DNA from: Variovorax sp. CF079
GTDB lineage: Bacteria; Pseudomonadota; Gammaproteobacteria; Burkholderiales; Burkholderiaceae_C
Reading direction: 5' to 3'
Length of the DNA stretch: 64,000 nucleotides
Assembly: GCF_900101545.1 (NCBI RefSeq)
Contig: NZ_FMZU01000004.1
Coordinates: 62,001-126,000, forward strand
Positions 1-64,000 of the stretch are shown here, piece after piece (position 1 is the first letter of the stretch; every line of letters begins with the position of its first letter). The position numbers and the translations under genes were made by a program. The notes beneath the pieces were generated by a model. That model worked only from the letters and a program-made list of their open reading frames with translations, made no database searches and was not told the origin of the DNA.

Positions 1-519
1 GGCTGGCAGGCGGACAAGCCTTGGGGCGCCGAGGTCCGGTTGCCGACTGGCTTCGACTACGGTCGGGCCGACACAGCCGTGCGCCAGTCCACGGCTCAAT
101 GGGCCGGCGAGGGGCTGCGAAGCGCGGACGGTCAGCCACTGCCGGAGTTTGCGGACGGCACGATCCTGCTGCCCGCAGGCGCCCGCGGGCCGGCTTTCCT
201 GGTCGGATCGAACTTCCGAGCCATCTTGCGCTACAACAACTCGACCAGCTATGCGCTCGCGGTCGGCCTTCTTGCGCAACGCCTGACTGGCGGCCCCGAC
301 GTGCAGTCCCCTTGGCCGCGGGATCTGGCCGCTCTCACGCGCAGCCAACTGATCGAGCTCCAGACCGCGCTCAATCAGCGTGGCTTTGCCAGCGGAGCGC
401 CCGACGGCGTGATGGGCCCCGCCACCCGTGACGGCCTGCGCCGCTATCAACGCAGTGTCGGCTTGCCCGCGGACGGCTATCCAAGCGCAGAGTTGCTTCA
501 GCGCCTGCAACAGCGCTAG
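1..519 (+). CDS. Lytic murein transglycosylase (MltB/SLT_2 type), C-terminal part
   Basis: The reading frame is open from the first base, so the gene starts upstream of the window; 172 codons are visible. The first residues (GWQADKPWGAEVRLP) and the motif SNFRAILRYNNSTSYALAV match the end of the catalytic domain of periplasmic MltB-like transglycosylases, which cleave the glycan strand of peptidoglycan and leave a 1,6-anhydro end. The last 60 or so residues form a peptidoglycan-binding type 1 domain, with the pattern LQTALNQRGF, then DGVMGPATRDGLRRYQ. The stop codon overlaps that of the convergent SET-domain gene. Signal peptide and catalytic Glu lie outside the window, so activity cannot be judged. 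Confidence 0.88.
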   Translation, partial: GWQADKPWGAEVRLPTGFDYGRADTAVRQSTAQWAGEGLRSADGQPLPEFADGTILLPAGARGPAFLVGSNFRAILRYNNSTSYALAVGLLAQRLTGGPDVQSPWPRDLAALTRSQLIELQTALNQRGFASGAPDGVMGPATRDGLRRYQRSVGLPADGYPSAELLQRLQQR

Positions 520-983
520 CCGAGGTCTGCGAGCATCGTGCCGCGGCAATTGGGAGACCCGCAACGGCAGGGATAGTCCGAGGCCGGCGGGCCGTCGTCC
601 GCTGTCAGGCAATAGTCGATGAACAGTTCGTCCCCCGCGTTCACGGGAGCGATCGTCTGGAACTTCAGCAACAACTGGCCTGCGTCGTCGTACTCCTCGT
701 CCGCCTCGCAGTTCGGGTCGCAGGCGTGATTCAGGTGGCGAGTGCCATTGCCTCCCTTGGCGCCATCGATGGTTTCCCGATTGGACAAGGTAAACAGGTA
801 AGTGAGCTGGCCATCCCGGACCTTGGCGGCGATCTCCTGCTGTGAGTAGCGCCGGCCTTCGTAGATACCCAGCAATGCGAAAGCGGGCAACGCGCGCGTC
901 GCGAAGGCGCCGAGGCCGTGGACTTCGCTGGGCCCCACCCTGAGGCAGGGCGTAGAGGAATGGTGTTTGCGAAGCTTTGCCAT
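516..983 (-). CDS. SET domain protein-lysine methyltransferase with post-SET motif
   Basis: A 155-residue, free-standing SET domain. Visible landmarks are the N-terminal HGLGAFATR (binding of S-adenosylmethionine), RHLNHACDPNC at residues 82-92 (the NHxCxPN signature), GDELFIDY at 117-124 with the catalytic Tyr124, and a post-SET zinc-type motif CRCGSPNC at 139-146 ending in RGTM. All key residues are present, so an active lysine methyltransferase is expected. The family is common in eukaryotes and scattered in bacteria; in proteobacteria the targets are mostly unknown. No signal peptide is seen, so it is cytoplasmic. It stands alone, convergent with the transglycosylase gene and divergent from the copper oxidase operon. 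Confidence 0.88.
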   Translation of the reverse strand: MAKLRKHHSSTPCLRVGPSEVHGLGAFATRALPAFALLGIYEGRRYSQQEIAAKVRDGQLTYLFTLSNRETIDGAKGGNGTRHLNHACDPNCEADEEYDDAGQLLLKFQTIAPVNAGDELFIDYCLTADDGPPASDYPCRCGSPNCRGTMLADLG

Positions 984-1188
984 GTGAGTCGGATTTGTAG
1001 ACGGAGCCCGAACTTGCCGAAGGCTGTATCGGGTAGTCGAACAGGTTCTTTCTGAAGTCGCTCCAGATCGGCGGTTTCATCCGAACAGCTGGGCCGCGGT
1101 GCCATTTTTGAATACTTTCTTATTGTTTCTTGCGCACGCAAGGACTAAGCTGGCACCCGTCGGATGAAGATCAAAAAAAGGAGGAACG

Positions 1189-3099
1189 ATGACCAGCGTT
1201 CCATCGGCGCGCGCCTTGCGCGGCCTTGCTTATGCGTCCCTGGTGTTCCTGGCTTGGTGCGGCGGTGACGACGGAGGCGGCGGCAGAGCGCAGGGCGCCA
1301 ACGCGGCGCTCGCGGACGTGTCCGCATCGAGCAACAGGCCGGCGCCGGGCGGAGAGCCTGCGATCCTGACCAGTCCGCCCCCCGGCACCAAGTTCGCCAG
1401 CCGCAGCGCGACCTTCGTCTGGACCAACACCGGCGCCAACCAGTACGGCTTCGCGATCCAGTCGACCTCCTCGGCGACACCGGTGGTCGACACCGTGACC
1501 AGCGCGACCACGCTGACGGTGACAAACCTGCCCACGGACGGCGCGGGACTCGTGGTCCGGCTGCGCTCCCGATTCAAGGGAAAGTGGCTGCCATCCAACG
1601 AGTACAGCTTCACGGCAGCCGGGTACACCGCGGCGCAGTCCACCGCTGCCGTCAAGCCCTGGTCCGATCCGATCGCGCTGCCGCTCGTGCCCGCCTCGGC
1701 CGCCAACCTGCCGGACGGCAAGCTGCTGCTGTGGGCCGCCCGCTCGCCCACCAGCTTCAGCACGAGCAGCAACGAGGCCTACACCTACACCTCGGTGTTC
1801 GACCCCGCCACGCGATCGTCGAGCCCCCTGACGGTCACGGCCACGGGCCACCAGATGTTCTGCCCCGGCCTCAGCATGCTGGCCGACGGCAGCGTGCTGG
1901 TCACCGGCGGCAGCGATGCGGTGAAGACCTCGATCTACGACCCGGCGCTGGGCGGCTGGGTGACGGGTGCGCAACTCGGGATCGCACGTGCCTACCAGTC
2001 CAGCACCACGATGTCCGACGGCTCCGTATTCACGGTCGGCGGTTCATGGAACGGCGGACTGGGCGGCAAGTATGGCGAGGTGTGGTCGGCCAGCACCAGC
2101 ACCTGGCGCACGCTGTCCGGCGTACCGGCCAACATGCCGGACGCGAGCAATGTCTCCAACCCGCCGCTGGCCGGCCCGGACGCGGCCGGCGTCTACCGAG
2201 GCGACAACCACATGTGGCTGTTCGGCGCCGCCGGCGGCTGGGTGTTCCACGCCGGTCCCGCCGCCGCGATGCACTGGATCGACACGCGCGGTAGCGGTGC
2301 CATCCTGCAGGCCGGCCCGCGCAGCGACGACCCCTACGCCATGACCGCCAGCGCCGTGATGTACGACATCGGCAAGATCCTCAAGCTCGGCGGCGCGCCG
2401 AACCACGACAGCGGCAACGCCTTCAAGACCGCCTACATCATCGACATCAATGCGGGCGCGCCGAACCCACCCACGGTGCGCAAGGTCTCGCCCATGGCCT
2501 ATGGCCGCACCTTCGTCAACAGCGTGGTGCTGCCCAACGGCGAGGTGCTTGTGATCGGCGGCCAGACGCAGCCCGTGACCTTCTCCGACTCCTTCAGCGT
2601 GCTGGCTACCGAGCTGTGGAGCCCGGTGCTCGAGAGCTTCATCACCCTGCCGCCGATGCAGAGACCGCGCAACTACCACAGCGTGGCATTGCTGCTGCTG
2701 GACGGACGCGTGCTGGCGGGCGGCGGCGGGCTGTGCGCTTGCCCTGCCGACCACCCGGACGCGGAGATCTACACGCCACCCTACCTGCTGGCGCCCGACG
2801 GAACGCCCGCACCCCGCCCGGCCATCACGGCCGCGCCGGCCACCGCCACATGGGGCAGCCAGATCGCCGTGGCCACCGACCGCGCGGCGGCCAGCTTTGC
2901 ATTGGTGCGCATGGCGTCGGCCACTCACTCGGTCAACACCGACCAGCGTCGCATCCCGCTCTCCTTCACGGGCACGGCAGGCAACTACCAGCTGGGCATT
3001 CCGGCCGATCGCGGCGTGGTGCTGCCGGGCAACTACATGCTGTTCGCGCTGGACGGCAGCGGCGTGCCCAGCGTGGCGCGCACCATCAACATCCGCTAG
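1189..3099 (+). CDS. Galactose-oxidase-type copper radical oxidase, probable lipoprotein
   Basis: A 636-residue secreted oxidase. The N-terminus has a hydrophobic segment ending in LAWC (Cys24), a plausible lipobox. A beta-sandwich region (about 55-145) precedes a Kelch-type propeller and a C-terminal galactose-oxidase Early-set domain. Compared from memory with fungal galactose oxidase, every active-site residue appears: Cys225 in MFCPG and Tyr269 in ARAYQSS (the thioether Tyr-Cys cofactor pair), the stacking Trp287 in GGSWNGG, Tyr496-His497 in RNYHS, and His580 in ATHSVNTDQ. Copper-dependent alcohol or aldehyde oxidation is therefore expected; substrate unknown. A strong AGGAGG at 1179-1184 supports the start. 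The next two genes overlap it or each other and encode a cytochrome c and a copper chaperone. Confidence 0.9.
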   Translation: MTSVPSARALRGLAYASLVFLAWCGGDDGGGGRAQGANAALADVSASSNRPAPGGEPAILTSPPPGTKFASRSATFVWTNTGANQYGFAIQSTSSATPVVDTVTSATTLTVTNLPTDGAGLVVRLRSRFKGKWLPSNEYSFTAAGYTAAQSTAAVKPWSDPIALPLVPASAANLPDGKLLLWAARSPTSFSTSSNEAYTYTSVFDPATRSSSPLTVTATGHQMFCPGLSMLADGSVLVTGGSDAVKTSIYDPALGGWVTGAQLGIARAYQSSTTMSDGSVFTVGGSWNGGLGGKYGEVWSASTSTWRTLSGVPANMPDASNVSNPPLAGPDAAGVYRGDNHMWLFGAAGGWVFHAGPAAAMHWIDTRGSGAILQAGPRSDDPYAMTASAVMYDIGKILKLGGAPNHDSGNAFKTAYIIDINAGAPNPPTVRKVSPMAYGRTFVNSVVLPNGEVLVIGGQTQPVTFSDSFSVLATELWSPVLESFITLPPMQRPRNYHSVALLLLDGRVLAGGGGLCACPADHPDAEIYTPPYLLAPDGTPAPRPAITAAPATATWGSQIAVATDRAAASFALVRMASATHSVNTDQRRIPLSFTGTAGNYQLGIPADRGVVLPGNYMLFALDGSGVPSVARTINIR

Positions 3100-3569
3100 T
3101 GGCCGGCGCGCTTCGCAAGCTGAGGCTCCCGATGGCGCTGGCGCTCGCAACCGCACTGGCCGCGGGCCTGGCGTGGCGCGGGTGGCGCGAACCCGCCGTG
3201 CCGGCCTCGGTGGCGCGCGGCGCGCGCCTGTTCGACGGCACCGAGCCGCTCGCCGGCACGCTGTCCGGCCACAGCGCGCCGCTGCCGGTCGCGGCGACGC
3301 GCTGCACCCAGTGCCACGCCGGCCCTGGCAAGTCCACCGCCGCGGCCTCCAATTTCGCGCCGCCGCTGGACCGGCGCCAGCTGCGCGAAGCCCGCCCGCG
3401 CCGGGGCGGCCCGCCCGTCGCGTACGAGCAGGCGTCCTTCTGCCGCACGCTGCGCACCGGCGTCGACCCGGCCCACATCGTGTTGCCCCGAGCCATGCCG
3501 CGCTTCGATGCCGACGATGGCCAGTGCGCGGCCTTGTGGGACTACCTGACGCAGGGCCTCCCCGAATGA
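3099..3569 (+). CDS. Small membrane-anchored c-type cytochrome
   Basis: A 156-residue protein if it starts at the GTG that overlaps the oxidase stop codon; an ATG at 3132 would give 145 residues. The N-terminus carries one hydrophobic segment (MALALATALAAGLAW) serving as signal or anchor. A single haem-binding motif CTQCH lies at 69-73, and AMPRFD near the C-terminus can supply the axial methionine before a final helix (CAALWDYL). It is expected to sit in the periplasm and to pass electrons. Its fusion by overlap to the copper oxidase gene suggests that it accepts electrons from that enzyme or from its substrate cycle; this is inference. Galactose oxidase itself uses oxygen. Confidence 0.82.
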   Translation: MAGALRKLRLPMALALATALAAGLAWRGWREPAVPASVARGARLFDGTEPLAGTLSGHSAPLPVAATRCTQCHAGPGKSTAAASNFAPPLDRRQLREARPRRGGPPVAYEQASFCRTLRTGVDPAHIVLPRAMPRFDADDGQCAALWDYLTQGLPE

Positions 3570-4168
3570 ACGCGCATCGCCCCCTCGTCCCATCCCGGGT
3601 TGCATCCCCCGGGCGCCGGCGCCTGCTTGCCGCCGGTGCGCTGGCGTGGCTGGGGGTGCCGCCGGCCGCCCGTGCCAACGCCGGCGTCGGCCCGGTGATG
3701 CCGGCCGTGGCGGCGCCGGCCTTGCCGCTGCGGCGTCACGACGGCGCCGCGCCGACGCTCGCGGCGCAGCTGCGCGGCGCCCCGACCGCCGTTCAATTGA
3801 TGTTCACCGGCTGCAGCACGGTCTGCCCGATCCAGGGCGCCTTGTTCTCGGCGCTGCAGGCCGCGTTGCTGGCCGAGCGCGATGCGGCGGCGCGCCTGCT
3901 GTCGCTGAGCATCGACCCGCTGGCCGACGACCCCGCCGCCCTGAGCGCCTGGCTGCGGCGCTTCGGCGCCAGGCCCACATGGAGCGCGGCGGCGCCTGCC
4001 CCCGAGGCGCTCGACCCGATGCTCTCGCTGTTCAAGGGGGGCGCGGCCGCGGGCGACCGCCATACCGGCCAGGTTTATCTGTTCGATCGCCACGCTCGGC
4101 TGGTCTGGCGTACCAGCGAGCTGCCGCCGGCGGCCGAGGTCATGGCCGCGCTACGGCGCGTTGCGTAG
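3566..4168 (+). CDS. SCO1/SenC/PrrC-family copper chaperone
   Basis: A 200-residue protein with an N-terminal RRR plus hydrophobic stretch ending in ARANA, a probable export signal. The thioredoxin fold carries the SCO copper site: Cys83 and Cys87 in GCSTVCP, and His166 in DRHTGQVYLFD. SCO proteins deliver copper to, or reduce, the CuA centre of cytochrome oxidases. No cytochrome oxidase gene is nearby; instead the gene overlaps the cytochrome c gene (ATGA) and sits in an operon with a copper radical oxidase, so a role in loading copper into that enzyme in the periplasm is the simplest reading. Its 3' end overlaps the convergent P450 gene by 18 bases. Confidence 0.88.
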   Translation: MNAHRPLVPSRVASPGRRRLLAAGALAWLGVPPAARANAGVGPVMPAVAAPALPLRRHDGAAPTLAAQLRGAPTAVQLMFTGCSTVCPIQGALFSALQAALLAERDAAARLLSLSIDPLADDPAALSAWLRRFGARPTWSAAAPAPEALDPMLSLFKGGAAAGDRHTGQVYLFDRHARLVWRTSELPPAAEVMAALRRVA

Positions 4169-5587
4169 CCGCAGCCTCAGGCCTACGGGCGACATCGTGA
4201 ACGCCAGCCGCTCCTGCACTTCCATGCCGTCGGCGGTTGATACGTCCGCGATCTCGAACGCGCCGAGCAGCATGGCGGCCACCATCTTCATCTCCGACAG
4301 CGCGAGGTAGCGGCCGGGACAGGTGCGCGGCCCGGCGCCGAAAGGCATGGCGACCCGCTTGGCTGAGCCCGCGGCCCGGCCCGGGCCATCCCCGGCGAGC
4401 CAGCGTTCCGGCCGGAACGCCTCGGGATCGGAGAAATGCGCGGCATTCACGGCCCCGGGGCGCATCAGGCACATTACCGGCGTGCCGGCAGGCACTGCCA
4501 CACCGTCCACCACGGTATCGCGCACGGCCTCCTGGATGAGGAGCGGGGCGACCGGCTTGAGCCGCATCGTCTCGTGCGCGCAGGCTTCCACGAAATCGAG
4601 CTGGCCCAGCTGCTCGTGGGTGGGATGCGATCCCTCGCCGATCACGCTGCGCACTTCCTCGGCGGCCCGTTGCGCGGCCTCGGGATGGCGATGCAGCAGC
4701 CAGACCATCCACGCCAGCGTGTTGGCCGTCGTGTCCTCGCCGGCCAGCAGCATGGTCAGCATGTTGCCGGAAACGTCCTCGTCGGTCAGCTCGGAGCCGG
4801 GCCGGTCGCGCTCGGCGACCATGGCTTCGATAAGGTTGCGGGGGTGCTCGCGCAGTTCAGGCTCGTCGGCGAGCCGTTGCCTCGCGGCGGCGATGAAGCC
4901 GTTCACGGCGCCGTGCACCGCCGCCAGATCCGCTTCCACCGCCCGGTCGCGCCGCGTCAGCCAGCGCGGCAGCGGCGACAGCACGCGCTTGGCCAGCGCG
5001 GGCAGCAGCTTGTCCAGGTGCTGCTGGATCACCTCCTCGTCCGACTCCAACGTGTTGATGTCCGTGCCGAAGGCCAGGCCCGCGGTCACGTCGACGGTGT
5101 AGCGCATCAGGTCCGCCTGCAGGTCGATCGGCTGTCCGGCCTCCGCGGCCCGGCGCCAGCGGCCCTCGAAGCGCTGCGTGACCTTCACCAGCGTCGGATG
5201 GAAGGCCTTGATGTGGGTCGGGTCCAGGCCGCGCAGCACCATGGGCCGGTGCCGCCTCCATTCGTCGCCGTTGATGGTGAACAGGCCATTGAAGCCCAGC
5301 GAGCGAGCCGCCGCGTTGAGCTTTGCGCCGCGCTGGAATCCGTCGGGCCGGTCGCGCAGCACCGCGGCGACCGTCCCCGGGTTGGAGATGACGACGAACT
5401 CGCGGGAGGCGATGCGGAACCGGTAGATCTCGCCGTACTCGCGCGCCCACTGCTCGACCTTCTGGTGCAGGCGTTCGCGCTCGATCTGGAGGGCATTGCC
5501 CAGCAGAGGCAGGCCGCGCGGCCCCGGCAGCTCGCGAATACGCCGCAGAGGTGCATCCGCACGCGGTCCATCGGTGGTGATCGCCAT
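4151..5587 (-). CDS. Cytochrome P450
   Basis: A 478-residue P450 starting at the ATG of MAITTDGP; the frame stays open further upstream but that part looks like non-coding GC-rich sequence, and GAAGGGA lies before the chosen start. Landmarks are the proline-rich entry PGPRGLPLLGN, the I-helix AGEDTTANT that activates oxygen, the ExxR motif ETMRLKP, and the haem loop FGAGPRTCPGRY with thiolate Cys423. No membrane anchor is seen, so it is a soluble class that needs separate redox partners; none is adjacent. The substrate cannot be inferred. It converges with the copper oxidase operon and is followed at a distance by a GNAT gene upstream on the same strand. Confidence 0.93.
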   Translation of the reverse strand: MAITTDGPRADAPLRRIRELPGPRGLPLLGNALQIERERLHQKVEQWAREYGEIYRFRIASREFVVISNPGTVAAVLRDRPDGFQRGAKLNAAARSLGFNGLFTINGDEWRRHRPMVLRGLDPTHIKAFHPTLVKVTQRFEGRWRRAAEAGQPIDLQADLMRYTVDVTAGLAFGTDINTLESDEEVIQQHLDKLLPALAKRVLSPLPRWLTRRDRAVEADLAAVHGAVNGFIAAARQRLADEPELREHPRNLIEAMVAERDRPGSELTDEDVSGNMLTMLLAGEDTTANTLAWMVWLLHRHPEAAQRAAEEVRSVIGEGSHPTHEQLGQLDFVEACAHETMRLKPVAPLLIQEAVRDTVVDGVAVPAGTPVMCLMRPGAVNAAHFSDPEAFRPERWLAGDGPGRAAGSAKRVAMPFGAGPRTCPGRYLALSEMKMVAAMLLGAFEIADVSTADGMEVQERLAFTMSPVGLRLRLRNAP

Positions 5588-5652
5588 GTCGGTCCCTTCG
5601 TGCGCCGGCGCGCTAAAAGCGCGGCATCTTATCTCGACCCACGGGAGGCCAC

Positions 5653-6306
5653 TCAGAAGCCGAACTGGAAGAGCTGGTTGTTCAGCCAGCGCCGCAGCAC
5701 GTCCACGGGCCGCGGCGCGGGCGCCTGCTGCAGCCGCGCGGCCACGCCACGTTCCATGCGCAGCACCGGCCGATCGGCGCCCTGGGCGCACGCGACGAAG
5801 CCCATGCGCTGCATGAAGCGGATCATCCGGCGGTTGGAAGACGGCACCTCGCCGACAAGCCGGTGCAGGCCGGCATCGCGCGCCGCTTCGAGCAGGCGAT
5901 CGAGCAATTGCTCGGCCAGCCCCTGGCCCTGCCAGAAGTCGGCCACGACAAGCGTCAGCTCCGCGCAGTCGCCGTCCGCGCCGACGTCGTAGCGCGCCTC
6001 CCCGATCACCTCCTCGTCGTGGTCCAGCCTCAGCGTGGCGACGAAGCCGGCATGGCGAACGCCGTCCACGTTGACCAGATCCAGCAGCATGGCCGGCGAG
6101 CAGGCACCGAAGCCGCGGCCGAAGCGCTCGCAGCGCGACGCGGCCGACAGCCTGGCGATGAAGCCGCCGAAGCGCTTCGCGTCGTCGGAGCGCAGGGAAC
6201 GGATCTGGGCCGGTACGCCGTTGCGCAGCCGCACGTGCCGAGGCAGTCCCACGGCACGCCGCGTCGCGGCGATGGCTGCGGCCGGGGTGGTGTTCAGCTT
6301 GAGCAT
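5653..6306 (-). CDS. GNAT-family N-acetyltransferase
   Basis: A 217-residue protein from the ATG of MLKLN; a TTG twelve codons upstream is possible but less likely. The central part has the GNAT fold: a beta strand with IGEARYDVG, then AELTLVVADFWQGQGLAEQLLDRL, whose QGQGLA loop binds the pyrophosphate of acetyl-CoA, and a C-terminal RFMQRMGF. The N-terminal segment with RSLRSDDAKRFGGFIARLS resembles the acetyltransferase domain found attached to, or beside, acyl-CoA synthetases and other proteins that sense metabolic state. The acceptor amine is unknown. It is transcribed divergently from the metallophosphoesterase gene. Confidence 0.85.
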   Translation of the reverse strand: MLKLNTTPAAAIAATRRAVGLPRHVRLRNGVPAQIRSLRSDDAKRFGGFIARLSAASRCERFGRGFGACSPAMLLDLVNVDGVRHAGFVATLRLDHDEEVIGEARYDVGADGDCAELTLVVADFWQGQGLAEQLLDRLLEAARDAGLHRLVGEVPSSNRRMIRFMQRMGFVACAQGADRPVLRMERGVAARLQQAPAPRPVDVLRRWLNNQLFQFGF

Positions 6307-6379
6307 GGGGCTATTCCGTTGGCTGGTGAAAAGGAGTGCCAAGCTTCTCGCGCCGCGCCCTTCCAGTCCTTAAGTAGTA

Positions 6380-6405
6380 CTGAAGCGTGCTGAAGCCCGC
6401 TTCAG
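6380..6405. promoter_or_regulatory. Candidate operator: direct plus inverted CTGAAGC repeats
   Basis: In the divergent gap between the GNAT gene and the metallophosphoesterase gene, CTGAAGC occurs at 6380-6386 and again at 6390-6396, the second copy being followed after two bases by its inverse GCTTCAG at 6399-6405. Half-sites ten bases apart on one face of the helix are typical of a dimeric or tandem-bound regulator. The binding protein is unknown. Confidence 0.4.
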
Positions 6406-6522
6406 GCGGCCGCCGGCCTCCCGAATTCAGAACGCTTAAGGGCCGAATTCATGACGCCGCGGCCGCCTTCGGCGACAGTCTCGGCACGGACCCGGCCGGG
6501 TCCACCGATCCGCCCACGAACC

Positions 6523-8073
6523 ATGGCCTTGAATGCACCGCGCTATGTCTGCCTCTCCGACCTTCACCTCGGCGCCGCCTACAGCACCCTGACCTACGCC
6601 GACGCGCAGGGACGGCCCGATCCCGGCCGCCCCAGCGACACCCAGGTCGCCTTCGGCAGCGCCTTGCGCCAGCTGCTGTCCACCATGGACGGCCCGCCCC
6701 CGACACTGATCCTGCTGGGCGACGTGCTCGACATGGGCCTGTCGCCGATGGGCGACGTGGCGGCGGCCTTCCGGTGCTTCGTGGAGACGGTGATGCAGGA
6801 CGGCGGCCGTCCGGTGTTCGCCCCGCGCGTGCTGTACGTGCCCGGCAACCACGACCACCATCTCTGGCGCATCGCACAGGACCAGCAGTTCCAGGACGCG
6901 CTGCAGCAGGGCCGCATCGAGGACGACCTGATCAAGCACACCGCGCTGTTCGAGGACGCTGTAGCGGGAGACGTGGCCGGTGCCGCCCGGATCGCGTCGT
7001 CGATGCTGACGCGGCTCGTGGCCGGCTGCCCCGGCCTGGCCGACGCGCGGGTGGACATCGCCTACCCGAATCTCGGCCTGCTCGATGCGTCGCGCCGCCG
7101 CTGCGTCGTGCTGCACCACGGGCACTACATCGACCCGATGTACCGGGTGATGACGATCCTGAATGCGCAGGCTCCGGGCCGGAGCGCGGGACGCAACCCC
7201 GGCACCGTGACGGTCTCGGACCTGGAGGGCCAGAACGGCGCCTGGGTCGACTTCATGTGGTCCGACCTCGGCAGTTCCGGCATGACCGGGGCCGGCGCCG
7301 GCAAGCTCTACGAGGTAATGCGCGATGCCGCCGCATCGCACGACTTCTCGCAACGGCTGGCCGCCCTGCTGGTGGCCAAGCTCGACCAGAACTTCGGCAT
7401 GAGCGGGAGCATGGACGTGTTCCAGGGCATCACGGTCAGCCAGCTCGTGCTCGGCACGCTCGACGCCACGCTGGGCCGGGGCGCCGAGTCGCAGCGCGAC
7501 GGCTATGCCGAAGTGATGAGCGCCGACGACGTGGCGGACCTGCGCTGGTACCTGTCGGGGCCGGTGAAGCTGCAGCTCGAGCAGGCCGGGCTCAAGCCGT
7601 CGGAGCTGGATTTCAGCTTCGTCTTCGGCCACAGCCACAAGCCTTTCGAGGACGAGCTGCCGGTGGCCGGCTTCGACCGGCCGGTCGGCATCTTCAACAC
7701 CGGCGGCTGGGTGATGGACCAGCCCACCATGACCACCACGCAGGGCGCCTCGGCCATGTTCATCGACGATGCGCTGAACGTCGCGTCGCTGCGCCTGTTC
7801 AACGATCCGGTGAACGGGCGCATGCCCCCCGTGCACGCACGCGGCATCGGCGGTTTCCGCGACCGCGACAACCCGATGCTGGCGGCGCTGGCCGCCGGCA
7901 TCGAACGCACGGCACCGGCCTGGGGGGCGTTCTCGCGCAACGCGCAACAGGCCACGCAGAGCCGCGCCACGCTGCTGCTCGACGAATTCTTCACCGCCTC
8001 GGTCGCGGTGATTGCGGACGCACGGGCAGAGATGGAGGCCCGGGCAAAGACGATGGCAAAGGCGAACGCATGA
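6523..8073 (+). CDS. Calcineurin-like metallophosphoesterase
   Basis: A 516-residue protein from the ATG of MALNAPRY; an in-frame ATG at 6451 would add 24 residues of low-complexity Pro/Arg sequence. The five-motif metal site is visible: SDLHLG, then LLGDVLDMG, YVPGNHDHH, a histidine motif LHHGHY and FGHSHKP near the end. Two divalent metal ions are expected to act on a phosphomono- or diester. There is no signal peptide, so it is likely cytoplasmic. It is longer than simple phosphodiesterases and has a central insert rich in Asp and Gly. Its stop overlaps the start of the GMC/hydrolase fusion gene (ATGA), so the two are translationally coupled, but I know of no established link between the activities. 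Confidence 0.87.
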   Translation: MALNAPRYVCLSDLHLGAAYSTLTYADAQGRPDPGRPSDTQVAFGSALRQLLSTMDGPPPTLILLGDVLDMGLSPMGDVAAAFRCFVETVMQDGGRPVFAPRVLYVPGNHDHHLWRIAQDQQFQDALQQGRIEDDLIKHTALFEDAVAGDVAGAARIASSMLTRLVAGCPGLADARVDIAYPNLGLLDASRRRCVVLHHGHYIDPMYRVMTILNAQAPGRSAGRNPGTVTVSDLEGQNGAWVDFMWSDLGSSGMTGAGAGKLYEVMRDAAASHDFSQRLAALLVAKLDQNFGMSGSMDVFQGITVSQLVLGTLDATLGRGAESQRDGYAEVMSADDVADLRWYLSGPVKLQLEQAGLKPSELDFSFVFGHSHKPFEDELPVAGFDRPVGIFNTGGWVMDQPTMTTTQGASAMFIDDALNVASLRLFNDPVNGRMPPVHARGIGGFRDRDNPMLAALAAGIERTAPAWGAFSRNAQQATQSRATLLLDEFFTASVAVIADARAEMEARAKTMAKANA

Positions 8074-11000
8074 CGATGAAGCCCATTTCCCGCTCACTCG
8101 ACGAGATCGCCTCGCACTACACGGTGGTCGTGGTGGGTTCCGGCTATGGCGCCGGCGTGGCGGCTTCGCGCCTCGCGCGTGCCGGCCAGACGGTCTGCGT
8201 GCTGGAGCGCGGCCGCGAGATCCTGCCCGGCCAGTTCCCGAACGACATCGCCACCGCGCAGGCCGACATGCAGATCGACGGTGCGCGCGGCAAGCTCGGC
8301 GCGCCCGACGGCCTGTACAACCTGCACCTGAACGACGACATGCTGGCGATGGTGGGCTGCGGCCTGGGCGGCACCTCGCTGATCAATGCCAACGTCGCGC
8401 TGGAGATCGATCCGCGCCTGTTCGACGCCACGCCCTGGCCGGCCGAGTTCCGCCGCGACCCGAAGCTGCTCGATCCCTACATCGCACGGGCCCGGCAGAT
8501 GCTCGACCCCTCGCCCTATCCCGAGGATTCGGAAGACTTCCCGCCGCTGAACAAGCTGCTGGCGCTGCAGAAATCGGCCGCGGCGATGAAGAAGCCGTTC
8601 AAGCGCCCGCCGATCGCGGTGAACTTCGTCGACCAGGTGAACCCGTTCGGCGTGACGCAGCCGCGCTGCAACCTGTGCGGCGATTGCACCAGCGGCTGCA
8701 ACGTGGGTGCGAAGAACACCACGCGCATGAACTACCTGCCCGACGCGCACGGCCACGGCGCGCAGATCTTCACGGGCGCGCGGGTCAGCCACGTCGAGCG
8801 CGACGGCGCGCGCTGGCGCGTGTTCTTCGACGAGGTTGGCTTGCGGGGTCCGGACGGCCCGGCCGCGCAGGGGACCGCTGGCCGGCGCAGCGTCAGCGCC
8901 GATGTGGTGATGCTCGGCGCAGGCGCCCTGGGCTCGACCGAGATCCTGCTGCGCTCCAAGGCGCACGGACTGCCACTGTCGGACCGGCTCGGCCAGCGCT
9001 TCTCCGGCAACGGCGATGTGCTCGCCCTGGGCTACAACAGCTACTGGCAGTCCGGCACCGATGCGGAGGGCCAGGCGGTCCAGCGCAAGATCAACGGCGT
9101 GGGCACGGGGCGCAACGAGGTCGCGCTGGCCGATCTGCCAGGGCCGTGCATCACTGGCGTGATCGACATGCGCCAGACGCCCGAGGTGGGCGACGGGCTG
9201 GTGATCGAGGAGGGCGTGATCCCCGGCGCGCTGGCCCCGCTGCTGACGCCGGCGCTGTTCTTCGCCGACGCCATGCTTGGCGGCGAGTTCGCGTACGGCG
9301 CCACGCAAGCCAAGTCCCGCCTGCTCGATGCCCAGGCCCTGGGCGAGGCGGTGCAGGGCGACCCCGGCAGCCTGACCCAACTGGCCTACAGCGGCGCGGT
9401 GGCCCGCACGCAGACCTACCTGGTGATGAGCGTGGACGAGGCGGCCGGCCGCCTGCACCTCGAGGACGACCGGCTGCGCATCGACTGGCCGAACGCCGGC
9501 GCCAGCCCCACGATCGCCAGGGACGAGGCGTGGCTGAAGGCCGCCAACGACGCGGTCCAGGGCCAGTTCATCCCGAACCCGCTGTCGGCCGAATCGCTCG
9601 GCCGCAAGCTGATCACCGTGCACCCGCTCGGCGGCTGCGGCATGGGCGACAGCGCGCGCGCTGGCGTGGTCAATCACCAGAGCCAGGTGTTCTCGGGCAA
9701 CGACGGCGAGGCGGTGCACGAGGGCCTGTACGTCTGCGACGGCGCGGTGCTGCCGGGCGCGGCAGGCGTGAATCCGCTGCTGACCATCACCGCGCTGGCC
9801 GAGCGCGCCTGCCAGAACCTGTGCGACGCGCGAGGCTGGGCGATCGAGCTCGGCCTGAAGCCACGCCAGATCTTGCCGGCGCGCAGCAGCACATCCTCGC
9901 CTCCAGCCGCGCCTCCTTCGGGCCTGCTGGAGCGCCTGGAGCGCGAGATCTCGTCGATCGCGCACGACGCCGAAGCGCTGCTCCAGAGCGTGGCCGGGAA
10001 TCTCGAAACAGGCGCCATCGAGCTGGCGAAGTACGCGATCAAGAAGCTCATCGAGAAGGATCCGGCGCTGCTCAGCCCGAGCTTCCAGTTCACCGAAACC
10101 ATGCAAGGCTGGATCAGCACCGAGGCGGTGGTCGCGCGCCCCGACGCGGCGCGCCGCATCGCCGACGACTACGAAGTCGCCTGCGCGTGGGGCCGCGTGC
10201 GCAACCAGACGATGTGCTTCGAGCTGACCATCCATACCCACGACCTGCACGCGATGGTCTCGGATCCGACCCACGCCGCAACCATCTCCGGCACCGTCAC
10301 CTGCCCGGCGCTGTGGCACGAGCCGATGCCGGTCGTGAGCGGCGTGTTCCACCTGCTGCCGGCCGATGCGCAGCGCGTGGAAACCTGGACCATGACCTAC
10401 GAGATGATGTTGCAGCGCGGCGACTCGCGGCTGCGCTTCAAGGGCCACAAGCTGCTGCACCAGCGGCCCGGGTCCTCACCCTGGACCGACACCACCACGC
10501 TGTTCGTGCGCGTACACGACGTGGAAAGCGCCGAGAGCCCGCTGGTCGCGCAGGGCATCCTGACGCTCGACCTCGACGATCTCCTGTGGCAGGCCTCCTC
10601 CATCAAGCTCGAGCCGCCCGCGAACCTGCTGGGCGAGGTGGAGCAGCAGGTGCCGGCCGCGCGCGACGCCATCAACGCCGCCTACCTGGCCAAGTTCGGC
10701 GGCTTCTTCGCCACGACGCTGTTCCGCGCCTACGGCGGACTGCTGGCGGACCTGAACAACTTCCCGGCGCTCGACCTCCGCCAGCTGCAGCGGCGCGCAT
10801 TGCACGCACCGGTGCCGGTGCCGCACAGCGTGGACGTCGGCGACGGCTTCCGGATCAAGCTCACCCGCTATGCCGGCGGCGCGCGCGGGCCGGTGGTGCT
10901 GGCGCCGGGCTTCTCGGTGCGGGCGTCGTCCTTCGCCACCGACACGGTGGAGCAGAACCTGGTGGAAGCGCTCTGTGCGCGCGGCTGGGACGTGTGGCTG

Positions 11001-11840
11001 TTCGATTACCGGGCCAGCCCCGATTCCGGCAGCCCGATCGCCCCCTTCACCATCGACGACATCGCCCGCATCGACTGGCCGGCCGCGGTGCGCTTCATCC
11101 TGGAGGCCACGGGCGCACGGGATCTGCAGGCGATCGCGCACTGCGTCGGTTCGATGAGCCTGCTGATGGCCTTGCTCGACGGCATGACCGGCGTGCGGTC
11201 GATCGTCTCCTCGCAGCTGACGCTGCATCCGGTGACGAACTGGCTCAACTACGCCAAGGCCGATCTCGGCCTGGCCCGGCTGCTGGAAGGCTATGCACCG
11301 CTGGAGGACCGCTTCGACAGCGTGCCCGGCACCACCGACCTGGACCGCGAAATCGACACGCTCGCCTGGAAGGTGCCCATTCCCGCCGGCGAGGAATGCA
11401 AGAACCCGTTGTGCCGCCGCGTGTTCTCCATCTTCGGCCCCTCGTATGCGCATGCGCAGCTGAACAACGCCACCCACACGGCGCTGGCGGAAATGTTCGG
11501 CTGCGTCTCGCTGCGCCCCTTCGAGCAGCTCAGCCTGATGATGCAGCAGGCCAAGGCGGTGGACAGCGAGGGGCGCGACGTCTACGTCGTGCCGGAGAAC
11601 GCGCCGCGGCTGGCGCTGCCGATCAGCTTCGTGGCCGGCGCCGGCAACCAGCTCTTCTTCCCGGAAACCTGCATCCGCACGCAGAGCTGGCTGTCGGCCT
11701 TCAACGACCCGGCGCTCTACACGCGCCACATCTTCGACGGCTACGCCCACATGGACCTGTTCATCGGGCGCGATGCGGCGCGGGATGTCTTCCCTTACCT
11801 GATCACGCAGCTCGAACGTGCGGACCCGAGGCAGCGTTGA
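8070..11840 (+). CDS. GMC oxidoreductase (cholesterol-oxidase-like) fused to an alpha/beta hydrolase
   Basis: A 1256-residue fusion. Residues 1 to about 600 are a GMC flavoprotein: FAD-binding VVVGSGYGAG, a Cys cluster at 200, 203, 206 and 210 (CNLCGDCTSGC), and the catalytic pair His518 (HPLGGC) and Asn568 (GVNPLLT). A helical linker and a lipocalin-like beta region (about 660-840, with FQFTETMQGWIS) follow. Residues about 930-1256 are an alpha/beta hydrolase whose nucleophile elbow reads AHCVGS, so the nucleophile would be Cys1025 rather than Ser, as in PHA synthases and dienelactone hydrolases; His1227 in GYAHMD is the likely base. Oxidation of a sterol or other hydrophobic alcohol followed by hydrolysis of an ester or lactone is an inference. 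No signal peptide is visible. Confidence 0.9.
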   Translation: MTMKPISRSLDEIASHYTVVVVGSGYGAGVAASRLARAGQTVCVLERGREILPGQFPNDIATAQADMQIDGARGKLGAPDGLYNLHLNDDMLAMVGCGLGGTSLINANVALEIDPRLFDATPWPAEFRRDPKLLDPYIARARQMLDPSPYPEDSEDFPPLNKLLALQKSAAAMKKPFKRPPIAVNFVDQVNPFGVTQPRCNLCGDCTSGCNVGAKNTTRMNYLPDAHGHGAQIFTGARVSHVERDGARWRVFFDEVGLRGPDGPAAQGTAGRRSVSADVVMLGAGALGSTEILLRSKAHGLPLSDRLGQRFSGNGDVLALGYNSYWQSGTDAEGQAVQRKINGVGTGRNEVALADLPGPCITGVIDMRQTPEVGDGLVIEEGVIPGALAPLLTPALFFADAMLGGEFAYGATQAKSRLLDAQALGEAVQGDPGSLTQLAYSGAVARTQTYLVMSVDEAAGRLHLEDDRLRIDWPNAGASPTIARDEAWLKAANDAVQGQFIPNPLSAESLGRKLITVHPLGGCGMGDSARAGVVNHQSQVFSGNDGEAVHEGLYVCDGAVLPGAAGVNPLLTITALAERACQNLCDARGWAIELGLKPRQILPARSSTSSPPAAPPSGLLERLEREISSIAHDAEALLQSVAGNLETGAIELAKYAIKKLIEKDPALLSPSFQFTETMQGWISTEAVVARPDAARRIADDYEVACAWGRVRNQTMCFELTIHTHDLHAMVSDPTHAATISGTVTCPALWHEPMPVVSGVFHLLPADAQRVETWTMTYEMMLQRGDSRLRFKGHKLLHQRPGSSPWTDTTTLFVRVHDVESAESPLVAQGILTLDLDDLLWQASSIKLEPPANLLGEVEQQVPAARDAINAAYLAKFGGFFATTLFRAYGGLLADLNNFPALDLRQLQRRALHAPVPVPHSVDVGDGFRIKLTRYAGGARGPVVLAPGFSVRASSFATDTVEQNLVEALCARGWDVWLFDYRASPDSGSPIAPFTIDDIARIDWPAAVRFILEATGARDLQAIAHCVGSMSLLMALLDGMTGVRSIVSSQLTLHPVTNWLNYAKADLGLARLLEGYAPLEDRFDSVPGTTDLDREIDTLAWKVPIPAGEECKNPLCRRVFSIFGPSYAHAQLNNATHTALAEMFGCVSLRPFEQLSLMMQQAKAVDSEGRDVYVVPENAPRLALPISFVAGAGNQLFFPETCIRTQSWLSAFNDPALYTRHIFDGYAHMDLFIGRDAARDVFPYLITQLERADPRQR

Positions 11841-14439
11841 GAAGGTGCCGTTCGGACACCAGCGCCACGATGTCGTCCTCGTCGAGCCCGGCCCCTTCGA
11901 GGCGCCAGGCCTCGATGCTGGCCGCCGGATGCGCGGCACCGATGAGCGCCAGGGCGGCCGCCATCGCGCGGTCGTCGCTGGGCGAGCGCCGCTCGCCGCG
12001 CCGCTGGCGCGCGGCGTCGTCGCAGCCGATCAGCAGCGCAGCCTCGCGCAGCCGGCCCTGGCGCGCCGCCAGCAGCGCCAGCATGCCCGCGAAGTGGCGC
12101 AGCCCGACCGAACGGCGGCAATGCGGCAGGCTTCGAAGCACCTGGGTCTGGGCCTCCTCGAGCGCGCCCTGGCCGGTCAGCGCATGCGCGTACCAGTTCA
12201 GCGCGAAGGCCATCATCTGCGCATCGGCCAGCGGCGAGCGCTGCAAATGGTCGATGAGCCCGCGGAACTGGGCCACCGCCTCGTCGACATGCCCCAGTTC
12301 GTGATGCATGGCAGCCAGGTTGTTGAGCACATGGAACAGCGTGCGCGCGTTGCCCTCTGACCGCACCAGCGGCAGCGCCTGGGAGAAGGCAGACAACGCC
12401 TGGACGGGCTGGTCCTGGTAGCGCCGCACCATGCCCGTGCAGTACAGCCAGGTGCCCTTGAAGGGGCGCAAGCCGGGTTGCTCGACCAGCTCACGGCATT
12501 GCACCAGCCTGCGCTCGGCGCTGTCGAAATCGCCGCTCACGGCTGCCACGTAGGCGTTCGAGCACAGGGTGAGGGCCAGCAGGCCGTGCGGCGGCTGCCG
12601 CTCGAAGATGTCGCAGGCCCGGTCGAGCAGTTGCATCCGCCGCTGCGCGCTGATGCCGCCGTGCAGCCCGACCAGCGCCAGGCCGAGGCTGAACTCGGCC
12701 ACCACCTGCGCCGGCGTGGCCTCGTCGATCAGGGGCTCGGCCATCAGCATCCAGCGCAGGCATTCGGGGTAGCGGCCTGCCTGGTACATCAGCACTGCGG
12801 CGATGTTCACCAGGTCGAGCGCCAGCGCGGCATCGCCGCCGGGGCCGCAGGCCCATTCGATCGCGCTGCGCAGGTTGTCTATCTCGGGGCTGCAGGCCAG
12901 CACCCACTGGTCCACCGTCTCGGCGCCCAGGTGGCCGGCACGCACGCGCCGGTCGAGCGCCGACTGCATGCAGCGCGCATGCCATTGGCGCAGGCTGTCC
13001 CATTCGGAGGCCGCCTCGAGCTGCTCGCGGGCGTAGACGCGGGCCGTCTCCAGCAGGCGGTAGCGCGGCACCGGGCCGGCATCGACCACGACGATCGACT
13101 TGTCGACCAGGTTGCCGAGATGGTCCAGCACGGCCCAGACATCGATGCTCTCGTCGGACGCCACCTGCTGCGCCAGTTCGAGGCCGAAGCCGCCGACGAA
13201 CACGCCGAGCCGGCGGAACACCTTCTGCTCATCCGGGCTCAACAGCGCATGGCTCCAATCGAGCGTGGTGCGCAGGGTGCGATGGCGCGAGGGGGCATCG
13301 CGCACGCCGCTCTTCAGCACATGCAGGCGCTGGGCCAGGTGCTGCCGCACGCCCTGCACGCCCAGGAGCGGCACGCGCGCGGCGGCGAGTTCCAGCGCCA
13401 GCGGCAGGCCGTCGAGCTCGCGGCAGATGTCCACCACCGCGTCCAGATTGCCTTCGTCGAGCCGGAAGCCCGGCTGCATGGCGCCGACGCGGGCCACGAA
13501 CAGGGCCACCGCGCCATGCGTCGTCGCATCGGCCAGGACGGCATGGTCCGGCACTGCCAGGGCGCCGAGCCGGACCGGCCGCTCGGTGGCCAGCTTCAAG
13601 GGCTCCTGGCTGGTGACCAGGACATGCAGCTTGGGCACGGCTTCGAGCAAGTAGCCCACGAGCGCAGCCACGGGCTCGATCAGGTGCTCGCAGTTGTCCA
13701 GCACCAGCAGTTCGTGGCCGCGCAGGCGTTCGGCCAGCTCGACGCTCGCGTCGGCCCGGCCGGGCAGGTTGATGCTCAGGGCGAGCGCCACCGCGCCGGG
13801 CAGCGCGGCCGGGTCCGAGATGGAGGCCAGTTCCACCATCCAGGCGCCGTCCCGGAAGTCGTGCGCCACCTGGCGGGCGGCGGCGCGGGCCAGGCTGGTC
13901 TTGCCGATGCCGCCCGGCCCCAGCAGGCTGAGCAGCCGATGCTGCTGCAGCACCAGCTCGCGCAGCATCGCCAGCTCGGCATCCCGGCCCAGCAAAGGGG
14001 GCAGCAGGGCAGGCAGGTTGCCGGTGTCCGAGCGCAGGGCCCTGGCGGCGGATGCCATGGGAGCGCCCCTGGGACTCGATGCGGGCGCCCCGGCGCTCGC
14101 GGCAACCGCGGCGACCGCGGCCAAAGCGGGCAGGGCGTCCAGCGCGGCGGCGAAGCGATAGCCGCGGCCCGGAATCGTGACGATGGCTTTGGGCCCCAGC
14201 AGCTTGCGCAGCGCGCTCACATGCACCTGGAGGTTGTTTTCCTCCACCACCAGGTTCGGCCACACCATCTCGAGCAGCTCGTTCTTGGTCAGCATCCGCT
14301 CGCGGTGCGCGATCAAGGCCGAAAGCACATCGAAGGCGCGGCTCCCCAGGTTGGCGGGCTGGCCCCCTACCAGCAGTTGCCGGGTGGAAGGGCGCAATTC
14401 GATGTTGTCGAAGCGGTAGATCGAATCAGTCGGAAGCAA
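11803..14439 (-). CDS. Winged-helix / NTPase / TPR transcriptional regulator (AfsR- or LuxR-like large regulator)
   Basis: An 878-residue regulator with a TTG start preceded by GAGGT. Residues 1-100 form an OmpR-type winged helix (VVEENNLQVHVSALRKLLG, then IVTIPGRGYRF). After a Pro/Ala linker comes an ATPase module with Walker A GPGGIGKTSLA near 170, Walker B LLVLDNCEHL, and the signature GLPLALELAAARV typical of STAND NTPases. The C-terminal half is a run of TPR-like helices. Such proteins bind DNA when a ligand or partner triggers ATP-driven oligomerisation. It is convergent with the GMC/hydrolase fusion, and the last 38 bases of the two genes overlap, which makes mutual interference between transcripts possible. 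Its target is not evident; the fusion operon is a candidate. Confidence 0.87.
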   Translation of the reverse strand: MLPTDSIYRFDNIELRPSTRQLLVGGQPANLGSRAFDVLSALIAHRERMLTKNELLEMVWPNLVVEENNLQVHVSALRKLLGPKAIVTIPGRGYRFAAALDALPALAAVAAVAASAGAPASSPRGAPMASAARALRSDTGNLPALLPPLLGRDAELAMLRELVLQQHRLLSLLGPGGIGKTSLARAAARQVAHDFRDGAWMVELASISDPAALPGAVALALSINLPGRADASVELAERLRGHELLVLDNCEHLIEPVAALVGYLLEAVPKLHVLVTSQEPLKLATERPVRLGALAVPDHAVLADATTHGAVALFVARVGAMQPGFRLDEGNLDAVVDICRELDGLPLALELAAARVPLLGVQGVRQHLAQRLHVLKSGVRDAPSRHRTLRTTLDWSHALLSPDEQKVFRRLGVFVGGFGLELAQQVASDESIDVWAVLDHLGNLVDKSIVVVDAGPVPRYRLLETARVYAREQLEAASEWDSLRQWHARCMQSALDRRVRAGHLGAETVDQWVLACSPEIDNLRSAIEWACGPGGDAALALDLVNIAAVLMYQAGRYPECLRWMLMAEPLIDEATPAQVVAEFSLGLALVGLHGGISAQRRMQLLDRACDIFERQPPHGLLALTLCSNAYVAAVSGDFDSAERRLVQCRELVEQPGLRPFKGTWLYCTGMVRRYQDQPVQALSAFSQALPLVRSEGNARTLFHVLNNLAAMHHELGHVDEAVAQFRGLIDHLQRSPLADAQMMAFALNWYAHALTGQGALEEAQTQVLRSLPHCRRSVGLRHFAGMLALLAARQGRLREAALLIGCDDAARQRRGERRSPSDDRAMAAALALIGAAHPAASIEAWRLEGAGLDEDDIVALVSERHLLNAASGPHVRAA

Positions 14440-14535
14440 AGCGACCTCAAAGCGGTATGAACACAGGCAAAGCCAGGGTTGTAACCGCGTCGGTCGAAAG
14501 TAACAACTCCGGTAACAATTTTTGTCGATGCCCGG

Positions 14536-14934
14536 CTACTTCGAGTTGAGTCTGGCGGCCGTGTCCCCCGTCCCAATCCAGCGGCTGATCTTGGTGTCGT
14601 CCTTCCACGTAAAGACCTGCACCCATTCGGACTCGTGCATCTTGCCATCCGGGAGCGCCCTGCTTTTTACGCGGCCGAGGACCGTCACGTGGTTGGGCCC
14701 TTCGAGGAACTCGCGAGGCTCGAACTCCTGGATCTCATCGGCCTGCGCGAGCTTTCCGAAGAATTCGGCCACCTGCTGCTTGCCCTTGCAGGTTCCGCCA
14801 TAGGGCGTACCGGTTTCCGGACTGCCCAGGAATCGCCATTCCACATCATCTGCAAGGAGCTCGAGGAGCGCAGGAATATCGCGGCTGGCGAACGCTGCGT
14901 AGCCTTGCTTCGCAATCTCGGTGGGGGTACCCAT
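14536..14934 (-). CDS. SnoaL/NTF2-like protein
   Basis: A 132-residue protein with a clear AAGGAGA ribosome site before its ATG. The start KQGYAAFASRDIPALLELLADDVEW is the classic opening of the NTF2-like cone fold, and TGTPYGGTCKGKQQVAEFFGKL and VTVLGRV complete the pattern. The fold is shared by ketosteroid isomerases, polyketide cyclases and many stress-related proteins of unknown role, so no reaction can be assigned. It lies upstream of the large regulator on the same strand, but the 96-base gap and absence of shared function do not prove an operon. Confidence 0.8.
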   Translation of the reverse strand: MGTPTEIAKQGYAAFASRDIPALLELLADDVEWRFLGSPETGTPYGGTCKGKQQVAEFFGKLAQADEIQEFEPREFLEGPNHVTVLGRVKSRALPDGKMHESEWVQVFTWKDDTKISRWIGTGDTAARLNSK

Positions 14935-15059
14935 GGCGCGTCTCCTTGTGGGTTGAAAGGGGCGAATAGTTTAGTACTACATGCGCAACATGCAACGCCG
15001 CGCTGCGGTTAAGCGTTGCGCTGGCACCGGTGAGCTACTTCCTTGCGCATGCATGGGCT

Positions 15060-15433
15060 GTTCGAATCGCGGCCGAGATAGTGACCAGGCCGCAGGTCAC
15101 ATCGGGCGGCGCCGCGGGTGGTGGGTTCGTCGTGACGTCGGGGCGATTCACGGCGCGCGAGTTCGCCAAGGGACGCAATGCCAAGTTGATTTGGGTGGCG
15201 ATGTGCTCTTCGAGTTGATCCGATCGGCGCGTGGAGCAGGGCTCGACGAGCGCTCATGGATTGCTGAAGCAAAGCCCCAGCCTGAAGCGACGGACACCAG
15301 CAGCGCATCGGCAACGCCTGTATGCCCACGATGCGCGGGGCACATGGTGCGAAGGACCGCGAGGAAGGGCGCGCATGTGGGCGAATCTTTCTGGGGATGC
15401 GCCGCGTTTCCCAAATGCAGGGGCACTGCATGA
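15060..15433 (+). pseudogene. Remnant of an Mrr-type restriction endonuclease with topoisomerase zinc finger
   Basis: Two frames together recall the C-terminal half of Mrr-like restriction endonucleases. In frame 3 (about 15060-15200) GGFVVTSGRFTAREFAKGRN matches the end of the Mrr catalytic domain. In frame 2 (about 15190-15433) GGDVLFELIRSARG continues it and leads into the zinc finger CPRCAGHMVRRTARKG ... FWGCAAFPKCRGTA of the topoisomerase type. The change of frame near 15195 and the missing N-terminal half show that it is broken. No start codon or ribosome site of its own is convincing. The following 190 bases up to the transposase stop hold no gene that I can see. Confidence 0.6.
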
Positions 15434-15626
15434 GCGCCGGTCGAGGTCGCGCGTGAAGAAGCTGATGGACGGTGCGGAACATCCATGGACAAGGGGCGCT
15501 TGAGCGATTCGCTGTGTCGGCGCCGAGATTGAACGTATGCGGTCATCTAACCGCGTCCCTTGCGTGAATTGAGGAGATGTGATGGACGGCCGACAGTGTG
15601 AGCTGAGGGCCAGCGGCCGGCGTTTC

Positions 15627-16690
15627 TCAGGTGTCTGAGAGCGAGATGTTCCAGGGCAGCAAGGCTTCGTAGTCGTCAGCGGTCTTGGCACGAGGCAGCG
15701 CGACGAGCAACGCTCGCAGGTACCGATACCCGTCGATGCCGTTGACCTTGCAGGTCTGCAGCAGCGAGTACAAGTTCGCGCTCGCATTGGCCCCGGCCAC
15801 CGTGTCCGCGAATAACCAATTCCGGCGCCCGACCACAAAGGGGCGGATCGAATTCTCACAGGGGTTGTTGTCGATCGGGTAATTGCCGTCTTCGACGAAG
15901 AGCTTCAGCTTGGCCCACTGCGAGGACAGGTAGTGCAGCGCCTTGCCCAGCAGGCTCTCGGGCAGCACCGCATGCAAGTTGGCCAGCAGCAAGGCTTCGA
16001 TCGCACCCAGCACCGCAACGCTGTGCTGTTGGCGCAGTTGCTTCAGGGCAGCTGCGTCGAGCTTCTGCTCGCGAGCTTGGGCCTCGACGCCGTAGAGTCG
16101 CGCGATCAACTCGATGAACCGCGCGGCCAGTTGATCCGCACCGCGCCTGTTCTTCGGCAGTGCCTGCAGCGCATCGTTGAAATAGCGTCGGCAATGCGCC
16201 CAGCATCCCACGTGCACCAGCTTGTGCGCCACCGCGATCTTGTTGTACACGTCGTAGCCGTCCGTCATCAACACGCTGCCTTCGCGCACGCCCGCGTACA
16301 GGCGCTGCGCGGCGTCGGTGCTGCGTGACGGCGAGTATGCGAACAGCCGGATCGGCGGGCCGGTGCCAGCGGCTCCCGACCGCTCTGTCATCTGCGCCCA
16401 CATGAAGCTCTTGGACTGGGCGGTTTTGCCGCCGGCCTCCTTCAGCACCTGGATCGTGGTCTCATCCCCGTAGATCAACGGCGCTTCCAGCACCAGGTCG
16501 CGCAGCAGGTTGATGACCGGCTGCACCGCCTGGCCCACGCGCACGATACTCGCGGCCATCGTGTTGCGCGAGATGTCGCTGCCGCCGAAGCGCGCGAGCA
16601 GCGCGGCGTACTTCATCTCGACGAACGCCGAACTCTCGTTCTTCTCTTCTACGACTTCAAGCGCGATGAGTCCGTGCGGTAACGCACGGA
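15627..16690 (-). mobile_element. Truncated IS66-family transposase (TnpC C-terminal part)
   Basis: About 350 residues of a TnpC-like IS66 transposase. The DDE catalytic triad is visible: YGDETTIQVL, then LMTDGYDVYN, and the Glu in DNNPCENSIRPFVVGRRNW; a typical IS66 C-terminal domain (YSLLQTCKVNG ... YEALLPWN) follows. The zinc-finger and leucine-rich N-terminal part is missing, and between EMKY and ARFGG about a dozen residues found in intact members appear deleted. TnpA and TnpB genes are absent. The open frame continues upstream to 16823 but that part runs through the response-regulator gene in another frame and is not transposase. I could not identify terminal inverted repeats. The element is dead in cis. 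Confidence 0.8.
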
Positions 16691-16719
16691 GAAGTTCCAG
16701 CTCGCGCAGTCCAGGCGCG

Positions 16720-17109
16720 TCACATGGGGGTATCTTTTGGCGCATTGCAGAAGTTGAAAAACCCGTCCAGTTCCGTAGATTTGTCGAAGACGGCATCCGC
16801 ACCCAGAGCCATGCATCGCGCACGGATGTCGACCGTGCAGTAGTTCGTGAGGATGACCACTCGTTGGTGCGGCTGTCGCTGGTCGCACCCTTTCAGAACA
16901 CCGAGCCCTGACCCATCCTTGAGAAAGAGGTCGACCACCGCCAAGTCCCAGCCGTTGTGGCCGTCGAGCCACTCGCTCGCGTCATGCTCGCCTTCGGCAA
17001 ACCCTACGACCCTGCAGTTGGAAAGATCGTGCAGCGTAGGAATCAGGTTTTCCCTGATGGTCGCATTGTCCTCAACGAGATAAGTGACGGCTGCCACAGG
17101 CGCACGCAT
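16720..17109 (-). CDS. Orphan single-domain response regulator, possibly 3'-truncated
   Basis: A 129-residue receiver domain: acidic pocket LVEDN (Glu13, Asp14), phospho-acceptor Asp60 in LAVVDLFLKDG, the Thr88 of ILTNY and Lys110 in VFDKS. No output domain follows, and no histidine kinase is adjacent. The last helix seems short and ends in CNAPKDTPM just where the transposase remnant begins, so the original C-terminus may have been lost to the insertion. Alternatively this is a natural single-domain regulator acting by protein contact. Conserved residues suggest that phosphorylation is still possible. Confidence 0.78.
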   Translation of the reverse strand: MRAPVAAVTYLVEDNATIRENLIPTLHDLSNCRVVGFAEGEHDASEWLDGHNGWDLAVVDLFLKDGSGLGVLKGCDQRQPHQRVVILTNYCTVDIRARCMALGADAVFDKSTELDGFFNFCNAPKDTPM

Positions 17110-17211
17110 TGGAGAGAGGGGAGCCTATGGCGCCTGACTCACCCAAGGAGATGGGTGGGCATGCTGCCCGACTTCTTGTGGGACCAACACCTGCTGGCAG
17201 CTGCGAGCTGC

Positions 17212-18663
17212 TTAAGCCTTGAACGCCAAAATAATCCGATCCATAAACGCAAACACCAGCTCCGTCCCGTACCCCGCCACAAACGCCAGCGTCCATATCG
17301 GCAGACTGCTCGACAGCCCCACCTGCTGCGGCGTCAGCAGCCAGGTCGATGCGATGCCGGCCAGTGCGCCGAGCGAGAGCCGCGCGATGTGGTGCAGTGA
17401 CGAGTGCGGCGCAAACTGTTGGGCTCGAATCTCCAGGCTGATGTTGCGCAGCAGGTGAGAGTAGGAGCCGAGCAGCCCGAAGAGCAGGGGCAGCACGATG
17501 CGGTTGAGTCGGTCCAGCGTGGTCCTGGCGCTGTCGAGCACTTCGGCGGCGGATGTCGTGCCGTTGCCGTTGCCGTTGCCGTTGCGGACGTTGCCGCCGT
17601 TGCCATTGCCGCTGTCCAGGCACAGCCACGCCTTCAGCAGCCACGTGTTGCACGGCCGCTGCTCCCAGCGGGCCAATGTCGGCGGGATGCCGTCTCTTTC
17701 GGATTCGAGCTGCTTCTTCTGGTCGGCCTTCACCACCAGTTCGTCCCCGGCCTGCCGCACCGCGTTCGCAAGGGCACGTGCCGCAGGCGATCCGGGCTCC
17801 GACCGGTCCCTGTCCGACAGCGCCTGCTTGTCGAACATCGCGGCCTGCAGCTTCACCCTGTCGTCGGCCAGCTTGGTGATGTCGTCGCTCAGCGCCTTGT
17901 GGCGCGCCAGCGCGGCGCTGCCGATGGTCTGGTGGCCCAGCGCCAGGGCGGCCATGATGAGCACGACGACGAAAAGCACCGCGTGGATGAAGCGGCCCCA
18001 GGTCATGCCCGACATCCGGGTCATGAAGTTGCCGCGCAACTGCAACAGCGACGACAGCGGGGGCAGCCGCTGCATCGATGCCTGCAGCGTTTCGGCGGTC
18101 ACGGGCGCGAGCTTGCGGGTCAGTTCCTGGTAGGCCTTGAAGAACTTCTGCTCGTCCTCGAGCGTTGCCGCGTGGCGGCCGACGAGGTCGTGGGTCGAGA
18201 TGATGGCGTTGCGCAGGTCGTCGTCGATGTCGGGGCTCTTGGTCGATGCCGCATGGCGCAGCAGCTTCATCGCGTCGTCGACCATGGGCGCGAGGCGCAT
18301 CGACCGTTCGCGTGCGCGCGTGGCCGGCGCGGTGGCCGACCTGGCGCGCGCCGCTTCCACCGTGATGGCGGGGAGCGGGGTCGAGACCGGCGCTCCCGCG
18401 ATGTCGGTCGCCGCGTTCCACGATTCGCCGTCCTTCAGCTGGCGCATGGCGCCCGAGACGAGGTCGACGACCAGCGGCGGCTTGGTTTCTTCGCCGAAGT
18501 CGAGCTGCTTGTCCGCGGTGCTGGCCGCGTTGTCGACCTCGAAGACCGCGCTGCTCGCGCAGATCACCTGCCACCTGCCGGGGGGAAGAACGATGAAACC
18601 CATGCCGCCGGCTCCGAGAGTGGTCGCAGGCCGCATGATGACCCGCGCGCCCGCGGGCGCCAT
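17212..18663 (-). CDS. Membrane protein of unknown function with Asn-Gly repeat
   Basis: A 483-residue protein that I do not recognise. The N-terminal 215 residues are soluble, with a helical part rich in Ala, Arg and Asp. One membrane segment follows at about 228-246 (FIHAVLFVVVLIMAALALG), then a probably periplasmic or coiled-coil stretch (about 250-340, heptad-like LADDRVKLQAAMFDKQAL), a low-complexity NGNGGNVRNGNGNGNG tract near 355-370, and two or three more hydrophobic segments at the C-terminus (IVLPLLFGLLGSY, LSLGALAGIASTWLL, IWTLAFVAGYGTELVFAF). A two-membrane-domain topology with a loop is likely. The start is uncertain; other ATGs lie nearby. It precedes a small lipoprotein gene on the same strand, which may be co-transcribed. 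Confidence 0.7.
   Translation of the reverse strand: MAPAGARVIMRPATTLGAGGMGFIVLPPGRWQVICASSAVFEVDNAASTADKQLDFGEETKPPLVVDLVSGAMRQLKDGESWNAATDIAGAPVSTPLPAITVEAARARSATAPATRARERSMRLAPMVDDAMKLLRHAASTKSPDIDDDLRNAIISTHDLVGRHAATLEDEQKFFKAYQELTRKLAPVTAETLQASMQRLPPLSSLLQLRGNFMTRMSGMTWGRFIHAVLFVVVLIMAALALGHQTIGSAALARHKALSDDITKLADDRVKLQAAMFDKQALSDRDRSEPGSPAARALANAVRQAGDELVVKADQKKQLESERDGIPPTLARWEQRPCNTWLLKAWLCLDSGNGNGGNVRNGNGNGNGTTSAAEVLDSARTTLDRLNRIVLPLLFGLLGSYSHLLRNISLEIRAQQFAPHSSLHHIARLSLGALAGIASTWLLTPQQVGLSSSLPIWTLAFVAGYGTELVFAFMDRIILAFKA
17560..17614. repeat. Hexanucleotide repeat (GCCGTT) inside the membrane protein gene
   Basis: Four perfect GCCGTT units run from 17560 to 17583 and degenerate units continue to about 17614. 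On the coding strand they read AACGGC and encode the Asn-Gly tract. The unit is a multiple of three, so slippage would change the length of the tract without shifting the frame. Confidence 0.8.
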
Positions 18664-18689
18664 CCACTAAAGGATGTATGGCCGGGCGC

Positions 18690-19022
18690 TCAGTCCAGCG
18701 TCAAATTCCTGTACCCCGCCAGCTCGGTGCGCTGAAAGTCCCCCACAGGAATCCGCCGCTCCGCCATCCCCGGAAAGCGCGCGACGATCTCACCGCGTTC
18801 GCGGACCCAGCAGCCCTTCAGCGTCGCCGAGTCCCACCAGCTCAGGTAGGCCACGCGGCCGGGGGTGTCGCAGACGTCCTGCGCATCGGTCAGGCTCATC
18901 ACGTTGAAGTCGGCGCCGTTGGCAACGTAGATCACGCCGGGCGTCATGTCGCAGCCGGTGGCGACCCATGCGCAGGCGGCGAGGAGCGCAGCGGTGGCAA
19001 GGCGATTTTTTTGGAACGGCAT
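18690..19022 (-). CDS. Small lipoprotein, hypothetical
   Basis: A 110-residue protein with a lipoprotein signal: KNR, a hydrophobic run, then VATGC with the acylated Cys at residue 24 and Asp after it, which in enterobacteria favours retention in the inner membrane. The mature part has Cys residues at 51 and 71 that could form a disulphide, and no family that I recognise. A good ribosome site, AAGGAAGG, precedes the ATG. It lies upstream of the unknown membrane protein gene on the same strand, separated from it by only 26 bases, so a joint envelope role is possible. Confidence 0.75.
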   Translation of the reverse strand: MPFQKNRLATAALLAACAWVATGCDMTPGVIYVANGADFNVMSLTDAQDVCDTPGRVAYLSWWDSATLKGCWVRERGEIVARFPGMAERRIPVGDFQRTELAGYRNLTLD

Positions 19023-19288
19023 GGTGCTTCCTTCCTTCGATCGGCACGCGCTGAATGAAACGCGCGTGCATGCAATCTAGAAAAGAAGCCCCGCGGCAGA
19101 AATGCCGCCTTCGCGTTTGGCATCCCGCGTTCGGGGGAAGGGGACCGACGCTCGGTTCATGAGGCGCCTGAGAGAGAAATTTCACGAACGGTTGCGAAAC
19201 CTGGGGGGCAGTTTCAGGGCGCGGCGGCCTTTGCTGTACAACAAGTTACATTTCCCGCTCCTCAAACAACCAGAAGAAAGAGCGAGAG

Positions 19289-19855
19289 ATGGCATCACGC
19301 CTGAGACTGATCTCGATGTGCACGGCTGCGCTTCTAGCCACCGGCTGCGCGCAACTGATCGCACCCCCTTACTCCAGCGACTACGAAGCGCTCGACCGCC
19401 TGAAGCGCGTCCCGGCGGAGCGCGTCGCCGTGGCGACCGTGCAGCCCACGGACGCGAACAACGCCGTCAACAACCTGTCGCTGCGCGGCGCGGGTTTTCG
19501 GTCGGGCAGCGGCACTTTCGCCAAGTACCTGGAAGACGCGCTGGTTGGCGACCTGAAGGAAATCTCGTTGTACGACGCCGCCGCCCGTACGCGCATCGAC
19601 ACGGTCATTCAGAAGAACGAAATCGCCGTGGCCAACATATCGACCGGCACCGGGCTGATGGACGTCGAGCTGACGGTCGCCCGCGACGGCAAGCAAAGGC
19701 TGCGCAAGGTGTATTCGGCGCAGACGAGCTTCGAGTCGAGCTTCGCGGGCGCGGTGGCGATCCCGAAGGGCCAAGCCGAATACCCGAACCTCGTGCGCGC
19801 GCTGCTGCGCGAGGTGTACACAGACCCGGCGTTCATCGCCGCCATCAGCAAGTGA
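19289..19855 (+). CDS. Lipoprotein, hypothetical
   Basis: A 188-residue protein with signal peptide and lipobox LATGC (Cys20), followed by a domain with alternating strands and helices. RVAVATVQ near residue 46 and SGTFAKYLEDALVGDLKE with ISLYD resemble the layout of small periplasmic lipoproteins of the LPS- or curli-associated type in which a strand is followed by an amphipathic helix, but the resemblance is too weak to name a family. It has the ribosome site AGAAAGAG and is followed after 14 bases by another lipoprotein gene; the pair is presumably one operon. Confidence 0.72.
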   Translation: MASRLRLISMCTAALLATGCAQLIAPPYSSDYEALDRLKRVPAERVAVATVQPTDANNAVNNLSLRGAGFRSGSGTFAKYLEDALVGDLKEISLYDAAARTRIDTVIQKNEIAVANISTGTGLMDVELTVARDGKQRLRKVYSAQTSFESSFAGAVAIPKGQAEYPNLVRALLREVYTDPAFIAAISK

Positions 19856-19869
19856 AAAAGAAAGATCCC

Positions 19870-20460
19870 ATGTCCATCCGCAGTTTTGTTCGTCTTTGTG
19901 CCGCGACCGCGGTCGTTGCCGTTCTCGCCGGTTGTGCCCACCCCATCGTGGTCAGCGCCGAGAAGACGCCGGAACGCGTCGAGTCCCAGTTGATCCAGAA
20001 GAAGGTCGCCTATGCAATGACCGATGCGGACCGCGCCAAGGAAGTGACCACCGAAGGCGGCGGCGGCGACCGCGTCAGCTACTACCCGTATCGCGATCTG
20101 GAGAAGGCGATCCGCGAAGCGCTTCGCTCGGTGTATGCGGACGTCGTCGTGATCCGTTCGGTGGCCGACGCCAACGCGATGCGCGAATCGGGCGTGGCGC
20201 TGGTCTTCACGCCCGAGATCAAGACCACCTCCGGATCGCCGTCTCCGTTCACCTGGCCGCCGACGCGCTTTACCAGCGAGATCGCGTGCAAGGTCACGGA
20301 TGCGTCCGGCCAGGAAGTTGCCAGTGTGCGTGCTGCCGGATCGGGCAACGCGGAGTTCAGCGAATTCAAGAGCAACTTCAGCCTCGCGGCGAACCGTGCG
20401 GGTACGGATGTCGCCAGCAAGCTGAGCGCCGAGATCAGGGCCAACGACAAGCTGCGCTGA
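19870..20460 (+). CDS. Lipoprotein, hypothetical
   Basis: A 196-residue protein beginning MSIRSF, with signal peptide and lipobox VLAGC (Cys22). The mature part contains YYPYRDLEKAIREALRSVYADVVVI, a pattern of helix then strand common in periplasmic proteins that inspect or assemble envelope polymers, and ends with an amphipathic helix (ASKLSAEIRAND). I do not recognise a family. It follows the previous lipoprotein gene by 14 bases and probably forms a complex or functional pair with it. The next gene is convergent. Confidence 0.72.
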   Translation: MSIRSFVRLCAATAVVAVLAGCAHPIVVSAEKTPERVESQLIQKKVAYAMTDADRAKEVTTEGGGGDRVSYYPYRDLEKAIREALRSVYADVVVIRSVADANAMRESGVALVFTPEIKTTSGSPSPFTWPPTRFTSEIACKVTDASGQEVASVRAAGSGNAEFSEFKSNFSLAANRAGTDVASKLSAEIRANDKLR

Positions 20461-20510
20461 AGGCGCGTCGCGCCTGAAGGATTGGGCGGCGAGCCGGACT
20501 TCCGGCTGCC

Positions 20511-21569
20511 TCAGCCGAGGCTCACGCCCACCTTCGCCCCGGCCGCGACGATCTCGCCCCAGGTCGCGTCGTCGAGCCAGATGCCCCCGCGCTCGCGCGC
20601 CGCACGCGCCTTGCGTTCGGGTTCGCCGGCGATCTGCACCGCGTCGAAACCCTGGCCTGCCGGGCTCTGGCGCAGCCAGGCGATGAAGGCGCTCGCCTCC
20701 TCTTCGAAGCTGGCCTGCGTGCCAAGCTTGGCCGGGTCGATCACGATCGCCAGCATGCCGTTGAGCACCGTGCGTGCGGTGTCGGCGGGGCGGTGCCATG
20801 TGCCGCCGCCGGTCAGCGCGCCGCCGAGCAGCTCGCAGGCCACCGCCATGCCGTAGCCCTTGTGTTCGCCGAAGGTCATCAGCGCGCCGAAGAGGCCGTT
20901 GCTCTGGGGCACGACGACCACGCCGGGGTCGTCGGTGGGCGCGCCGTGTTCGTCGATGAGGTAGCCGGGCGGCACGCGCTCGCCCTTGTTGTGGGCCACG
21001 CGCATCTTGCCTTGCGCAACGCGGCTGGTCGCATAGTCGAGGATGAAGGGCTCTGCGCCCTTGATCGGTATGCCGATGCAGCACGGGTTGGTGCCGAAGC
21101 GCCCGTCGCCGCCGCCCCAGGGCGCGACCACGGGGCGCGAGAGCACGTTGACGAAGTGCATCGCCACCAGGCCCTGCGCAGTCGCCATCTCGGCGAAGTG
21201 GCCGATGCGGCCCAGGTGGTGCGCGTTGGCGAGCGAGAGGATGCAGCTGCCGTGCTGCTCGGCGCGCGCGATGGCGAGTTCCATCGCCTGCACGCCGACG
21301 ATCTGGCCGTAGCCGCGCTGGCCGTCGAGAGCGAGCATGGGGCCGGTGTCGAGGTTGATCTTGACGCTGGCGTTGGGTTTGAGGCCGCCTTCGGCTGCGG
21401 CGTCGACATAGCGCGGGACCATGCCCACGCCATGCGAATCGTGGCCGCTGAGGTTGGCGAGCACGAGGTTGGCGGCGACCTGTTCGGCTTCGGCGGGCGT
21501 GCTGCCGGTGCCGGCGATGATGGCGGCGACTTGGGTGCGGAGGGTGGATGCTTGAAGTGTTTGGGGCAT
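20511..21569 (-). CDS. Malate/L-lactate dehydrogenase family (Ldh2-type) oxidoreductase
   Basis: A 352-residue NAD(P)-dependent dehydrogenase of the Ldh2/YlbC/MdhII family, unrelated to classical lactate dehydrogenases. The signature SGHDSHGVGMVPRYVD and the active-site region LANAHHLGRIGHFAEMA, followed by GGGDGRFGTNP, are intact. Members act on malate, L-lactate, ureidoglycolate, 2,3-diketogulonate or similar 2-hydroxy acids. It starts at the ATG of MPQTL, with GGAAA in front, and lies 17 bases downstream of the UxaA-type dehydratase gene. The neighbouring pathway is predicted to release lactate, so oxidation of L-lactate to pyruvate is an attractive but unproven role. Confidence 0.85.
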   Translation of the reverse strand: MPQTLQASTLRTQVAAIIAGTGSTPAEAEQVAANLVLANLSGHDSHGVGMVPRYVDAAAEGGLKPNASVKINLDTGPMLALDGQRGYGQIVGVQAMELAIARAEQHGSCILSLANAHHLGRIGHFAEMATAQGLVAMHFVNVLSRPVVAPWGGGDGRFGTNPCCIGIPIKGAEPFILDYATSRVAQGKMRVAHNKGERVPPGYLIDEHGAPTDDPGVVVVPQSNGLFGALMTFGEHKGYGMAVACELLGGALTGGGTWHRPADTARTVLNGMLAIVIDPAKLGTQASFEEEASAFIAWLRQSPAGQGFDAVQIAGEPERKARAARERGGIWLDDATWGEIVAAGAKVGVSLG

Positions 21570-21586
21570 GAAGATTTCCAATCCGG

Positions 21587-23113
21587 CTACATCACGGCGC
21601 CGACTTGCCACGGCACGAATTCGTTCTGCCCGTAGCCGTGCTTCTCGCTCTTGCTCTGCTCGCCCGAGGCCGTGGCCAGCACGAGCTCGAAGATGCGCTG
21701 CCCCATCTCCTGGATCGACACCGTGCCTTCGACGATCTCGCCGCAGTTGATGTCCATGTCCTCTTCCTGCCGCTGCCACAGCGCCGAGTTGGTCGCGAGC
21801 TTGAGCGAGGGCGAGGGCGCGCAGCCGTAGGCCGAGCCGCGGCCGGTGGTGAAGCAGATCATGTTGGCGCCGCCCGCGACCTGGCCGGTCGCGCTCACCG
21901 GGTCGTAGCCCGGCGTGTCCATGTAGACGAAGCCGTGCGCCGTCACCGGCTCGGCGTATTCGTACACCGCCTCGAGGTTGCTGGTGCCGCCCTTGGCCAC
22001 CGCGCCCAGCGATTTCTCGAGGATGGTGGTGAGCCCGCCGGCCTTGTTGCCGGGCGAGGGGTTGTTGTTCATCTCGCCCTCGTTGATCTCGGTGTAGTGC
22101 TCCCACCAGCGGATGCGCTCGACCAGCTTCTCGCCCACTTCGCGCTTCACCGCGCGGCGCGTGAGCAGGTGTTCGGCGCCGTAGACCTCGGGCGTTTCCG
22201 ACAGGATGGCGGTGCCGCCGTGCGCCACCAGCAGGTCGACCGCGGCGCCCAGCGCCGGATTGGCGCTGATGCCCGAATAGCCGTCCGAGCCGCCGCACTG
22301 CAGGCCGATGGTGATGTGCGCCGCGCTGCAGGGCTCGCGCTTCACCGCGTTGGCGCGCGGCAGCATCTCGTTGATGAGCGCCACGCCTTTCTCCACCGTC
22401 TTGCGCGTGCCGCCCGTGTCCTGGATGTTGAAGACGCGGAAGTTCTCGCCCTCGGCGAGGTTGCCGGTCGCGAGCCAGGCGTTGATCTGGTTGGCCTCGC
22501 AGCCCAGGCCGACCACCAGCACGGCCGCGAAGTTGGCGTGCGTGGCGTAGCCGGTGAGCGTGCGTTCGAGGATCTGCATGCCCATCCCGCCGGTGTCCAT
22601 GCCGCAGCCGGTGCCGTGCGTGAGCGCGACCACGCCGTCGACGTTGGGGTAGTCCGCGAGTGCGGCCGGATTGGTCTTGCGCGAGAAGTGGTCGGCAATG
22701 GCGCGCGCCGCGGTGGCCGAGCAGTTCACGCTGGTCAGCACGCCGATGTAGTTGCGCGTGGCTACGCGGCCGTCGGCGCGCTTGATGCCCATGAAGGTGG
22801 CTTCGCGCCTCGCGGGCGGCGGCTTCACGTCGGCGCCGTAGGCGTAGTCGCGGTCGAAGTGGCCCTTGTCGGGGCCCATGTCGAGGTTGTGCGTGTGCAC
22901 GTGCTCGCCGGGCGCGATCGGCTTGCTCGCGAAGCCGATGATCTGGTTGTAGCGGCGCACCGGCTCGCCCTGGGCGATGGCGCGAATGGCGATCTTGTGG
23001 CCGGGCGGGATCAGGCCGCGCGCGGCGACGCCTTCGACCGGCGTGCCGCCGAGCAGCTGGCCGCGCGCAATGACGACATCGTCGGCGGGGTGGAGGCGGA
23101 TAAAGGGGTTCAT
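21587..23113 (-). CDS. UxaA-family sugar-acid dehydratase (altronate/galactarate dehydratase type)
   Basis: A 508-residue enzyme. Residues 1-100 are the SAF domain (PADDVVIARGQLLGG ... IPPGHKIAIRAI), residues 100-508 the UxaA catalytic part with GIKRADGRVATRNYIG, NCSATAARAI, GTGCGMDTGG, VVGLGCEANQ and LQCGGSDGYSG. The conserved Cys residues and ENFR region suit an iron-dependent dehydratase that converts an aldonate to a 2-keto-3-deoxy acid. Members are known for D-altronate, galactarate and, in non-phosphorylative routes, L-fuconate or D-arabinonate. The divergent SDR and FAH-family genes favour the last group. The start chosen is the ATG of MNPFIRLHP; the open frame upstream overlaps the regulator gene and is not convincing. 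Confidence 0.88.
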   Translation of the reverse strand: MNPFIRLHPADDVVIARGQLLGGTPVEGVAARGLIPPGHKIAIRAIAQGEPVRRYNQIIGFASKPIAPGEHVHTHNLDMGPDKGHFDRDYAYGADVKPPPARREATFMGIKRADGRVATRNYIGVLTSVNCSATAARAIADHFSRKTNPAALADYPNVDGVVALTHGTGCGMDTGGMGMQILERTLTGYATHANFAAVLVVGLGCEANQINAWLATGNLAEGENFRVFNIQDTGGTRKTVEKGVALINEMLPRANAVKREPCSAAHITIGLQCGGSDGYSGISANPALGAAVDLLVAHGGTAILSETPEVYGAEHLLTRRAVKREVGEKLVERIRWWEHYTEINEGEMNNNPSPGNKAGGLTTILEKSLGAVAKGGTSNLEAVYEYAEPVTAHGFVYMDTPGYDPVSATGQVAGGANMICFTTGRGSAYGCAPSPSLKLATNSALWQRQEEDMDINCGEIVEGTVSIQEMGQRIFELVLATASGEQSKSEKHGYGQNEFVPWQVGAVM

Positions 23114-23132
23114 CGTGTGTGTCCTTGAAGTA

Positions 23133-23840
23133 TCAAGCGGCATTCGCGCGGCGCCAGCTCGCGCTGAATCGCTGGTGCGACTTGTCCATGTGCGCGTGCA
23201 TCGCGCGGCGCGCCGCGTCGGCGTCGCGCGCGGCGATCGCATCGCGGATCGCCTCGTGCTCGGCGATGGCGCTGCGCCACGATTTCACGGTCTCGAAGTA
23301 GCCGCCCAGCCGGGTGAAGATGGGCCCCTTGCGCGAATCCCAGAAGGCCTGCACCGTTTCGGAAAGCACCACGTTGCCGCAGCAGTCGACGATCGCAAGG
23401 TGGAAGGCGCGGTCGCCATCGAGCGGCATCAGGTTGCGGTCGGCCAGCTCACGCATGCGATCGATGGCGCGCGTCATCGCATCGATATCCTTGCGCGTGG
23501 CGAGCTCCGCCGCGATCGCCGCGGTCTCGCCCTCGACCACGCGGCGCGCGCGGATCAATTCGAGCGGGCCCCATTCGGTGGCGGCCACGGGCGCCGCGGC
23601 GCGGTGCGAGCGGTCGAGCACATAGACGCCCGAGCCGGTGCGCACCTCGACCCAGCCCTCGACCTCGAGCGCGATCAGCGCCTCGCGCACCGAGGGCCGG
23701 CTCACGCCCAGCTGCTTGGCCAGGTCGCGTTCGGCAGGCAGGCGTGCGCCGGCTGCGAACTCGCCCTTGGCGATCAGCGCGCGCAGCTGGTCGGCGATCT
23801 GGCGGTAAAGGCGTCTGGGTTCGACGGTCTGCAGGGGCAC
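23133..23840 (-). CDS. GntR-family (FadR/FCD subgroup) transcriptional regulator
   Basis: A 235-residue regulator. Residues 1-75 form the GntR winged helix (LYRQIADQLRALIAKGEF, LPAERDLAKQLGVSRPSVREALIALEVEGWVE) and residues 95-225 the all-helical FCD ligand domain, with the metal/ligand histidines in HLAIVDCCGN and EHEAIRDAI. A GTG start is chosen because the fold begins there; a TTG 31 codons upstream is also open. It is transcribed in line with the dehydratase and Ldh genes and divergently from the SDR genes, with a palindrome between them, so it most likely represses both arms and is released by a sugar-acid intermediate. Confidence 0.88.
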   Translation of the reverse strand: MPLQTVEPRRLYRQIADQLRALIAKGEFAAGARLPAERDLAKQLGVSRPSVREALIALEVEGWVEVRTGSGVYVLDRSHRAAAPVAATEWGPLELIRARRVVEGETAAIAAELATRKDIDAMTRAIDRMRELADRNLMPLDGDRAFHLAIVDCCGNVVLSETVQAFWDSRKGPIFTRLGGYFETVKSWRSAIAEHEAIRDAIAARDADAARRAMHAHMDKSHQRFSASWRRANAA

Positions 23841-23861
23841 GTGGGTCAATGGGTTTAAGGG

Positions 23862-23879
23862 TTGTCCTGAATTGGACAA
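23862..23879. promoter_or_regulatory. Candidate GntR/FadR-type operator
   Basis: TTGTCC and GGACAA form perfect 6-base inverted arms around TGAATT, 22 bases upstream of the regulator start and about 110 bases upstream of the first SDR gene. A second pair, TTGG at 23872-23875 and CCAA further right near 23889, overlaps it together with TGGT, the half-site type usual for FadR relatives. The position in the only divergent gap of the locus supports an operator. Confidence 0.55.
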
Positions 23880-23989
23880 GTGGTAAGGCCAATTCAGAAT
23901 ACGATTCTCGCCGCGATGCGGCCATCGGGCCAAACCCTGAACGCTGCATCGCTTCCCTTTTTTCGACCCAGATCCAACGAGGAAACCCC

Positions 23990-24724
23990 ATGAGACTCAA
24001 GGGCAAGACCGCGCTCGTGACCGCGGCCGGGCAGGGCATCGGCCATGCCAGCGCACTCGCACTCGCCGCCGAGGGCGCGCAGGTCTGGGCCACCGACGTC
24101 AACGAGAAGCTGCTCGTGCGCTACGCAGGCGTCGCCAACATCCAGGCCGCCACGCTCGACGTGCTCGACAAAGCCGCGATCGACGCCTTCACCAAGACCC
24201 TGCCCACGCTCGACATATTGTTCAATTGCGCGGGCGTGGTGCACAACGGCGCCGCGCTGCAGGCCACCGACGACGACCTCGACTTCGCCTTCCGGCTCAA
24301 CGTGCGGGCCCAGTTCTGGCTGATCCAGGCCGTGCTGCCCGGCATGCTGGCCGAGGGCCGCGGCAGCATCATCAACATGGCCAGCGTGTGTTCGAGCATC
24401 AAGGGCCTGCCGAACCGCTGCGTCTACGGCACCACCAAGGCCGCGGTGCTGGGGCTCACCAAGAGCGTCGCGGCCGACTACGTGGGGCAGGGCATCCGCT
24501 GCAATGCGGTGTGCCCCGGCACGGTGGACACGCCCTCGCTGGGCGAGCGCATCAACGCCAATGCCGACCCGGTCGAAGCGCGCAAGGCTTTCATCGCGCG
24601 TCAGCCGATGGGCCGGCTTGCGCAGGCAGAAGAGATCGCGCCGCTGGTCGTGTTCCTCGCCAGCGACGAATCGCAGTTCGTCACCGGCCAGGCCTACGCG
24701 GCCGACGGCGGCATCACCATATGA
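23990..24724 (+). CDS. SDR oxidoreductase, 2-keto-3-deoxy-L-fuconate dehydrogenase-like
   Basis: A 244-residue classical short-chain dehydrogenase: cofactor loop TAAGQGIG, a following TDVN that favours NAD, NCAG in FNCAGVVH, catalytic Ser in NMASVCSS, and YGTTK with the Tyr and Lys. The overall sequence resembles the DHRS6/BDH2-like group that includes bacterial 2-keto-3-deoxy-L-fuconate 4-dehydrogenases. It is preceded by GAGGAAA and its stop overlaps the start of the next SDR gene. With the UxaA-type dehydratase and the FAH-family gene this supports oxidation of a 2-keto-3-deoxy sugar acid to the 2,4-diketo form. Confidence 0.82.
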   Translation: MRLKGKTALVTAAGQGIGHASALALAAEGAQVWATDVNEKLLVRYAGVANIQAATLDVLDKAAIDAFTKTLPTLDILFNCAGVVHNGAALQATDDDLDFAFRLNVRAQFWLIQAVLPGMLAEGRGSIINMASVCSSIKGLPNRCVYGTTKAAVLGLTKSVAADYVGQGIRCNAVCPGTVDTPSLGERINANADPVEARKAFIARQPMGRLAQAEEIAPLVVFLASDESQFVTGQAYAADGGITI

Positions 24725-25467
24725 ACCAGCTCGATTTCGCCGGCCGGCACGCAGTCGTCACCGGCGGCGCGACGGGCCTGGGCTACGGCATCGCGCAGCG
24801 GCTCATCGCCTCCGGCGGCAGCGTGACCTTGTGGGACCGCGACAGCGAAGCGGTCACCAAGGCGGCCTGGGCGCTCGGCGCCAAGGCCTTCGCGCTCGCG
24901 GTCGACGTGTCGCAGCGGCCCTCGGTGGCGAAGGCCGTGGCGGACACGCTGGCGCAGGCGAAGCGCATCGATGCGCTGGTCAACAGCGCCGGCATCACCG
25001 GGCCCAACACCCGGCTCTGGGACTATCCGGTGGATGCATGGCGCGAGGTGATGGAGGTCAACATCAACGGTGTTTTTCTCTGCTGCCGCGAGGTCGTGCC
25101 GCAGATGCGCAAGCAGGGTTATGGCCGCATCGTCAACATCGCCTCGGTCGCGGGCAAGGACGGCAATCCCAACGCCAGCGCCTACAGCGCGAGCAAGGCG
25201 GCCGTGATCGCGCTCACCAAGTCACTGGGCAAGGAGCTGGCCGACACCGGCATCCGCGTCAACTGCGTGACGCCGGCCGCGGTGAAGACCGCGATCTTCG
25301 ACCAGATGACGCCCGAGCACATCGCCTTCATGCTCTCGAAGATCCCGATGGGGCGCTTCGGTACGGTGGAAGAGATCGCCGCGATGGTGAGCTGGCTTTG
25401 CACCGAAGATTGCTCCTTCTCCACCGGCGCCGTATTCGACCTGTCCGGCGGCCGCTCCACTTACTGA
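24721..25467 (+). CDS. SDR oxidoreductase, sugar or sugar-acid dehydrogenase
   Basis: A 248-residue short-chain dehydrogenase with TGGATGLG at the cofactor loop, NSAG, catalytic Ser in NIASVAGK and YSASK. It is translationally coupled (ATGA) to the preceding SDR. LWDRD after the second strand suggests NAD preference. A sugar 1-dehydrogenase (for example for L-fucose or L-galactose) or a second keto-acid dehydrogenase are both compatible; the sequence alone does not decide. It is clearly part of the same operon as the FAH-family gene that begins 22 bases after it. Confidence 0.82.
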   Translation: MNQLDFAGRHAVVTGGATGLGYGIAQRLIASGGSVTLWDRDSEAVTKAAWALGAKAFALAVDVSQRPSVAKAVADTLAQAKRIDALVNSAGITGPNTRLWDYPVDAWREVMEVNINGVFLCCREVVPQMRKQGYGRIVNIASVAGKDGNPNASAYSASKAAVIALTKSLGKELADTGIRVNCVTPAAVKTAIFDQMTPEHIAFMLSKIPMGRFGTVEEIAAMVSWLCTEDCSFSTGAVFDLSGGRSTY

Positions 25468-25489
25468 ACTCGCAACAAGAAAGGCACAC

Positions 25490-26338
25490 ATGAAACTCGT
25501 TCGCTATGGCAACCCCGGCAAGGAGAAGCCCGGCCTCATCGACGACAAGGGTCTGCTGCGCGACCTGAGCGCGGTGGTCGAGGACATCGGCCCCAAGCAG
25601 CTGGGCGATGCCGCGCTGGCCAAGCTGCGCAAGCTGAAGACCGACAAGCTGCCGCTGGTCAAGGGCAAGCCACGCTACGGCAGCCCGGTCGCCGATGTCG
25701 GCAAGTTCATCGCCATCGGCCTCAACTACGCTGACCACGCGGCCGAGTCGGGCCTGCCGATCCCGGCCGAGCCGGTGGTCTTCATGAAGGCCACGAGCTG
25801 CATCCAGGGCCCGAACGATCCGGTCATGCTGCCCAAGAACTCGGTCAAGAGCGACTGGGAGGTGGAGCTCGGCGTGGTGATCGGCGCCCAGGCGCGCTAC
25901 GTCTCGCAGAAGAGCGCGCTCGACTACGTGGCCGGCTACTGCGTCATCAACGACGTGAGCGAGCGCGAGTACCAGATCGAGCGCGGCGGCACCTGGGACA
26001 AGGGCAAGGGCTGCGACACCTTCGGCCCCATCGGCCCCTGGCTGGTGACGCGCGACGAAGTGCCCAACCCGCAGAAGCTCTCGATGTGGCTGGACCTCAA
26101 CGGCAAGCGCATGCAGACCGGCAACACGAAGACCATGATCTTCAACATCGCCAAGATCGTGAGCTACGTGAGCCAGTTCATGACGCTTGTGCCCGGCGAC
26201 GTCATCACCACCGGCACGCCGCCCGGCGTCGGCCTCGGCATGAAGCCGCCGCTCTATTTGAAGAAGGGTGACGTGATGACGCTGGGCATCGAGGGCCTGG
26301 GGGAGCAGCGGCAGGACGTGGTAGCGTTCAAGCTGTAG
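25490..26338 (+). CDS. Fumarylacetoacetate hydrolase family protein, probable 2,4-diketo-3-deoxy-sugar-acid hydrolase
   Basis: A 282-residue FAH-fold enzyme. It has an N-terminal strand domain (MKLVRYG ... GLIDDKGLLRDLS) and a C-terminal metal-binding domain: IGLNYADHAAESG, VFMKATSCIQGPND, the acidic ligands in DWEVELGVVIG, and VINDVSEREYQ, with GDVITTGTPPGVG near the end. All metal-binding Glu and Asp positions look intact. Members cleave 2,4-dioxo acids. In the L-fucose route the product would be pyruvate and L-lactate, consistent with the lactate/malate dehydrogenase gene in the same locus. The assignment of the exact substrate is inference. Confidence 0.85.
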   Translation: MKLVRYGNPGKEKPGLIDDKGLLRDLSAVVEDIGPKQLGDAALAKLRKLKTDKLPLVKGKPRYGSPVADVGKFIAIGLNYADHAAESGLPIPAEPVVFMKATSCIQGPNDPVMLPKNSVKSDWEVELGVVIGAQARYVSQKSALDYVAGYCVINDVSEREYQIERGGTWDKGKGCDTFGPIGPWLVTRDEVPNPQKLSMWLDLNGKRMQTGNTKTMIFNIAKIVSYVSQFMTLVPGDVITTGTPPGVGLGMKPPLYLKKGDVMTLGIEGLGEQRQDVVAFKL

Positions 26339-26360
26339 TCGTTTGCCGTTCGCCGAGTCT

Positions 26361-26714
26361 TCAGATTTCCAGGATCGAAGCTAACTCTTCGCACGCCGAT
26401 CTGAAGACGGCTGGAGGCGCCTGCTTCCACGGATGCTGTCGAGCGCCGCGGGCGCGCCAGTCGAAAGACTTCGGCTGGTGACAGAGAACGTAGCAGGCCT
26501 CGTTCTTCGGGCCCTGAAACTTCACGGCGAACGGGTTGTCCTCATTCATCTCCGAATGCGTCATCGGCAGCCCGATGACGATGCCCGTTCGCTCGTTGAA
26601 GGCTTTGACCGAAAGAACCAGAAGCGGATGCGCGCCCGGCATCTCCTTGCCTGCTTTCGGGTCATGGTTGATCCAGATGACATCGCGCCGCTCGGGCGCC
26701 CAATTGCCAGCCAT
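26361..26714 (-). CDS. MazF/PemK-type toxin
   Basis: A 117-residue toxin of the MazF endoribonuclease family. The hallmarks are RRDVIWINHDPKAGKEM (strand 1 and the loop), HPLLVLSVKAFN, LPMTHSE with the Thr near the catalytic site, and HQPKSFDWRARGA, which matches the VKSxDWRxR segment of MazF. It would cut mRNA at short motifs when free. The ATG overlaps the stop of the upstream antitoxin gene (ATGA), the usual antitoxin-first order. It lies convergent to the FAH-family gene, 22 bases away. Confidence 0.86.
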   Translation of the reverse strand: MAGNWAPERRDVIWINHDPKAGKEMPGAHPLLVLSVKAFNERTGIVIGLPMTHSEMNEDNPFAVKFQGPKNEACYVLCHQPKSFDWRARGARQHPWKQAPPAVFRSACEELASILEI

Positions 26715-26974
26715 CAGAGAATTTCGCGGCCCACAGGCCGGCTGGCCATCGCTTCGCCGCCGTGCTTCTGCGGATCGAAGGCCTTGAGCTTCTGGGCCAA
26801 GGTCAGTCGCGGGCGGCCTGCCGGTCGCAAGAGCACGCCGTCCTCGACCACTTCAACCGTGATGGGAAGGCCGCGAGCGAAATGCGCGGCCTTCGCGATG
26901 GGCGCTGTGATACGAACACCCAGTCCGTTGCCCCATTCCTGGATCGTTTGGGCGACCTTGACTGTTGTTGTCAT
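26714..26974 (-). CDS. MazE/AbrB-type antitoxin
   Basis: An 86-residue protein whose first half is the swapped-hairpin AbrB fold of MazE: VAQTIQEWGNGLGVRITAPIAK and then VEVVEDGVLLRP. The C-terminal half (LTLAQKLKAFDPQKHGGE) is the flexible segment that would wrap the toxin. AAAGGAA precedes the ATG. A promoter and a short palindrome lie directly upstream, consistent with autorepression by the antitoxin or complex. Confidence 0.86.
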   Translation of the reverse strand: MTTTVKVAQTIQEWGNGLGVRITAPIAKAAHFARGLPITVEVVEDGVLLRPAGRPRLTLAQKLKAFDPQKHGGEAMASRPVGREIL

Positions 26975-27002
26975 CCCTGTTCCTTTCGTTGCGCGAGGAG
27001 TC

Positions 27003-27031
27003 AGTATAGAGAGACTGAGCCGTTGTTTCAA
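27003..27031 (-). promoter_or_regulatory. Sigma-70 promoter of the toxin-antitoxin operon
   Basis: On the minus strand TTGAAA (27026-27031) and TATACT (27003-27008) are separated by exactly 17 bases, about 29 bases ahead of the antitoxin ATG. It is the best consensus promoter noticed in the window and is markedly AT-rich compared with its surroundings. Confidence 0.7.
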
Positions 27032-27033
27032 CG

Positions 27034-27043
27034 TGTATATACA
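27034..27043. promoter_or_regulatory. Palindrome TGTATATACA, candidate antitoxin operator
   Basis: A perfect 10-base palindrome located two bases upstream of the -35 box of the toxin-antitoxin promoter. The position suits an operator for the AbrB-type antitoxin, which usually binds AT-rich inverted repeats. No second copy was noticed within the promoter. Confidence 0.45.
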
Positions 27044-27053
27044 TTGTCGTTGC

Positions 27054-27072
27054 GCCGACTTGAAATGTCCCA
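27054..27072. repeat. Imperfect direct repeat, copy 1
   Basis: GCCGACTTGAAATGTCCCA; the second copy at 28011-28029 differs at two of nineteen positions. The two copies have the same orientation and bracket a 938-base segment holding the autotransporter scrap and a TPR lipoprotein gene. They may be an insertion scar or former element ends. Confidence 0.6.
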
Positions 27073-27080
27073 CGCCGCCT

Positions 27081-27200
27081 CCCTACCAGCGCACCGAAGC
27101 GGCTGCGCTGGTAGGCAATTTGCACTTGTGGCTCGATGCTCCAGCGCGTGTCGAGCGCGAAAGGCTTGCCCGCTTCGATCGAGGCCGGCACGCCTTCAAA
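27081..27200 (-). pseudogene. Fragment of an autotransporter beta-barrel domain
   Basis: Forty codons on the minus strand read FEGVPASIEAGKPFAL, then DTRWSIEPQVQIAYQRS. The pattern of an amphipathic strand, a turn with GKPF and a following strand W-x-I-E-P-Q-x-Q matches the C-terminal barrel of autotransporters. There is no passenger, no start and no complete barrel, so it is a decayed scrap. The frame is broken on both sides. A perfect hairpin overlaps its downstream end. Confidence 0.48.
27082..27115. repeat. Perfect inverted repeat, 12-base stem
   Basis: Arms at 27082-27093 and 27104-27115 are fully complementary (left arm CCTACCAGCGCA) around a 10-base loop. No run of T follows on either strand, so a classical intrinsic terminator is unlikely; a recombination or protein-binding site is possible. 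Confidence 0.6.
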
Positions 27201-27948
27201 GCGGCGTGGGGCGTCCGGGAAGCGTCGTACGACCGCGCGCGCGAAGACTGTCGATGAGGCGCAACTCCGTCTGCGCCCGCCTGTCGCCGGCATCGAGTTC
27301 GAGGCAGCGGCGATAGCGGCTCTCGGCTTCGTCGAGACGGCCCATCTCGATGAGGGCGAAGCCCTGGCCGCGCAGTGCGCGGGTTTGGTGGCGAACCCTT
27401 TCGTCGTCCTTGGAAAACTCGATGAGGCGCTCGGCCTCGGTGAAGATCTCGAGCGCCTTCGGCCAGTTCTTGTCGACCTGGTAGGTGTGGCCGAGCTCCG
27501 AGCGGAATTGCGCATTGGCAGGCGAGAGCTCGATCGCGCGCTCGATCGCGCGGCGTCCTTCGGGAACTCGCTTCAGTTCGATCAGCGCATAGCCCTTGAG
27601 GTATTGGGCATGGCCCCAGGTCGGGCCGACGTCGATCGCATCCTTCCGATCGCTCGCCGCCTGGGTCATGTAGTAGAGGCTTTCGGGCAAGGTGCGCGCG
27701 CTGTAGATGCGCTGCTTGCTGTCGCGGTATCGGGCCTCGAAGCGACCGATCAATGCATCGATCACTTGCAGACCTTCCGCAGGCTTGGCTTGCTTGAAGA
27801 CCAGAAGGCTCGCCTTCTGGAAGTCGGCCAAGTCCTGTGCCTGTGTCTCCTTCGCGATGGGCGCCGTTGCCTTGGCACCCGGGCCGGTCGCGCAGCCGGA
27901 AGCGAGGAAGGCGACGGTCATCGCCAGCGCCAGCAGGAATGTCCTCAC
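27196..27948 (-). CDS. TPR-repeat lipoprotein
   Basis: A 250-residue protein with a GTG start preceded by a strong GGAGGAGGG. The signal peptide ends in the lipobox FLASGC (Cys19). The mature part consists of helical repeats: QYLKGYALIELKRVPEGRRAIERAIELSP and RALRGQGFALIEMGRLDEAESRYRRCLELD are clear TPR units, with at least one more between them. Such proteins are protein-protein adaptors in the envelope. The last 15 residues (GRTTLPGRPTPL) look unstructured and run into the autotransporter scrap, so the C-terminus may have been altered by that rearrangement. Neighbours give no functional hint. Confidence 0.82.
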   Translation of the reverse strand: MRTFLLALAMTVAFLASGCATGPGAKATAPIAKETQAQDLADFQKASLLVFKQAKPAEGLQVIDALIGRFEARYRDSKQRIYSARTLPESLYYMTQAASDRKDAIDVGPTWGHAQYLKGYALIELKRVPEGRRAIERAIELSPANAQFRSELGHTYQVDKNWPKALEIFTEAERLIEFSKDDERVRHQTRALRGQGFALIEMGRLDEAESRYRRCLELDAGDRRAQTELRLIDSLRARGRTTLPGRPTPL

Positions 27949-28010
27949 GTTTCCCTCCTCCTCTGCGGGCGAGCTTAGCTGAACACGCGTCCCCAGGACA
28001 GAGGGCCCAC

Positions 28011-28029
28011 GCCGACTTCAAATGTCTCA
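28011..28029. repeat. Imperfect direct repeat, copy 2
   Basis: GCCGACTTCAAATGTCTCA, matching the copy at 27054-27072 at 17 of 19 positions. It ends 37 bases before the start of the GntR/UTRA regulator gene. Its right part overlaps TGTC-N5-GACA (28023-28035), which could be an operator half-site pair for that regulator. Confidence 0.6.
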
Positions 28030-28065
28030 TTGACAGAACATTAGAACTCCACAAACATTCAGGGC

Positions 28066-28857
28066 ATGTCGCAGATGCCCTTGCCGAAATACCACCAGAT
28101 CTACCTGGTGCTGCGCGAGCAGTTGGATGAAGGGCGTTTCGCCGAAGGCGTGCCGGGCGAGCTGGCGCTGATGGCGCAGTTCGGCGTGGCGCGCGTCACC
28201 GTGCGGCGCGCGCTGGAGCGGCTGTCCACCGAAGGGCTGATCTCGCGCAACCCCGGGCGCCGGACGCGGCCGGTGCCGCCCGTGTCGGCCGCCGAGCCGC
28301 GCGAGAACGAGGGCAGCCAGCGCGCCAATCTGCATGGCCTGCTGGAGAACCTGGTCACCATGGGCCTGCGCACCTCGGTCAAGGTGGTCGATGTCGCCAT
28401 GGTGTCGGCTTCGACGCAGGTGGCCGAGGCGCTGCAGATCCAGCTCGGCGATGCGGTGCAGAAGGCGGTGCGCGTGCGCTCGACGCGCGAGGGGCCGCTC
28501 TCGCACATCACCACCTACGTGCCGGCCGAGGTGGCGCGGCGCTTCGGGCGGCGCGAACTCGCCAAGAAGCCCATCCTCGTGCTGCTGGAAGAGGCGGGCG
28601 TCAAGGTCGGGCGCGCGCACCAGACGATCTCTGCGCGGCTTGCGGACAACGTGCTGGCCGAACACCTCGAAGTCTCCGTCGGCTCGGCGCTGCTGGCCGT
28701 GCGCCGCCTCGTCTACGACGACGCCGATCGGCCGGTGCAGTGGCTGCACGGCTTCTACCGGCCCGACCGCTACACCTACGAGATGCAGTTGTCCCGCGTG
28801 GGCAGCATCGACGCCAAGGTGTGGGTCAGCAAGGATGTGTCAGCCCAGTTCAACTGA
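28066..28857 (+). CDS. GntR-family (HutC/UTRA) transcriptional regulator
   Basis: A 263-residue regulator: GntR winged helix at residues 8-75 (YHQIYLVLREQLDEGRF, LALMAQFGVARVTVRRALERLSTEGLI) followed by the UTRA ligand-binding domain at about 95-245 (KAVRVRSTREGPLSHITTYVPAEVARRF ... LAVRRLVYDDADRPVQWLHGFYRPDRY). It is the first gene of the long operon and lies only 15 bases ahead of the binding-protein gene, so it is probably autoregulated and responds to the compound imported or degraded by the operon. HutC relatives act mostly as repressors. Confidence 0.88.
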   Translation: MSQMPLPKYHQIYLVLREQLDEGRFAEGVPGELALMAQFGVARVTVRRALERLSTEGLISRNPGRRTRPVPPVSAAEPRENEGSQRANLHGLLENLVTMGLRTSVKVVDVAMVSASTQVAEALQIQLGDAVQKAVRVRSTREGPLSHITTYVPAEVARRFGRRELAKKPILVLLEEAGVKVGRAHQTISARLADNVLAEHLEVSVGSALLAVRRLVYDDADRPVQWLHGFYRPDRYTYEMQLSRVGSIDAKVWVSKDVSAQFN

Positions 28858-28872
28858 AAGAGGAAAAGCCCC

Positions 28873-30075
28873 ATGTCGAATCGTCGCCGCTTCATGTCGC
28901 AATCCGCCGCCGTGGCTTCCGCCATCGCATTCCCGCTCGTGGCCGGCGCGCAGCCGAAGCCCGTCAAGGTCGGCGTGCTGCATCCGGTGACCGGCGCGCT
29001 CGCCTATTCGGGCCAGCAATGCCGCCTGGGCGCACAGCTCGCGATCGAGGACATCAACAAGGCCGGCGGCATCAAGTCGCTCGGCGGCGCGCAGATCGAG
29101 GCCCTGCTCGGCGATGCGCAGTCGCAGCCGCAGGCCGGCACGGCGGAGGTCGAGAAGATGAACGAGGCCGGCGTCTCGGCCATCGTCGGCGCCTATGCCT
29201 CGGCCATCTGCCTCGCGACCACGCAGGCCGCGGCCAAGTACAACCTGCCGCACGTGGTGGATGTGGGCGTGGCCGACCAGATCGTCGAGCGCGGCCTGAA
29301 GAACACCTTTCGCTTCGGCCCCGGCTACAAGAAGTCGACCGAGGTCGCGATGGCCAATCTGCTGGTGCTCAACAAGGCCGCGGGCAATCCGGCCAAGACG
29401 GTGATGATCATCCACGAGGAGTCGCTGTTCGGCGCCGGCACGGCGGCGCTGCTGTCGCGCGAGCTGCCGGGCTATGGCTTCGACGTGAAGGAAGTGGTGA
29501 AGCACGCGAATCCGACGCGCGACTTCAACAACATCGTGCTGCGCATGAAGTCGGTCAACCCGGACATCGTGATCCCGGCCAACTACTACAACGAGTACGC
29601 GCTCCTGGTGCGCACCATGCAGCAGCAGAAGGTCAGTCCCAAGGCGATCTTCTCGGTGCTGGGCGGCGCGGCATCGAGCTACAAGTTCGTGAAGGAGTTT
29701 CCGGACGCGGCCAACGGCATCATCGACTGCAACCACTGGTTCAACCCGAAGGACAAGCGCTCGCAGGAACTGAAGAAGCGGGTCGAGGCCAAGGGCCAGT
29801 TCTTCAGCTACGAGGTGTTCATGACCTATACCGCGATGTGGCTGTTGGCCGATGCGCTGGAGCGTGCCAGGTCGGCCGAGCGCGCTGCCATCATCGATGC
29901 GCTGGAGAAGAGCACCTTCTCGAATCACATCATGCCGTATGGCCCGACGAAATTCACGAACGGCCAGAACGAGGGCGCGCAGCCGCTGATGACGCAGGTG
30001 GTGAAGAACGACATCAAGGTGATCATTCCGCGCGACTACCGCGAGGTGGATCCCGTGTTCCCGCTCAAGGCATGA
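28873..30075 (+). CDS. ABC transporter substrate-binding protein, branched-chain/amide type (LivJ/UrtA-like)
   Basis: A 400-residue periplasmic binding protein. The N-terminus SNRRRFMSQSA followed by a hydrophobic stretch and AGAQ is a likely twin-arginine signal. The mature part begins KVGVLHPVTGALAYSGQQ, the standard opening of type I periplasmic binding proteins of the LivJ/UrtA/AmiC group, and has the typical two-lobe pattern (IVGAYASAICLATTQAA, RFGPGYKKSTE, MTYTAMWLLADALE). The ligand may be an amide, amino acid or organic acid. It directly precedes the permease genes. Confidence 0.9.
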   Translation: MSNRRRFMSQSAAVASAIAFPLVAGAQPKPVKVGVLHPVTGALAYSGQQCRLGAQLAIEDINKAGGIKSLGGAQIEALLGDAQSQPQAGTAEVEKMNEAGVSAIVGAYASAICLATTQAAAKYNLPHVVDVGVADQIVERGLKNTFRFGPGYKKSTEVAMANLLVLNKAAGNPAKTVMIIHEESLFGAGTAALLSRELPGYGFDVKEVVKHANPTRDFNNIVLRMKSVNPDIVIPANYYNEYALLVRTMQQQKVSPKAIFSVLGGAASSYKFVKEFPDAANGIIDCNHWFNPKDKRSQELKKRVEAKGQFFSYEVFMTYTAMWLLADALERARSAERAAIIDALEKSTFSNHIMPYGPTKFTNGQNEGAQPLMTQVVKNDIKVIIPRDYREVDPVFPLKA

Positions 30076-30087
30076 GCACCATCTCTC

Positions 30088-30134
30088 GTTCCCTCCCCTC
30101 CCGGGGGAGGGCTAGGGTGGGGGCTGCGGGCCTG
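30088..30134. repeat. GC-rich palindromic intergenic element (REP-like)
   Basis: Between the binding-protein and permease genes, CCCTCCCC at 30091-30098 pairs with GGGGAGGG at 30104-30111, followed by CTAGGGTGGGGGC. This is the layout of short extragenic palindromes that occur in many copies in Comamonadaceae genomes. It could stabilise the upstream mRNA or allow a higher level of the binding protein than of the permeases. Confidence 0.5.
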
Positions 30135-30166
30135 TCCATCGGCGTGCATCTTCGAGACGCCTGACC

Positions 30167-31039
30167 ATGCTCGACTTCGGCATTCTCTTTCCCTCCGTCC
30201 TCAACGGCCTCACCACCGGCGCGGTCTATGCGCTGATCGCGCTCGGCCTCACGCTGATCTACGGCGTGCTGCACATCATCAACTTCGCGCACGGTGCCTG
30301 CCTGATGCTGGCGCTGTACGCGGTGTACTTCCTCAAGGAGCGCTGGGGCGTCGACCCCTACCTGGCGCTGCCGATCATCGTGCCGGGCATGTTCGCGCTC
30401 GGCTACGCGCTGCAGCGCATCGTGATCAACCGCGCGGGCCACGGCAAGGACGAGAACATCCTGCTCGCCACGCTGGGCATCGCGATCGTGATGGAGAACC
30501 TCGCGCTGATCTTCTTCAAGTCCGACACGCGCAACATCGACACCGCCTATTCGCTCAGCACGGTGGCCATCGGGCCCGCGATGATCGCGGTGCCCAAGTT
30601 GGTGGCCTTCGCGGGCGCGCTGGTGGTGTCGGCACTGCTGTTCTGGATCATGGGCCGTACCGACCTGGGCCGCGCGATCCGCGCGGTGGCCAAGGAAAAG
30701 GAAGGCGCCAAGCTCATGGGCATCGACGTCGACCATGTCTACGCGATGAGCTTCGGCATCGGCCTGGCCTGCCTGGGCGCGGCCGCGTGCTTCCTGCTGC
30801 CGGCCTACTACGTCAACCCGCAGGTGGGCAGCGGCTTCGTGCTGGTGGCCTTCACCATCGTCGTGCTCGGCGGCATGGGCAGCTTCGTCGGCGCGCTCCT
30901 CGGCGGCTTCCTGGTCGGGGTGGTGGAGTCGCTGGGCGGGCTCTACCTCGGCGAGTCGCTGGGGCAGATCGGCATCTTCGCGATCTTCATCGGCGTCGTG
31001 CTGTTCCGGCCCGAAGGCATGTTCGGAGCGAGGGCATGA
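30167..31039 (+). CDS. Branched-chain-type ABC transporter permease, LivH-like
   Basis: A 290-residue inner-membrane permease with about eight hydrophobic segments. LNGLTTGAVYALIALGLTLIYGVLHIINFAHGACLML is the diagnostic LivH opening, and GRAIRAVAKEKEGAKLMGID is the cytoplasmic coupling loop that contacts the ATPases. It would form a heterodimer with the LivM-like protein encoded next. Start codons and overlaps show an operon. Confidence 0.93.
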   Translation: MLDFGILFPSVLNGLTTGAVYALIALGLTLIYGVLHIINFAHGACLMLALYAVYFLKERWGVDPYLALPIIVPGMFALGYALQRIVINRAGHGKDENILLATLGIAIVMENLALIFFKSDTRNIDTAYSLSTVAIGPAMIAVPKLVAFAGALVVSALLFWIMGRTDLGRAIRAVAKEKEGAKLMGIDVDHVYAMSFGIGLACLGAAACFLLPAYYVNPQVGSGFVLVAFTIVVLGGMGSFVGALLGGFLVGVVESLGGLYLGESLGQIGIFAIFIGVVLFRPEGMFGARA

Positions 31040-32008
31040 GCGCAGGCAACCGGCAACTCGCCCTCATTGCGCTGTTCGCGGTGCTCGTGGCCTGCGTGCC
31101 GCTGGTCACGGCGTCCGGCACCACGCTCAACTTCGTGATGATGGCGCTCTATGCCACGCTCATTGCGCAGGCCTGGAACATCCTCGGCGGCTTTGGCGGG
31201 CAGTTCTCCTTCGGCCATGCGCTCTTCTTCGGCACCGGCGCCTACATCCAGGCCATCGCGCAGCTGCAGGGCGGCATCAACGCCTGGGTCGCGCTGCCGC
31301 TCGCGGTGGCGGGCGCGGCGCTGGTGGGGCTCTTCGTCGGCGCGCTGAGCTTCCGCTACGGACTCAAGGGTTCCTACTTCGCGCTGGTCACGCTGGCTTT
31401 CGCGGAGGCGTTCCGCATCCTCGCGCTGTCGGTGCCTTTCACCGGCGGCGGCGTGGGCTTGATGGTGCCGCTGCGCGAGTCCGCCGCCAACCTGCAGTTC
31501 GCCTCGCGCAGCGGCTACCTGTGGCTGGTGCTGGGCTTCGTCACGGCCGCGCTCATCGTCACCTGGTGGCTGCGCAACAGCCGCTTCGGCGCCTGCCTGC
31601 AGGCGGTGCGCGACAACGAGGATGCGGCGCGCGCAGTGGGCGTGAACCCCTTCAACGTCAAGCTCGCGGCCATCGGCATCTCGGGCGCCTTCATGGGCGC
31701 GGCCGGCGCGTTCTACGTGCAGGTGTTCCAGTACATCGACCCCGGCATCGCCTACGGCCCCGCGACCTCGGTCGAGGCGCTGGTCGCGGCCATCGTCGGC
31801 GGCATGGGCACGCTGTGGGGGCCGGTGCTGGGCGCGCTCGTGCTGCACGTGCTGTCGGACTTCACGCGCAACCTGTTCGGCGAGCTCCCGGGCATCAACA
31901 TGGTGATCTACGGCGTGGTGCTGGTGCTGATCGTGATCTTCGTGCCGCGCGGCATCGCGGGCATCGGCCTGTCGGCACGGCAGCTCTGGGCCGGGAAGGG
32001 AGGCCGCC

Positions 32009-32016
<8 letters not shown>
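31036..32016 (+). CDS. Branched-chain-type ABC transporter permease, LivM-like
   Basis: A 326-residue membrane protein whose ATG overlaps the stop of the LivH-like gene. LIAQAWNILGGFGGQFSFGHALFFGTGAY is the LivM signature and RFGACLQAVRDNEDAARAVGVNPFNVKL the coupling loop. About nine membrane segments are visible. It pairs with the LivH-like permease. Confidence 0.93.
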
Positions 32017-32760
<744 letters not shown>

Positions 32761-32764
<4 letters not shown>

Positions 32765-33471
32765 CGGTCCTGCTCGACATCAAGGAGTTGCGCGGCGGCT
32801 ACGGTCGCGTCGAAGTGCTGCGCGGGGTCGACCTGCAGGTAAATGCCGGCGAGATGGTCGCGCTCTTGGGCAGCAACGGCGCCGGCAAGTCCACGCTCAA
32901 CAAGGTGGTCTGCGGCCTCTGCCCGGCCTGGGCCGGCACGGTGCGCTTCGACGGGCAGGACCTGAGCGGCGCCCACTACCGCGAGGTGGTGCGCGCCGGG
33001 CTGATCCAGGTGCCCGAGGGCCGCAAGGTGTTCCCCAACCTCAGCGTGCTGGAGAACCTCGAGCTCGGTTCCTTCACGCGCGCCCGCGAACGCCGCGCGC
33101 TCAACCTGGAGCGCGTGTTCGCGATCTTCCCGCGCCTGAAGGAGCGCCTGCGCCAGCACGCCGGCACGATGAGCGGCGGCGAGCAGCAGATGCTCGCGAT
33201 CGGCCGCGGCCTCATGGCCGAGCCGGTGCTGCTGATCCTCGACGAGCCCTCGCTGGGCCTGTCGCCGCTGCTGGTGGAGGAGATGTTCTCGCTCGTTCGC
33301 CAACTGCGCGACGACGGCCTTGCGGTGCTGCTGGTCGAGCAGAACGTGGGCCAGTCGCTGGAGATCGCGGATCGTGCGTACGTGCTGGAGAACGGCAGCG
33401 TGCGCTTCTCGGGCTTGCCGAAGGACTTGCTGGCAAGTGACGACTTGCGGCGCGCTTACCTGGGCCTTTGA
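32761..33471 (+). CDS. ABC transporter ATPase, LivF-like
   Basis: A 236-residue ATPase with Walker A GSNGAGKST (37-45), VPEGRKVFPNLSVLENLELG, signature MSGGEQQMLAIGRGLM and Walker B LLILDEPSLGLSP. It overlaps the LivG-like gene at ATGA. Together the two ATPases would drive the LivHM-like channel. Confidence 0.93.
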
Positions 33472-33496
33472 TCCGGCCGCGCCAGAAGGAGACAAC

Positions 33497-34453
33497 ATGA
33501 AACGTCGTGACATCCTCATTGCACCCATGGCGGCGGCATTCGCCGGCGGCGTGCGCGCCCAGATCGGCGGCGCGCCGGTGCGCATCCTGGTCGGCGCGCC
33601 GGCCGGCGGCTCCACCGACACGCTGGCGCGCACGCTGGCGGCCAGCATGGGGCCGGTGCTCGGCCGCACGGTGATCGTCGAGAACCGGCCGGGTGCCGGC
33701 GGCAACATCGCGGCGGACGCGGTGGCCAAGGCGGCGCCGGACGGCAGCACGCTCCTGATGAGCTTCACCAGCCATGCGATCAATGCCACGCTCTACCCGT
33801 CGCTGCCCTTCGATCCGGTGAAGGACTTCACGGCGCTGACCTGCGTCGCGACCGCGCCTTCCATCCTGGTCGCGCATCCATCGGTGCCGGCCAACAACGT
33901 GCGCGAACTGATCGCGCTGGCCAAGAGCAAGCCGGGGCAGCTCAACTTCGCGATCGGCGGCATTGGCTCCTCGCTGCACATGGCGGGCGACGCCTTCAAG
34001 ATGCAGTCGGGCGCCTTCATCGTGAACATCCCCTACCGCGGCACCGCGCCGGCCGTGCAGGACGTGCTCGCGGGCCAGGTGCAGCTGATGTTCGCGGCGG
34101 TCGGCAACGTGCAGGCGCATATCAAGGCCGGCAAGCTGAAGGCGCTGGGCGTGACGAGCGCGAAGCGCCTGCCCGCCTTTCCCGAGGTGCCTGCGATCGC
34201 CGAGGTGCTGCCGGGCTACGAGTCGAGCGCCTGGTTCGGGCTCTTCGGGCCGGGCAACATGCCAGCCGACGTCGCGCGCCGCACCAGCGATGCGGCGCGC
34301 CAGGCGATTGCGCAACCGGAGATGCGCAAGCGCCTGGAGACCGAGGGCGCGATCCCGGTCGGCAACGCGCCCGAGCAGTTCTCGGCTTTCGTGCAGAGCG
34401 AGATCACGCGCTGGGCCAAGGTGGTCAAGTTCTCCGGAGCGAGGCCGGAATGA
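33497..34453 (+). CDS. Bug/TctC-family tripartite tricarboxylate transporter receptor, first copy
   Basis: A 318-residue periplasmic protein with an MKRRDILIAP start and AFAGGVRAQ signal-peptidase site. PVRILVGAPAGGSTDTLAR and ENRPGAGGNIAADAVAKAAPDGSTLLM are the Bug-family motifs that hold a carboxylate ligand through two ordered waters. No TctA or TctB gene is nearby, as is usual for the many Bug proteins in Burkholderiales, so it may act as a sensor or lend ligand to a distant transporter. A GGAGA ribosome site supports the start. It is coupled to the next gene through ATGA. Confidence 0.9.
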   Translation: MKRRDILIAPMAAAFAGGVRAQIGGAPVRILVGAPAGGSTDTLARTLAASMGPVLGRTVIVENRPGAGGNIAADAVAKAAPDGSTLLMSFTSHAINATLYPSLPFDPVKDFTALTCVATAPSILVAHPSVPANNVRELIALAKSKPGQLNFAIGGIGSSLHMAGDAFKMQSGAFIVNIPYRGTAPAVQDVLAGQVQLMFAAVGNVQAHIKAGKLKALGVTSAKRLPAFPEVPAIAEVLPGYESSAWFGLFGPGNMPADVARRTSDAARQAIAQPEMRKRLETEGAIPVGNAPEQFSAFVQSEITRWAKVVKFSGARPE

Positions 34454-35727
34454 GCGCCGCTGCACGCGCGCCGCAGACGCTGGCGCAGAAGCTCATTGCC
34501 CGCGCCTGCGGGCGCGCGCAGGTGGCGGTGGGCGAGGTCGTGACCTGCGCGGTCGATCTCGCGATGTTCCACGACTCATCGGGCCCGCGCCGGCTGCAGC
34601 CGATGCTCGAGGAACTGGGCGCACAGGTCTGGGACAAGTCGCGCATCGTGCTGGTGATGGACCATTACGTGCCCGAGCGCGACGAGGACTCGCGCCGCAT
34701 CGTGCGCATCGCGCGCGACTGGGCGCGCGACCAGAAGCTGCCGCATGTCTACGACAGCCAGGGCATCTGCCACGTGGTGGTGCCGCAGCACGGGCACATC
34801 CGCCCCGGCATGCTGTGCGTGGGCGGCGATTCGCATTCGCCCACCGGCGGCGCGTTCGGTGCCTACATGTTCGGCGTCGGCAGCACCGAGATGCTCGGCG
34901 TGGTGGTCACCGGTGAGATCTGGCTGCGCGTGCCCGAGACCATCCGCATGTGGTGGGATGGCGCGCTGCCTGCCGGCGTGACGGCCAAGGACATGATGCT
35001 CTCCATGATCGGCCGCTTCGGCATGAACGGCGGGCGCTACCAGGCGGTCGAGTTCTGCGGTCCGGCCGTGACCGCGCTGTCGATGCAGGAACGCATGACG
35101 CTGTCGAACATGAGCGCCGAGCTCGGCGCGCAGGCCGGGCTGATCGCGCCGGACGCGACCACCGCCGCCTACCTCGCCGAGGCCGGCGCGCCGCCGGTGG
35201 ACATCGCGCCGTGGTTCACTGATGAAGGTGCCACGTTCGAGCAGCACCGCTTCGACGCCGCCGCGCTGGAGCCGCAGGTCGCGGCGCCGCACAGCCCGGC
35301 CAATGCCCACGGCGTGAGCCGCGATGCCGGCATGCCGGTCGACGTGGCCTACATCGGCGCCTGCACCGGCGCCAAGCTCGACGACCTGCGCGCCGCCGCG
35401 CAGGTGCTGCGCGGTCACAAGGTGGCGGCCGGGGTGCGCCTGATCGTCGCGCCGGCCAGCCTGCAGGACCAGGAGCAGGCGCGCGAAGAGGGCGTGCTGC
35501 AGGTGCTGATGGACGCCGGCGCCGAACTCTTCCCGACCGCCTGCGGCGCGTGCTCCGGCTATGGCGATCCGATGGGCGACGACATCACCGTGATCTCGAC
35601 CACCGCGCGCAACTTCAAGGGGCGCATGGGTTCGGCGACGGCGCAGGTGTACCTCGGTTCGCCCTATACCGTGGCCGCTTCGGCGCTGCGCGGGTGCGTC
35701 ACGGACCCGCGGGAGATCCTGCAATGA
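34450..35727 (+). CDS. Aconitase/isopropylmalate-isomerase family hydratase, large subunit
   Basis: A 425-residue protein of the LeuC/aconitase family. The iron-sulphur ligands are Cys305 (IGACTGAK), Cys365 and Cys368 (ACGACSGYG); HDSSGPRR and GGDSHSPTGGAFGAYMFGVGSTE mark the substrate region. The small-subunit gene follows immediately. Such two-subunit enzymes hydrate or isomerise unsaturated di- and tricarboxylates: isopropylmalate, citraconate/maleate, homoaconitate, or 2,3-dimethylmaleate. True LeuC would be encoded with LeuB, which is not here. A catabolic role with the downstream lyase is more likely. Confidence 0.89.
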   Translation: MSAAARAPQTLAQKLIARACGRAQVAVGEVVTCAVDLAMFHDSSGPRRLQPMLEELGAQVWDKSRIVLVMDHYVPERDEDSRRIVRIARDWARDQKLPHVYDSQGICHVVVPQHGHIRPGMLCVGGDSHSPTGGAFGAYMFGVGSTEMLGVVVTGEIWLRVPETIRMWWDGALPAGVTAKDMMLSMIGRFGMNGGRYQAVEFCGPAVTALSMQERMTLSNMSAELGAQAGLIAPDATTAAYLAEAGAPPVDIAPWFTDEGATFEQHRFDAAALEPQVAAPHSPANAHGVSRDAGMPVDVAYIGACTGAKLDDLRAAAQVLRGHKVAAGVRLIVAPASLQDQEQAREEGVLQVLMDAGAELFPTACGACSGYGDPMGDDITVISTTARNFKGRMGSATAQVYLGSPYTVAASALRGCVTDPREILQ

Positions 35728-36221
35728 CTCACCGCGTGTGGCGCCTGGGCGCTGATATCGACACCGACGCGCTGGCCCCCGGCCATGCGATGAAGCACGG
35801 CATTGAGACCATCGCGCAGCATTGCCTCGAAGCCGTGCGCCCCGAGTTCGCGCGTGAGGTGCGGCGCGGCGACGTGATCGTGGCCGGCCCGAACTTCGGC
35901 ATCGGCTCTTCGCGCGAGCAGGCCGCGGCGGTGCTGGTGCAGCTGGGCGTGGCGGCGGTGATCGCACCCTCGTACAGCGGGCTTTACTTCCGCAACGCCT
36001 TCAACGTGGGGCTGCTGCTGCTCACTTGCGCGGAAGCCGAATCGCTGCAGGAAGGCGAGAGGGTAGAGCTCGATGTAGAGACGCCGGCTGTGCGCACCGC
36101 CGAGGGCCGCACGCTGGCCTGCGAGCCGGTGCCGGCTTTCCTCATGGACATGGCGCGCGCGGGCGGCTTGTTGAAGCAGCTGCGCCTGCGTCTCGCCACC
36201 GGGGACGCGCATGCGCGCTGA
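35724..36221 (+). CDS. Aconitase/isopropylmalate-isomerase family hydratase, small subunit
   Basis: A 165-residue swivelling subunit of the LeuD type. It opens with RLGADIDTDALAPGHAM and has the phosphate/carboxylate loop NFGIGSSREQAAAVLVQLG and SYSGLYFRNAFNVGLLLL. It is coupled through ATGA to the large subunit gene and overlaps the next gene by eleven bases. Together with the large subunit it forms the hydratase; substrate specificity cannot be read off, but residues after IGSSREQ differ from housekeeping LeuD and would be the place to look. Confidence 0.89.
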   Translation: MTHRVWRLGADIDTDALAPGHAMKHGIETIAQHCLEAVRPEFAREVRRGDVIVAGPNFGIGSSREQAAAVLVQLGVAAVIAPSYSGLYFRNAFNVGLLLLTCAEAESLQEGERVELDVETPAVRTAEGRTLACEPVPAFLMDMARAGGLLKQLRLRLATGDAHAR

Positions 36222-37584
36222 AGAAGGCGACCTGCGCCGCTGGGACGCGCATCTCGCGGTGCTGCATGCCACCGTGGCGCGACACGCGGCGCGCTCGGCA
36301 GACCCCGAAGCCGCGCAGCAGGCGCGGCGCCTGCTCGTCGACACCGTCGGCTGCGCGATCGCAGGCCGCCATGCAAGAGAGGTGCGGCAGCTCGAAGCGG
36401 CGGTGGCCGATTGCGAACCCGGCGGCTTCGCGCTGCCCGACGGTCCCTCGATGAGCGTGCACGCCGCGGCCCAGGTGCTGGCCATGGCCGCCACCTGGGA
36501 CGAAGCCTGCGAAGGCCACGCGCTCGCGCACGGCCGGCCCGGCGTGCCGCTGGTGGCGGCGCTGCTGCCACTGGCGCTGCAGCGAGATACGACGCTCGAC
36601 GCCTTTGTCGATGCCTTCGTGCTCGGCTACGAGGTCGGCGCGCGCTGCGGCGCCTGGCTGCGCATTCGCCCGGGCATGCATGTCGATGCCAACTGGCCGG
36701 CGCTCGGCGTCGCCGCCGGCGTGGCGCGGCTCATCGGATTGCCCGCGGCGGGCATCGTGCAGGCGATCGACATCGCCGCCTGCCAGCTCGCGACCAGCCT
36801 CTACCTGCCCGTGACCCAGGGCCGCACGGCGCGCAACACCTACCTCGGGCACAGCGCCTCGCTCGGCCTGCAAGCGGCCTTCGCGAGCGCGGCGGGCATC
36901 GACGCGCCGGCCGATGCGCTGGCCCACTATGCCAACGCGCATGCGGCCGCCGCGCAGCAGGCGCTGCCCGATGCGGAGATCACGCTGTTGCTGGATGCGT
37001 ATCTCAAGCCCTTCGCGGCGGTGCGCCACGTTCACTACGGCGCGGTTGCTGCGCGGCAGCTTCGCGAACGACTGGCCGGCGATACCCGGGGCATTCAGGG
37101 CATCGCGCTCAAGGTCTACGAAGAAGCCATCGTCTACTGCGGCAACCGCGCGCCGCGCACGCCGATCCAGGCGCAGTTCAGCCTCAGCTTCGGCATCGCG
37201 GCGATGCTGTGCTTCGGCGACATCGACCCCTCGGTCTACGCTGAAGCGCGCTTCGACGACGCCGAGCTGCAGCGGCTCGAAGCGCTGGTGGTGCTCAAGC
37301 CCGATGCGGAGCTGACGGCGCGCAAGCAGCGCGGCGCCACGCTGGTGGTGGAGCATTCCTCCGGCCGCTTGCAGGAAGCCGTGCACACCATTGCGGGCGA
37401 TGCCGCCCATCCGCTCGACTGCGCGGCGCTCGTCTCCAAGTTCAGGCGCTACGCCGCGCGCAGCCTCGCCGGCGAGCGGGCCGCGCTCTTCTGCAACACC
37501 GCGCTCGACGCGCAGCAGGACATCGACCTGCGCCTGCTCTGGCAGCAACTCGTTCCTCTTCACACCACGTCCACACGACCATGA
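36211..37584 (+). CDS. MmgE/PrpD family protein
   Basis: A 457-residue protein of the 2-methylcitrate dehydratase superfamily: an N-terminal all-helical domain with LLVDTVGCAIAGRHAREV, TWDEACEGHALAHGRPGVPLVAALL, and a C-terminal domain with LKPFAAVRHVHYGAVAA and VYEEAIVYCGNRAPRTPIQAQFSLSFGIA, the latter a family hallmark. Known members dehydrate 2-methylcitrate, decarboxylate cis-aconitate or isomerise iminodisuccinate. A role in interconverting a branched carboxylate between the FAD-dependent step and the lyase is plausible. The start overlaps the small-subunit gene. Confidence 0.86.
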   Translation: MRAEEGDLRRWDAHLAVLHATVARHAARSADPEAAQQARRLLVDTVGCAIAGRHAREVRQLEAAVADCEPGGFALPDGPSMSVHAAAQVLAMAATWDEACEGHALAHGRPGVPLVAALLPLALQRDTTLDAFVDAFVLGYEVGARCGAWLRIRPGMHVDANWPALGVAAGVARLIGLPAAGIVQAIDIAACQLATSLYLPVTQGRTARNTYLGHSASLGLQAAFASAAGIDAPADALAHYANAHAAAAQQALPDAEITLLLDAYLKPFAAVRHVHYGAVAARQLRERLAGDTRGIQGIALKVYEEAIVYCGNRAPRTPIQAQFSLSFGIAAMLCFGDIDPSVYAEARFDDAELQRLEALVVLKPDAELTARKQRGATLVVEHSSGRLQEAVHTIAGDAAHPLDCAALVSKFRRYAARSLAGERAALFCNTALDAQQDIDLRLLWQQLVPLHTTSTRP

Positions 37585-38549
37585 AACGCCTGCGCCATCT
37601 CGCGACCACGCTCCTCCTTAGCCTGCCGCTTCTCGCCGCGGCCCAGGCCGACGACTTCCCGAACAAGTCGATCCGCATCGTCGTGCCCTTCCCGGCTGGC
37701 GGCGCCACCGACGCCGCGGCGCGCCTGGTCGCCACCAAGATGAGCGAGAAGTGGAACCAGCCGGTGGTGGTGGACAACCGCGCGGGCGCCGGCGGCAATG
37801 TCGGCTCCGACTTCGTCGCCAAGTCCGCGCCCGACGGCTACACGCTGGTGATGGGCGTGACCGGATCGCACGCGATCAACACCTCGCTCTACAGCAAGAT
37901 GCCCTACGACCCGGTGGCCGACTTCGTCGCCATCAGCCAGGTCGCGGTGGTGCCCAACGTGCTGGTGGTGCACCCCTCGGTGCCGGTCAACAACCTGGCC
38001 GAGCTGGTGGCGCTCGCCAGGCGCGAGCCCGGCAAGCTCAACTACGCATCGCTCGGCAACGGCACGGCCGCGCACCTGGGCATGGAGATGCTCAAGTCCG
38101 CCGCCGGCATCGAGATCACGCATGTGCCCTACAAGGGCAGTGCGCCCGCGGTCTCCGACCTGCTGGCCGGTCAGGTGCAGATGATGGTCGATGGCCTGCC
38201 TTCGGCGCTGCCGCACGTGAAGGCCGGCAAGCTGCGCGCCATTGCGCTGACCAGCCTGCACCGCGCGCCGGCACTGCCCGAGCTGCCGACCATCGCCGAG
38301 AGCTACCCGGGCTTCTACGCTGACGCGTGGTCGGGCCTGTTCGCACCCAAGGGCACGCCGAAGCCGGTGGTGGACAAGCTCTCGGCCGAGGTGCAGCGCA
38401 TCCTGAAGCTGCCCGAGGTGCGCGAGAAGCTGGCCGCGCTGGGCGCCGAGCCGGTGGGCTCCACGCAGGTCCAGTTTGCGGCGCATGTGAAGCGCGAAAT
38501 CGATAAGTGGGGCAAGGTCGTGAAGACCAGCGGAGCGAAAGTGGATTGA
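37581..38549 (+). CDS. Bug/TctC-family tripartite tricarboxylate transporter receptor, second copy
   Basis: A 322-residue periplasmic receptor with signal peptide ending in AAAQA. SIRIVVPFPAGGATDAAARLVA and DNRAGAGGNVGSDFVAKSAPDGYTLVM are the Bug motifs. It is only distantly similar to the first copy four kilobases upstream, so the two probably bind different ligands or arose by separate acquisition. Its ATG overlaps the MmgE/PrpD stop and the hydantoinase B gene starts two bases after it ends, so it belongs to the operon. Confidence 0.91.
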   Translation: MKRLRHLATTLLLSLPLLAAAQADDFPNKSIRIVVPFPAGGATDAAARLVATKMSEKWNQPVVVDNRAGAGGNVGSDFVAKSAPDGYTLVMGVTGSHAINTSLYSKMPYDPVADFVAISQVAVVPNVLVVHPSVPVNNLAELVALARREPGKLNYASLGNGTAAHLGMEMLKSAAGIEITHVPYKGSAPAVSDLLAGQVQMMVDGLPSALPHVKAGKLRAIALTSLHRAPALPELPTIAESYPGFYADAWSGLFAPKGTPKPVVDKLSAEVQRILKLPEVREKLAALGAEPVGSTQVQFAAHVKREIDKWGKVVKTSGAKVD

Positions 38550-38551
38550 CC

Positions 38552-40237
38552 ATGAACGACGCACTCGACCCCGTTACCCTCGCCGTGCTGCGCGGCCGCC
38601 TCGAACAGGTGGCCGACGAGATGGACGCGACGCTCTACCGCAGCGCCTTCAACCCGATCATCGCGGAGGCCCACGACGCCTGCCACGGCCTCTACGACGC
38701 GGTGAGCGGCGACACGCTGGTGCAGGGCAAGTCGGGGCTGCCGGTGTTCGTCGGCGCCATGGCCTTCGCGGTGCGCATGACCGCGGCCGCGGCGGCGCCG
38801 CGCGGCGGTATGGTCGACGGCGACATCTGGATCAGCAATGACGCCTACGACGGCGGCACGCACGCCAACGACTTCAAGCTGGTGCGGCCCTTCTTCCGCA
38901 GCGGCAAGCTCTATTGCTACATGGCCTCGGCCGCGCACTGGCACGACGTCGGCGGCGCGGTGCCCGGCAACTACAACCCGGCGGCCACCGAGTGCTGGCA
39001 GGAGGCGGTGCAGATCCCACCGGTGCGCATCGTGCGCGGCGGCGAGCTCGACGCCGACGTGCTGGCGATCCTGCGCGCCAACACGCGCCTGCCCGAAAGC
39101 CTGTGGGGCGACTTGAACGGCCAGCTGGCCGCGCTGGAGCTCGGTACGAAGCGGCTGCACGGACTGCTCGACGAGTACGGCGATGCGCTGGTGCTGCAGG
39201 CCATGGGCGAGCTGCGCAGCCGCGCGCTCAAGCTGATGCGCGCGCACATCGCCTCGCTGCCCGACGGCCGCTACAGCTTCGAGGACCTGCTCGACAACGA
39301 CGGCATCACCAGCGAGCCGCTCACCATCGCGCTCGACATGACGGTGGCCGGCGAGCGGCTCCTGCTCGACTTCTCGCGCAGCTCGCCACAGTGCGCGGGG
39401 CCGGTCAACATCTCGCGCGCCACGGCGGTCGCGGCCTGCTACGTCGCGCTCAAGCACCTGTTCCCCGATGTGCCGGCCAATGCCGGTGTGCTCGACGCGG
39501 TGGACTTCGAGATCCCCGACCGGCTGGTGATCAGCGCCGAGCGGCCACGTCCGATGGGCGGCTACACCGAGACCATCCTGCGCATGATCGACGTGATCTT
39601 CAGCGCCGCGGCGCAGGCCGATCCGGCGCGCGCCGTCGCGCAGGCCTACGGCACCATCAATGCGCTGTCGATCGCGGGCCACCGCAGCGACGCGGGGCGC
39701 GAGGGGCAGCGCTGGGTGATGTTCAGCTTCTTCGGCGGCGGGCATGGCGGGCACTCGGGCGGCGACGGCCTCTCGCACGGCAACGCGCCGATCTCCACCG
39801 CCACCATCCCGCCGCTGGAGATCCTCGAGGCCGCCTACCCGGTGCGCTTCACCGAATGGTCGCTGCGCGCCGACTCGGGCGGCGACGGGCAGTTCCGCGG
39901 CGGCCTCGGCGCGGTCTACGAGATCGAGCTGCTCGAGAAGGATGCCGAGGTCTTCGTCTTCGGCGAGCGCGGCAGCTCGCCGCCCAAGGGCATCGCGGGC
40001 GGCGGCGCGGGTGCGCTCAATGTCTTTCGCTACGAGAACGAAGGCGCCTGGCACGTGCCGCCGATGGTGTCGAAGATGCGCGGCATCCGGCTCGCGCGCG
40101 GCGAACGCGTGCGGCTCGAAACGCCCGGCGGCGGCGGCTGGGGCGATGCGGCGGAACGCCGGCCAGATCAGCGCGCGCAGGACAGGGCGATGGGCTACGT
40201 GAGCGTCGAGCCCGCGAAGAAGAAGGATCAGCAATGA
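38552..40237 (+). CDS. Hydantoinase B / oxoprolinase subunit B family protein
   Basis: A 561-residue HyuB-type subunit. DPVTLAVLRGRLEQVADEMDATLYRSAFNPII is the standard opening; SNDAYDGGTHANDFKLVRPFF, HWHDVGG and GGGHGGHSGGDGLSHGN supply the metal and substrate region; the C-terminus carries ETPGGGGWGD. With subunit A it uses ATP to open a cyclic amide such as a hydantoin, 5-oxoproline or caprolactam, or to carboxylate a ketone in related families. The absence of a carboxylase gamma subunit favours cyclic-amide opening. The A subunit is encoded next (ATGA). Confidence 0.88.
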   Translation: MNDALDPVTLAVLRGRLEQVADEMDATLYRSAFNPIIAEAHDACHGLYDAVSGDTLVQGKSGLPVFVGAMAFAVRMTAAAAAPRGGMVDGDIWISNDAYDGGTHANDFKLVRPFFRSGKLYCYMASAAHWHDVGGAVPGNYNPAATECWQEAVQIPPVRIVRGGELDADVLAILRANTRLPESLWGDLNGQLAALELGTKRLHGLLDEYGDALVLQAMGELRSRALKLMRAHIASLPDGRYSFEDLLDNDGITSEPLTIALDMTVAGERLLLDFSRSSPQCAGPVNISRATAVAACYVALKHLFPDVPANAGVLDAVDFEIPDRLVISAERPRPMGGYTETILRMIDVIFSAAAQADPARAVAQAYGTINALSIAGHRSDAGREGQRWVMFSFFGGGHGGHSGGDGLSHGNAPISTATIPPLEILEAAYPVRFTEWSLRADSGGDGQFRGGLGAVYEIELLEKDAEVFVFGERGSSPPKGIAGGGAGALNVFRYENEGAWHVPPMVSKMRGIRLARGERVRLETPGGGGWGDAAERRPDQRAQDRAMGYVSVEPAKKKDQQ

Positions 40238-42309
40238 CAGCAGCAATCAAATCCGCTGAAGGCGGCTCGCTGGTCGTCGGCGTCGACGTCGGCGGCACCT
40301 TCACCGACCTCTTCGTGCTCGACGAGTCGGCCGGCACGGCGCGCATCGTCAAGGTGCCTTCCACCCGCGGCGAGGAAGCGCGCGGCTTCATGAACGGCGT
40401 GGCGCGCGTGACCGATTCGGCCGCGGCCATCGCCACCATCGTGCACGGCACCACGGTCGGCACCAACGCGCTGCTCGAACGCAAGGTGGCGAAAACCGGC
40501 ATCCTCACCACGCGCGGCTTCCGCGACGTGCTGGAAATGCGCCGCCGCGACCGGCCGCAGACCTGGGGCCTGCGCGGCAGCTTCACGCCGGTGGTGCCGC
40601 GCAACCTGCGACGCGAGGTCGACGAGCGCGTGCTGGCCGACGGCACGCTGCACACGCCGGTCGACCTCGACCAAGTGCGCGTTGAAGCGCGCGCGCTGTT
40701 GGCCGAGGGCTGCGAGGCCGTGTGCGTGTTCTTCATCAACACCTATGCGAACCCGGAGAACGAGCGTCTCGCCGTCGCCGCGGTGCGCGAGATCTGGCCC
40801 AACGCGCACGTGACCTCGGCCAGCGAGGTGCTGCCCGAGATCCGCGAGTTCGAGCGCTGCTCCACCGCCACGCTCAATGCCGCGCTGCAGCCGGTGGTCG
40901 GCAGCTACCTCGAACGGCTCGAATCCGATCTGCGCGGCCAGGGCTTCGCCGGCGAGCTGCTGGTGGTGCAGAGCAACGGCGGCGTGATGTCGCGCGCCAC
41001 CGCGAGCGAGCTGCCGGTGCGCACTGCGCTCTCGGGCCCGGCGGCCGGCGTGATCGCCTGCGCCGAGATCGCGCGCGCGGCGGGCTTCCCCAACGCGATC
41101 ACCGGCGACATGGGCGGCACCTCCTTCGACGTCTCGCTGGTGGCGAACGGCGAGGCGGCGCTGGCGGCGCAGACCGCGATCGAGTTTGGCATGGTGATCC
41201 GCTCGCCGATGATCCAGATCGAGACCATCGGCGCCGGCGGCGGCTCGATCGCCTCGGTGGATGCGAGCGGCATGCTGCAGGTCGGGCCCGAGTCGGCCGG
41301 CAGCGTTCCCGGCCCGGCCTGCTACGGCCGCGGCAACATGCGCCCGACGGTGACCGATGCCAACGTGCTGCTGGGCCGCATTGCGGCCGACCGGCCGCTC
41401 GGCGGCGGCCTGCTGGCGGCGCTCGACGCGGAGAAGTCCTATCAGGCCATCGAGGCGCACGTGGCGAAGCCGCTGGGGCTCGACGTCCATGCGGCGGCCG
41501 AGGCCATCCTTACGGTCGCCAACGCGCGCATGGCCGGCGCGATCCGGCTGGTGTCGATCGAGCGCGGCCACGACCCGCGCCGCTTCGCCTACATGCCCTT
41601 CGGCGGCGGCGGCGCCCTGCACGTGTGCGCGATGATGCGCGAGGTCGGCGTGGCCACCGGCATCGTGCCGCGCTATCCCGGCGTCACTTCGGCGCTGGGC
41701 TGCGTGATCGCCGACATGCGGCACGACGCGGTGCAGACGCTCAATCGGCCGCTGGCCGATCTCGACGTCGATGCCATGCGGCAGCGCATCGCGCAGCTGG
41801 CCGAGACCTGCCAGCGGCGCCTCGATTCCGCTGGCGTGCGCTTCGACGAGGTGCGCGAGATCGTCGCGCTCGACATGCTCTATGCGGGCCAGACCCATAC
41901 GCTGCCGGTGCCGTTGCCGCCGGGCAGCGGCGCGACGCTCACGCGAGAGACGATCCGCGCCGCTTTCGAAGCGAGCTACGAGGCCACCTTCGGCCGCGTG
42001 CTCGACGGCATCGGCATCCGCGTGATGAACCTGCGCTACGCGCGCATCGGCGTGCGGCCCAAGTTCGACCTGGCCGTGCTGGCGCCGGAAGGCGAGGGCA
42101 GCATCGCCCCGCTGGGCACGCAGCTCGTGTTCCACCAAGGGCGCTGGCACGAGGCGCAGCGCTTCGCGCGCCTCGACCTGCCGGTGGGCGCGCGCGTCGA
42201 AGGGCCTGCGATCCTGGAGCAGGTCGACACCACCGTGTGGCTCGAGCCCGGCTTTCAGGCTGAGGTCGATGCCTTTGGCAACCTGCTGGTGAGTTCACAT
42301 GGACGCTGA
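40234..42309 (+). CDS. Hydantoinase A / oxoprolinase subunit A family protein
   Basis: A 691-residue HyuA-type subunit with the ASKHA ATP-binding fold: GVDVGGTFTDLFVLDE, HGTTVGTNALLERK, GDMGGTSFDVSLV and GAGGGSIASVD. It is expected to phosphorylate the carbonyl oxygen of the substrate, which subunit B then hydrolyses. The order B then A is reversed from 5-oxoprolinase operons. The next gene starts eleven bases before its stop, which shows tight coupling. Confidence 0.9.
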   Translation: MTAAIKSAEGGSLVVGVDVGGTFTDLFVLDESAGTARIVKVPSTRGEEARGFMNGVARVTDSAAAIATIVHGTTVGTNALLERKVAKTGILTTRGFRDVLEMRRRDRPQTWGLRGSFTPVVPRNLRREVDERVLADGTLHTPVDLDQVRVEARALLAEGCEAVCVFFINTYANPENERLAVAAVREIWPNAHVTSASEVLPEIREFERCSTATLNAALQPVVGSYLERLESDLRGQGFAGELLVVQSNGGVMSRATASELPVRTALSGPAAGVIACAEIARAAGFPNAITGDMGGTSFDVSLVANGEAALAAQTAIEFGMVIRSPMIQIETIGAGGGSIASVDASGMLQVGPESAGSVPGPACYGRGNMRPTVTDANVLLGRIAADRPLGGGLLAALDAEKSYQAIEAHVAKPLGLDVHAAAEAILTVANARMAGAIRLVSIERGHDPRRFAYMPFGGGGALHVCAMMREVGVATGIVPRYPGVTSALGCVIADMRHDAVQTLNRPLADLDVDAMRQRIAQLAETCQRRLDSAGVRFDEVREIVALDMLYAGQTHTLPVPLPPGSGATLTRETIRAAFEASYEATFGRVLDGIGIRVMNLRYARIGVRPKFDLAVLAPEGEGSIAPLGTQLVFHQGRWHEAQRFARLDLPVGARVEGPAILEQVDTTVWLEPGFQAEVDAFGNLLVSSHGR

Positions 42310-42913
42310 TACACGCATTGCGGCTGCGAAGACCGCGCTGGTCATCATCGACCTGCAGAACGACTTCCTCGACCCGAAGGGTGCCTATGCGCGCGGCGGC
42401 GACACCAACCCACCTGCCTTGCTGCTGCCGGCGCGTGTGGCCGGCGTGGCGCGTGCGCTCAAGAGCGCCGGCGGTATGGTGGTCGCGAGCCAGTTCACGC
42501 TGTGGCCCGATGCGGCCGGCGAGCCCATGGTGTCGCCGCACCTGAAGGCGCTGCGGCCCTACCTGACGAAGGGCGACTTCGCGCCGGGCAGCTGGGGGCA
42601 GGCGAACGTCGACGAACTGGCAGGACTCATCGACGTGACGGTCAGCAAGGTCGCCTACTCGGCCTTCTTCAACACCCAGCTCGACTGGGTGCTGCGCCGC
42701 GCCGGCATCGATACCGTGGCCGTCTGCGGCATCGTGACCAACGGCGGCGTCGCCAGCACGGTGCGCGACGCCCACATGCGCGACTACCGCACGCTGGTGC
42801 TGGCCGACGGCTGCGCGGCCTTCGGCGAGGAGCGGCACCAGACCTCGCTGGCCGACATGCGCAACGTGGCCGAAGTCACCGACTGCGCGGCCTTCATCCA
42901 GTCGCTGGCATGA
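42299..42913 (+). CDS. Isochorismatase-fold protein lacking the catalytic cysteine
   Basis: A 204-residue isochorismatase-like hydrolase. Two of the three usual catalytic residues are present: Asp22 in LQNDF and Lys117 in VSKVAYSAF. The nucleophile normally found in TNVCVxST is absent: the segment reads TNGGVAST, with Gly150 at the Cys position. True isochorismatases also lack the Cys and act on a vinyl ether through the Asp, whereas amidases of the fold need it. So it may not be an amidase, although the neighbouring hydantoinase would predict a carbamoylase. It lies between HyuA and an FAD enzyme, overlapping both. Confidence 0.84.
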   Translation: MDADTRIAAAKTALVIIDLQNDFLDPKGAYARGGDTNPPALLLPARVAGVARALKSAGGMVVASQFTLWPDAAGEPMVSPHLKALRPYLTKGDFAPGSWGQANVDELAGLIDVTVSKVAYSAFFNTQLDWVLRRAGIDTVAVCGIVTNGGVASTVRDAHMRDYRTLVLADGCAAFGEERHQTSLADMRNVAEVTDCAAFIQSLA

Positions 42914-44325
42914 CGTTGCAGCGAAACATCCGTCGCGCATCGGCCATCGATGCGGAGGCGCACACCGGCGTCGCCATCGTCGGCGCCGGCGCCTGCGGCC
43001 TCACCGCGGCGCTGATGCTGCACGACGCGGGCATCGACTGCGTGCTGCTCGAACGCGATGCGACGCCCAGTGGATCGACCGCGCTCTCTTCGGGCTTCAT
43101 CCCCGCGCCGAGCACCCGCGTGCAGCGCGCGCAGGGCGTGCACGATGACAGCGCCGAACGCTTCGCCGCCGACATCCAGGCCAAGGCCCACGGCCGCGCC
43201 GCGCCCGCGCTGGTGCGGGCTTATGCCGAAGCCATCGGTCCCGCGCTCGACGCATTGCAGGCGCGGCACGGGCTCGGTTGGATCCTGCTCGACGGCTTTC
43301 TCTATCCGGGCCACAGCGCCCATCGCATGCATGCGCTGCCGCAGAAGACCGGCGCTGCGCTCATGGCCGCGCTGCAGGCGGCGGTAGGGACGGCAGGCAT
43401 CCCGGTGCTTACCCAGGCACTGGTCGAAACGCTGTGCTTCGATGAAGAGGACCGTGCGATCGGAATCGGCTACCGCCGGCCCGACGGCCGCGAAGAATTG
43501 CTCGGCTGCGATGCGCTGCTGCTGGCCTGCAACGGCTTCGGCGGCAACGCGGAGATGGTGCGCGCGCTGCTGCCCGAGATGGCGGATGCCGCTTTCGGCG
43601 GCCACACCGGCAACGATGGCAGCGCCATCCTCTGGGGCCGGGCACTGGGCGCGCGGCTGCGCGACCTCGGCGGTTACCAGGGACACGGCTCCTGGGTCAC
43701 GCCGCAGGGCGCGCTGATGTCCTGGGCCGTGATGATGGAAGGCGGCGTGCAGATCAACCGCGAAGGGCGGCGCTTCCATGACGAGACCCAGGGCTATTCC
43801 GAGGCCGCGGTGAAGGTGCTCGCGCAGCCGGGCGGCGTCGCCTGGAATGTGTTCGATGCGCCGCTGCTCGCGCTGGCGCACGAGTTCCCGGATTTCTGCG
43901 AGGCCGAGGCGGCCGGCGCGCTGCGCCGCTGCGACACGGTGGCGCAGCTCGCCGCGTGCATCGGCTGCGACGTGCCCACCTTGCAAGCCACGCTCGATGC
44001 CTTGCTCGCCATCGGTCCGCAACCCGACGGCCGCGTGTTCAAGCGCGGACTGGCCGCGCCGTACTTCGCGGTCAAGGTGTCGGGCGCGCTGTTCCACACT
44101 CAGGGCGGCCTCGACATCGGGCCGGACATGCGCGTGCTGCGCGAGGACGGCACGGCGTTGCCCAACCTGATCGCGGCGGGCGGCGCAGCCGGCGGCGTTT
44201 CGGGCGATGCGGTGTGGGGCTATCTCTCGGGCAACGGCCTCCTGAGTGCCGTGGCCGGCGGCGCCATCGCGGCGCGCACGGCGGCGGCGCTTGTCAAGGC
44301 AGGAAGGAACCAACATGGCGAATGA
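42910..44325 (+). CDS. FAD-dependent dehydrogenase, fumarate-reductase flavoprotein fold
   Basis: A 471-residue FAD_binding_2 enzyme. The FAD site begins VAIVGAGACGLTAALMLHDAG, with LLERD at the end of the second strand and GSTALSSGFIPAPSTRVQRAQG over the isoalloxazine. LLACNGFGGN and the C-terminal LIAAGGAAGGVSGDAVWGYLSGNGLLSAV close the fold. The group contains fumarate reductases, 3-ketosteroid dehydrogenases and the tricarballylate dehydrogenase TcuA. In this operon a dehydrogenation of a saturated di- or tricarboxylate to an alkene, to be hydrated by the aconitase-like enzyme, is reasonable. Coupled to its upstream neighbour by ATGA. Confidence 0.86.
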   Translation: MTLQRNIRRASAIDAEAHTGVAIVGAGACGLTAALMLHDAGIDCVLLERDATPSGSTALSSGFIPAPSTRVQRAQGVHDDSAERFAADIQAKAHGRAAPALVRAYAEAIGPALDALQARHGLGWILLDGFLYPGHSAHRMHALPQKTGAALMAALQAAVGTAGIPVLTQALVETLCFDEEDRAIGIGYRRPDGREELLGCDALLLACNGFGGNAEMVRALLPEMADAAFGGHTGNDGSAILWGRALGARLRDLGGYQGHGSWVTPQGALMSWAVMMEGGVQINREGRRFHDETQGYSEAAVKVLAQPGGVAWNVFDAPLLALAHEFPDFCEAEAAGALRRCDTVAQLAACIGCDVPTLQATLDALLAIGPQPDGRVFKRGLAAPYFAVKVSGALFHTQGGLDIGPDMRVLREDGTALPNLIAAGGAAGGVSGDAVWGYLSGNGLLSAVAGGAIAARTAAALVKAGRNQHGE

Positions 44326-45181
44326 CACTTCATTCAAGGAACGGCTCGCGTCCAGCGAGATCGTGCTCGCACCCGGCGTCTACGACGCCGTGAGCGCGCT
44401 GGTGGCCGAGCAGGCCGGCTTCGAGGCGCTCTACCTCTCGGGCGCTTCGATCGCCTACACGCGGCTGGGCCGTTCGGACGTCGGCCTCACCACCTTCACC
44501 GAGGTGGCCGACACACTGGCGCGCATCTGCGAGCGCGTGAACCTGCCGGTGATCATCGATGCCGACACCGGCTTCGGCAATGCGCTCAACACGCAGCGCA
44601 CGGTGCGCGGCTTCGAGCGCGCCGGCGCGGCCATGGTGCAGATCGAGGACCAGGGCTTTCCCAAGCGCTGCGGTCACCTGGACGGAAAGACGGTCGTGCC
44701 TGCGCGCGAAATGACGGGCAAGCTCAAGGCTGCGCTGGATGCGCGTGCCTCGGCCGAGACGCTGATCCTCGCGCGCACCGACGCCGTCGCCGTCGAGGGG
44801 CTGGACGCGGCGCTCGACCGCGCCGAGGCGTACCTGGAATGCGGCGTCGATGCGCTCTTCATCGAGGCCTTGCGTTCGCCCGCGCAGATGGAGGCCGCCT
44901 GCAAGCGCTTCGCCCACCGCGTGCCGCTCCTGGCCAATATGGTCGAAGGCGGCAAGACGCCGATTCAGGATGCCGATGCGCTGCAGGCCCACGGCTTTCG
45001 CATCGCGATCTTTCCCGGCGGCACGGCGCGCGCGGTGGTCCACACGCTGCAGGGCTACTACGCGAGCCTCGCGCAGCACCGCACGACCGAGCCATGGCGC
45101 GACCGCATGCTGGACTTCGACGGCCTCAACGAAGTGATCGGCACGCCGGAGCTGATGGCGCTGGGCAAGCGCTACGAATAG
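44315..45181 (+). CDS. PEP mutase / isocitrate lyase family C-C lyase
   Basis: A 288-residue TIM-barrel lyase. APGVYDAVSALVAEQAGFEALYLSGASIAYTRLG is the usual opening; VIIDADTGFGN gives the Mg-binding Asp pair; IEDQGFPKRCGHL has the catalytic Cys119 that distinguishes lyases from PEP mutases; LILARTDA and ALFIEALRS follow. Relatives are 2-methylisocitrate lyase, oxaloacetate decarboxylase and 2,3-dimethylmalate lyase, and all form or use a pyruvate- or glyoxylate-type enolate. As last gene of the operon it would make the final cut of a hydroxylated branched carboxylate. A ribosome site AGGAAGGAA overlaps the preceding gene. Confidence 0.9.
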   Translation: MANDTSFKERLASSEIVLAPGVYDAVSALVAEQAGFEALYLSGASIAYTRLGRSDVGLTTFTEVADTLARICERVNLPVIIDADTGFGNALNTQRTVRGFERAGAAMVQIEDQGFPKRCGHLDGKTVVPAREMTGKLKAALDARASAETLILARTDAVAVEGLDAALDRAEAYLECGVDALFIEALRSPAQMEAACKRFAHRVPLLANMVEGGKTPIQDADALQAHGFRIAIFPGGTARAVVHTLQGYYASLAQHRTTEPWRDRMLDFDGLNEVIGTPELMALGKRYE

Positions 45182-45210
45182 GCGCGCATTCACACCGCCC
45201 TCGCGCGGCC

Positions 45211-46575
45211 TCATTCCGGCTTGAGAATGGTCTCGCCTTTGAGCTGCCCCATGTCGCGAATGTTGTAGCGATGGCGCCGCCAGCCGCGCCAGGTGCGGCG
45301 CAGGTAGCGCAGCGAGACGAGGTAGTAGACGAACTTGAACATGCGCAACGTGCCCCACATCGGCGTGCTGCCGTAGATGTCGCCGGCCAGGAGCGACATC
45401 AGCGCCTCCTTGATGCGCAAGGGGTTGGCCGGATGCATGAACATGTCGCGGATGGTCGGGTTGGTCACGCGGTAGATGAACCACGAATACTCGCGCGGCC
45501 CCTTGCGCATCATGGCCTCGAAGGCCTTGCGTTCGGCTGCCAGCGCGTCCGGCCGGTCGAGCGCGGTGGCGACCAGCTCGGCGCCGTCGAAGGCGCTGTG
45601 CATGGCCAGGTAGACGCCCGAGGAGAACATCGGATCGATGAAGGTGAAGGCATCGCCGAGCATCAGGTAGCGCTCGCCCGTGGCATGGGTGCTGCTGTAG
45701 GAGAAATTGCCGGTGGCATGCACCGCGCCGTCGACCAGCGTGGCATCTTTCAGGCGGTCGGCCAGCTCGGGGCACAGCGCGATGGTGTCGCGGAAGAATT
45801 CCGCCAGCGGCTTGTCGCGCGACTTCAGGTAGTAGGGCCAGCAGACCGCGCCCACGCTGGTGGTGCCGTCGGCCAGCGGAATGAACCAGAACCAGCCGTG
45901 GGGAAACCAGCAGATGCTGATGTTGCCCTCGCGTTTGCCCTCCAGCCGCCGCACGTTGCGGAAATGCCCGAACAGCGCGGTGCTGTTGTGCGCCGGGTTC
46001 TTCTCCTTGCTGCGGAACTTGTTCGCGAGCAGGGTGTCGCGGCCGGTGGCGTCGACCACGAAGCGCGCGCGCCAGCTGCGCTGCGAGCCGTCTTCCAGCT
46101 GCGCCTGCGCGGTCGCGCCCGCGTCGTCGAAGCGCACGTCGCGCACCTTGCAGCCTTCGAGCGTGCGCGCGCCGCGCGCGGCGGCATTGCGGAACAGCAG
46201 CTCGTCGAGCTCGGAGCGGCGCACCTGCCAGGCGGAGGGCATGGTCTTGTCCCAGGCTTCGGCGAACTCGACGTAGCTGCAGTGGTCGTGCTCCGGCGAA
46301 ACGAACTCGATGCCCCACTTGGTCATGCCGATCCTGTCGACCTGCTCGCGCACGCCGAGGCGCTCGAACAGGGCGACGTTGGCCGGCAGCAGCGACTCGC
46401 CGATGTGGAAGCGCGGGTGGTGTTCCTTCTCGAGCAGCACGACATCGCGGCCCTGCTGCGCCAGCAGCGCCGCGATGGTGGAGCCAGCCGGGCCGCCGCC
46501 GATGACGAGCACGTCGCAGTTTTCTTCGTTCGACGCTGTTTCATGCGCGGTGGGGGAGGGGTTTGGCAGGGGCAC
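45211..46575 (-). CDS. FAD-dependent oxidoreductase of the tryptophan-halogenase/geranylgeranyl-reductase superfamily
   Basis: A 454-residue flavoprotein monooxygenase-like enzyme. FAD site VLVIGGGPAGSTIAALLAQQG; HPRFHIGESLLPANVALFERLG is typical of halogenase-like members; GWFWFIPLADG lies where flavin-dependent halogenases have WxWxIP, here with Phe between. GDAFTFIDPMFSSGVYLAMHSA is the second FAD motif. The C-terminal 70 residues are basic and hydrophobic (YYLVSLRYLRRTWRGWRRH) and may touch the membrane. Annotation pipelines often call these tryptophan 7-halogenases, but halogenase activity is not shown by the sequence. It is convergent with the catabolic operon and divergent from the TetR gene. 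Confidence 0.78.
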   Translation of the reverse strand: MPLPNPSPTAHETASNEENCDVLVIGGGPAGSTIAALLAQQGRDVVLLEKEHHPRFHIGESLLPANVALFERLGVREQVDRIGMTKWGIEFVSPEHDHCSYVEFAEAWDKTMPSAWQVRRSELDELLFRNAAARGARTLEGCKVRDVRFDDAGATAQAQLEDGSQRSWRARFVVDATGRDTLLANKFRSKEKNPAHNSTALFGHFRNVRRLEGKREGNISICWFPHGWFWFIPLADGTTSVGAVCWPYYLKSRDKPLAEFFRDTIALCPELADRLKDATLVDGAVHATGNFSYSSTHATGERYLMLGDAFTFIDPMFSSGVYLAMHSAFDGAELVATALDRPDALAAERKAFEAMMRKGPREYSWFIYRVTNPTIRDMFMHPANPLRIKEALMSLLAGDIYGSTPMWGTLRMFKFVYYLVSLRYLRRTWRGWRRHRYNIRDMGQLKGETILKPE

Positions 46576-46713
46576 GGCGAATCAGTCCAGGAAAGTCGGG
46601 ATGCGCAGGATAGCGTCGTCCGCGAGCTGGTCTGCAAGCCCTGCCGAACCGTCGATAACCTTCCTCCGCCGTGGGTCTTTACACGGGCCGCGCGCCAAAG
46701 GGCTGCAAAATAG

Positions 46714-46727
46714 AACGACCGTTCGTT
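46714..46727. promoter_or_regulatory. Candidate TetR operator
   Basis: AACGA and TCGTT form inverted 5-base arms around CCGT, 20 bases before the TetR-type start codon and in the divergent gap with the halogenase-like gene. AACGACCGTTCGTT sequences are typical TetR-family operators upstream of fatty-acid genes, and AT-rich flanks suggest an overlapping promoter. Confidence 0.6.
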
Positions 46728-46746
46728 TTATTCGAAGCCCTTCCCC

Positions 46747-47430
46747 ATGCCCGCCACCGACCTTCCACCCAAGGCCACCCGTGCGCCCCAGAAAGGCCAG
46801 CAGACCAAGGCCGTCATCGTCGATGCGGCGCTGAACCTGGCCGCGCAGATCGGGCTGGAGGGCCTGTCGATCGGCGCGCTGGCCGAGGTCACGCAGATGA
46901 GCAAGTCGGGCGTGTTCGCCCACTTCGGCTCGCGCGAGGAACTGCAGATCTCGGTGGTGCGCGAGTACCACGCGCGCTTCGAGCAGGAAGTCTTCTATAC
47001 CGCCCTGCAGGCGCCGCGCGGCCTGCCGCGGCTGCGCGCGCTGTTCGCCAACTGGATGAAGCGCACCTCGGCCGAGATCGACTCGGGCTGCATCTACATC
47101 AGCGGCGCGGTCGAATTCGACGACCGGCCCGGCCCGGTGCGCGACGCGCTGGCCGAGTCGGTGAACATCTGGCTCGCGGCCATGCTGCGCGCCGTGATGC
47201 AGGCGCAGAAAGAAGGCCACCTGCACGCCGATGCCGATGCGAAGCAGATCTCCTTCGAGATCCACGCGCTGATCCTGGCCCTGCATTACGAAGCGCGCTT
47301 CCTGCGCTCGCCCGATTCGCTCTCGCGCGCCAACGTGGGCTTCGACAACATCCTGGCGCGCTGCGCCACGCCGGAGGCCCTGGCCGGCGACACCGCGCCG
47401 TCTGCGCGCCGGCTCAAGACCGTGCGCTGA
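46747..47430 (+). CDS. TetR/AcrR-family transcriptional regulator
   Basis: A 227-residue regulator: helix-turn-helix at residues 20-66 (KAVIVDAALNLAAQIGLEGLSIGALAEVTQMSKSGVFAHFGSREELQ), then an all-helical ligand domain with CIYISGAVEFDDRPGPVRDAL. The N-terminal 18 residues are rich in Pro, Lys and Thr. It lies 51 bases upstream of the acyl-CoA dehydrogenase gene on the same strand and next to a matching operator, so it probably represses the beta-oxidation cluster and itself in the absence of an acyl-CoA ligand. Confidence 0.89.
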   Translation: MPATDLPPKATRAPQKGQQTKAVIVDAALNLAAQIGLEGLSIGALAEVTQMSKSGVFAHFGSREELQISVVREYHARFEQEVFYTALQAPRGLPRLRALFANWMKRTSAEIDSGCIYISGAVEFDDRPGPVRDALAESVNIWLAAMLRAVMQAQKEGHLHADADAKQISFEIHALILALHYEARFLRSPDSLSRANVGFDNILARCATPEALAGDTAPSARRLKTVR

Positions 47431-47481
47431 AGCAGCCGCTCACCCTCTCCTTTTTTCTTTCTATTCCCTGGAGACCTTTCC

Positions 47482-49278
47482 ATGCCCGCCTACACCCCGC
47501 CCCTTCGCGACATGCAGTTCGTGATGCACGAAGTGCTCAAGGTCACCGAAGAACTCAAGGTTCTCCCGAAGCACGCCGACGTCGATGCCGAGACCATCAA
47601 CGCGGTGCTCGAAGAGGGCGGCAAGTTCGCCGCCGAAGTCACCTTCCCGCTCAACATCAACGGCGACGAAGAGGGCTGCGTGCTCGACAAGAGCACGCAT
47701 GAAGTGAAGACGCCCAAGGGCTTCAAGGAGGCCTACGCCAAGTACGTCGAGGGCGGCTGGGCGGCGCTGTCGTGCGATCCGCAATACGGCGGCCAAGGCT
47801 TGCCTTTCGTGGTGAACCAGTGCTTCTACGAAATGCTCAACTCGGCCAACCAGGCCTGGACCATGTACCCGGGCCTCTCGCACGGCGCGTACGAGGCGCT
47901 GGTGGCGCACGGCACCGACGAGCAGAAGAAGACCTACCTGCCCAAGCTCACGAGCGGCGAATGGACCGGCACCATGTGCCTGACCGAGCCGCATTGCGGC
48001 ACCGACCTCGGCCTGCTGCGCACCAAGGCCGAGCCGCAGGCCGACGGCACCTACAAGCTGACCGGCAACAAGATCTTCATCTCGGCCGGCGAGCACGACA
48101 TGGCCGCCAACATCATCCACCTGGTGCTGGGCCGCCTGCCGGACGCGCCCAAGGGCAGCAAGGGCATCAGCCTGTTCGTCGTGCCGAAGTTCAACGTCAA
48201 GGCCGACGGTTCGCTCGGCAGCCGCAACGGCATCTACTGCGGCGGCCTCGAGCACAAGATGGGCATTCACGGCAACGCCACCGCGCAGATCGTGCTCGAA
48301 GGTGCCTCCGGCACGCTGGTCGGCGAGCCCAACAAGGGCCTGGCCGCGATGTTCGTGATGATGAACGCGGCTCGCCTTGGCGTCGGCAACCAGTCGCTGG
48401 GCCTGACCGAAGTGGCTTTCCAGAACGCGCTGGCTTACGCGAAGGACCGCATCCAGATGCGCTCGCTCTCGGGCGTGAAGGCCAAGGACAAGGAAGCCGA
48501 TCCGATCATCTTCCATCCCGACGTGCGCAAGATGCTGATGACCGCCAAGGCCTATGCCGAAGGCGGCCGCGCGCTGGCCATCTACTGCACGCTCTTGCTC
48601 GACAAGGAGCACCACCATCCCGACGAGAAGGTGCGCAAGGACTCGGGCGAGATCGTCGCCCTGCTCACGCCGATCGTGAAGGCCTTCATCACCGACAACG
48701 GCCACATCTCGACCAACGCCTGCATGCAGGTCTTCGGCGGCCACGGTTTCATCAAGGAATGGGGCATGGAGCAGTTCGTGCGCGACAACCGCATCAACAT
48801 GATCTACGAGGGCACCAACACCGTTCAGTCGCTGGACCTGCTGGGCCGCAAGGTGCTGGGCAACAACGGCGCCACGCTGAAGAAGTTCGGCAAGCTGGTC
48901 GCCAAGCTGGTGGAGGAAGAAGGCGTCAACGAGAAGATGAGCGAGTTCATCACGCCGATCGCGGTGCTGGGCGAGCAACTCACCAAGTTCACCACCGAGA
49001 TCGGCTTCAAGGGTTTCCAGAATCCCGACGAGGTGGGCGCTGCGGCCGTAGACTACCTGCGCGTGGCGGGCCACTTCGTGTTCGGCTACTTCTTCGCGCT
49101 GATGGCGCGCGTGGCGCTCGCCGAGATCGCGGCCGGCAACACCGATCCGTTCTACCAGGCCAAGCTGCAGACCGCGCGCTTCTACTTCGCCAAGCTCTTC
49201 CCCGAGACCGCGACGCTGATGCGCACCGCGCGCACCGGCAGCGCGCCGCTGATGAACACCGACGCCGCCCTGGCCTAA
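47482..49278 (+). CDS. Acyl-CoA dehydrogenase with C-terminal extension
   Basis: A 598-residue acyl-CoA dehydrogenase of the long AidB/DmdC-like branch. CLTEPHCGTDLG is the flavin-contact motif, GNKIFISAGEHD the following strand, and MIYEGTNTVQSLDLLGRKVL contains the catalytic Glu. The last 130 residues form the extra C-terminal domain of this branch, which usually handles medium- to long-chain or sulphur-containing acyl-CoA. It carries out the first step of beta-oxidation; the other steps are encoded downstream. Confidence 0.93.
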   Translation: MPAYTPPLRDMQFVMHEVLKVTEELKVLPKHADVDAETINAVLEEGGKFAAEVTFPLNINGDEEGCVLDKSTHEVKTPKGFKEAYAKYVEGGWAALSCDPQYGGQGLPFVVNQCFYEMLNSANQAWTMYPGLSHGAYEALVAHGTDEQKKTYLPKLTSGEWTGTMCLTEPHCGTDLGLLRTKAEPQADGTYKLTGNKIFISAGEHDMAANIIHLVLGRLPDAPKGSKGISLFVVPKFNVKADGSLGSRNGIYCGGLEHKMGIHGNATAQIVLEGASGTLVGEPNKGLAAMFVMMNAARLGVGNQSLGLTEVAFQNALAYAKDRIQMRSLSGVKAKDKEADPIIFHPDVRKMLMTAKAYAEGGRALAIYCTLLLDKEHHHPDEKVRKDSGEIVALLTPIVKAFITDNGHISTNACMQVFGGHGFIKEWGMEQFVRDNRINMIYEGTNTVQSLDLLGRKVLGNNGATLKKFGKLVAKLVEEEGVNEKMSEFITPIAVLGEQLTKFTTEIGFKGFQNPDEVGAAAVDYLRVAGHFVFGYFFALMARVALAEIAAGNTDPFYQAKLQTARFYFAKLFPETATLMRTARTGSAPLMNTDAALA

Positions 49279-49283
49279 GCATC

Positions 49284-49715
49284 ATGAAGCGCCTTCTTGC
49301 AGCCATCGCACTCGCGTCGGCCGGCTCGGCTTTCGCGCAGATGTCGCCCGTCGGCGTCTGGCAGAGCATCGACGACAAGACGAACGAAGCCAAGTCGCAG
49401 ATCCGCGTCGCGGAGTCGGGCGGCGCGCTCAACGGCCGCATCGAGAAGCTGCTGCGCAAGGATGCGAAGCAGGATGCGGTGTGCGACGAGTGCACCGACG
49501 ACCGCAAGGGCAAGCCGCTGCTTGGTCTCGAGATCATCCGCGGCGCGAAGAAGGCCGAGGGCAGGGAGGTCTGGGAGGACGGCAAGATCCTCGACCCCGA
49601 AAACGGCAAGACCTACGCGCTGCGGCTCACGCCGATCGACGGCGGCAAGAAGCTCGAAGTGCGCGGCTCGGTGTTCGGCATCGGCCGCACGCAGACCTGG
49701 GTTCGCGTTCAGTAA
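49284..49715 (+). CDS. DUF2147 secreted protein
   Basis: A 143-residue protein with a signal peptide ending in AFAQ. The mature domain begins SPVGVWQSIDDKTNEAKSQIRV and ends GSVFGIGRTQTWVRV, the pattern of DUF2147, a small periplasmic beta-barrel-like domain of unknown role. CDECTDDRKGKPLLGLEII is the conserved middle with two Cys that may pair. It is five bases after the acyl-CoA dehydrogenase and 23 before the bifunctional enzyme, so it is co-transcribed with beta-oxidation genes. Many Burkholderiales keep this arrangement; why is not known. Confidence 0.87.
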   Translation: MKRLLAAIALASAGSAFAQMSPVGVWQSIDDKTNEAKSQIRVAESGGALNGRIEKLLRKDAKQDAVCDECTDDRKGKPLLGLEIIRGAKKAEGREVWEDGKILDPENGKTYALRLTPIDGGKKLEVRGSVFGIGRTQTWVRVQ

Positions 49716-49738
49716 GACACCTATTTGTTGGAAATTCC

Positions 49739-52138
49739 ATGTCCCGATTTCAAGTGAAAAAGGTCGCCGTGCTCGGCGCCGGCGTGATGGGCGCGCAGAT
49801 CGCGGCCCATCTCGTCAATGTGCGCGTGCCGGTCGTCTTGTTCGACCTGCCTGCAAAAGAGGGTCCGAAGAACGGCATCGTGAGCCGCGCTATCGACAAC
49901 CTCAAGAAGCTCAAGCCCGCACCCCTGGGCGATGCGGCCGATGCGACGCTGATCGAGCAGGCCAACTACGAAGACGACCTCGCCAAGCTCGGCGAGTGCG
50001 ACCTGGTGATCGAAGCCATTGCCGAGCGCATGGACTGGAAGCTCGATCTCTACAAGAAGATCGCGCCGCATGTCGCCAAGCACGCGATCCTGGCCTCGAA
50101 CACCTCGGGCCTCTCGGTAACCAAGCTCAGCGAGGCGTTGCCCGAGGCGCTGAAGCCGCGCTTCTGCGGCATCCACTTCTTCAACCCGCCGCGCTACATG
50201 TTCCTGGTCGAGCTGATCAACACGCCGACCACCGAGCCCGGGGTGCTGGACCAGTTGGAAGCCTTCGTCACCAGCACGCTCGGCAAGGGCGTGGTGCGCG
50301 CGCACGACACGCCCAACTTCATCGCGAACCGCGTCGGCATCGCCGGCATGCTCGCGACCCTGAAGGAAGTCGAGAAGTTCGACCTCACGCCCGACGTGGT
50401 GGACGACCTCACCGGCAAGAAGCTGGGCCGCGCGACCTCGGGCACCTTCCGCACCGCCGACGTGGTGGGCCTGGACACCATGGCCCACGTGGTCAAGACG
50501 CTGCAGGACAACCTGAGTGCGGAGACCGATCCCTTCTACGGCAACTTCGCGACGCCGCCGGTGCTGGCCAAGCTGCTGGAACTCGGCAACCTGGGGCAGA
50601 AGACCAAGGCCGGCTTCTACAAGAAGGCCGGTCGCGACATCCTGCGCTTCGACCTCGCCAAGGGCGAGTACGTGCCTTCGGGCGACAAGGCCGACGAGGT
50701 CTACGGCCGCATGCTCAAGAAGCCGGCGCCGGAGCGCCTGAGGCTGTTGCGCGAAAGCGAAGGCGCGCAGGGCCGCTTCCTCTGGGCCATCCTGCGCGAC
50801 AGCTTCCACTACGCGGCCGTGCACCTCGCGACCATCGCCGAGAGCGCGCGCGACGTCGACTTCGCGATGCGCTGGGGCTTCGGCATGAAGCAGGGCCCCT
50901 TCGAGCTGTGGCAGGAGGCCGGCTGGGCGCAGGTCGCCAAGTGGATCCAGGAAGATATCAATGCGGGCGAGGCGCTCTCCACTGCGCCGCTGCCCTCCTG
51001 GGTGTTCGAAGGCCCGGTCGCGCAAGCGGGTGGCGTGCACACGCCCGAAGGGTCGTGGAGCGCATCGCAGAGCAAGTTCATCGCGCCGCGCCGCCTGCCC
51101 GTGCATGAACGCCAGCTGTTCCCCGAGAGCGTGCTGGGCAGCAATGCGCCGGACGCCAACAAGGCCGGCACCACGATTCAGGACGAAGGCGACGTGCGCC
51201 TCTGGACGCTCGACGGCGAGGTGCTGATCGCGAGCATCCATTCGAAGATGCACGCCATCAGCCCCGACGTCGCCGATGCGCTGGCCGCGGGCGTCGATCT
51301 CGCCGAGCGCGAATACAAGGCGATGGTGATCTGGTCCCCCGACGAGATGTTCTCGGTCGGCGCCGACCTGCAGGCGATGCTGCCGGCCTTCGTGGTCGCG
51401 GGCATCGGCGCGGTCGAGGGGGCGGAAGAAGAGCTGCAGAACGTGATGCTCAAGATCCGCTATGCCGGCGTGCCGGTCGTCTCGGCCGTGCGCGGCATGG
51501 CGCTGGGCGGCGGCTGCGAGCTGGCCATCCACTCGGCCAAGCGCGTCGCGGCGATGGAAAGCTACATCGGCCTGGTCGAAGTCGGCGTGGGCCTGGTGCC
51601 CGGCGCCGGCGGCCTGACCTACATCGCGCGCCGTGCGGCCGAGAACGCCGAAGCCTCCACCGGCACCGACCTGCTGCCCTTCCTGACCGAAGGCTTCACT
51701 GCCGCGGCCATGGCCAAGGTCGGCACCAGCGCACTGGAATCGAAGAAGCTGGGCTATCTGCTCGAGAGCGACGTGATCGTGCCCAACAAGGACGAGCTGC
51801 TCTACGTCGCATTGCAGCAGGCCAAGGCCATGGCCGACGCCGGCTGGCGCGCGCCGCTGCGCCGTCAATTCAAGGTCGCGGGCCGCAGCGGCGCCGCCAC
51901 CATCAAGGGGCAACTGGTCAACATGCGCGACGGCGGCTTCATCAGCGAGCACGACTTCCACATCGCGGGCCTGATCGCAGGCGTGGTGACCGGTGGCGAC
52001 GTCGATGCCGGCAGCCTGGTCACGGAGGAATACCTGATGGCGCTGGAGCGCAAGGCCTTCTGCTCGCTGATCCTGCATCCGAAGACGCAGGAGCGAATCA
52101 TGGGGATGCTTTCGACGGGCAAGCCGCTACGCAACTAA
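49739..52138 (+). CDS. Bifunctional 3-hydroxyacyl-CoA dehydrogenase / enoyl-CoA hydratase
   Basis: A 799-residue enzyme in the order dehydrogenase then hydratase, reversed from FadB/FadJ. N-terminal NAD site VAVLGAGVMGAQIAAHL, catalytic His in GIHFFNPP and the LIEAIAERM region; the helical HAD C-domain repeats at about 300-430. The hydratase domain (about 490-700) has EMFSVGADLQAML and GMALGGGCELAIH forming the oxyanion hole and VEVGVGLVPGAGGL with the catalytic Glu. It performs steps two and three of beta-oxidation and is followed by the thiolase gene. Confidence 0.93.
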   Translation: MSRFQVKKVAVLGAGVMGAQIAAHLVNVRVPVVLFDLPAKEGPKNGIVSRAIDNLKKLKPAPLGDAADATLIEQANYEDDLAKLGECDLVIEAIAERMDWKLDLYKKIAPHVAKHAILASNTSGLSVTKLSEALPEALKPRFCGIHFFNPPRYMFLVELINTPTTEPGVLDQLEAFVTSTLGKGVVRAHDTPNFIANRVGIAGMLATLKEVEKFDLTPDVVDDLTGKKLGRATSGTFRTADVVGLDTMAHVVKTLQDNLSAETDPFYGNFATPPVLAKLLELGNLGQKTKAGFYKKAGRDILRFDLAKGEYVPSGDKADEVYGRMLKKPAPERLRLLRESEGAQGRFLWAILRDSFHYAAVHLATIAESARDVDFAMRWGFGMKQGPFELWQEAGWAQVAKWIQEDINAGEALSTAPLPSWVFEGPVAQAGGVHTPEGSWSASQSKFIAPRRLPVHERQLFPESVLGSNAPDANKAGTTIQDEGDVRLWTLDGEVLIASIHSKMHAISPDVADALAAGVDLAEREYKAMVIWSPDEMFSVGADLQAMLPAFVVAGIGAVEGAEEELQNVMLKIRYAGVPVVSAVRGMALGGGCELAIHSAKRVAAMESYIGLVEVGVGLVPGAGGLTYIARRAAENAEASTGTDLLPFLTEGFTAAAMAKVGTSALESKKLGYLLESDVIVPNKDELLYVALQQAKAMADAGWRAPLRRQFKVAGRSGAATIKGQLVNMRDGGFISEHDFHIAGLIAGVVTGGDVDAGSLVTEEYLMALERKAFCSLILHPKTQERIMGMLSTGKPLRN

Positions 52139-52163
52139 GTAATACCCAGAAGGAGCATCCTCC

Positions 52164-53360
52164 ATGAAACAACTTCAAGACGCCTACATCGTCTCCGCCA
52201 CCCGCACCCCCATCGGCCGCTCGCACCGCGGCTTCTTCCGCAACATGCGTCCCGACGACCTGCTCGCGACCACCCTGAAGGCGGCGCTCGCGGCGGTGCC
52301 CGGGCTCGATCCGAAGGCGATCGAGGACATCATCTGCGGCTGTGCGATTCCCGAGGCGCAGCAGGGCCTCAACGTCGCGCGCATCGGCGCCGTGCTCGCG
52401 GGCCTGCCGACCAGCATCGGCGGCATCACGGTCAACCGTTTCTGCGCCTCCGGCCTGTCGGCGGTGCAGATGGCGGCCGACCGCATCCGCGTCGGCGAGG
52501 CCGAGGTGATGATCGCGGCCGGCGTCGAGAGCATGAGCATGGTGCCGATGATGGGCAACTCGCCCTCGCTGTCGCCATCGATCTTCGAGCGCGACGGCGA
52601 CGTCGGCATCGCCTACGGCATGGGCCTCACGGCCGAGAAGGTGGCGCAGCAGTGGAAGGTGAGCCGCGAGGCGCAGGATGCCTTCGCGCTGCAGTCGCAC
52701 CAGCGTGCGCTGGCCGCGCAGCAGGCCGGCGAGTTCGCTGCCGAGATCACGCCCATTGAGGTGACGGACCGCGCGCCGAACCTCGAGACCGGCGAGGCCA
52801 CGCCCAAAACCCGCACCGTGAACCTCGACGAAGGCGCGCGCCCCGACACCAGCCTCGAAGGCCTGGCCAAACTGCGCACCGTGTTCGCCGCGCGCGGCTC
52901 GGTCACGGCGGGCAACAGCTCGCAGACTTCCGACGGCGCGGGCGCGCTGATCCTCGCGAGCGAGAAGGCCTGCAAGCAGTTCGACCTCAAGCCGCTCGCG
53001 CGCTTCGTGAGCTTCGCGAGCAAGGGCGTGCCGCCGCACATCATGGGCATCGGCCCGATCGAGGCGATTCCGGCGGCGCTGCGCTATGCGGGACTCACGC
53101 AGGACGCGATCGACTGGATCGAGCTCAACGAAGCCTTCGCCGCGCAGTCGCTGGCGGTGATCAACACGCTGGGCCTGGACCCGGCCAAGGTCAATCCGAT
53201 GGGCGGCGCGATCGCGCTGGGCCATCCGTTGGGCGCGACCGGCGCCATCCGGTCGGCGACCGTGGTCCATGCGCTGCAGCGCAAGAGACTCAAGTACGGC
53301 ATGGTCACGATGTGCGTGGGCATGGGGCAGGGCGCTGCCGGGATTTTTGAACGCGTCTGA
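52164..53360 (+). CDS. Acetyl-CoA acyltransferase (thiolase, FadA-like)
   Basis: A 398-residue thiolase with nucleophile Cys94 in NRFCASGLSAVQMA, GGAIALGHPLGATGA carrying the catalytic His, and a second Cys in MCVGMGQGAAGIF. DAYIVSATRTPIGRS is the usual N-terminus. With the upstream bifunctional enzyme it completes the cycle by releasing acetyl-CoA. AGAAGGAG precedes the ATG. Confidence 0.94.
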   Translation: MKQLQDAYIVSATRTPIGRSHRGFFRNMRPDDLLATTLKAALAAVPGLDPKAIEDIICGCAIPEAQQGLNVARIGAVLAGLPTSIGGITVNRFCASGLSAVQMAADRIRVGEAEVMIAAGVESMSMVPMMGNSPSLSPSIFERDGDVGIAYGMGLTAEKVAQQWKVSREAQDAFALQSHQRALAAQQAGEFAAEITPIEVTDRAPNLETGEATPKTRTVNLDEGARPDTSLEGLAKLRTVFAARGSVTAGNSSQTSDGAGALILASEKACKQFDLKPLARFVSFASKGVPPHIMGIGPIEAIPAALRYAGLTQDAIDWIELNEAFAAQSLAVINTLGLDPAKVNPMGGAIALGHPLGATGAIRSATVVHALQRKRLKYGMVTMCVGMGQGAAGIFERV

Positions 53361-53404
53361 CGTCCGGGCCGGTGCTTGCTCGAAAAGAAAACAAGGAGAC
53401 AAGC

Positions 53405-54310
53405 GTGAGACAAGAGACATTGCAGCTTGACGACGGCACGCAGCTCGCGCTGCGGATCTACGAGCCCATCGGCCCGCAGCGCGCCAGCGTCGTGATCGGC
53501 GGCGCGATGGGCGTGCGCCAGGCCTTCTATGAACCTTTTGCCCGCTGGCTGACGCAGGAGGGCCTCAGCGTCTGGACCTTCGACTACCGCGGCTCGGGCG
53601 ATTCGCGGCCGGCGACGGCCGGCGGCTCGTTGCGCGGTTTCGAGGCCGACCTGTTCGATTGGGCGCGCGACTACGAGGCCGTGATCGACGCCGCCAAGGC
53701 CGCGCGCTCCGACCGGCCGCTCTACCTGCTGGGCCACAGCCTGGGCGCGCAGCTGCCGGGTTTTCTAGAGCGGCCGCAGCAGGTCGACGGCCTCATCAGC
53801 ATCGCGGCGGGCAGCGGCTACTGGCGCGAGAACGCGCCGCGTCTCAAGCGCAGCATCCTCTACTTCTGGTTCTTCCTGGTGCCGCTGGCGACGCGGCTCT
53901 GGGGCTACTTTCCGGGTCGCAAACTCAAGAAGGTGGGCGACCTGCCGCGCGGCGTGATCCTGCAGTGGCGGCGCTGGTGCCTGAACCCGCGCTACAGCGT
54001 CGGCGCCGAAGGCGCTGCGGCCGCCCGCAGTTACGAGCGCGTGCGCTTCCCGGTGCTGGCCCTGTCGATGACCGACGATGAACTCATGACGCTCGAAGGC
54101 ACCGAGAGCCTGCTGAGCTTCTACGCTGGCGCGCCGCGCGCGATGCAGCGCATCGCGCCGGCCGACGTGCAAGCCCGCCACATCGGGCATTTCGGCTTCT
54201 TCCGCGAGCAGTTCAGCCTGAGCCTGTGGCCGCGCCTGGCCGACAGCCTGCACCGGCTCGCGGCGCTGACTTCTGCAGCGCCATCGGGCGTCCCGCACAC
54301 GACTGCATAA
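53405..54310 (+). CDS. Alpha/beta hydrolase
   Basis: A 301-residue hydrolase from a GTG start with AAGGAGA before it. The strand VVIGGAMGVRQAFYEPFARWL supplies the oxyanion loop, TFDYRGSGDS is characteristic, and the nucleophile elbow is GHSLGAQL. The C-terminal His is probably in HIGHFGFF. The lid region is hydrophobic (LYFWFFLVPLATRLWGYF), which fits a lipid-like ester substrate. In the beta-oxidation operon it may release the acyl group that is then activated. Confidence 0.87.
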   Translation: MRQETLQLDDGTQLALRIYEPIGPQRASVVIGGAMGVRQAFYEPFARWLTQEGLSVWTFDYRGSGDSRPATAGGSLRGFEADLFDWARDYEAVIDAAKAARSDRPLYLLGHSLGAQLPGFLERPQQVDGLISIAAGSGYWRENAPRLKRSILYFWFFLVPLATRLWGYFPGRKLKKVGDLPRGVILQWRRWCLNPRYSVGAEGAAAARSYERVRFPVLALSMTDDELMTLEGTESLLSFYAGAPRAMQRIAPADVQARHIGHFGFFREQFSLSLWPRLADSLHRLAALTSAAPSGVPHTTA

Positions 54311-54341
54311 GCCAAGGTCACGGAGGCACACTGCGACGATC

Positions 54342-55172
54342 ATGAGCACACATCCTCTGGACAAGGCCCTCGCGCTCGCGCACAGCGACATCCGCGCCGG
54401 GCTTTTCACCGGTGCCACGAGCCCGGACTACTGGAACATGGTCGGGCCCTTCGGCGGCACGACCGCGGCGGTGATGCTGCAGTCGGTGCTGAAGCATCCC
54501 GAACTGCTGGGCGCGCCGGTGGCGCTCACGGTGAACTACGCCGCGGCGCTGGAGGCAGGCGCTTTCGAGGTGCTGGCGATACCGGTGCGCACCAACCGCT
54601 CGACGCAGCACTGGACCATGCAGATGTCGCAGGCCGGCGCCGACGGCCAGCCGCATGTCACGACCACCGCGACCGCGGTCACGGCACTGCGCCGCGAGAC
54701 CTGGGGCGCCAACGATCTGCCGATGCCCGAGGTGCCGTCGCCCGAAGAGGTCGAGCGCCTGAGCATCGGCCCCGCGCGCGTGGCCTGGATCTCGCAGTAC
54801 GAAATGCGTCCGATCAGCGGCGCGATTCCAGCCAAGTGGGACGGCAGCGGCGATCACAGCGAAACGCGCATGTGGCTGCGGGATGCAGAGCCGCGTCCGC
54901 TCGACTTCGCCTCGCTCGCAGCCTTGAGCGACACCTTCTACCCGCGCGTCTGGCTGCGCCGCGCCAAGCCGGTGCCGATCGGCACGGTGTCGATCACGAC
55001 CTACTTCCATGCCGACGCGAGGCACCTGGCGGAGGTAGGCCACGGCTACCTGCTGGGCCGCGCGACGGGGCAACAGTTCCAGAACGGCTATTTCGACCAG
55101 TCGGCGCAGCTGTGGAGCGAAGCGGGCGCGCTGCTCGCCACCAGCAATCAGATCGTCTACTTCAAGGAATGA
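54342..55172 (+). CDS. Acyl-CoA thioesterase, TesB-like double hotdog
   Basis: A 276-residue protein with two tandem hotdog folds: an N-terminal one with MVGPFGGTTAAVMLQSVLKHPELLGAPVALTVNYAA and a C-terminal one with FYPRVWLRRAKPVPIGTVSITTYFHADARHL and SAQLWSEAGALLATSNQIVYFKE. This matches the 4HBT_3 (TesB-related) group that hydrolyses acyl-CoA. It starts 31 bases after the hydrolase gene and ends four bases before the SDR gene. Confidence 0.84.
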   Translation: MSTHPLDKALALAHSDIRAGLFTGATSPDYWNMVGPFGGTTAAVMLQSVLKHPELLGAPVALTVNYAAALEAGAFEVLAIPVRTNRSTQHWTMQMSQAGADGQPHVTTTATAVTALRRETWGANDLPMPEVPSPEEVERLSIGPARVAWISQYEMRPISGAIPAKWDGSGDHSETRMWLRDAEPRPLDFASLAALSDTFYPRVWLRRAKPVPIGTVSITTYFHADARHLAEVGHGYLLGRATGQQFQNGYFDQSAQLWSEAGALLATSNQIVYFKE

Positions 55173-55176
55173 CTGA

Positions 55177-55905
55177 ATGACGGCCAGCAGAGCAGCCTTG
55201 ATCGTCGGCGCCGGCGATGCCACCGGCGGCGCGATCGCTCGCCGCTTTGCGCGCGCGGGCTACGCGGCCTGCGTCACGCGCCGCAGCCTCGACAAACTGC
55301 AGCCGCTGGTCGCGCAGATCGAGGCCGAAGGCGGCACTGCGCATGCCTTTGCCAGCGATGCGCGCAAGGAAGAGGAGGTCGTCGCGCTGGTCGAGCAGAT
55401 CGAGTCGAGCATCGGGCCGATCGAGGTGCTGGTATTCAACATCGGCGCCAACGTGCCCGAGAGCATCCTGACCGAGACCGCGCGCAAGTACTTCAAGGTC
55501 TGGGAGATGGCCTGCTTCTCCGGTTTCCTGAACGGACGCGAAGTCGCCAAGCGCATGGTGGCGCGCGGGCGCGGCACCATCCTCTTCACCGGCGCCACGG
55601 CCTCGCTGCGCGGCAGCGCCAACTTTGCCGCCTTCTCCGGTGCCAAGATGGCGCTGCGCGCGCTGGCCCAGAGCATGGCGCGCGAGCTCGGGCCGCGCGG
55701 CATCCACGTGGCGCACACGGTGATCGACGGCGCCATCGACACCGAGTTCATCCGCAGCAATTTCCCCGAGCGCTATGCGTTGAAGACGGAAGACGGCATC
55801 CTCAACCCCGAGCACATCGCCGATGCCTACTGGATGCTGCACGCGCAGCCGCGCGATGCCTGGACCCACGAGCTCGACCTGCGGCCATGGTCCGAGAAGT
55901 TCTGA
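55177..55905 (+). CDS. SDR-family protein with Phe in place of the catalytic Tyr
   Basis: A 242-residue short-chain dehydrogenase-like protein. The cofactor loop reads VGAGDATGGAIARRF and the strand after it contains TRRSLDKL, which suggests NADP. The catalytic motif is FSGAK: Phe153 replaces the Tyr, while Lys157 and Thr138 or Ser in the preceding strand remain. ELGPRGIHVAHTVIDGAID is typical of a subgroup in which this replacement is known to recur. Dehydrogenase activity is doubtful; it may be a reductase that protonates from solvent or a structural partner. It is encoded within the beta-oxidation operon. Confidence 0.84.
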   Translation: MTASRAALIVGAGDATGGAIARRFARAGYAACVTRRSLDKLQPLVAQIEAEGGTAHAFASDARKEEEVVALVEQIESSIGPIEVLVFNIGANVPESILTETARKYFKVWEMACFSGFLNGREVAKRMVARGRGTILFTGATASLRGSANFAAFSGAKMALRALAQSMARELGPRGIHVAHTVIDGAIDTEFIRSNFPERYALKTEDGILNPEHIADAYWMLHAQPRDAWTHELDLRPWSEKF

Positions 55906-55915
55906 GGAGACCGGC

Positions 55916-56512
55916 ATGACGACGACGCGATCGGTCGAGTTCTATTTCGACTTCGGCAGCCCCGCCTCCTACCTGGCCGCCACCCAGCTGCCGCACCTGT
56001 GCGCCGACACCGGCGCCGAACTGGTGTGGAAGCCGATGCTGCTGGGCGGCGTGTTCCAGGCCACCGGCAACCAGTCGCCGGCCGCCATTCCGGCCAAGGG
56101 CCCCTACGTGTTCGAGGACCTGGCACGTTTCGCTCGGCGCTACGGCGTGCCGCTGCAGCAGAACCCTTATTTTCCGATCAACACGCTGCTGCTGATGCGC
56201 GGCGCCACCGGCATGCAGATGCGCGAGCCGGAGCGCTTTCGCGCGTACGTCGATGCCGTGTACCACGCGATGTGGGTCGAGCCGCGCAATCTCAACGACC
56301 CGGCCACGCTCGCTGCCGCCCTGGCCGAGGCCGGCTTCGACCCGGCATCGATGGTCGCGCTGGCCAATGCACAGGAGGTCAAGGACCGCCTCAAGGCCGC
56401 GACGCAGGAGGCGGTGGCGCGCGGCGTCTTCGGTGCCCCCACCATGTTCGTCGGCGACCAGATGTTCTGGGGCCAGGACCGGCTCGATTTCGTACGCGAG
56501 GCGCTGGTATGA
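55916..56512 (+). CDS. 2-hydroxychromene-2-carboxylate isomerase / DsbA-fold family protein
   Basis: A 198-residue protein of the kappa-class glutathione transferase group. VEFYFDFGSPASYLAATQLP holds the catalytic Ser at the position of the first Cys of DsbA, and GVFGAPTMFVGDQMFWGQDRLDFV is the cis-Pro loop and C-terminus. NPYFPINTLLLMRGA matches the isomerase. Members isomerise hydroxychromene carboxylates with glutathione in naphthalene breakdown, but many are of unknown role in lipid clusters. Start chosen: ATG with GAGGAGA before it. Confidence 0.86.
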   Translation: MTTTRSVEFYFDFGSPASYLAATQLPHLCADTGAELVWKPMLLGGVFQATGNQSPAAIPAKGPYVFEDLARFARRYGVPLQQNPYFPINTLLLMRGATGMQMREPERFRAYVDAVYHAMWVEPRNLNDPATLAAALAEAGFDPASMVALANAQEVKDRLKAATQEAVARGVFGAPTMFVGDQMFWGQDRLDFVREALV

Positions 56513-56609
56513 AGCACACCCCCAGGCTTCGCGCACTTCGTGTCGGTACGCCAACCCCCTCGCCGGGGGCAACACCAGCGGCTCGGCAGAGCCGGTTCCG
56601 CGGTGTTCC
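56513..56609. repeat. Structured intergenic palindromic element
   Basis: Between the isomerase and enoyl-CoA hydratase genes lies a 97-base element with two hairpins. CCCCC (56555-56559) pairs with GGGGG (56565-56569). The second is interrupted: AACACC (56571-56576) with GGTGTT (56602-56607), GCGG (56578-56581) with CCGC (56598-56601), and CGGC (56584-56587) with GCCG (56591-56594). I associate this layout with a dispersed element in Comamonadaceae genomes; copy number must be checked. It could fold in the mRNA and uncouple expression of the last gene. Confidence 0.62.
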
Positions 56610-56699
56610 CCGAATCGACCGCGACGGTTTCCTGCGCTGCGGGTCGTGCGCAGCGCGGTGGAACTATTGATACTTACTTCTTTGCAGCAAGGAACTCCC

Positions 56700-57464
56700 A
56701 TGAGCGACATCCTCGTCCACACCGAAGCCGGTGTGATGACCCTCACCTTCAACCGTCTCGACAAGAAGAACTCCATCACCCGCGCGATGTACGCCGAGCT
56801 CGCCGATGCGCTGGTCAAGGCTGAGCAAGACGGCGCGGTGCGCGCCGTGCTGATCCAGGGCGACGCCACCATCTTCAGCGCCGGCAATGACATCGGCGAT
56901 TTCCTGGACGCCCCGCCCTCGACGCCGGATTCGCCCGTGTTTCGCTTCCTGCACGGCATCGCAACCTTCCCGAAGCCGATCGTGGCCGCGGTCTGCGGTC
57001 CGGCAGTGGGCATCGGCACCACGATGCTGTTCCATTGCGACCTGGTCTACGCGGGCGACAACGCGGCCTTCTCGATGCCCTTCGTCAACCTGGGCCTGTG
57101 CCCCGAGGCGGCCTCCAGCCTGCTGGTGCCGCAGATGCTGGGCTACCACCGCGCGGCCGAGGCGCTGCTCCTGGGCGAGCCCTTCATGGCCGAGGCGGCG
57201 CTCGAAGTCGGCCTGGTCAACCGCGTGGTGCCGCCCACCGAGGCCAACGCCATCGCCCAGGCGCAGGCGCGCAAGCTGGCGGCCAAGCCGCTCACGGCGC
57301 TGATCGAAACCAAGCGCCTGATGAAGAAGTCGCAGCAGTCGGCCGTGCTCGAACGCATGGGCGAAGAAGGCCAGAGCTTCGGCCGCATGCTGCGCGAGCC
57401 GGCGGCGCGAGAGGCCTTCACGGCCTTCATGGAAAAGCGGCGGCCGGATTTCTCGAAGATCTGA
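56700..57464 (+). CDS. Enoyl-CoA hydratase/isomerase family protein
   Basis: A 254-residue crotonase-fold enzyme. AGNDIGDFLDAPP and GPAVGIGTTMLFHCDLVYAGD form the oxyanion hole. The position after FVNLGLCPEAASSLLVPQ carries a Glu (PEAAS) in the usual place of one catalytic acid, whereas the other acid is less clear, as in many isomerases of the fold. It is separated from the operon by the palindromic element but is on the same strand, so it may be expressed separately or at a lower level. An SD-like AAGGAA precedes the ATG. Confidence 0.88.
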   Translation: MSDILVHTEAGVMTLTFNRLDKKNSITRAMYAELADALVKAEQDGAVRAVLIQGDATIFSAGNDIGDFLDAPPSTPDSPVFRFLHGIATFPKPIVAAVCGPAVGIGTTMLFHCDLVYAGDNAAFSMPFVNLGLCPEAASSLLVPQMLGYHRAAEALLLGEPFMAEAALEVGLVNRVVPPTEANAIAQAQARKLAAKPLTALIETKRLMKKSQQSAVLERMGEEGQSFGRMLREPAAREAFTAFMEKRRPDFSKI

Positions 57465-57525
57465 GGTCAGGCGACCTCTGGTGCGCTGTCGTGTCTGTGA
57501 GGTGGTCACAATCCGTGACCACCTC
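57463..57525. terminator. Two hairpins between convergent genes
   Basis: GAGGTC/GACCTC (57463-57468 and 57473-57478) and a perfect 11-base stem (GAGGTGGTCAC at 57499-57509 with its complement at 57515-57525, loop AATCC) lie in the 74-base convergent gap. They have no long T run, but the placement fits a bidirectional transcription barrier. Confidence 0.5.
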
Positions 57526-57538
57526 GTAGCGTTGCCGA

Positions 57539-57961
57539 TCAGTCCTTGACGATCGCCCTCGGCCGCCCGTTGTCGTCGATCGCGACGTAAGTGAAGGTGG
57601 CCTCGGTCACCTTGATGTACTCGCCCTGCGCCTTGAAGCGCTCGGCGAACACCTCGACCGTGACGGTGACCGAGGTGCGACCGATGCGCACCAGCTTCGA
57701 ATAGAAGGACAGGATGTCGCCCAGCCGCACCGGCTGCTTGAAGATGAACTCGTTGACCGCGACGGTGGCCATCCGGCCCTTGGCGTAGCGGGCCGGGATG
57801 ACGGAGCCGGCCAGGTCGCACTGGGCCATGACCCAGCCGCCGAAGATGTCGCCGTTGGCGTTGACGTCGGCCGGCAGCGGAATCACCTTGAGCACCAGCT
57901 CCATGTCGGCGGGCAGGCTCTTGAGGGTGGCGGCCACATTGGCACTTGGAGATTCGGACAT
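57539..57961 (-). CDS. Acyl-CoA thioesterase, YciA-like hotdog
   Basis: A 140-residue single hotdog protein. LPADVNANGDIFGGWVMAQCDLAGSV is the BACH/YciA signature with the catalytic Asp in GDIFGGW; VNEFIFKQPVRLGDILSFYSKLVRIGRTSVTVTVEVF follows. It would hydrolyse acyl-CoA and prevent CoA trapping. The start is the ATG of MSESP; a longer frame exists but overlaps the exporter gene start region. Convergent with the hydratase, divergent from the exporter. Confidence 0.89.
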   Translation of the reverse strand: MSESPSANVAATLKSLPADMELVLKVIPLPADVNANGDIFGGWVMAQCDLAGSVIPARYAKGRMATVAVNEFIFKQPVRLGDILSFYSKLVRIGRTSVTVTVEVFAERFKAQGEYIKVTEATFTYVAIDDNGRPRAIVKD

Positions 57962-58002
57962 GGGCACAATCTGAGAACAACAAACAGCCACGATTGTCTC
58001 CG

Positions 58003-59835
58003 ATGCGCCGCAGCGGCGAAGCCCTTTCCTCTCCTCACCCCGTCTCTGCGGGCCAGCCCGCGCGCGGCGACCGCTCCGACTGGGCCACGCTGCGCCGCCT
58101 GTTCCCCTACCTCTGGCGCTACAAGTGGCGCGTGATGGCCGCGCTCGCCTTCATGGTGGGCGCCAAGGTGGCCAACGTCGGCGTGCCGGTGCTGCTCAAG
58201 AACCTGGTCGACACCATGACGCCCAAGCCCGACATGGCGCAGGCGCTGCTGGTGGTGCCGATCGCGCTGCTGGTGGCCTACGGATTGCTGCGCTTCTCGA
58301 CCTCGCTGTTCGGCGAGCTGCGCGAGCTGGTCTTCGCCAAGGCGACCGAGGGCGCGGCGCGCAGCATCTCGCTGGAGGTGTTCCGCCACCTGCATGCGCT
58401 GTCGCTGCGCTTCCACCTCGAGCGGCAGACCGGCGGCATGACGCGCGACATCGAGCGCGGCACGCGCGGCGTGCATTCGCTGATCTCGATGTCGCTCTAC
58501 AGCATCGTGCCGACCATCATCGAGCTGACGCTGGTGCTGACCATCCTGGGCGTCAAGTTCGACGCGCTCTTCGTCTGGATCACCGCGGTTGCGCTGGTGA
58601 TCTACATCGTCTTCACCGTCACGGTGACGGAATGGCGCACGCAGTTCCGCAAGACCATGAACGAGCTCGACTCGGTGGCGCAGAGCCGTGCCGTCGATTC
58701 GCTCTTGAACTACGAGACCGTCAAGTACTTCAACAACGAGGAGTTCGAGGCCGGACGTTACGACGCCAGCCTCGACCGCTATCGGAAGGCGGCCATCAAG
58801 AGCCAGCGCACGCTCTCCATGCTCAACACCGGCCAGCAGCTGCTGATCGCGGTCAGCCTCGTGCTGATGCTGTGGCGCGCGACGGCCGGTGTGGTCGACG
58901 GGCGCATGACCTTGGGCGACCTGGTGATGGTCAACGCCTTCATGATCCAGCTCTACATCCCGCTCAACTTCCTGGGCGTGATCTACCGCGAGATCAAGCA
59001 GAGCCTGACCGACCTCGACAAGATGTTCGTGCTGATGGAAAAGGAGCGCGAGGTGCGCGATGCGCCCGACGCGAAGCCCCTGGCCGGCACCGATTCGACC
59101 GTGCGCTTCGAGGACGTGAGCTTCGCCTACGAAGCCGCGCGGCCGATCTTGAAGCATGTGAGCTTCGAGATCCCGGCGGGCAAGACTGTGGCCGTGGTCG
59201 GTCCCTCGGGCTCGGGCAAGTCGACGCTGGCTCGACTCCTCTACCGCTTCTACGACGTACAGCAGGGGCGAATTTGCATCGGCGGCGAAGACATCCGCCA
59301 GGTCACGCAGGCCAGCGTGCGGCAGGCCATCGGCATCGTGCCGCAGGACACCGTACTCTTCAACGACACCGTCGAATACAACATCGCCTACGGCCGGCCG
59401 GGCGCAAGCCGCGTCGAGGTCGAGGAGGCCGCCCGCGCGGCGCGTATCCACGACTTCATCGCCGCCACGCCCAAGGGCTACGAAACCACCGTCGGCGAGC
59501 GCGGCCTCAAGCTCTCGGGCGGCGAGAAGCAGCGCGTGGCGATCGCGCGCACGCTGCTGAAGAACCCGCCGATCGTGATCTTCGACGAGGCCACCTCGGC
59601 GCTCGATTCGGCCAACGAGCGCGCGATCCAGTCCGAGCTCAAGAGCGCGGCGCAGAACAAGACCACGCTGGTGATCGCGCACCGCCTCTCGACGGTGGTC
59701 GATGCGCACGAGATCCTCGTGCTCGAGGGCGGCGTGATCGTCGAGCGCGGCACGCATGCGGCCCTGCTCGCGCAGCAGGGCAAGTACGCGCAGATGTGGA
59801 CCTTGCAGAAGATCGAGGCCCAGCCCGTTCTTTGA
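58003..59835 (+). CDS. ABCB/ATM1-type ABC exporter (fused membrane and ATPase domains)
   Basis: A 610-residue half-transporter. Residues about 45-340 hold six membrane helices, with EFEAGRYDASLDRYRKAAIKSQRTLSMLN typical of the ATM1/HMT branch. The ATPase has Walker A GPSGSGKST, the Q-loop in GIVPQDTVLFNDT, signature LSGGEKQRVAIART, Walker B IVIFDEATSALD and the H-loop AHRLS. NYETVKYFNNEEFE is diagnostic of the ATM1 group, which exports a glutathione-linked sulphur or iron-sulphur species or heavy-metal conjugates. It functions as a dimer in the inner membrane. Confidence 0.92.
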   Translation: MRRSGEALSSPHPVSAGQPARGDRSDWATLRRLFPYLWRYKWRVMAALAFMVGAKVANVGVPVLLKNLVDTMTPKPDMAQALLVVPIALLVAYGLLRFSTSLFGELRELVFAKATEGAARSISLEVFRHLHALSLRFHLERQTGGMTRDIERGTRGVHSLISMSLYSIVPTIIELTLVLTILGVKFDALFVWITAVALVIYIVFTVTVTEWRTQFRKTMNELDSVAQSRAVDSLLNYETVKYFNNEEFEAGRYDASLDRYRKAAIKSQRTLSMLNTGQQLLIAVSLVLMLWRATAGVVDGRMTLGDLVMVNAFMIQLYIPLNFLGVIYREIKQSLTDLDKMFVLMEKEREVRDAPDAKPLAGTDSTVRFEDVSFAYEAARPILKHVSFEIPAGKTVAVVGPSGSGKSTLARLLYRFYDVQQGRICIGGEDIRQVTQASVRQAIGIVPQDTVLFNDTVEYNIAYGRPGASRVEVEEAARAARIHDFIAATPKGYETTVGERGLKLSGGEKQRVAIARTLLKNPPIVIFDEATSALDSANERAIQSELKSAAQNKTTLVIAHRLSTVVDAHEILVLEGGVIVERGTHAALLAQQGKYAQMWTLQKIEAQPVL

Positions 59836-59867
59836 ACTCTTTTTACTGACCCAGGAGCGATTCGAGA

Positions 59868-60806
59868 ATGTCCGAGAAGATTCCCCTGCTGGTGCTCAAC
59901 AGCCTTTCGAGCGCCCACCAGGCCCAGATTGCCGCGGTCTACGACATGAGCTACGCGCCCACCAAGGCCGAGCGCGCGGCCGCCATCGCCGCGCAGGGCG
60001 CGGAGTTCCGCGCCGTGCTGACCATCGGCGTGATCGGCCTCACGCCCCAGGAGCTGGCGGCGATGCCGAAGGTCGAGCTCATCTGCGCGATGGGCGCCGG
60101 CTACGAGGGCCTCCCGCTCGAGGCGGCCCGTGCGCGCGGCATTGCGCTCGCCAACGGCGCCGGCACCAACGACGACTGCGTGGCCGACCACGCCTTCGGT
60201 CTCTTGATCGGTGCGGTGCGCGGCATCCGCACGCTCGACCGGCAATGCCGCGAGGGCATATGGCGCGAAGAGATTCCGCAGCCGCCCAATGTCTCGGGCA
60301 AGCGTCTAGGCATCCTTGGCCTGGGCACCATCGGCCAGAAGATCGCCAGGCGCGCCGCGGGCTTCGACATGGAGATCGGCTACCACAACCGCAAGCCGCG
60401 CGAGGGTGCGGCGCACCGTTACTTCGACAGCCTGAAGGCGCTGGCCGCCTGGGCCGACGTGCTGATGATCGCGACGCCGGGCGGGCCGGGCACGCGGCAC
60501 ATGGTCGATGCCGAAATCCTCGACGTGCTCGGGCCTCAGGGCTTCCTGGTCAACATCTCGCGCGGCAGCGTGGTCGACACCGAGGCGCTCGCCAAGGCGC
60601 TGCGCGAAAAGCGCATCGCGGGCGCCGGCCTCGATGTCTACGAAAGCGAGCCGAAGCGTCCCGAGCCGCTGGTCGGCCTCGACAACGTGCTGCTCACGCC
60701 CCACATGGCGGGCTGGTCGCCCGAGGCGACGCAGGCCTCGGTGAACCGCTTCATGGCCAATGCCGAAGGGCACTTCGCGCGGCGCGGCGTGGTGTCGCCT
60801 ATTTAG
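59868..60806 (+). CDS. 2-hydroxyacid dehydrogenase, D-isomer-specific family
   Basis: A 312-residue NAD(P)-dependent dehydrogenase of the glyoxylate/hydroxypyruvate reductase type. LGILGLGTIGQKIARRAAGF is the cofactor loop; HNRKPRE after it suggests NADP. The catalytic residues are Arg in NISRGSVVD, Glu in DVYESEP and His in LTPHMAGWS. It starts 32 bases after the exporter gene and ends 21 bases before a LysR gene, which may regulate it. The exact substrate (glyoxylate, hydroxypyruvate or a longer 2-keto acid) is open. Confidence 0.9.
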   Translation: MSEKIPLLVLNSLSSAHQAQIAAVYDMSYAPTKAERAAAIAAQGAEFRAVLTIGVIGLTPQELAAMPKVELICAMGAGYEGLPLEAARARGIALANGAGTNDDCVADHAFGLLIGAVRGIRTLDRQCREGIWREEIPQPPNVSGKRLGILGLGTIGQKIARRAAGFDMEIGYHNRKPREGAAHRYFDSLKALAAWADVLMIATPGGPGTRHMVDAEILDVLGPQGFLVNISRGSVVDTEALAKALREKRIAGAGLDVYESEPKRPEPLVGLDNVLLTPHMAGWSPEATQASVNRFMANAEGHFARRGVVSPI

Positions 60807-60827
60807 GGAAAGACATAATCAGCCTTC

Positions 60828-61808
60828 ATGGAAACCAAGTGGCTTGAAGACTTCGTCAGCCTTGCCGAGACCCGCAGCTTCAGCCGCTCGGCCCAATTGC
60901 GCCACGTGACCCAGCCCGCCTTCTCGCGCCGCATCCAGGCGCTCGAAGGCTGGGCCGGCACCGACCTGGTCGACCGCAGCTCCTACCCCACGCGCCTCAC
61001 GCCCGCCGGCCAGACCTTGTACGGCCAGGCCATCGAGATGCTGCAGGCGCTGCAAAGCACGCGCGCCATGCTGCGCGGCCACTCGGCCGCGGCGCAGGAC
61101 GTGATCGAGTTCGCGGTGCCGCACACGCTGGCCTTCACCTTCTTTCCGGCCTGGGTCACGAGTCTGCGCGAACAGTTCGGGCCGATGAAGAGCCGGCTCA
61201 TTGCGCTCAACGTGCACGATGCGGTGCTGCGGCTGGTCGAAGGCAGCTGCGATCTGCTGATCGCCTACAACCATCCCTCGCAGCCGCTGCCGCTGGACGC
61301 CACCCGCTACGAGATGGTGAGCCTTGGCCAGGAGGTGGTCGCGCCCTGGGTCAAGCCCGATGCCGACGGCGCCCCGCGCTACCGCCTGCCGGGCCGGCCC
61401 GGCCAGCCGCTGCCCTACCTGGGCTATGCGCCCGGCGCCTACCTGGGCCGCGTGGTCGACCAGCTGCTCAAGGAATCCGACACCGCCATCCACCTCGATC
61501 GCGTCTACGAGACCGACATGGCCGAGGGTCTCAAGGTGATGGCGCTCGAAGGCCACGGCATCGCCTTCCTGCCGCAGAGCGCGGTGCGAAGGGAAGTGCG
61601 CGCCCGCACGCTGGTGAGCGCCTTGCCGCCGGAGATCGAGAGCCTGGAGGCGACGATGGAGATCCGCGCCTACCGCGAGCGGCCCGCCGCATCGGCGCCG
61701 GCCAAGGCTGGTGCGCGCAGCGCCAAGAGCGAGGCCGCCGGCCCGCGGGCCAAGGGCACGGTCGAAGCGCTCTGGGCCTATCTGGTCGGGACCCAGCCGG
61801 CGCCTTGA
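60828..61808 (+). CDS. LysR-family transcriptional regulator
   Basis: A 326-residue regulator. The N-terminal winged helix begins WLEDFVSLAETRSFSRSAQLRHVTQPAFSRRIQALEGWAGTDLVDRSSYPTRLT. The ligand domain (about 92-290) follows with FAVPHTLAFTFFPAWV and GHGIAFLPQSAVR. The C-terminal 45 residues (RPAASAPAKAGARSAKSEAAG) are a low-complexity Ala/Lys tail absent from most members. Unlike typical LysR regulators it is on the same strand as, and after, the hydroxyacid dehydrogenase. The next operon, for glutamate/aspartate uptake, starts 360 bases downstream. Confidence 0.9.
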   Translation: METKWLEDFVSLAETRSFSRSAQLRHVTQPAFSRRIQALEGWAGTDLVDRSSYPTRLTPAGQTLYGQAIEMLQALQSTRAMLRGHSAAAQDVIEFAVPHTLAFTFFPAWVTSLREQFGPMKSRLIALNVHDAVLRLVEGSCDLLIAYNHPSQPLPLDATRYEMVSLGQEVVAPWVKPDADGAPRYRLPGRPGQPLPYLGYAPGAYLGRVVDQLLKESDTAIHLDRVYETDMAEGLKVMALEGHGIAFLPQSAVRREVRARTLVSALPPEIESLEATMEIRAYRERPAASAPAKAGARSAKSEAAGPRAKGTVEALWAYLVGTQPAP

Positions 61809-62168
61809 ACGAGGCCCGGGTTATTTGTGCACTGCACAATCTATGACGCTGCGGCATGCCGATCTCCGCATTGCGCATTTGCCTGCGCGCGATGCCGGCC
61901 CTACAGTCTGGCCCCAAGTTTTGCTGTCGCACACGGTTTTGACGCACGCCCACGCGCGTGCTTTTTTTTAGCCGTGCCTTCGGGCACAAAGGCTGCTTAG
62001 TCGAATGCGCTCAAGACGAATGCGATGCGGCGCACCAGTGCGGAACTCCTGCCACACTCGGCGTGTCCGTCATCGGTGCAGGGCGCACCGGGTTGGCCCG
62101 GGTACCCCGCAGAATGCGAGTGTCTAGAATTTCGGCGTATCTCTCTCAGTCACACAGGAGTTTTCCAA
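61809..62168. other. Intergenic region upstream of the glutamate/aspartate transporter operon
   Basis: No gene is seen in this 360-base stretch. It contains the terminator of the LysR gene near 61944, a possible -10 box TAGAAT at 62125-62130 without a convincing -35 box, and a CAGGAG ribosome site just before the next start codon. The in-frame extension of the next gene to 62025 lacks coding character. Confidence 0.6.
61944..61969 (+). terminator. Rho-independent terminator after the LysR gene
   Basis: GCACGC (61944-61949) pairs with GCGTGC (61956-61961) around the loop CCACGC, followed directly by eight T (61962-61969). It is the clearest intrinsic terminator in the window and separates the LysR unit from the transporter operon. 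Confidence 0.85.
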
Positions 62169-63068
62169 ATGAAGAAGCAAGTATTGGCAATGGCAGTGAT
62201 GGCGTTGGCCGCCGGCGGCGCTTTCGCGCAAGCCAATGACACCCTGGCGAAGATCAAGGCCGCCGGCAGCATCACCGAAGGGGTGCGCGAATCTTCCGGA
62301 CTTTCCTACACGCTGGGCGGCGGCCAGTACACCGGCTTCCACTACGACATCTGCGCCAACATCATCAAGGACCTCGAGAAGGCTGTCGGCAAGAAGCTGG
62401 AAACCAAGTACCAGCCCGTGACCTCGCAGAACCGCATTCCCCTGGTGCAGAACGGCACCGTCGACCTCGAGTGCGGCTCCACTACCAACAATGCCACGCG
62501 CCAGAAGGACGTCGCTTTCGCCGTCACCACCTACGTCGAGGAAGTGCGCATCGCCGTCAAGGCCACCTCGGGCATCACCAAGATCGCCGACCTGAACGGC
62601 AAGACCGTCGCCACCACCACCGGCACCACCTCGGTCCAGACGCTGCGCAAGAACGAGCGCGCCACCGGCGTCGACTTCAAGGAGCTCTACGGCAAGGACC
62701 ATTCCGACAGTTTCCTGCTGCTCGAATCGGGCCGCGCCGATGCCTTCGTGATGGACGGCTCGATCCTCGCCTCCAACATCGCCAAGGCGAAGACGCCGGC
62801 CGACTTCAAGATCGTCGGCGAAGTGCTGAGCGTCGAGCCGATCGCGATCATGATCCGCAAGGACGACCCGGCCTTCAAGAAGGCGGTCGACGACAGCATC
62901 AAGGCGCAGATCAAGTCGGGCGAGCTCAACAAGCTCTGGGACAAGTGGTTCCTGCAGCCGATTCCGCCGTCGAACGTCAAGATCGGCCTGGCCTTGTCGG
63001 ACGCCACCAAGAACGCGTGGGCGAATCCGAACGACAAGCCGATGGAAGACTACGCGGCGAAGAAGTAA
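62169..63068 (+). CDS. gltI: Glutamate/aspartate ABC transporter substrate-binding protein (GltI-like)
   Basis: A 299-residue periplasmic binding protein with signal peptide MKKQVLAMAVMALAAGGAFAQ. TLAKIKAAGSITEGVRESSGLSYT and GFHYDICANIIKDLEK, then LVQNGTVDLECGSTTNN and FMDGS-type ligand contacts (AFVMDGSILA), match the GltI group that binds glutamate and aspartate. CAGGAG precedes the ATG. A stem-loop terminator follows the gene, so its transcript can end there and give more binding protein than permease. Confidence 0.92.
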   Translation: MKKQVLAMAVMALAAGGAFAQANDTLAKIKAAGSITEGVRESSGLSYTLGGGQYTGFHYDICANIIKDLEKAVGKKLETKYQPVTSQNRIPLVQNGTVDLECGSTTNNATRQKDVAFAVTTYVEEVRIAVKATSGITKIADLNGKTVATTTGTTSVQTLRKNERATGVDFKELYGKDHSDSFLLLESGRADAFVMDGSILASNIAKAKTPADFKIVGEVLSVEPIAIMIRKDDPAFKKAVDDSIKAQIKSGELNKLWDKWFLQPIPPSNVKIGLALSDATKNAWANPNDKPMEDYAAKK

Positions 63069-63090
63069 ATCCCGCGCCCGTCGCCGCGCA

Positions 63091-63121
63091 ACGCCCGCCG
63101 TACCCGGCGGGCGTTTGTTTT
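63091..63121 (+). terminator. Stem-loop terminator or attenuator between binding-protein and permease genes
   Basis: ACGCCCGCCG (63091-63100) pairs with CGGCGGGCGT (63105-63114) around TACC, followed by a T-rich tail to 63121. Because the permease gene lies in the same orientation 41 bases on, the structure probably lets part of the transcripts continue and adjusts the ratio of binding protein to permease. Confidence 0.75.
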
Positions 63122-63161
63122 AACGCCCAACATAACAATCAGGTAGAGAAGGAGAGTCCCG

Positions 63162-63896
63162 ATGGGATCGAACTGGGATTGGCAGGTCTTCTTGCAAGAC
63201 CCCGGGGGGAAGTACCCGACGTATTGGGAGTGGATGCTGTCGGCCTGGGGCTGGACCGTGTCCGTGGCCCTCTTGGCATTGATCGTCGCGCTCGTGCTGG
63301 GCTCGCTGATCGGCATCATCCGCACTTTGCCCGACAGCCCCTGGCTGATCCGCTTCGGCAACGCGTGGGTCGAGCTCTTTCGCAACATTCCGCTCCTGGT
63401 GCAGATCTTCCTCTGGTACCACGTCATACCGGCCATGATTCCGGTCATGAAGGATGTGCCCAGCTTCATCCTGGTGGTGCTCGCGCTGGGCTTCTTCACC
63501 TCGGCGCGGATCGCCGAGCAGGTGCGCTCCGGCATCCAGGCGCTGCCCAAGGGCCAGCGCTACGCGGGCATGGCGGTGGGCTTCACCACGCCACAGTACT
63601 ACCGCTACGTGATCCTGCCGATGGCCTACCGCATCATCATTCCGCCGCTCACGAGCGAGACGATGAACATCTTCAAGAACTCGTCGGTGGCTTTCGCGGT
63701 GTCGGTGACCGAACTCACCATGTTCGCGATGCAGGCGCAGGAAGAAACCTCGCGCGGCATCGAGGTCTACCTGGCCGTCACGGGGCTGTATGTGATCTCG
63801 GCCTTCGCGATCAACCGGCTGATGGCGTACATCGAGAAGAAGACCCGCGTGCCGGGCTTCATCGTCTCGGCCAACGCCGGCGGCGGAGGACACTGA
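63162..63896 (+). CDS. gltJ: Glutamate/aspartate ABC transporter permease (GltJ-like)
   Basis: A 244-residue permease of the polar amino acid family with about five membrane helices. The N-terminus WDWQVFLQDPGGKYPTYWEWMLSAWGWTVSVALLAL is typical of GltJ. VELFRNIPLLVQIFLWYHVIP and the EAA-like loop EQVRSGIQALPKGQRYAGMAVGFTTPQYYRYVILPMAYRIIIPP mark the coupling region for the ATPase. The GltK-like gene follows after one base. Confidence 0.92.
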   Translation: MGSNWDWQVFLQDPGGKYPTYWEWMLSAWGWTVSVALLALIVALVLGSLIGIIRTLPDSPWLIRFGNAWVELFRNIPLLVQIFLWYHVIPAMIPVMKDVPSFILVVLALGFFTSARIAEQVRSGIQALPKGQRYAGMAVGFTTPQYYRYVILPMAYRIIIPPLTSETMNIFKNSSVAFAVSVTELTMFAMQAQEETSRGIEVYLAVTGLYVISAFAINRLMAYIEKKTRVPGFIVSANAGGGGH

Positions 63897-63897
63897 C

Positions 63898-64000
63898 ATG
63901 ATGAATCTCGACCTGTCCTTCTACAACTGGGACGTCATCAGCAACTTCGTCGTCAAGGGCTTCTACTTCAGCATCATGCTGACCATCGTCGCCACCATCG
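63898..64000 (+). CDS. gltK: Glutamate/aspartate ABC transporter permease (GltK-like), 5' part
   Basis: The first 34 codons, starting MMNLDLSFYNWD, lie in the window and enter the first membrane helix (FYFSIMLTIVATI). It begins one base after the GltJ-like stop. The ATPase gene is expected beyond the window. A second Met directly after the first makes the exact start uncertain by one codon. Confidence 0.85.
   Translation, partial: MMNLDLSFYNWDVISNFVVKGFYFSIMLTIVATI

Follow-up and report, generated by a model that had tools for sequence, protein, structure and literature searches.

A conserved hydratase–lyase operon with exchangeable ring-opening modules suggests a catabolic route for a cyclic imide or related cyclic amide

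Introduction

Nicotinate fermentation in Eubacterium barkeri includes an enamidase, a 2,3-dimethylmaleate hydratase and a dimethylmalate lyase. The route as a whole joins the opening of an amide ring to hydration by a LeuCD/DmdAB-type enzyme and cleavage by a lyase of the PEP-mutase family. The ring-opening enamidase step is described in PMC9304392. The methylcitrate cycle (PrpD, AcnB/AcnD, PrpB) shares with the locus described here a PrpD-family protein, an aconitase-family hydratase and a PrpB-like lyase, and the cyclic imide hydrolase system of Pseudomonas putida and HxnM/HxnN of Aspergillus nidulans pair a PuuE-type ring opener with an amide hydrolase.

In the window, the 64,000-nucleotide stretch of Variovorax sp. 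CF079 DNA that we analyzed, a putative operon brings together a hydantoinase A/B-family pair (HyuAB), a flavin adenine dinucleotide (FAD) enzyme, a LeuCD-type hydratase and a PEP-mutase-family lyase. Unlike the E. barkeri system, the operon encodes neither a molybdenum hydroxylase nor a reductase, and mutase and isomerase genes are likewise absent; its FAD enzyme is a core component, and an ABC importer is usual in operons of this type. Unlike the methylcitrate cycle, it lacks a methylcitrate synthase and includes a ring-opening module. It also departs from the cyclic imide pathways, in that the window encodes HyuAB together with a Cys-less isochorismatase-fold protein, and in that the HxnM/HxnN route, as described in PMC9304392, uses neither LeuCD nor a lyase, both of which are present here. 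The first-pass annotation knew of no described pathway with this combination, and our own searches of the open-licence literature found none; because the looser searches were viewed only at their top matches, this result does not show that no such pathway has been described.

Results

Sixteen genes, all on the + strand, fill positions 28066–45181 of the window, overlapping at 11 of their 15 junctions (gaps in gene order of 15, 91, −4, −8, −4, 25, −4, −4, −11, −4, 2, −4, −11, −4 and −11 bp). The locus had been described as a fifteen-gene operon packed with overlaps; the gene types and the packing stand, and the count becomes sixteen. The identical sixteen-gene order is found at nine further loci, of which eight are named Variovorax, and in one Polaromonas, indicating that the arrangement is not due to chance. 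Pattern scanning of 27900–45400 yielded three terminator-like matches against 7.1 expected, none of them intergenic, and one promoter-like match against 1.1 expected, and was uninformative; a tRNA scan found none. The operon opens with a GntR-family regulator bearing a UTRA ligand domain (28066–28857; PF00392, PF07702), whose ligand is likely the substrate or a pathway intermediate, followed by an ABC importer comprising a LivK-type periplasmic binding protein (28873–30075; PF13458), LivH- and LivM-type permeases (30167–31039 and 31036–32016; both PF02653), and LivG- and LivF-type ATPases (32009–32764 and 32761–33471; both PF00005).

We counted a locus as core where the FAD enzyme is joined by both LeuC/LeuD and the PEP-mutase-family lyase, which gave 67 non-duplicate loci; the sample was drawn via PrpD and FAD similarity, contains mostly the better matches and many close kin, and was scored for modules and partners at set identity limits. 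The core recurs in Alpha- and Betaproteobacteria; 8 of 86 FAD loci (three of these at 54–56% identity) lack every core partner. Exactly one of three unrelated ring-opener modules is present in 64 of the 67 core loci, two modules are found together in none, and three loci have no module nearby. HyuA/HyuB, always accompanied by the isochorismatase-fold protein Iso, accounts for 41 loci, an allantoinase/hydantoinase-type amidohydrolase (Amidohydro_1, here AllB-type) for 12, and two PuuE/cyclic-imidase-type polysaccharide deacetylases, mostly with a cysteine hydrolase, for 11, this last module being the one that the P. putida and A. nidulans systems resemble. The opener lies on the same strand as the FAD gene and within 400 bp of it in 58 of 71 loci, and module type changes at least eight times on the FAD tree when the fewest changes are counted. 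Among seven whole genomes checked, the three of the HyuA type had no AllB-type match above 32%, and HyuA was absent from the AllB-type genome G323.

The hydantoinase A/B, AllB-type and PuuE-type families share a reaction class, the hydrolysis of a ring C–N bond. Relatives of PuuE include cyclic imidases such as HxnM, for which PMC9304392 gives 64.2% to a cyclic imide hydrolase homologue of P. putida. The finding of three interchangeable ring-opener families in core loci thus supports entry by a cyclic imide or amide, as had been proposed at first pass.

The MmgE/PrpD-family protein (36211–37584; PF03972, PF19305) and the two Bug/TctC receptors (33497–34453 and 37581–38549; both PF03401) had been counted as equal members of the operon, a rank that the wider sample does not uphold: a PrpD homologue of at least 40% identity is found in 17 of the 67 core loci, and homologues of at least 60% identity to Bug receptors 1 and 2 in 20 and 15, respectively. 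PrpD-family genes more distant than the counting limit lie in a few further core loci. PrpD and the Bug receptors are probably accessory, with isomer handling, uptake or sensing as candidate roles. They also bear on whether the operon might instead degrade a carboxylate, an alkylcitrate or tricarballylate analogue, in which case PrpD, LeuCD and the lyase would form a methylcitrate cycle minus its synthase and HyuAB would not be an opener. The trio of PrpD, hydratase and PrpB-like lyase does recall that cycle, and Bug receptors bind carboxylates; the three core loci without an opener, the TRAP transporter genes that adjoin LeuCD in two Sulfitobacter loci without an ABC importer, and PrpD-family genes under the counting limit annotated in Roseomonas and Tistrella loci point the same way. 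Yet most core loci have no close PrpD homologue, close Bug homologues are similarly sparse beside the openers, and three ring-opening families in one slot would be hard to account for otherwise; we consider a carboxylate pathway distinctly unlikely.

HyuB (38552–40237; PF02538) and HyuA (40234–42309; PF05378, PF01968, PF19278) carry hydantoinase A/B-family domains in both subunits, as do the two-subunit enzymes caprolactamase CapAB and N-methylhydantoinase. The top solved relative of HyuA is an N-methylhydantoinase, and the best NCBIfam models for the pair are the caprolactamase subunits; at 519 and 276 bits against an equivalog cut-off of 1000, however, HyuAB lies far below CapAB, and that identity was rejected. 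Iso (42299–42913; PF00857) has both the fold and the Pfam domain of isochorismatases and occurs solely alongside HyuA/HyuB. Alignment to RutB places a glycine where relatives have the catalytic cysteine, and all 43 proteins read TNGGV. With the nucleophilic Cys of TNxCV replaced in every case, Iso was rejected as a Cys amidohydrolase of the RutB, NicF or CSHase kind.

The best models for Iso and IsoCys are RutB, YecD-like proteins and biuret hydrolase, and in its fold Iso resembles solved hydrolases of biuret, triuret and ureidoacrylate. Together with openers that resemble allantoinase, hydantoinase and PuuE, and with Asp/Glu/hydantoin-racemase-family genes in some variants, these matches would suit a ring that is a cyclic ureide (a substituted hydantoin or dihydropyrimidine), which the opener would convert to a carbamoyl compound for IsoCys-type decarbamoylation, leaving the FAD enzyme to act on the freed acid. 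A freed amino acid, however, would have no path to LeuCD and a malate-type lyase, and Iso of the HyuAB-type operons lacks the Cys, while none of 15 AllB-type loci has an Iso or IsoCys match. We judge the ureide reading unlikely. Were the substrate an imide, the absence of Iso and IsoCys from the AllB-type loci would mean that its second amide needs another amidase or is lost spontaneously.

The FAD enzyme (42910–44325; PF00890 and fold match) belongs to the flavocytochrome c/ketosteroid dehydrogenase superfamily. Its suggested identity as a tricarballylate dehydrogenase fails at both TcuA NCBIfam cut-offs (108.4 against 369 and 72.7 against 372.55 bits), and TcuA is absent among the matches listed in a fold search with the FAD model. 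That search returned urocanate reductase, cyclohexanone dehydrogenase, ketosteroid dehydrogenase and flavocytochrome c3 within 1.4 Z, a spread that does not separate reductase from dehydrogenase. Two tyrosines present in all 11 sequences align with the columns of Arg402 and Arg544 in flavocytochrome numbering; because model residues 437–440 have pLDDT values below 50, this argument draws on the sequence alignment. Inspection by eye of the alignment to 1qo8 places Tyr, Trp and Met of the window enzyme at the Arg402, Glu378 and Arg381 columns, and no Arg or Glu was found at these columns in A2. Arg402 with the Glu378/Arg381 proton path marks the fumarate reductase active site; as these are not kept, a fumarate reductase of the flavocytochrome c type was rejected. 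The tyrosines and the loss of Glu378/Arg381 likewise set the enzyme apart from TcuA, urocanate reductase, and the 3-ketosteroid and cyclohexanone dehydrogenases.

The LeuC/homoaconitase-type large subunit (34450–35727) passes the cut-offs of TIGR01343 hacA_fam (417.5 against 385.7) and PRK00402 (537.4 against 385), and the LeuD/DmdB-type small subunit (35724–36221) that of TIGR02087 (157.7 against 108.95), whereas the homoaconitase equivalog cut-offs are missed (364 against 550 and 131 against 229). A lysine in the LeuD loop (60 of 68) was dropped as proof of a tricarboxylate substrate, since the solved LeuD 3h5j carries it too. In the lyase (44315–45181; PF13714), the Cys motif KRCGH is intact: K[RK]CGH is present in all 71 lyases of FAD loci (KRCGH in 69, KKCGH in 2), and NMVEGG in 68. 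The hydratase–lyase pairing recognized at first pass is borne out at the level of a LeuCD hydratase and a PEP-mutase-family C–C lyase. Its likening to dimethylmalate lyase did not survive comparison with solved relatives, among which 3fa3 (2,3-dimethylmalate lyase) scores 147 bits against 178–192 for methylisocitrate lyases and CPEP mutase; nor was dimethylmalate lyase among the best five alignments in lyase sub-sequence searches. PrpB itself was rejected, the TIGR02317 score of 292.4 missing the equivalog cut-off of 354.4.

The presence of a lyase also bears on the choice of substrate. An isonicotinate/citrazinate route, for which no paper was found in the open-licence literature, yields cis-aconitate, which can join the TCA cycle without a lyase; the route was therefore not taken as a lead, and plain succinimide or maleimide was set aside by the same argument.

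Neighbouring genes at related loci hint at glutarate as an end product. A B. plantarii plasmid carries, flanked by IS6 and IS481 genes and all on one strand, the series GntR-LeuC-LeuD-FAD-lyase-porin-ETF-ETF-acyl-CoA dehydrogenase-CaiB, in which the core is followed by ETF genes, an enzyme resembling glutaryl-CoA dehydrogenase and a CoA-transferase of the glutarate type. Against the succinate-glutarate CoA-transferase model this CaiB reaches 542, below the curated cut-off of 750; CaiB genes adjoining gcdH in genomes G000 and G649 score 494 and 517. The acyl-CoA dehydrogenase contains YRSMMSVQSSLVM and NTYEGTHDIHALILGR, close to motifs of human glutaryl-CoA dehydrogenase, and its NCBIfam models rank as FadE (237), acryloyl-CoA reductase (218) and glutaryl-CoA dehydrogenase (208), all below cut-off. 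The operon is adjoined by gcdH in G323 and G460, and linkage was seen in 2 of 81 FAD-positive genomes, a pair that group as sisters on the tree, and in 1 of 6 plasmid loci. Presence of gcdH in 49 of 51 and 30 of 30 FAD-positive genomes was rejected as evidence, because FAD-negative control genomes are equally rich in it (45 of 46).

Adjoining gcdH genes at three loci would also fit an N-heterocycle route like nicotinate fermentation, in which a reduced pyridine carboxylate would pass through an unsaturated lactam and, by an enamidase-like opener, an oxo acid to glutarate. Molybdenum-hydroxylase and 6-hydroxynicotinate reductase genes follow the FAD gene at a distance of about 3 kb in Sulfitobacter sp. 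S190, open reading frames that by eye resemble molybdenum hydroxylase occur at L119 (FAD at 43%, no core genes), and one enzyme, enamidase, is able both to open an enamide lactam and to deaminate it (PMC9304392). No such genes are present, however, in the S. pontiacus version or in four other annotated plasmid loci, LeuCD would have no clear role on such intermediates, and the operon has no B12 mutase; we hold this route to be very doubtful.

Discussion

From gene content and conservation, we lean, if only slightly, toward a catabolic operon that would break down a cyclic imide, likely branched, or a related cyclic amide by way of the FAD enzyme, HyuAB, LeuCD and the lyase. The compound would be taken up by the ABC importer; HyuAB would likely open the ring and the FAD enzyme would introduce a double bond, in an order that we can only infer. 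LeuCD would then hydrate a putative substituted maleate, and the lyase would cleave the presumed substituted malate, giving a 2-oxo acid together with a carboxylate that may be glutarate.

A narrower version of the cyclic imide proposal, which we regard as speculative and improbable, would have the operon dedicated to imides derived from tetrapyrroles, namely hematinic acid and the saturated counterpart that stems from the chlorin D ring, and ending in pyruvate and glutarate. Here the imported imide would be oxidized by the FAD enzyme from succinimide to maleimide, and HyuAB or a swapped opener would cut the ring. Disubstituted maleamic acids deamidate spontaneously, and the one formed would lose ammonia in this way; LeuCD would hydrate a methyl-homoaconitate-like acid, and the lyase would release pyruvate and glutarate, the latter passing to glutaryl-CoA dehydrogenase. 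If true, this would supply a missing bacterial step in chlorophyll and heme recycling, a route for fragments of these pigments that persist in leaves and sediments.

Around this conserved and widespread core, enzymes of three unrelated families have come to serve what is presumably the first hydrolytic step, so that nature itself has run an experiment in how a pathway evolves. This swapping narrows the substrate to a compound with a ring C–N bond, and leaves a short list of testable substrates for the many genomes in which these genes carry family names only. It also yields a set of candidate enzymes: the HyuAB pair, its Cys-less isochorismatase-fold partner and the candidate FAD desaturase.

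A sixteen-gene operon predicted to catabolize a cyclic imide or amide

The Variovorax operon lies in a genome of 6.85 Mb (G000, contig C27), and the closest named relatives of its MmgE/PrpD-family (PrpD) and FAD-enzyme genes are likewise from Variovorax. Reading along the forward strand (28066-45181), it encodes a GntR/UTRA regulator, a LivKHMGF importer, a Bug receptor, LeuC, LeuD, PrpD, a second Bug receptor, HyuB, HyuA, an isochorismatase-fold protein (Iso), the FAD enzyme and a PEP-mutase-family lyase. Genes overlap at 11 of the 15 junctions, the largest gap being 91 bp; the gene set and packing described in the first-pass annotation are thus confirmed, although its count of 15 genes is corrected to 16. 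Convergent with the operon is an FAD-dependent halogenase/geranylgeranyl-reductase-like gene (45211-46575, reverse strand), for which the NCBIfam models shown fall below cut-off. Beyond it (46747-55905, forward strand) come a TetR-like regulator and then ORFs that by eye suggest fatty-acid oxidation, among them acyl-CoA dehydrogenase-like and thiolase-like ones; in 8 other loci, too, the operon has a neighbouring TetR-like gene, similar in sequence to this one. Elsewhere on the contig, beyond the window, is another hydantoinase A gene, with 37% identity (G000:C27:7204-9285).

By curated cut-offs, the hydratase subunits fall within the LeuD/DmdB and homoaconitase-type subfamilies, and none of the operon's catabolic enzymes reaches a specific equivalog model: HyuA and HyuB score far under the caprolactamase cut-offs, Iso under that of RutB, the FAD enzyme under TcuA and the lyase under PrpB. 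Among solved structures, the lyase is closest to CPEP mutase and methylisocitrate lyases; dimethylmalate lyase ranks below these and petal death protein.

A conserved core is paired with mutually exclusive opener modules

Related loci were collected by two routes, as 57 loci with a PrpD relative from a genome collection and as loci around FAD-enzyme relatives. The FAD enzyme turned up in 16 of 399 genomes from the order, 26 of 299 from the family, 4 of 369 from the class and 13 of 398 from the phylum, this last set overlapping the others. A second family had it in 54 of 268 genomes, and relatives lie on 40 plasmid records. Regions were taken for 15 of 18 order-level places, 22 of 26 family-level genomes (G000 being the window's own, G323 already included, and G350 and G597 left out), four places in the three other class-level genomes, nine of 13 phylum-level genomes and 20 of 65 second-family places (none of them among the 21 that score below 450 bits). 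Six of the 40 plasmid records were covered as well. A single rule scored every locus, counting tblastn matches that cover at least 25% of the query and lie within 16 kb of the FAD match. Identity limits were 42% for FAD, 29% for LeuC, 27% for LeuD and 44% for the lyase; 55% for HyuA and HyuB, 50% for an allantoinase/hydantoinase-type amidohydrolase (AllB-type), and 50% and 40% for the members of a PuuE-type pair (PuuE1, PuuE2); 55% for IsoCys, a cysteine hydrolase cousin of Iso beside that pair, 45% for Iso and LivH, 40% for PrpD, 60% for Bug and glutaryl-CoA dehydrogenase (GcdH) and 30% for GntR. Homologues beyond these limits go uncounted, such as AllB-type (32%) and PuuE1 (34%) matches in L092. 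Removing duplicates L082, L085 and L099 from 89 FAD-positive rows left 86 loci.

FAD enzyme, LeuC or LeuD, and lyase occur together in 67 of these 86. At the identity limits, HyuA/HyuB accompany this core in 41 loci, the AllB-type enzyme in 12 and the PuuE-type pair in 11; none of the 67 holds two modules, and three (L104, L105, L110) hold none. Other genes counted in the 67 are GntR (39), LivH (47), PrpD (17), the Bug/TctC receptors Bug1 (20) and Bug2 (15), and GcdH (2), all lower bounds since contig ends cut some loci; PrpD-family genes in L126, L135, L136 and L153 fall under the limit. The core is incomplete in 19 of the 86, including eight that lack any opener, LeuC/LeuD or lyase match, in which FAD identity is 43-47% (five) or 54-56% (L083, L084, L086). 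Variovorax, Polaromonas and Ramlibacter are among the Betaproteobacteria represented; the named Alphaproteobacteria include Azospirillum oryzae, Sulfitobacter pontiacus and Roseomonas haemaphysalidis. A whole-genome search of seven genomes, covering AllB-type and HyuA proteins and not PuuE, found HyuA at 77-100% and no AllB-type protein closer than 32% in G000, G649 and G138, AllB-type without HyuA in G323, HyuA at 36-38% only in G477 and G575, and neither in G434.

Several loci carry further genes. In L110, where a known opener is absent, an AtuA-family protein and an SDR-like ORF (4749-6128) lie upstream of the regulator, LeuC, FAD and lyase genes, and are possibly a fourth kind of module. 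In L100, an AllB-type locus, LeuD is separated from the opener by a 3-oxoacid CoA-transferase subunit with its likely partner subunit and by a thiolase-domain protein (7407-10381). A second FAD copy in L153 (2559-8450) is accompanied by a tautomerase, a TRZ/ATZ-type amidohydrolase, a PrpD-like protein and two proteins resembling Asp/Glu/hydantoin racemases, of which one was scanned; Tistrella mobilis (L135) has a similar set, which suggests a sister pathway. Sulfitobacter sp. S190 (L137, 17197-24266) carries molybdenum hydroxylase and 6-hydroxynicotinate reductase genes approximately 3 kb after the FAD gene, with UPF0280 and two amino acid synthesis family genes. An arylmalonate decarboxylase/maleate isomerase-like gene adjoins the PrpD relatives of L036, L021 and L023.

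Openers have been exchanged around the FAD enzyme

A quick maximum-likelihood tree was built from 68 of the 71 FAD proteins with a known opener, short or interrupted matches being left out. It requires eight opener changes, against a possible minimum of two and a shuffled mean of 24.4; well-supported branches alone imply no fewer than four label changes for HyuAB and three each for the AllB-type and PuuE-type modules. Mixed sisters include, both with support of 99, L015 (HyuAB) with L014 (PuuE), and Polaromonas (HyuAB) with two AllB-type genomes.

Across all 86 loci, Iso is present in 43 of the 44 with HyuA/HyuB, in 0 of 15 AllB-type and in 0 of 12 PuuE-type loci; IsoCys is found in 11 of the 12 PuuE-type loci, and eight of the 11 carry an SGCV motif. 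The predicted Iso fold (mean pLDDT 84) resembles that of maleamate amidase and of hydrolases acting on biuret, triuret and ureidoacrylate. All 43 Iso proteins, however, have glycine in place of the nucleophilic cysteine of those enzymes, as do isochorismatases that cleave vinyl ethers. Because of this replacement, Iso does not count as a classical cysteine amidase, though it is tied to HyuAB.

The openers and core suggest a five-membered imide as the probable substrate

HyuAB relatives catalyze ATP-dependent opening of hydantoins, 5-oxoproline or caprolactam, and AllB-type enzymes are related to allantoinases and hydantoinases. Cyclic imidases are found among the PuuE relatives; HxnM is 64.2% identical to a Pseudomonas putida cyclic imide hydrolase homologue (PMC9304392). 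The reaction predicted to unite the three modules is the hydrolytic cleavage of a C-N bond in a ring. Searches of open-licence papers turned up no description of an operon composed in this way, nor of an imide enzyme or hydantoinase combined with a lyase. Mechanistically, LeuCD and the K[RK]CGH lyase need a vicinal dicarboxylate, so the substrate that would fit best is a substituted maleic or succinic acid in the form of its five-membered imide. A branched acid is probable, since simple imides would pass straight into the TCA cycle and a lyase would be superfluous.

A Burkholderia plantarii plasmid carries, on one strand, GntR-LeuC-LeuD-FAD-lyase-porin-ETF-ETF-acyl-CoA dehydrogenase-CaiB (a CoA-transferase), with a divergent PuuE pair and cysteine hydrolase upstream and IS6 and IS481 genes flanking the locus. 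Its acyl-CoA dehydrogenase bears motifs close to those of glutaryl-CoA dehydrogenase, although NCBIfam models do not single out that enzyme; its CaiB matches the succinate-glutarate CoA-transferase model no less well than do the gcdH-adjacent CaiB genes of two chromosomes, all below cut-off. These genes may offer a hint of the pathway's product. The gcdH gene also adjoins the operon in two sister genomes; its mere presence was discarded as evidence, as 45 of 46 control genomes without the FAD enzyme also have it. For the lyase to release glutarate, the maleate would have to bear a carboxyethyl side chain, and such a maleate with methyl on the other carbon has the skeleton of hematinic acid. 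This chlorophyll and heme fragment is reported from a ten-year-old dried leaf, fossil leaves and lignite sediment (PMC12860425). That the operon acts on such a tetrapyrrole imide seems to us unlikely, and we keep this reading apart from the main conclusion: a predicted catabolic operon in which ring opening of a cyclic imide or amide would be followed by hydration by LeuCD and splitting by the lyase.
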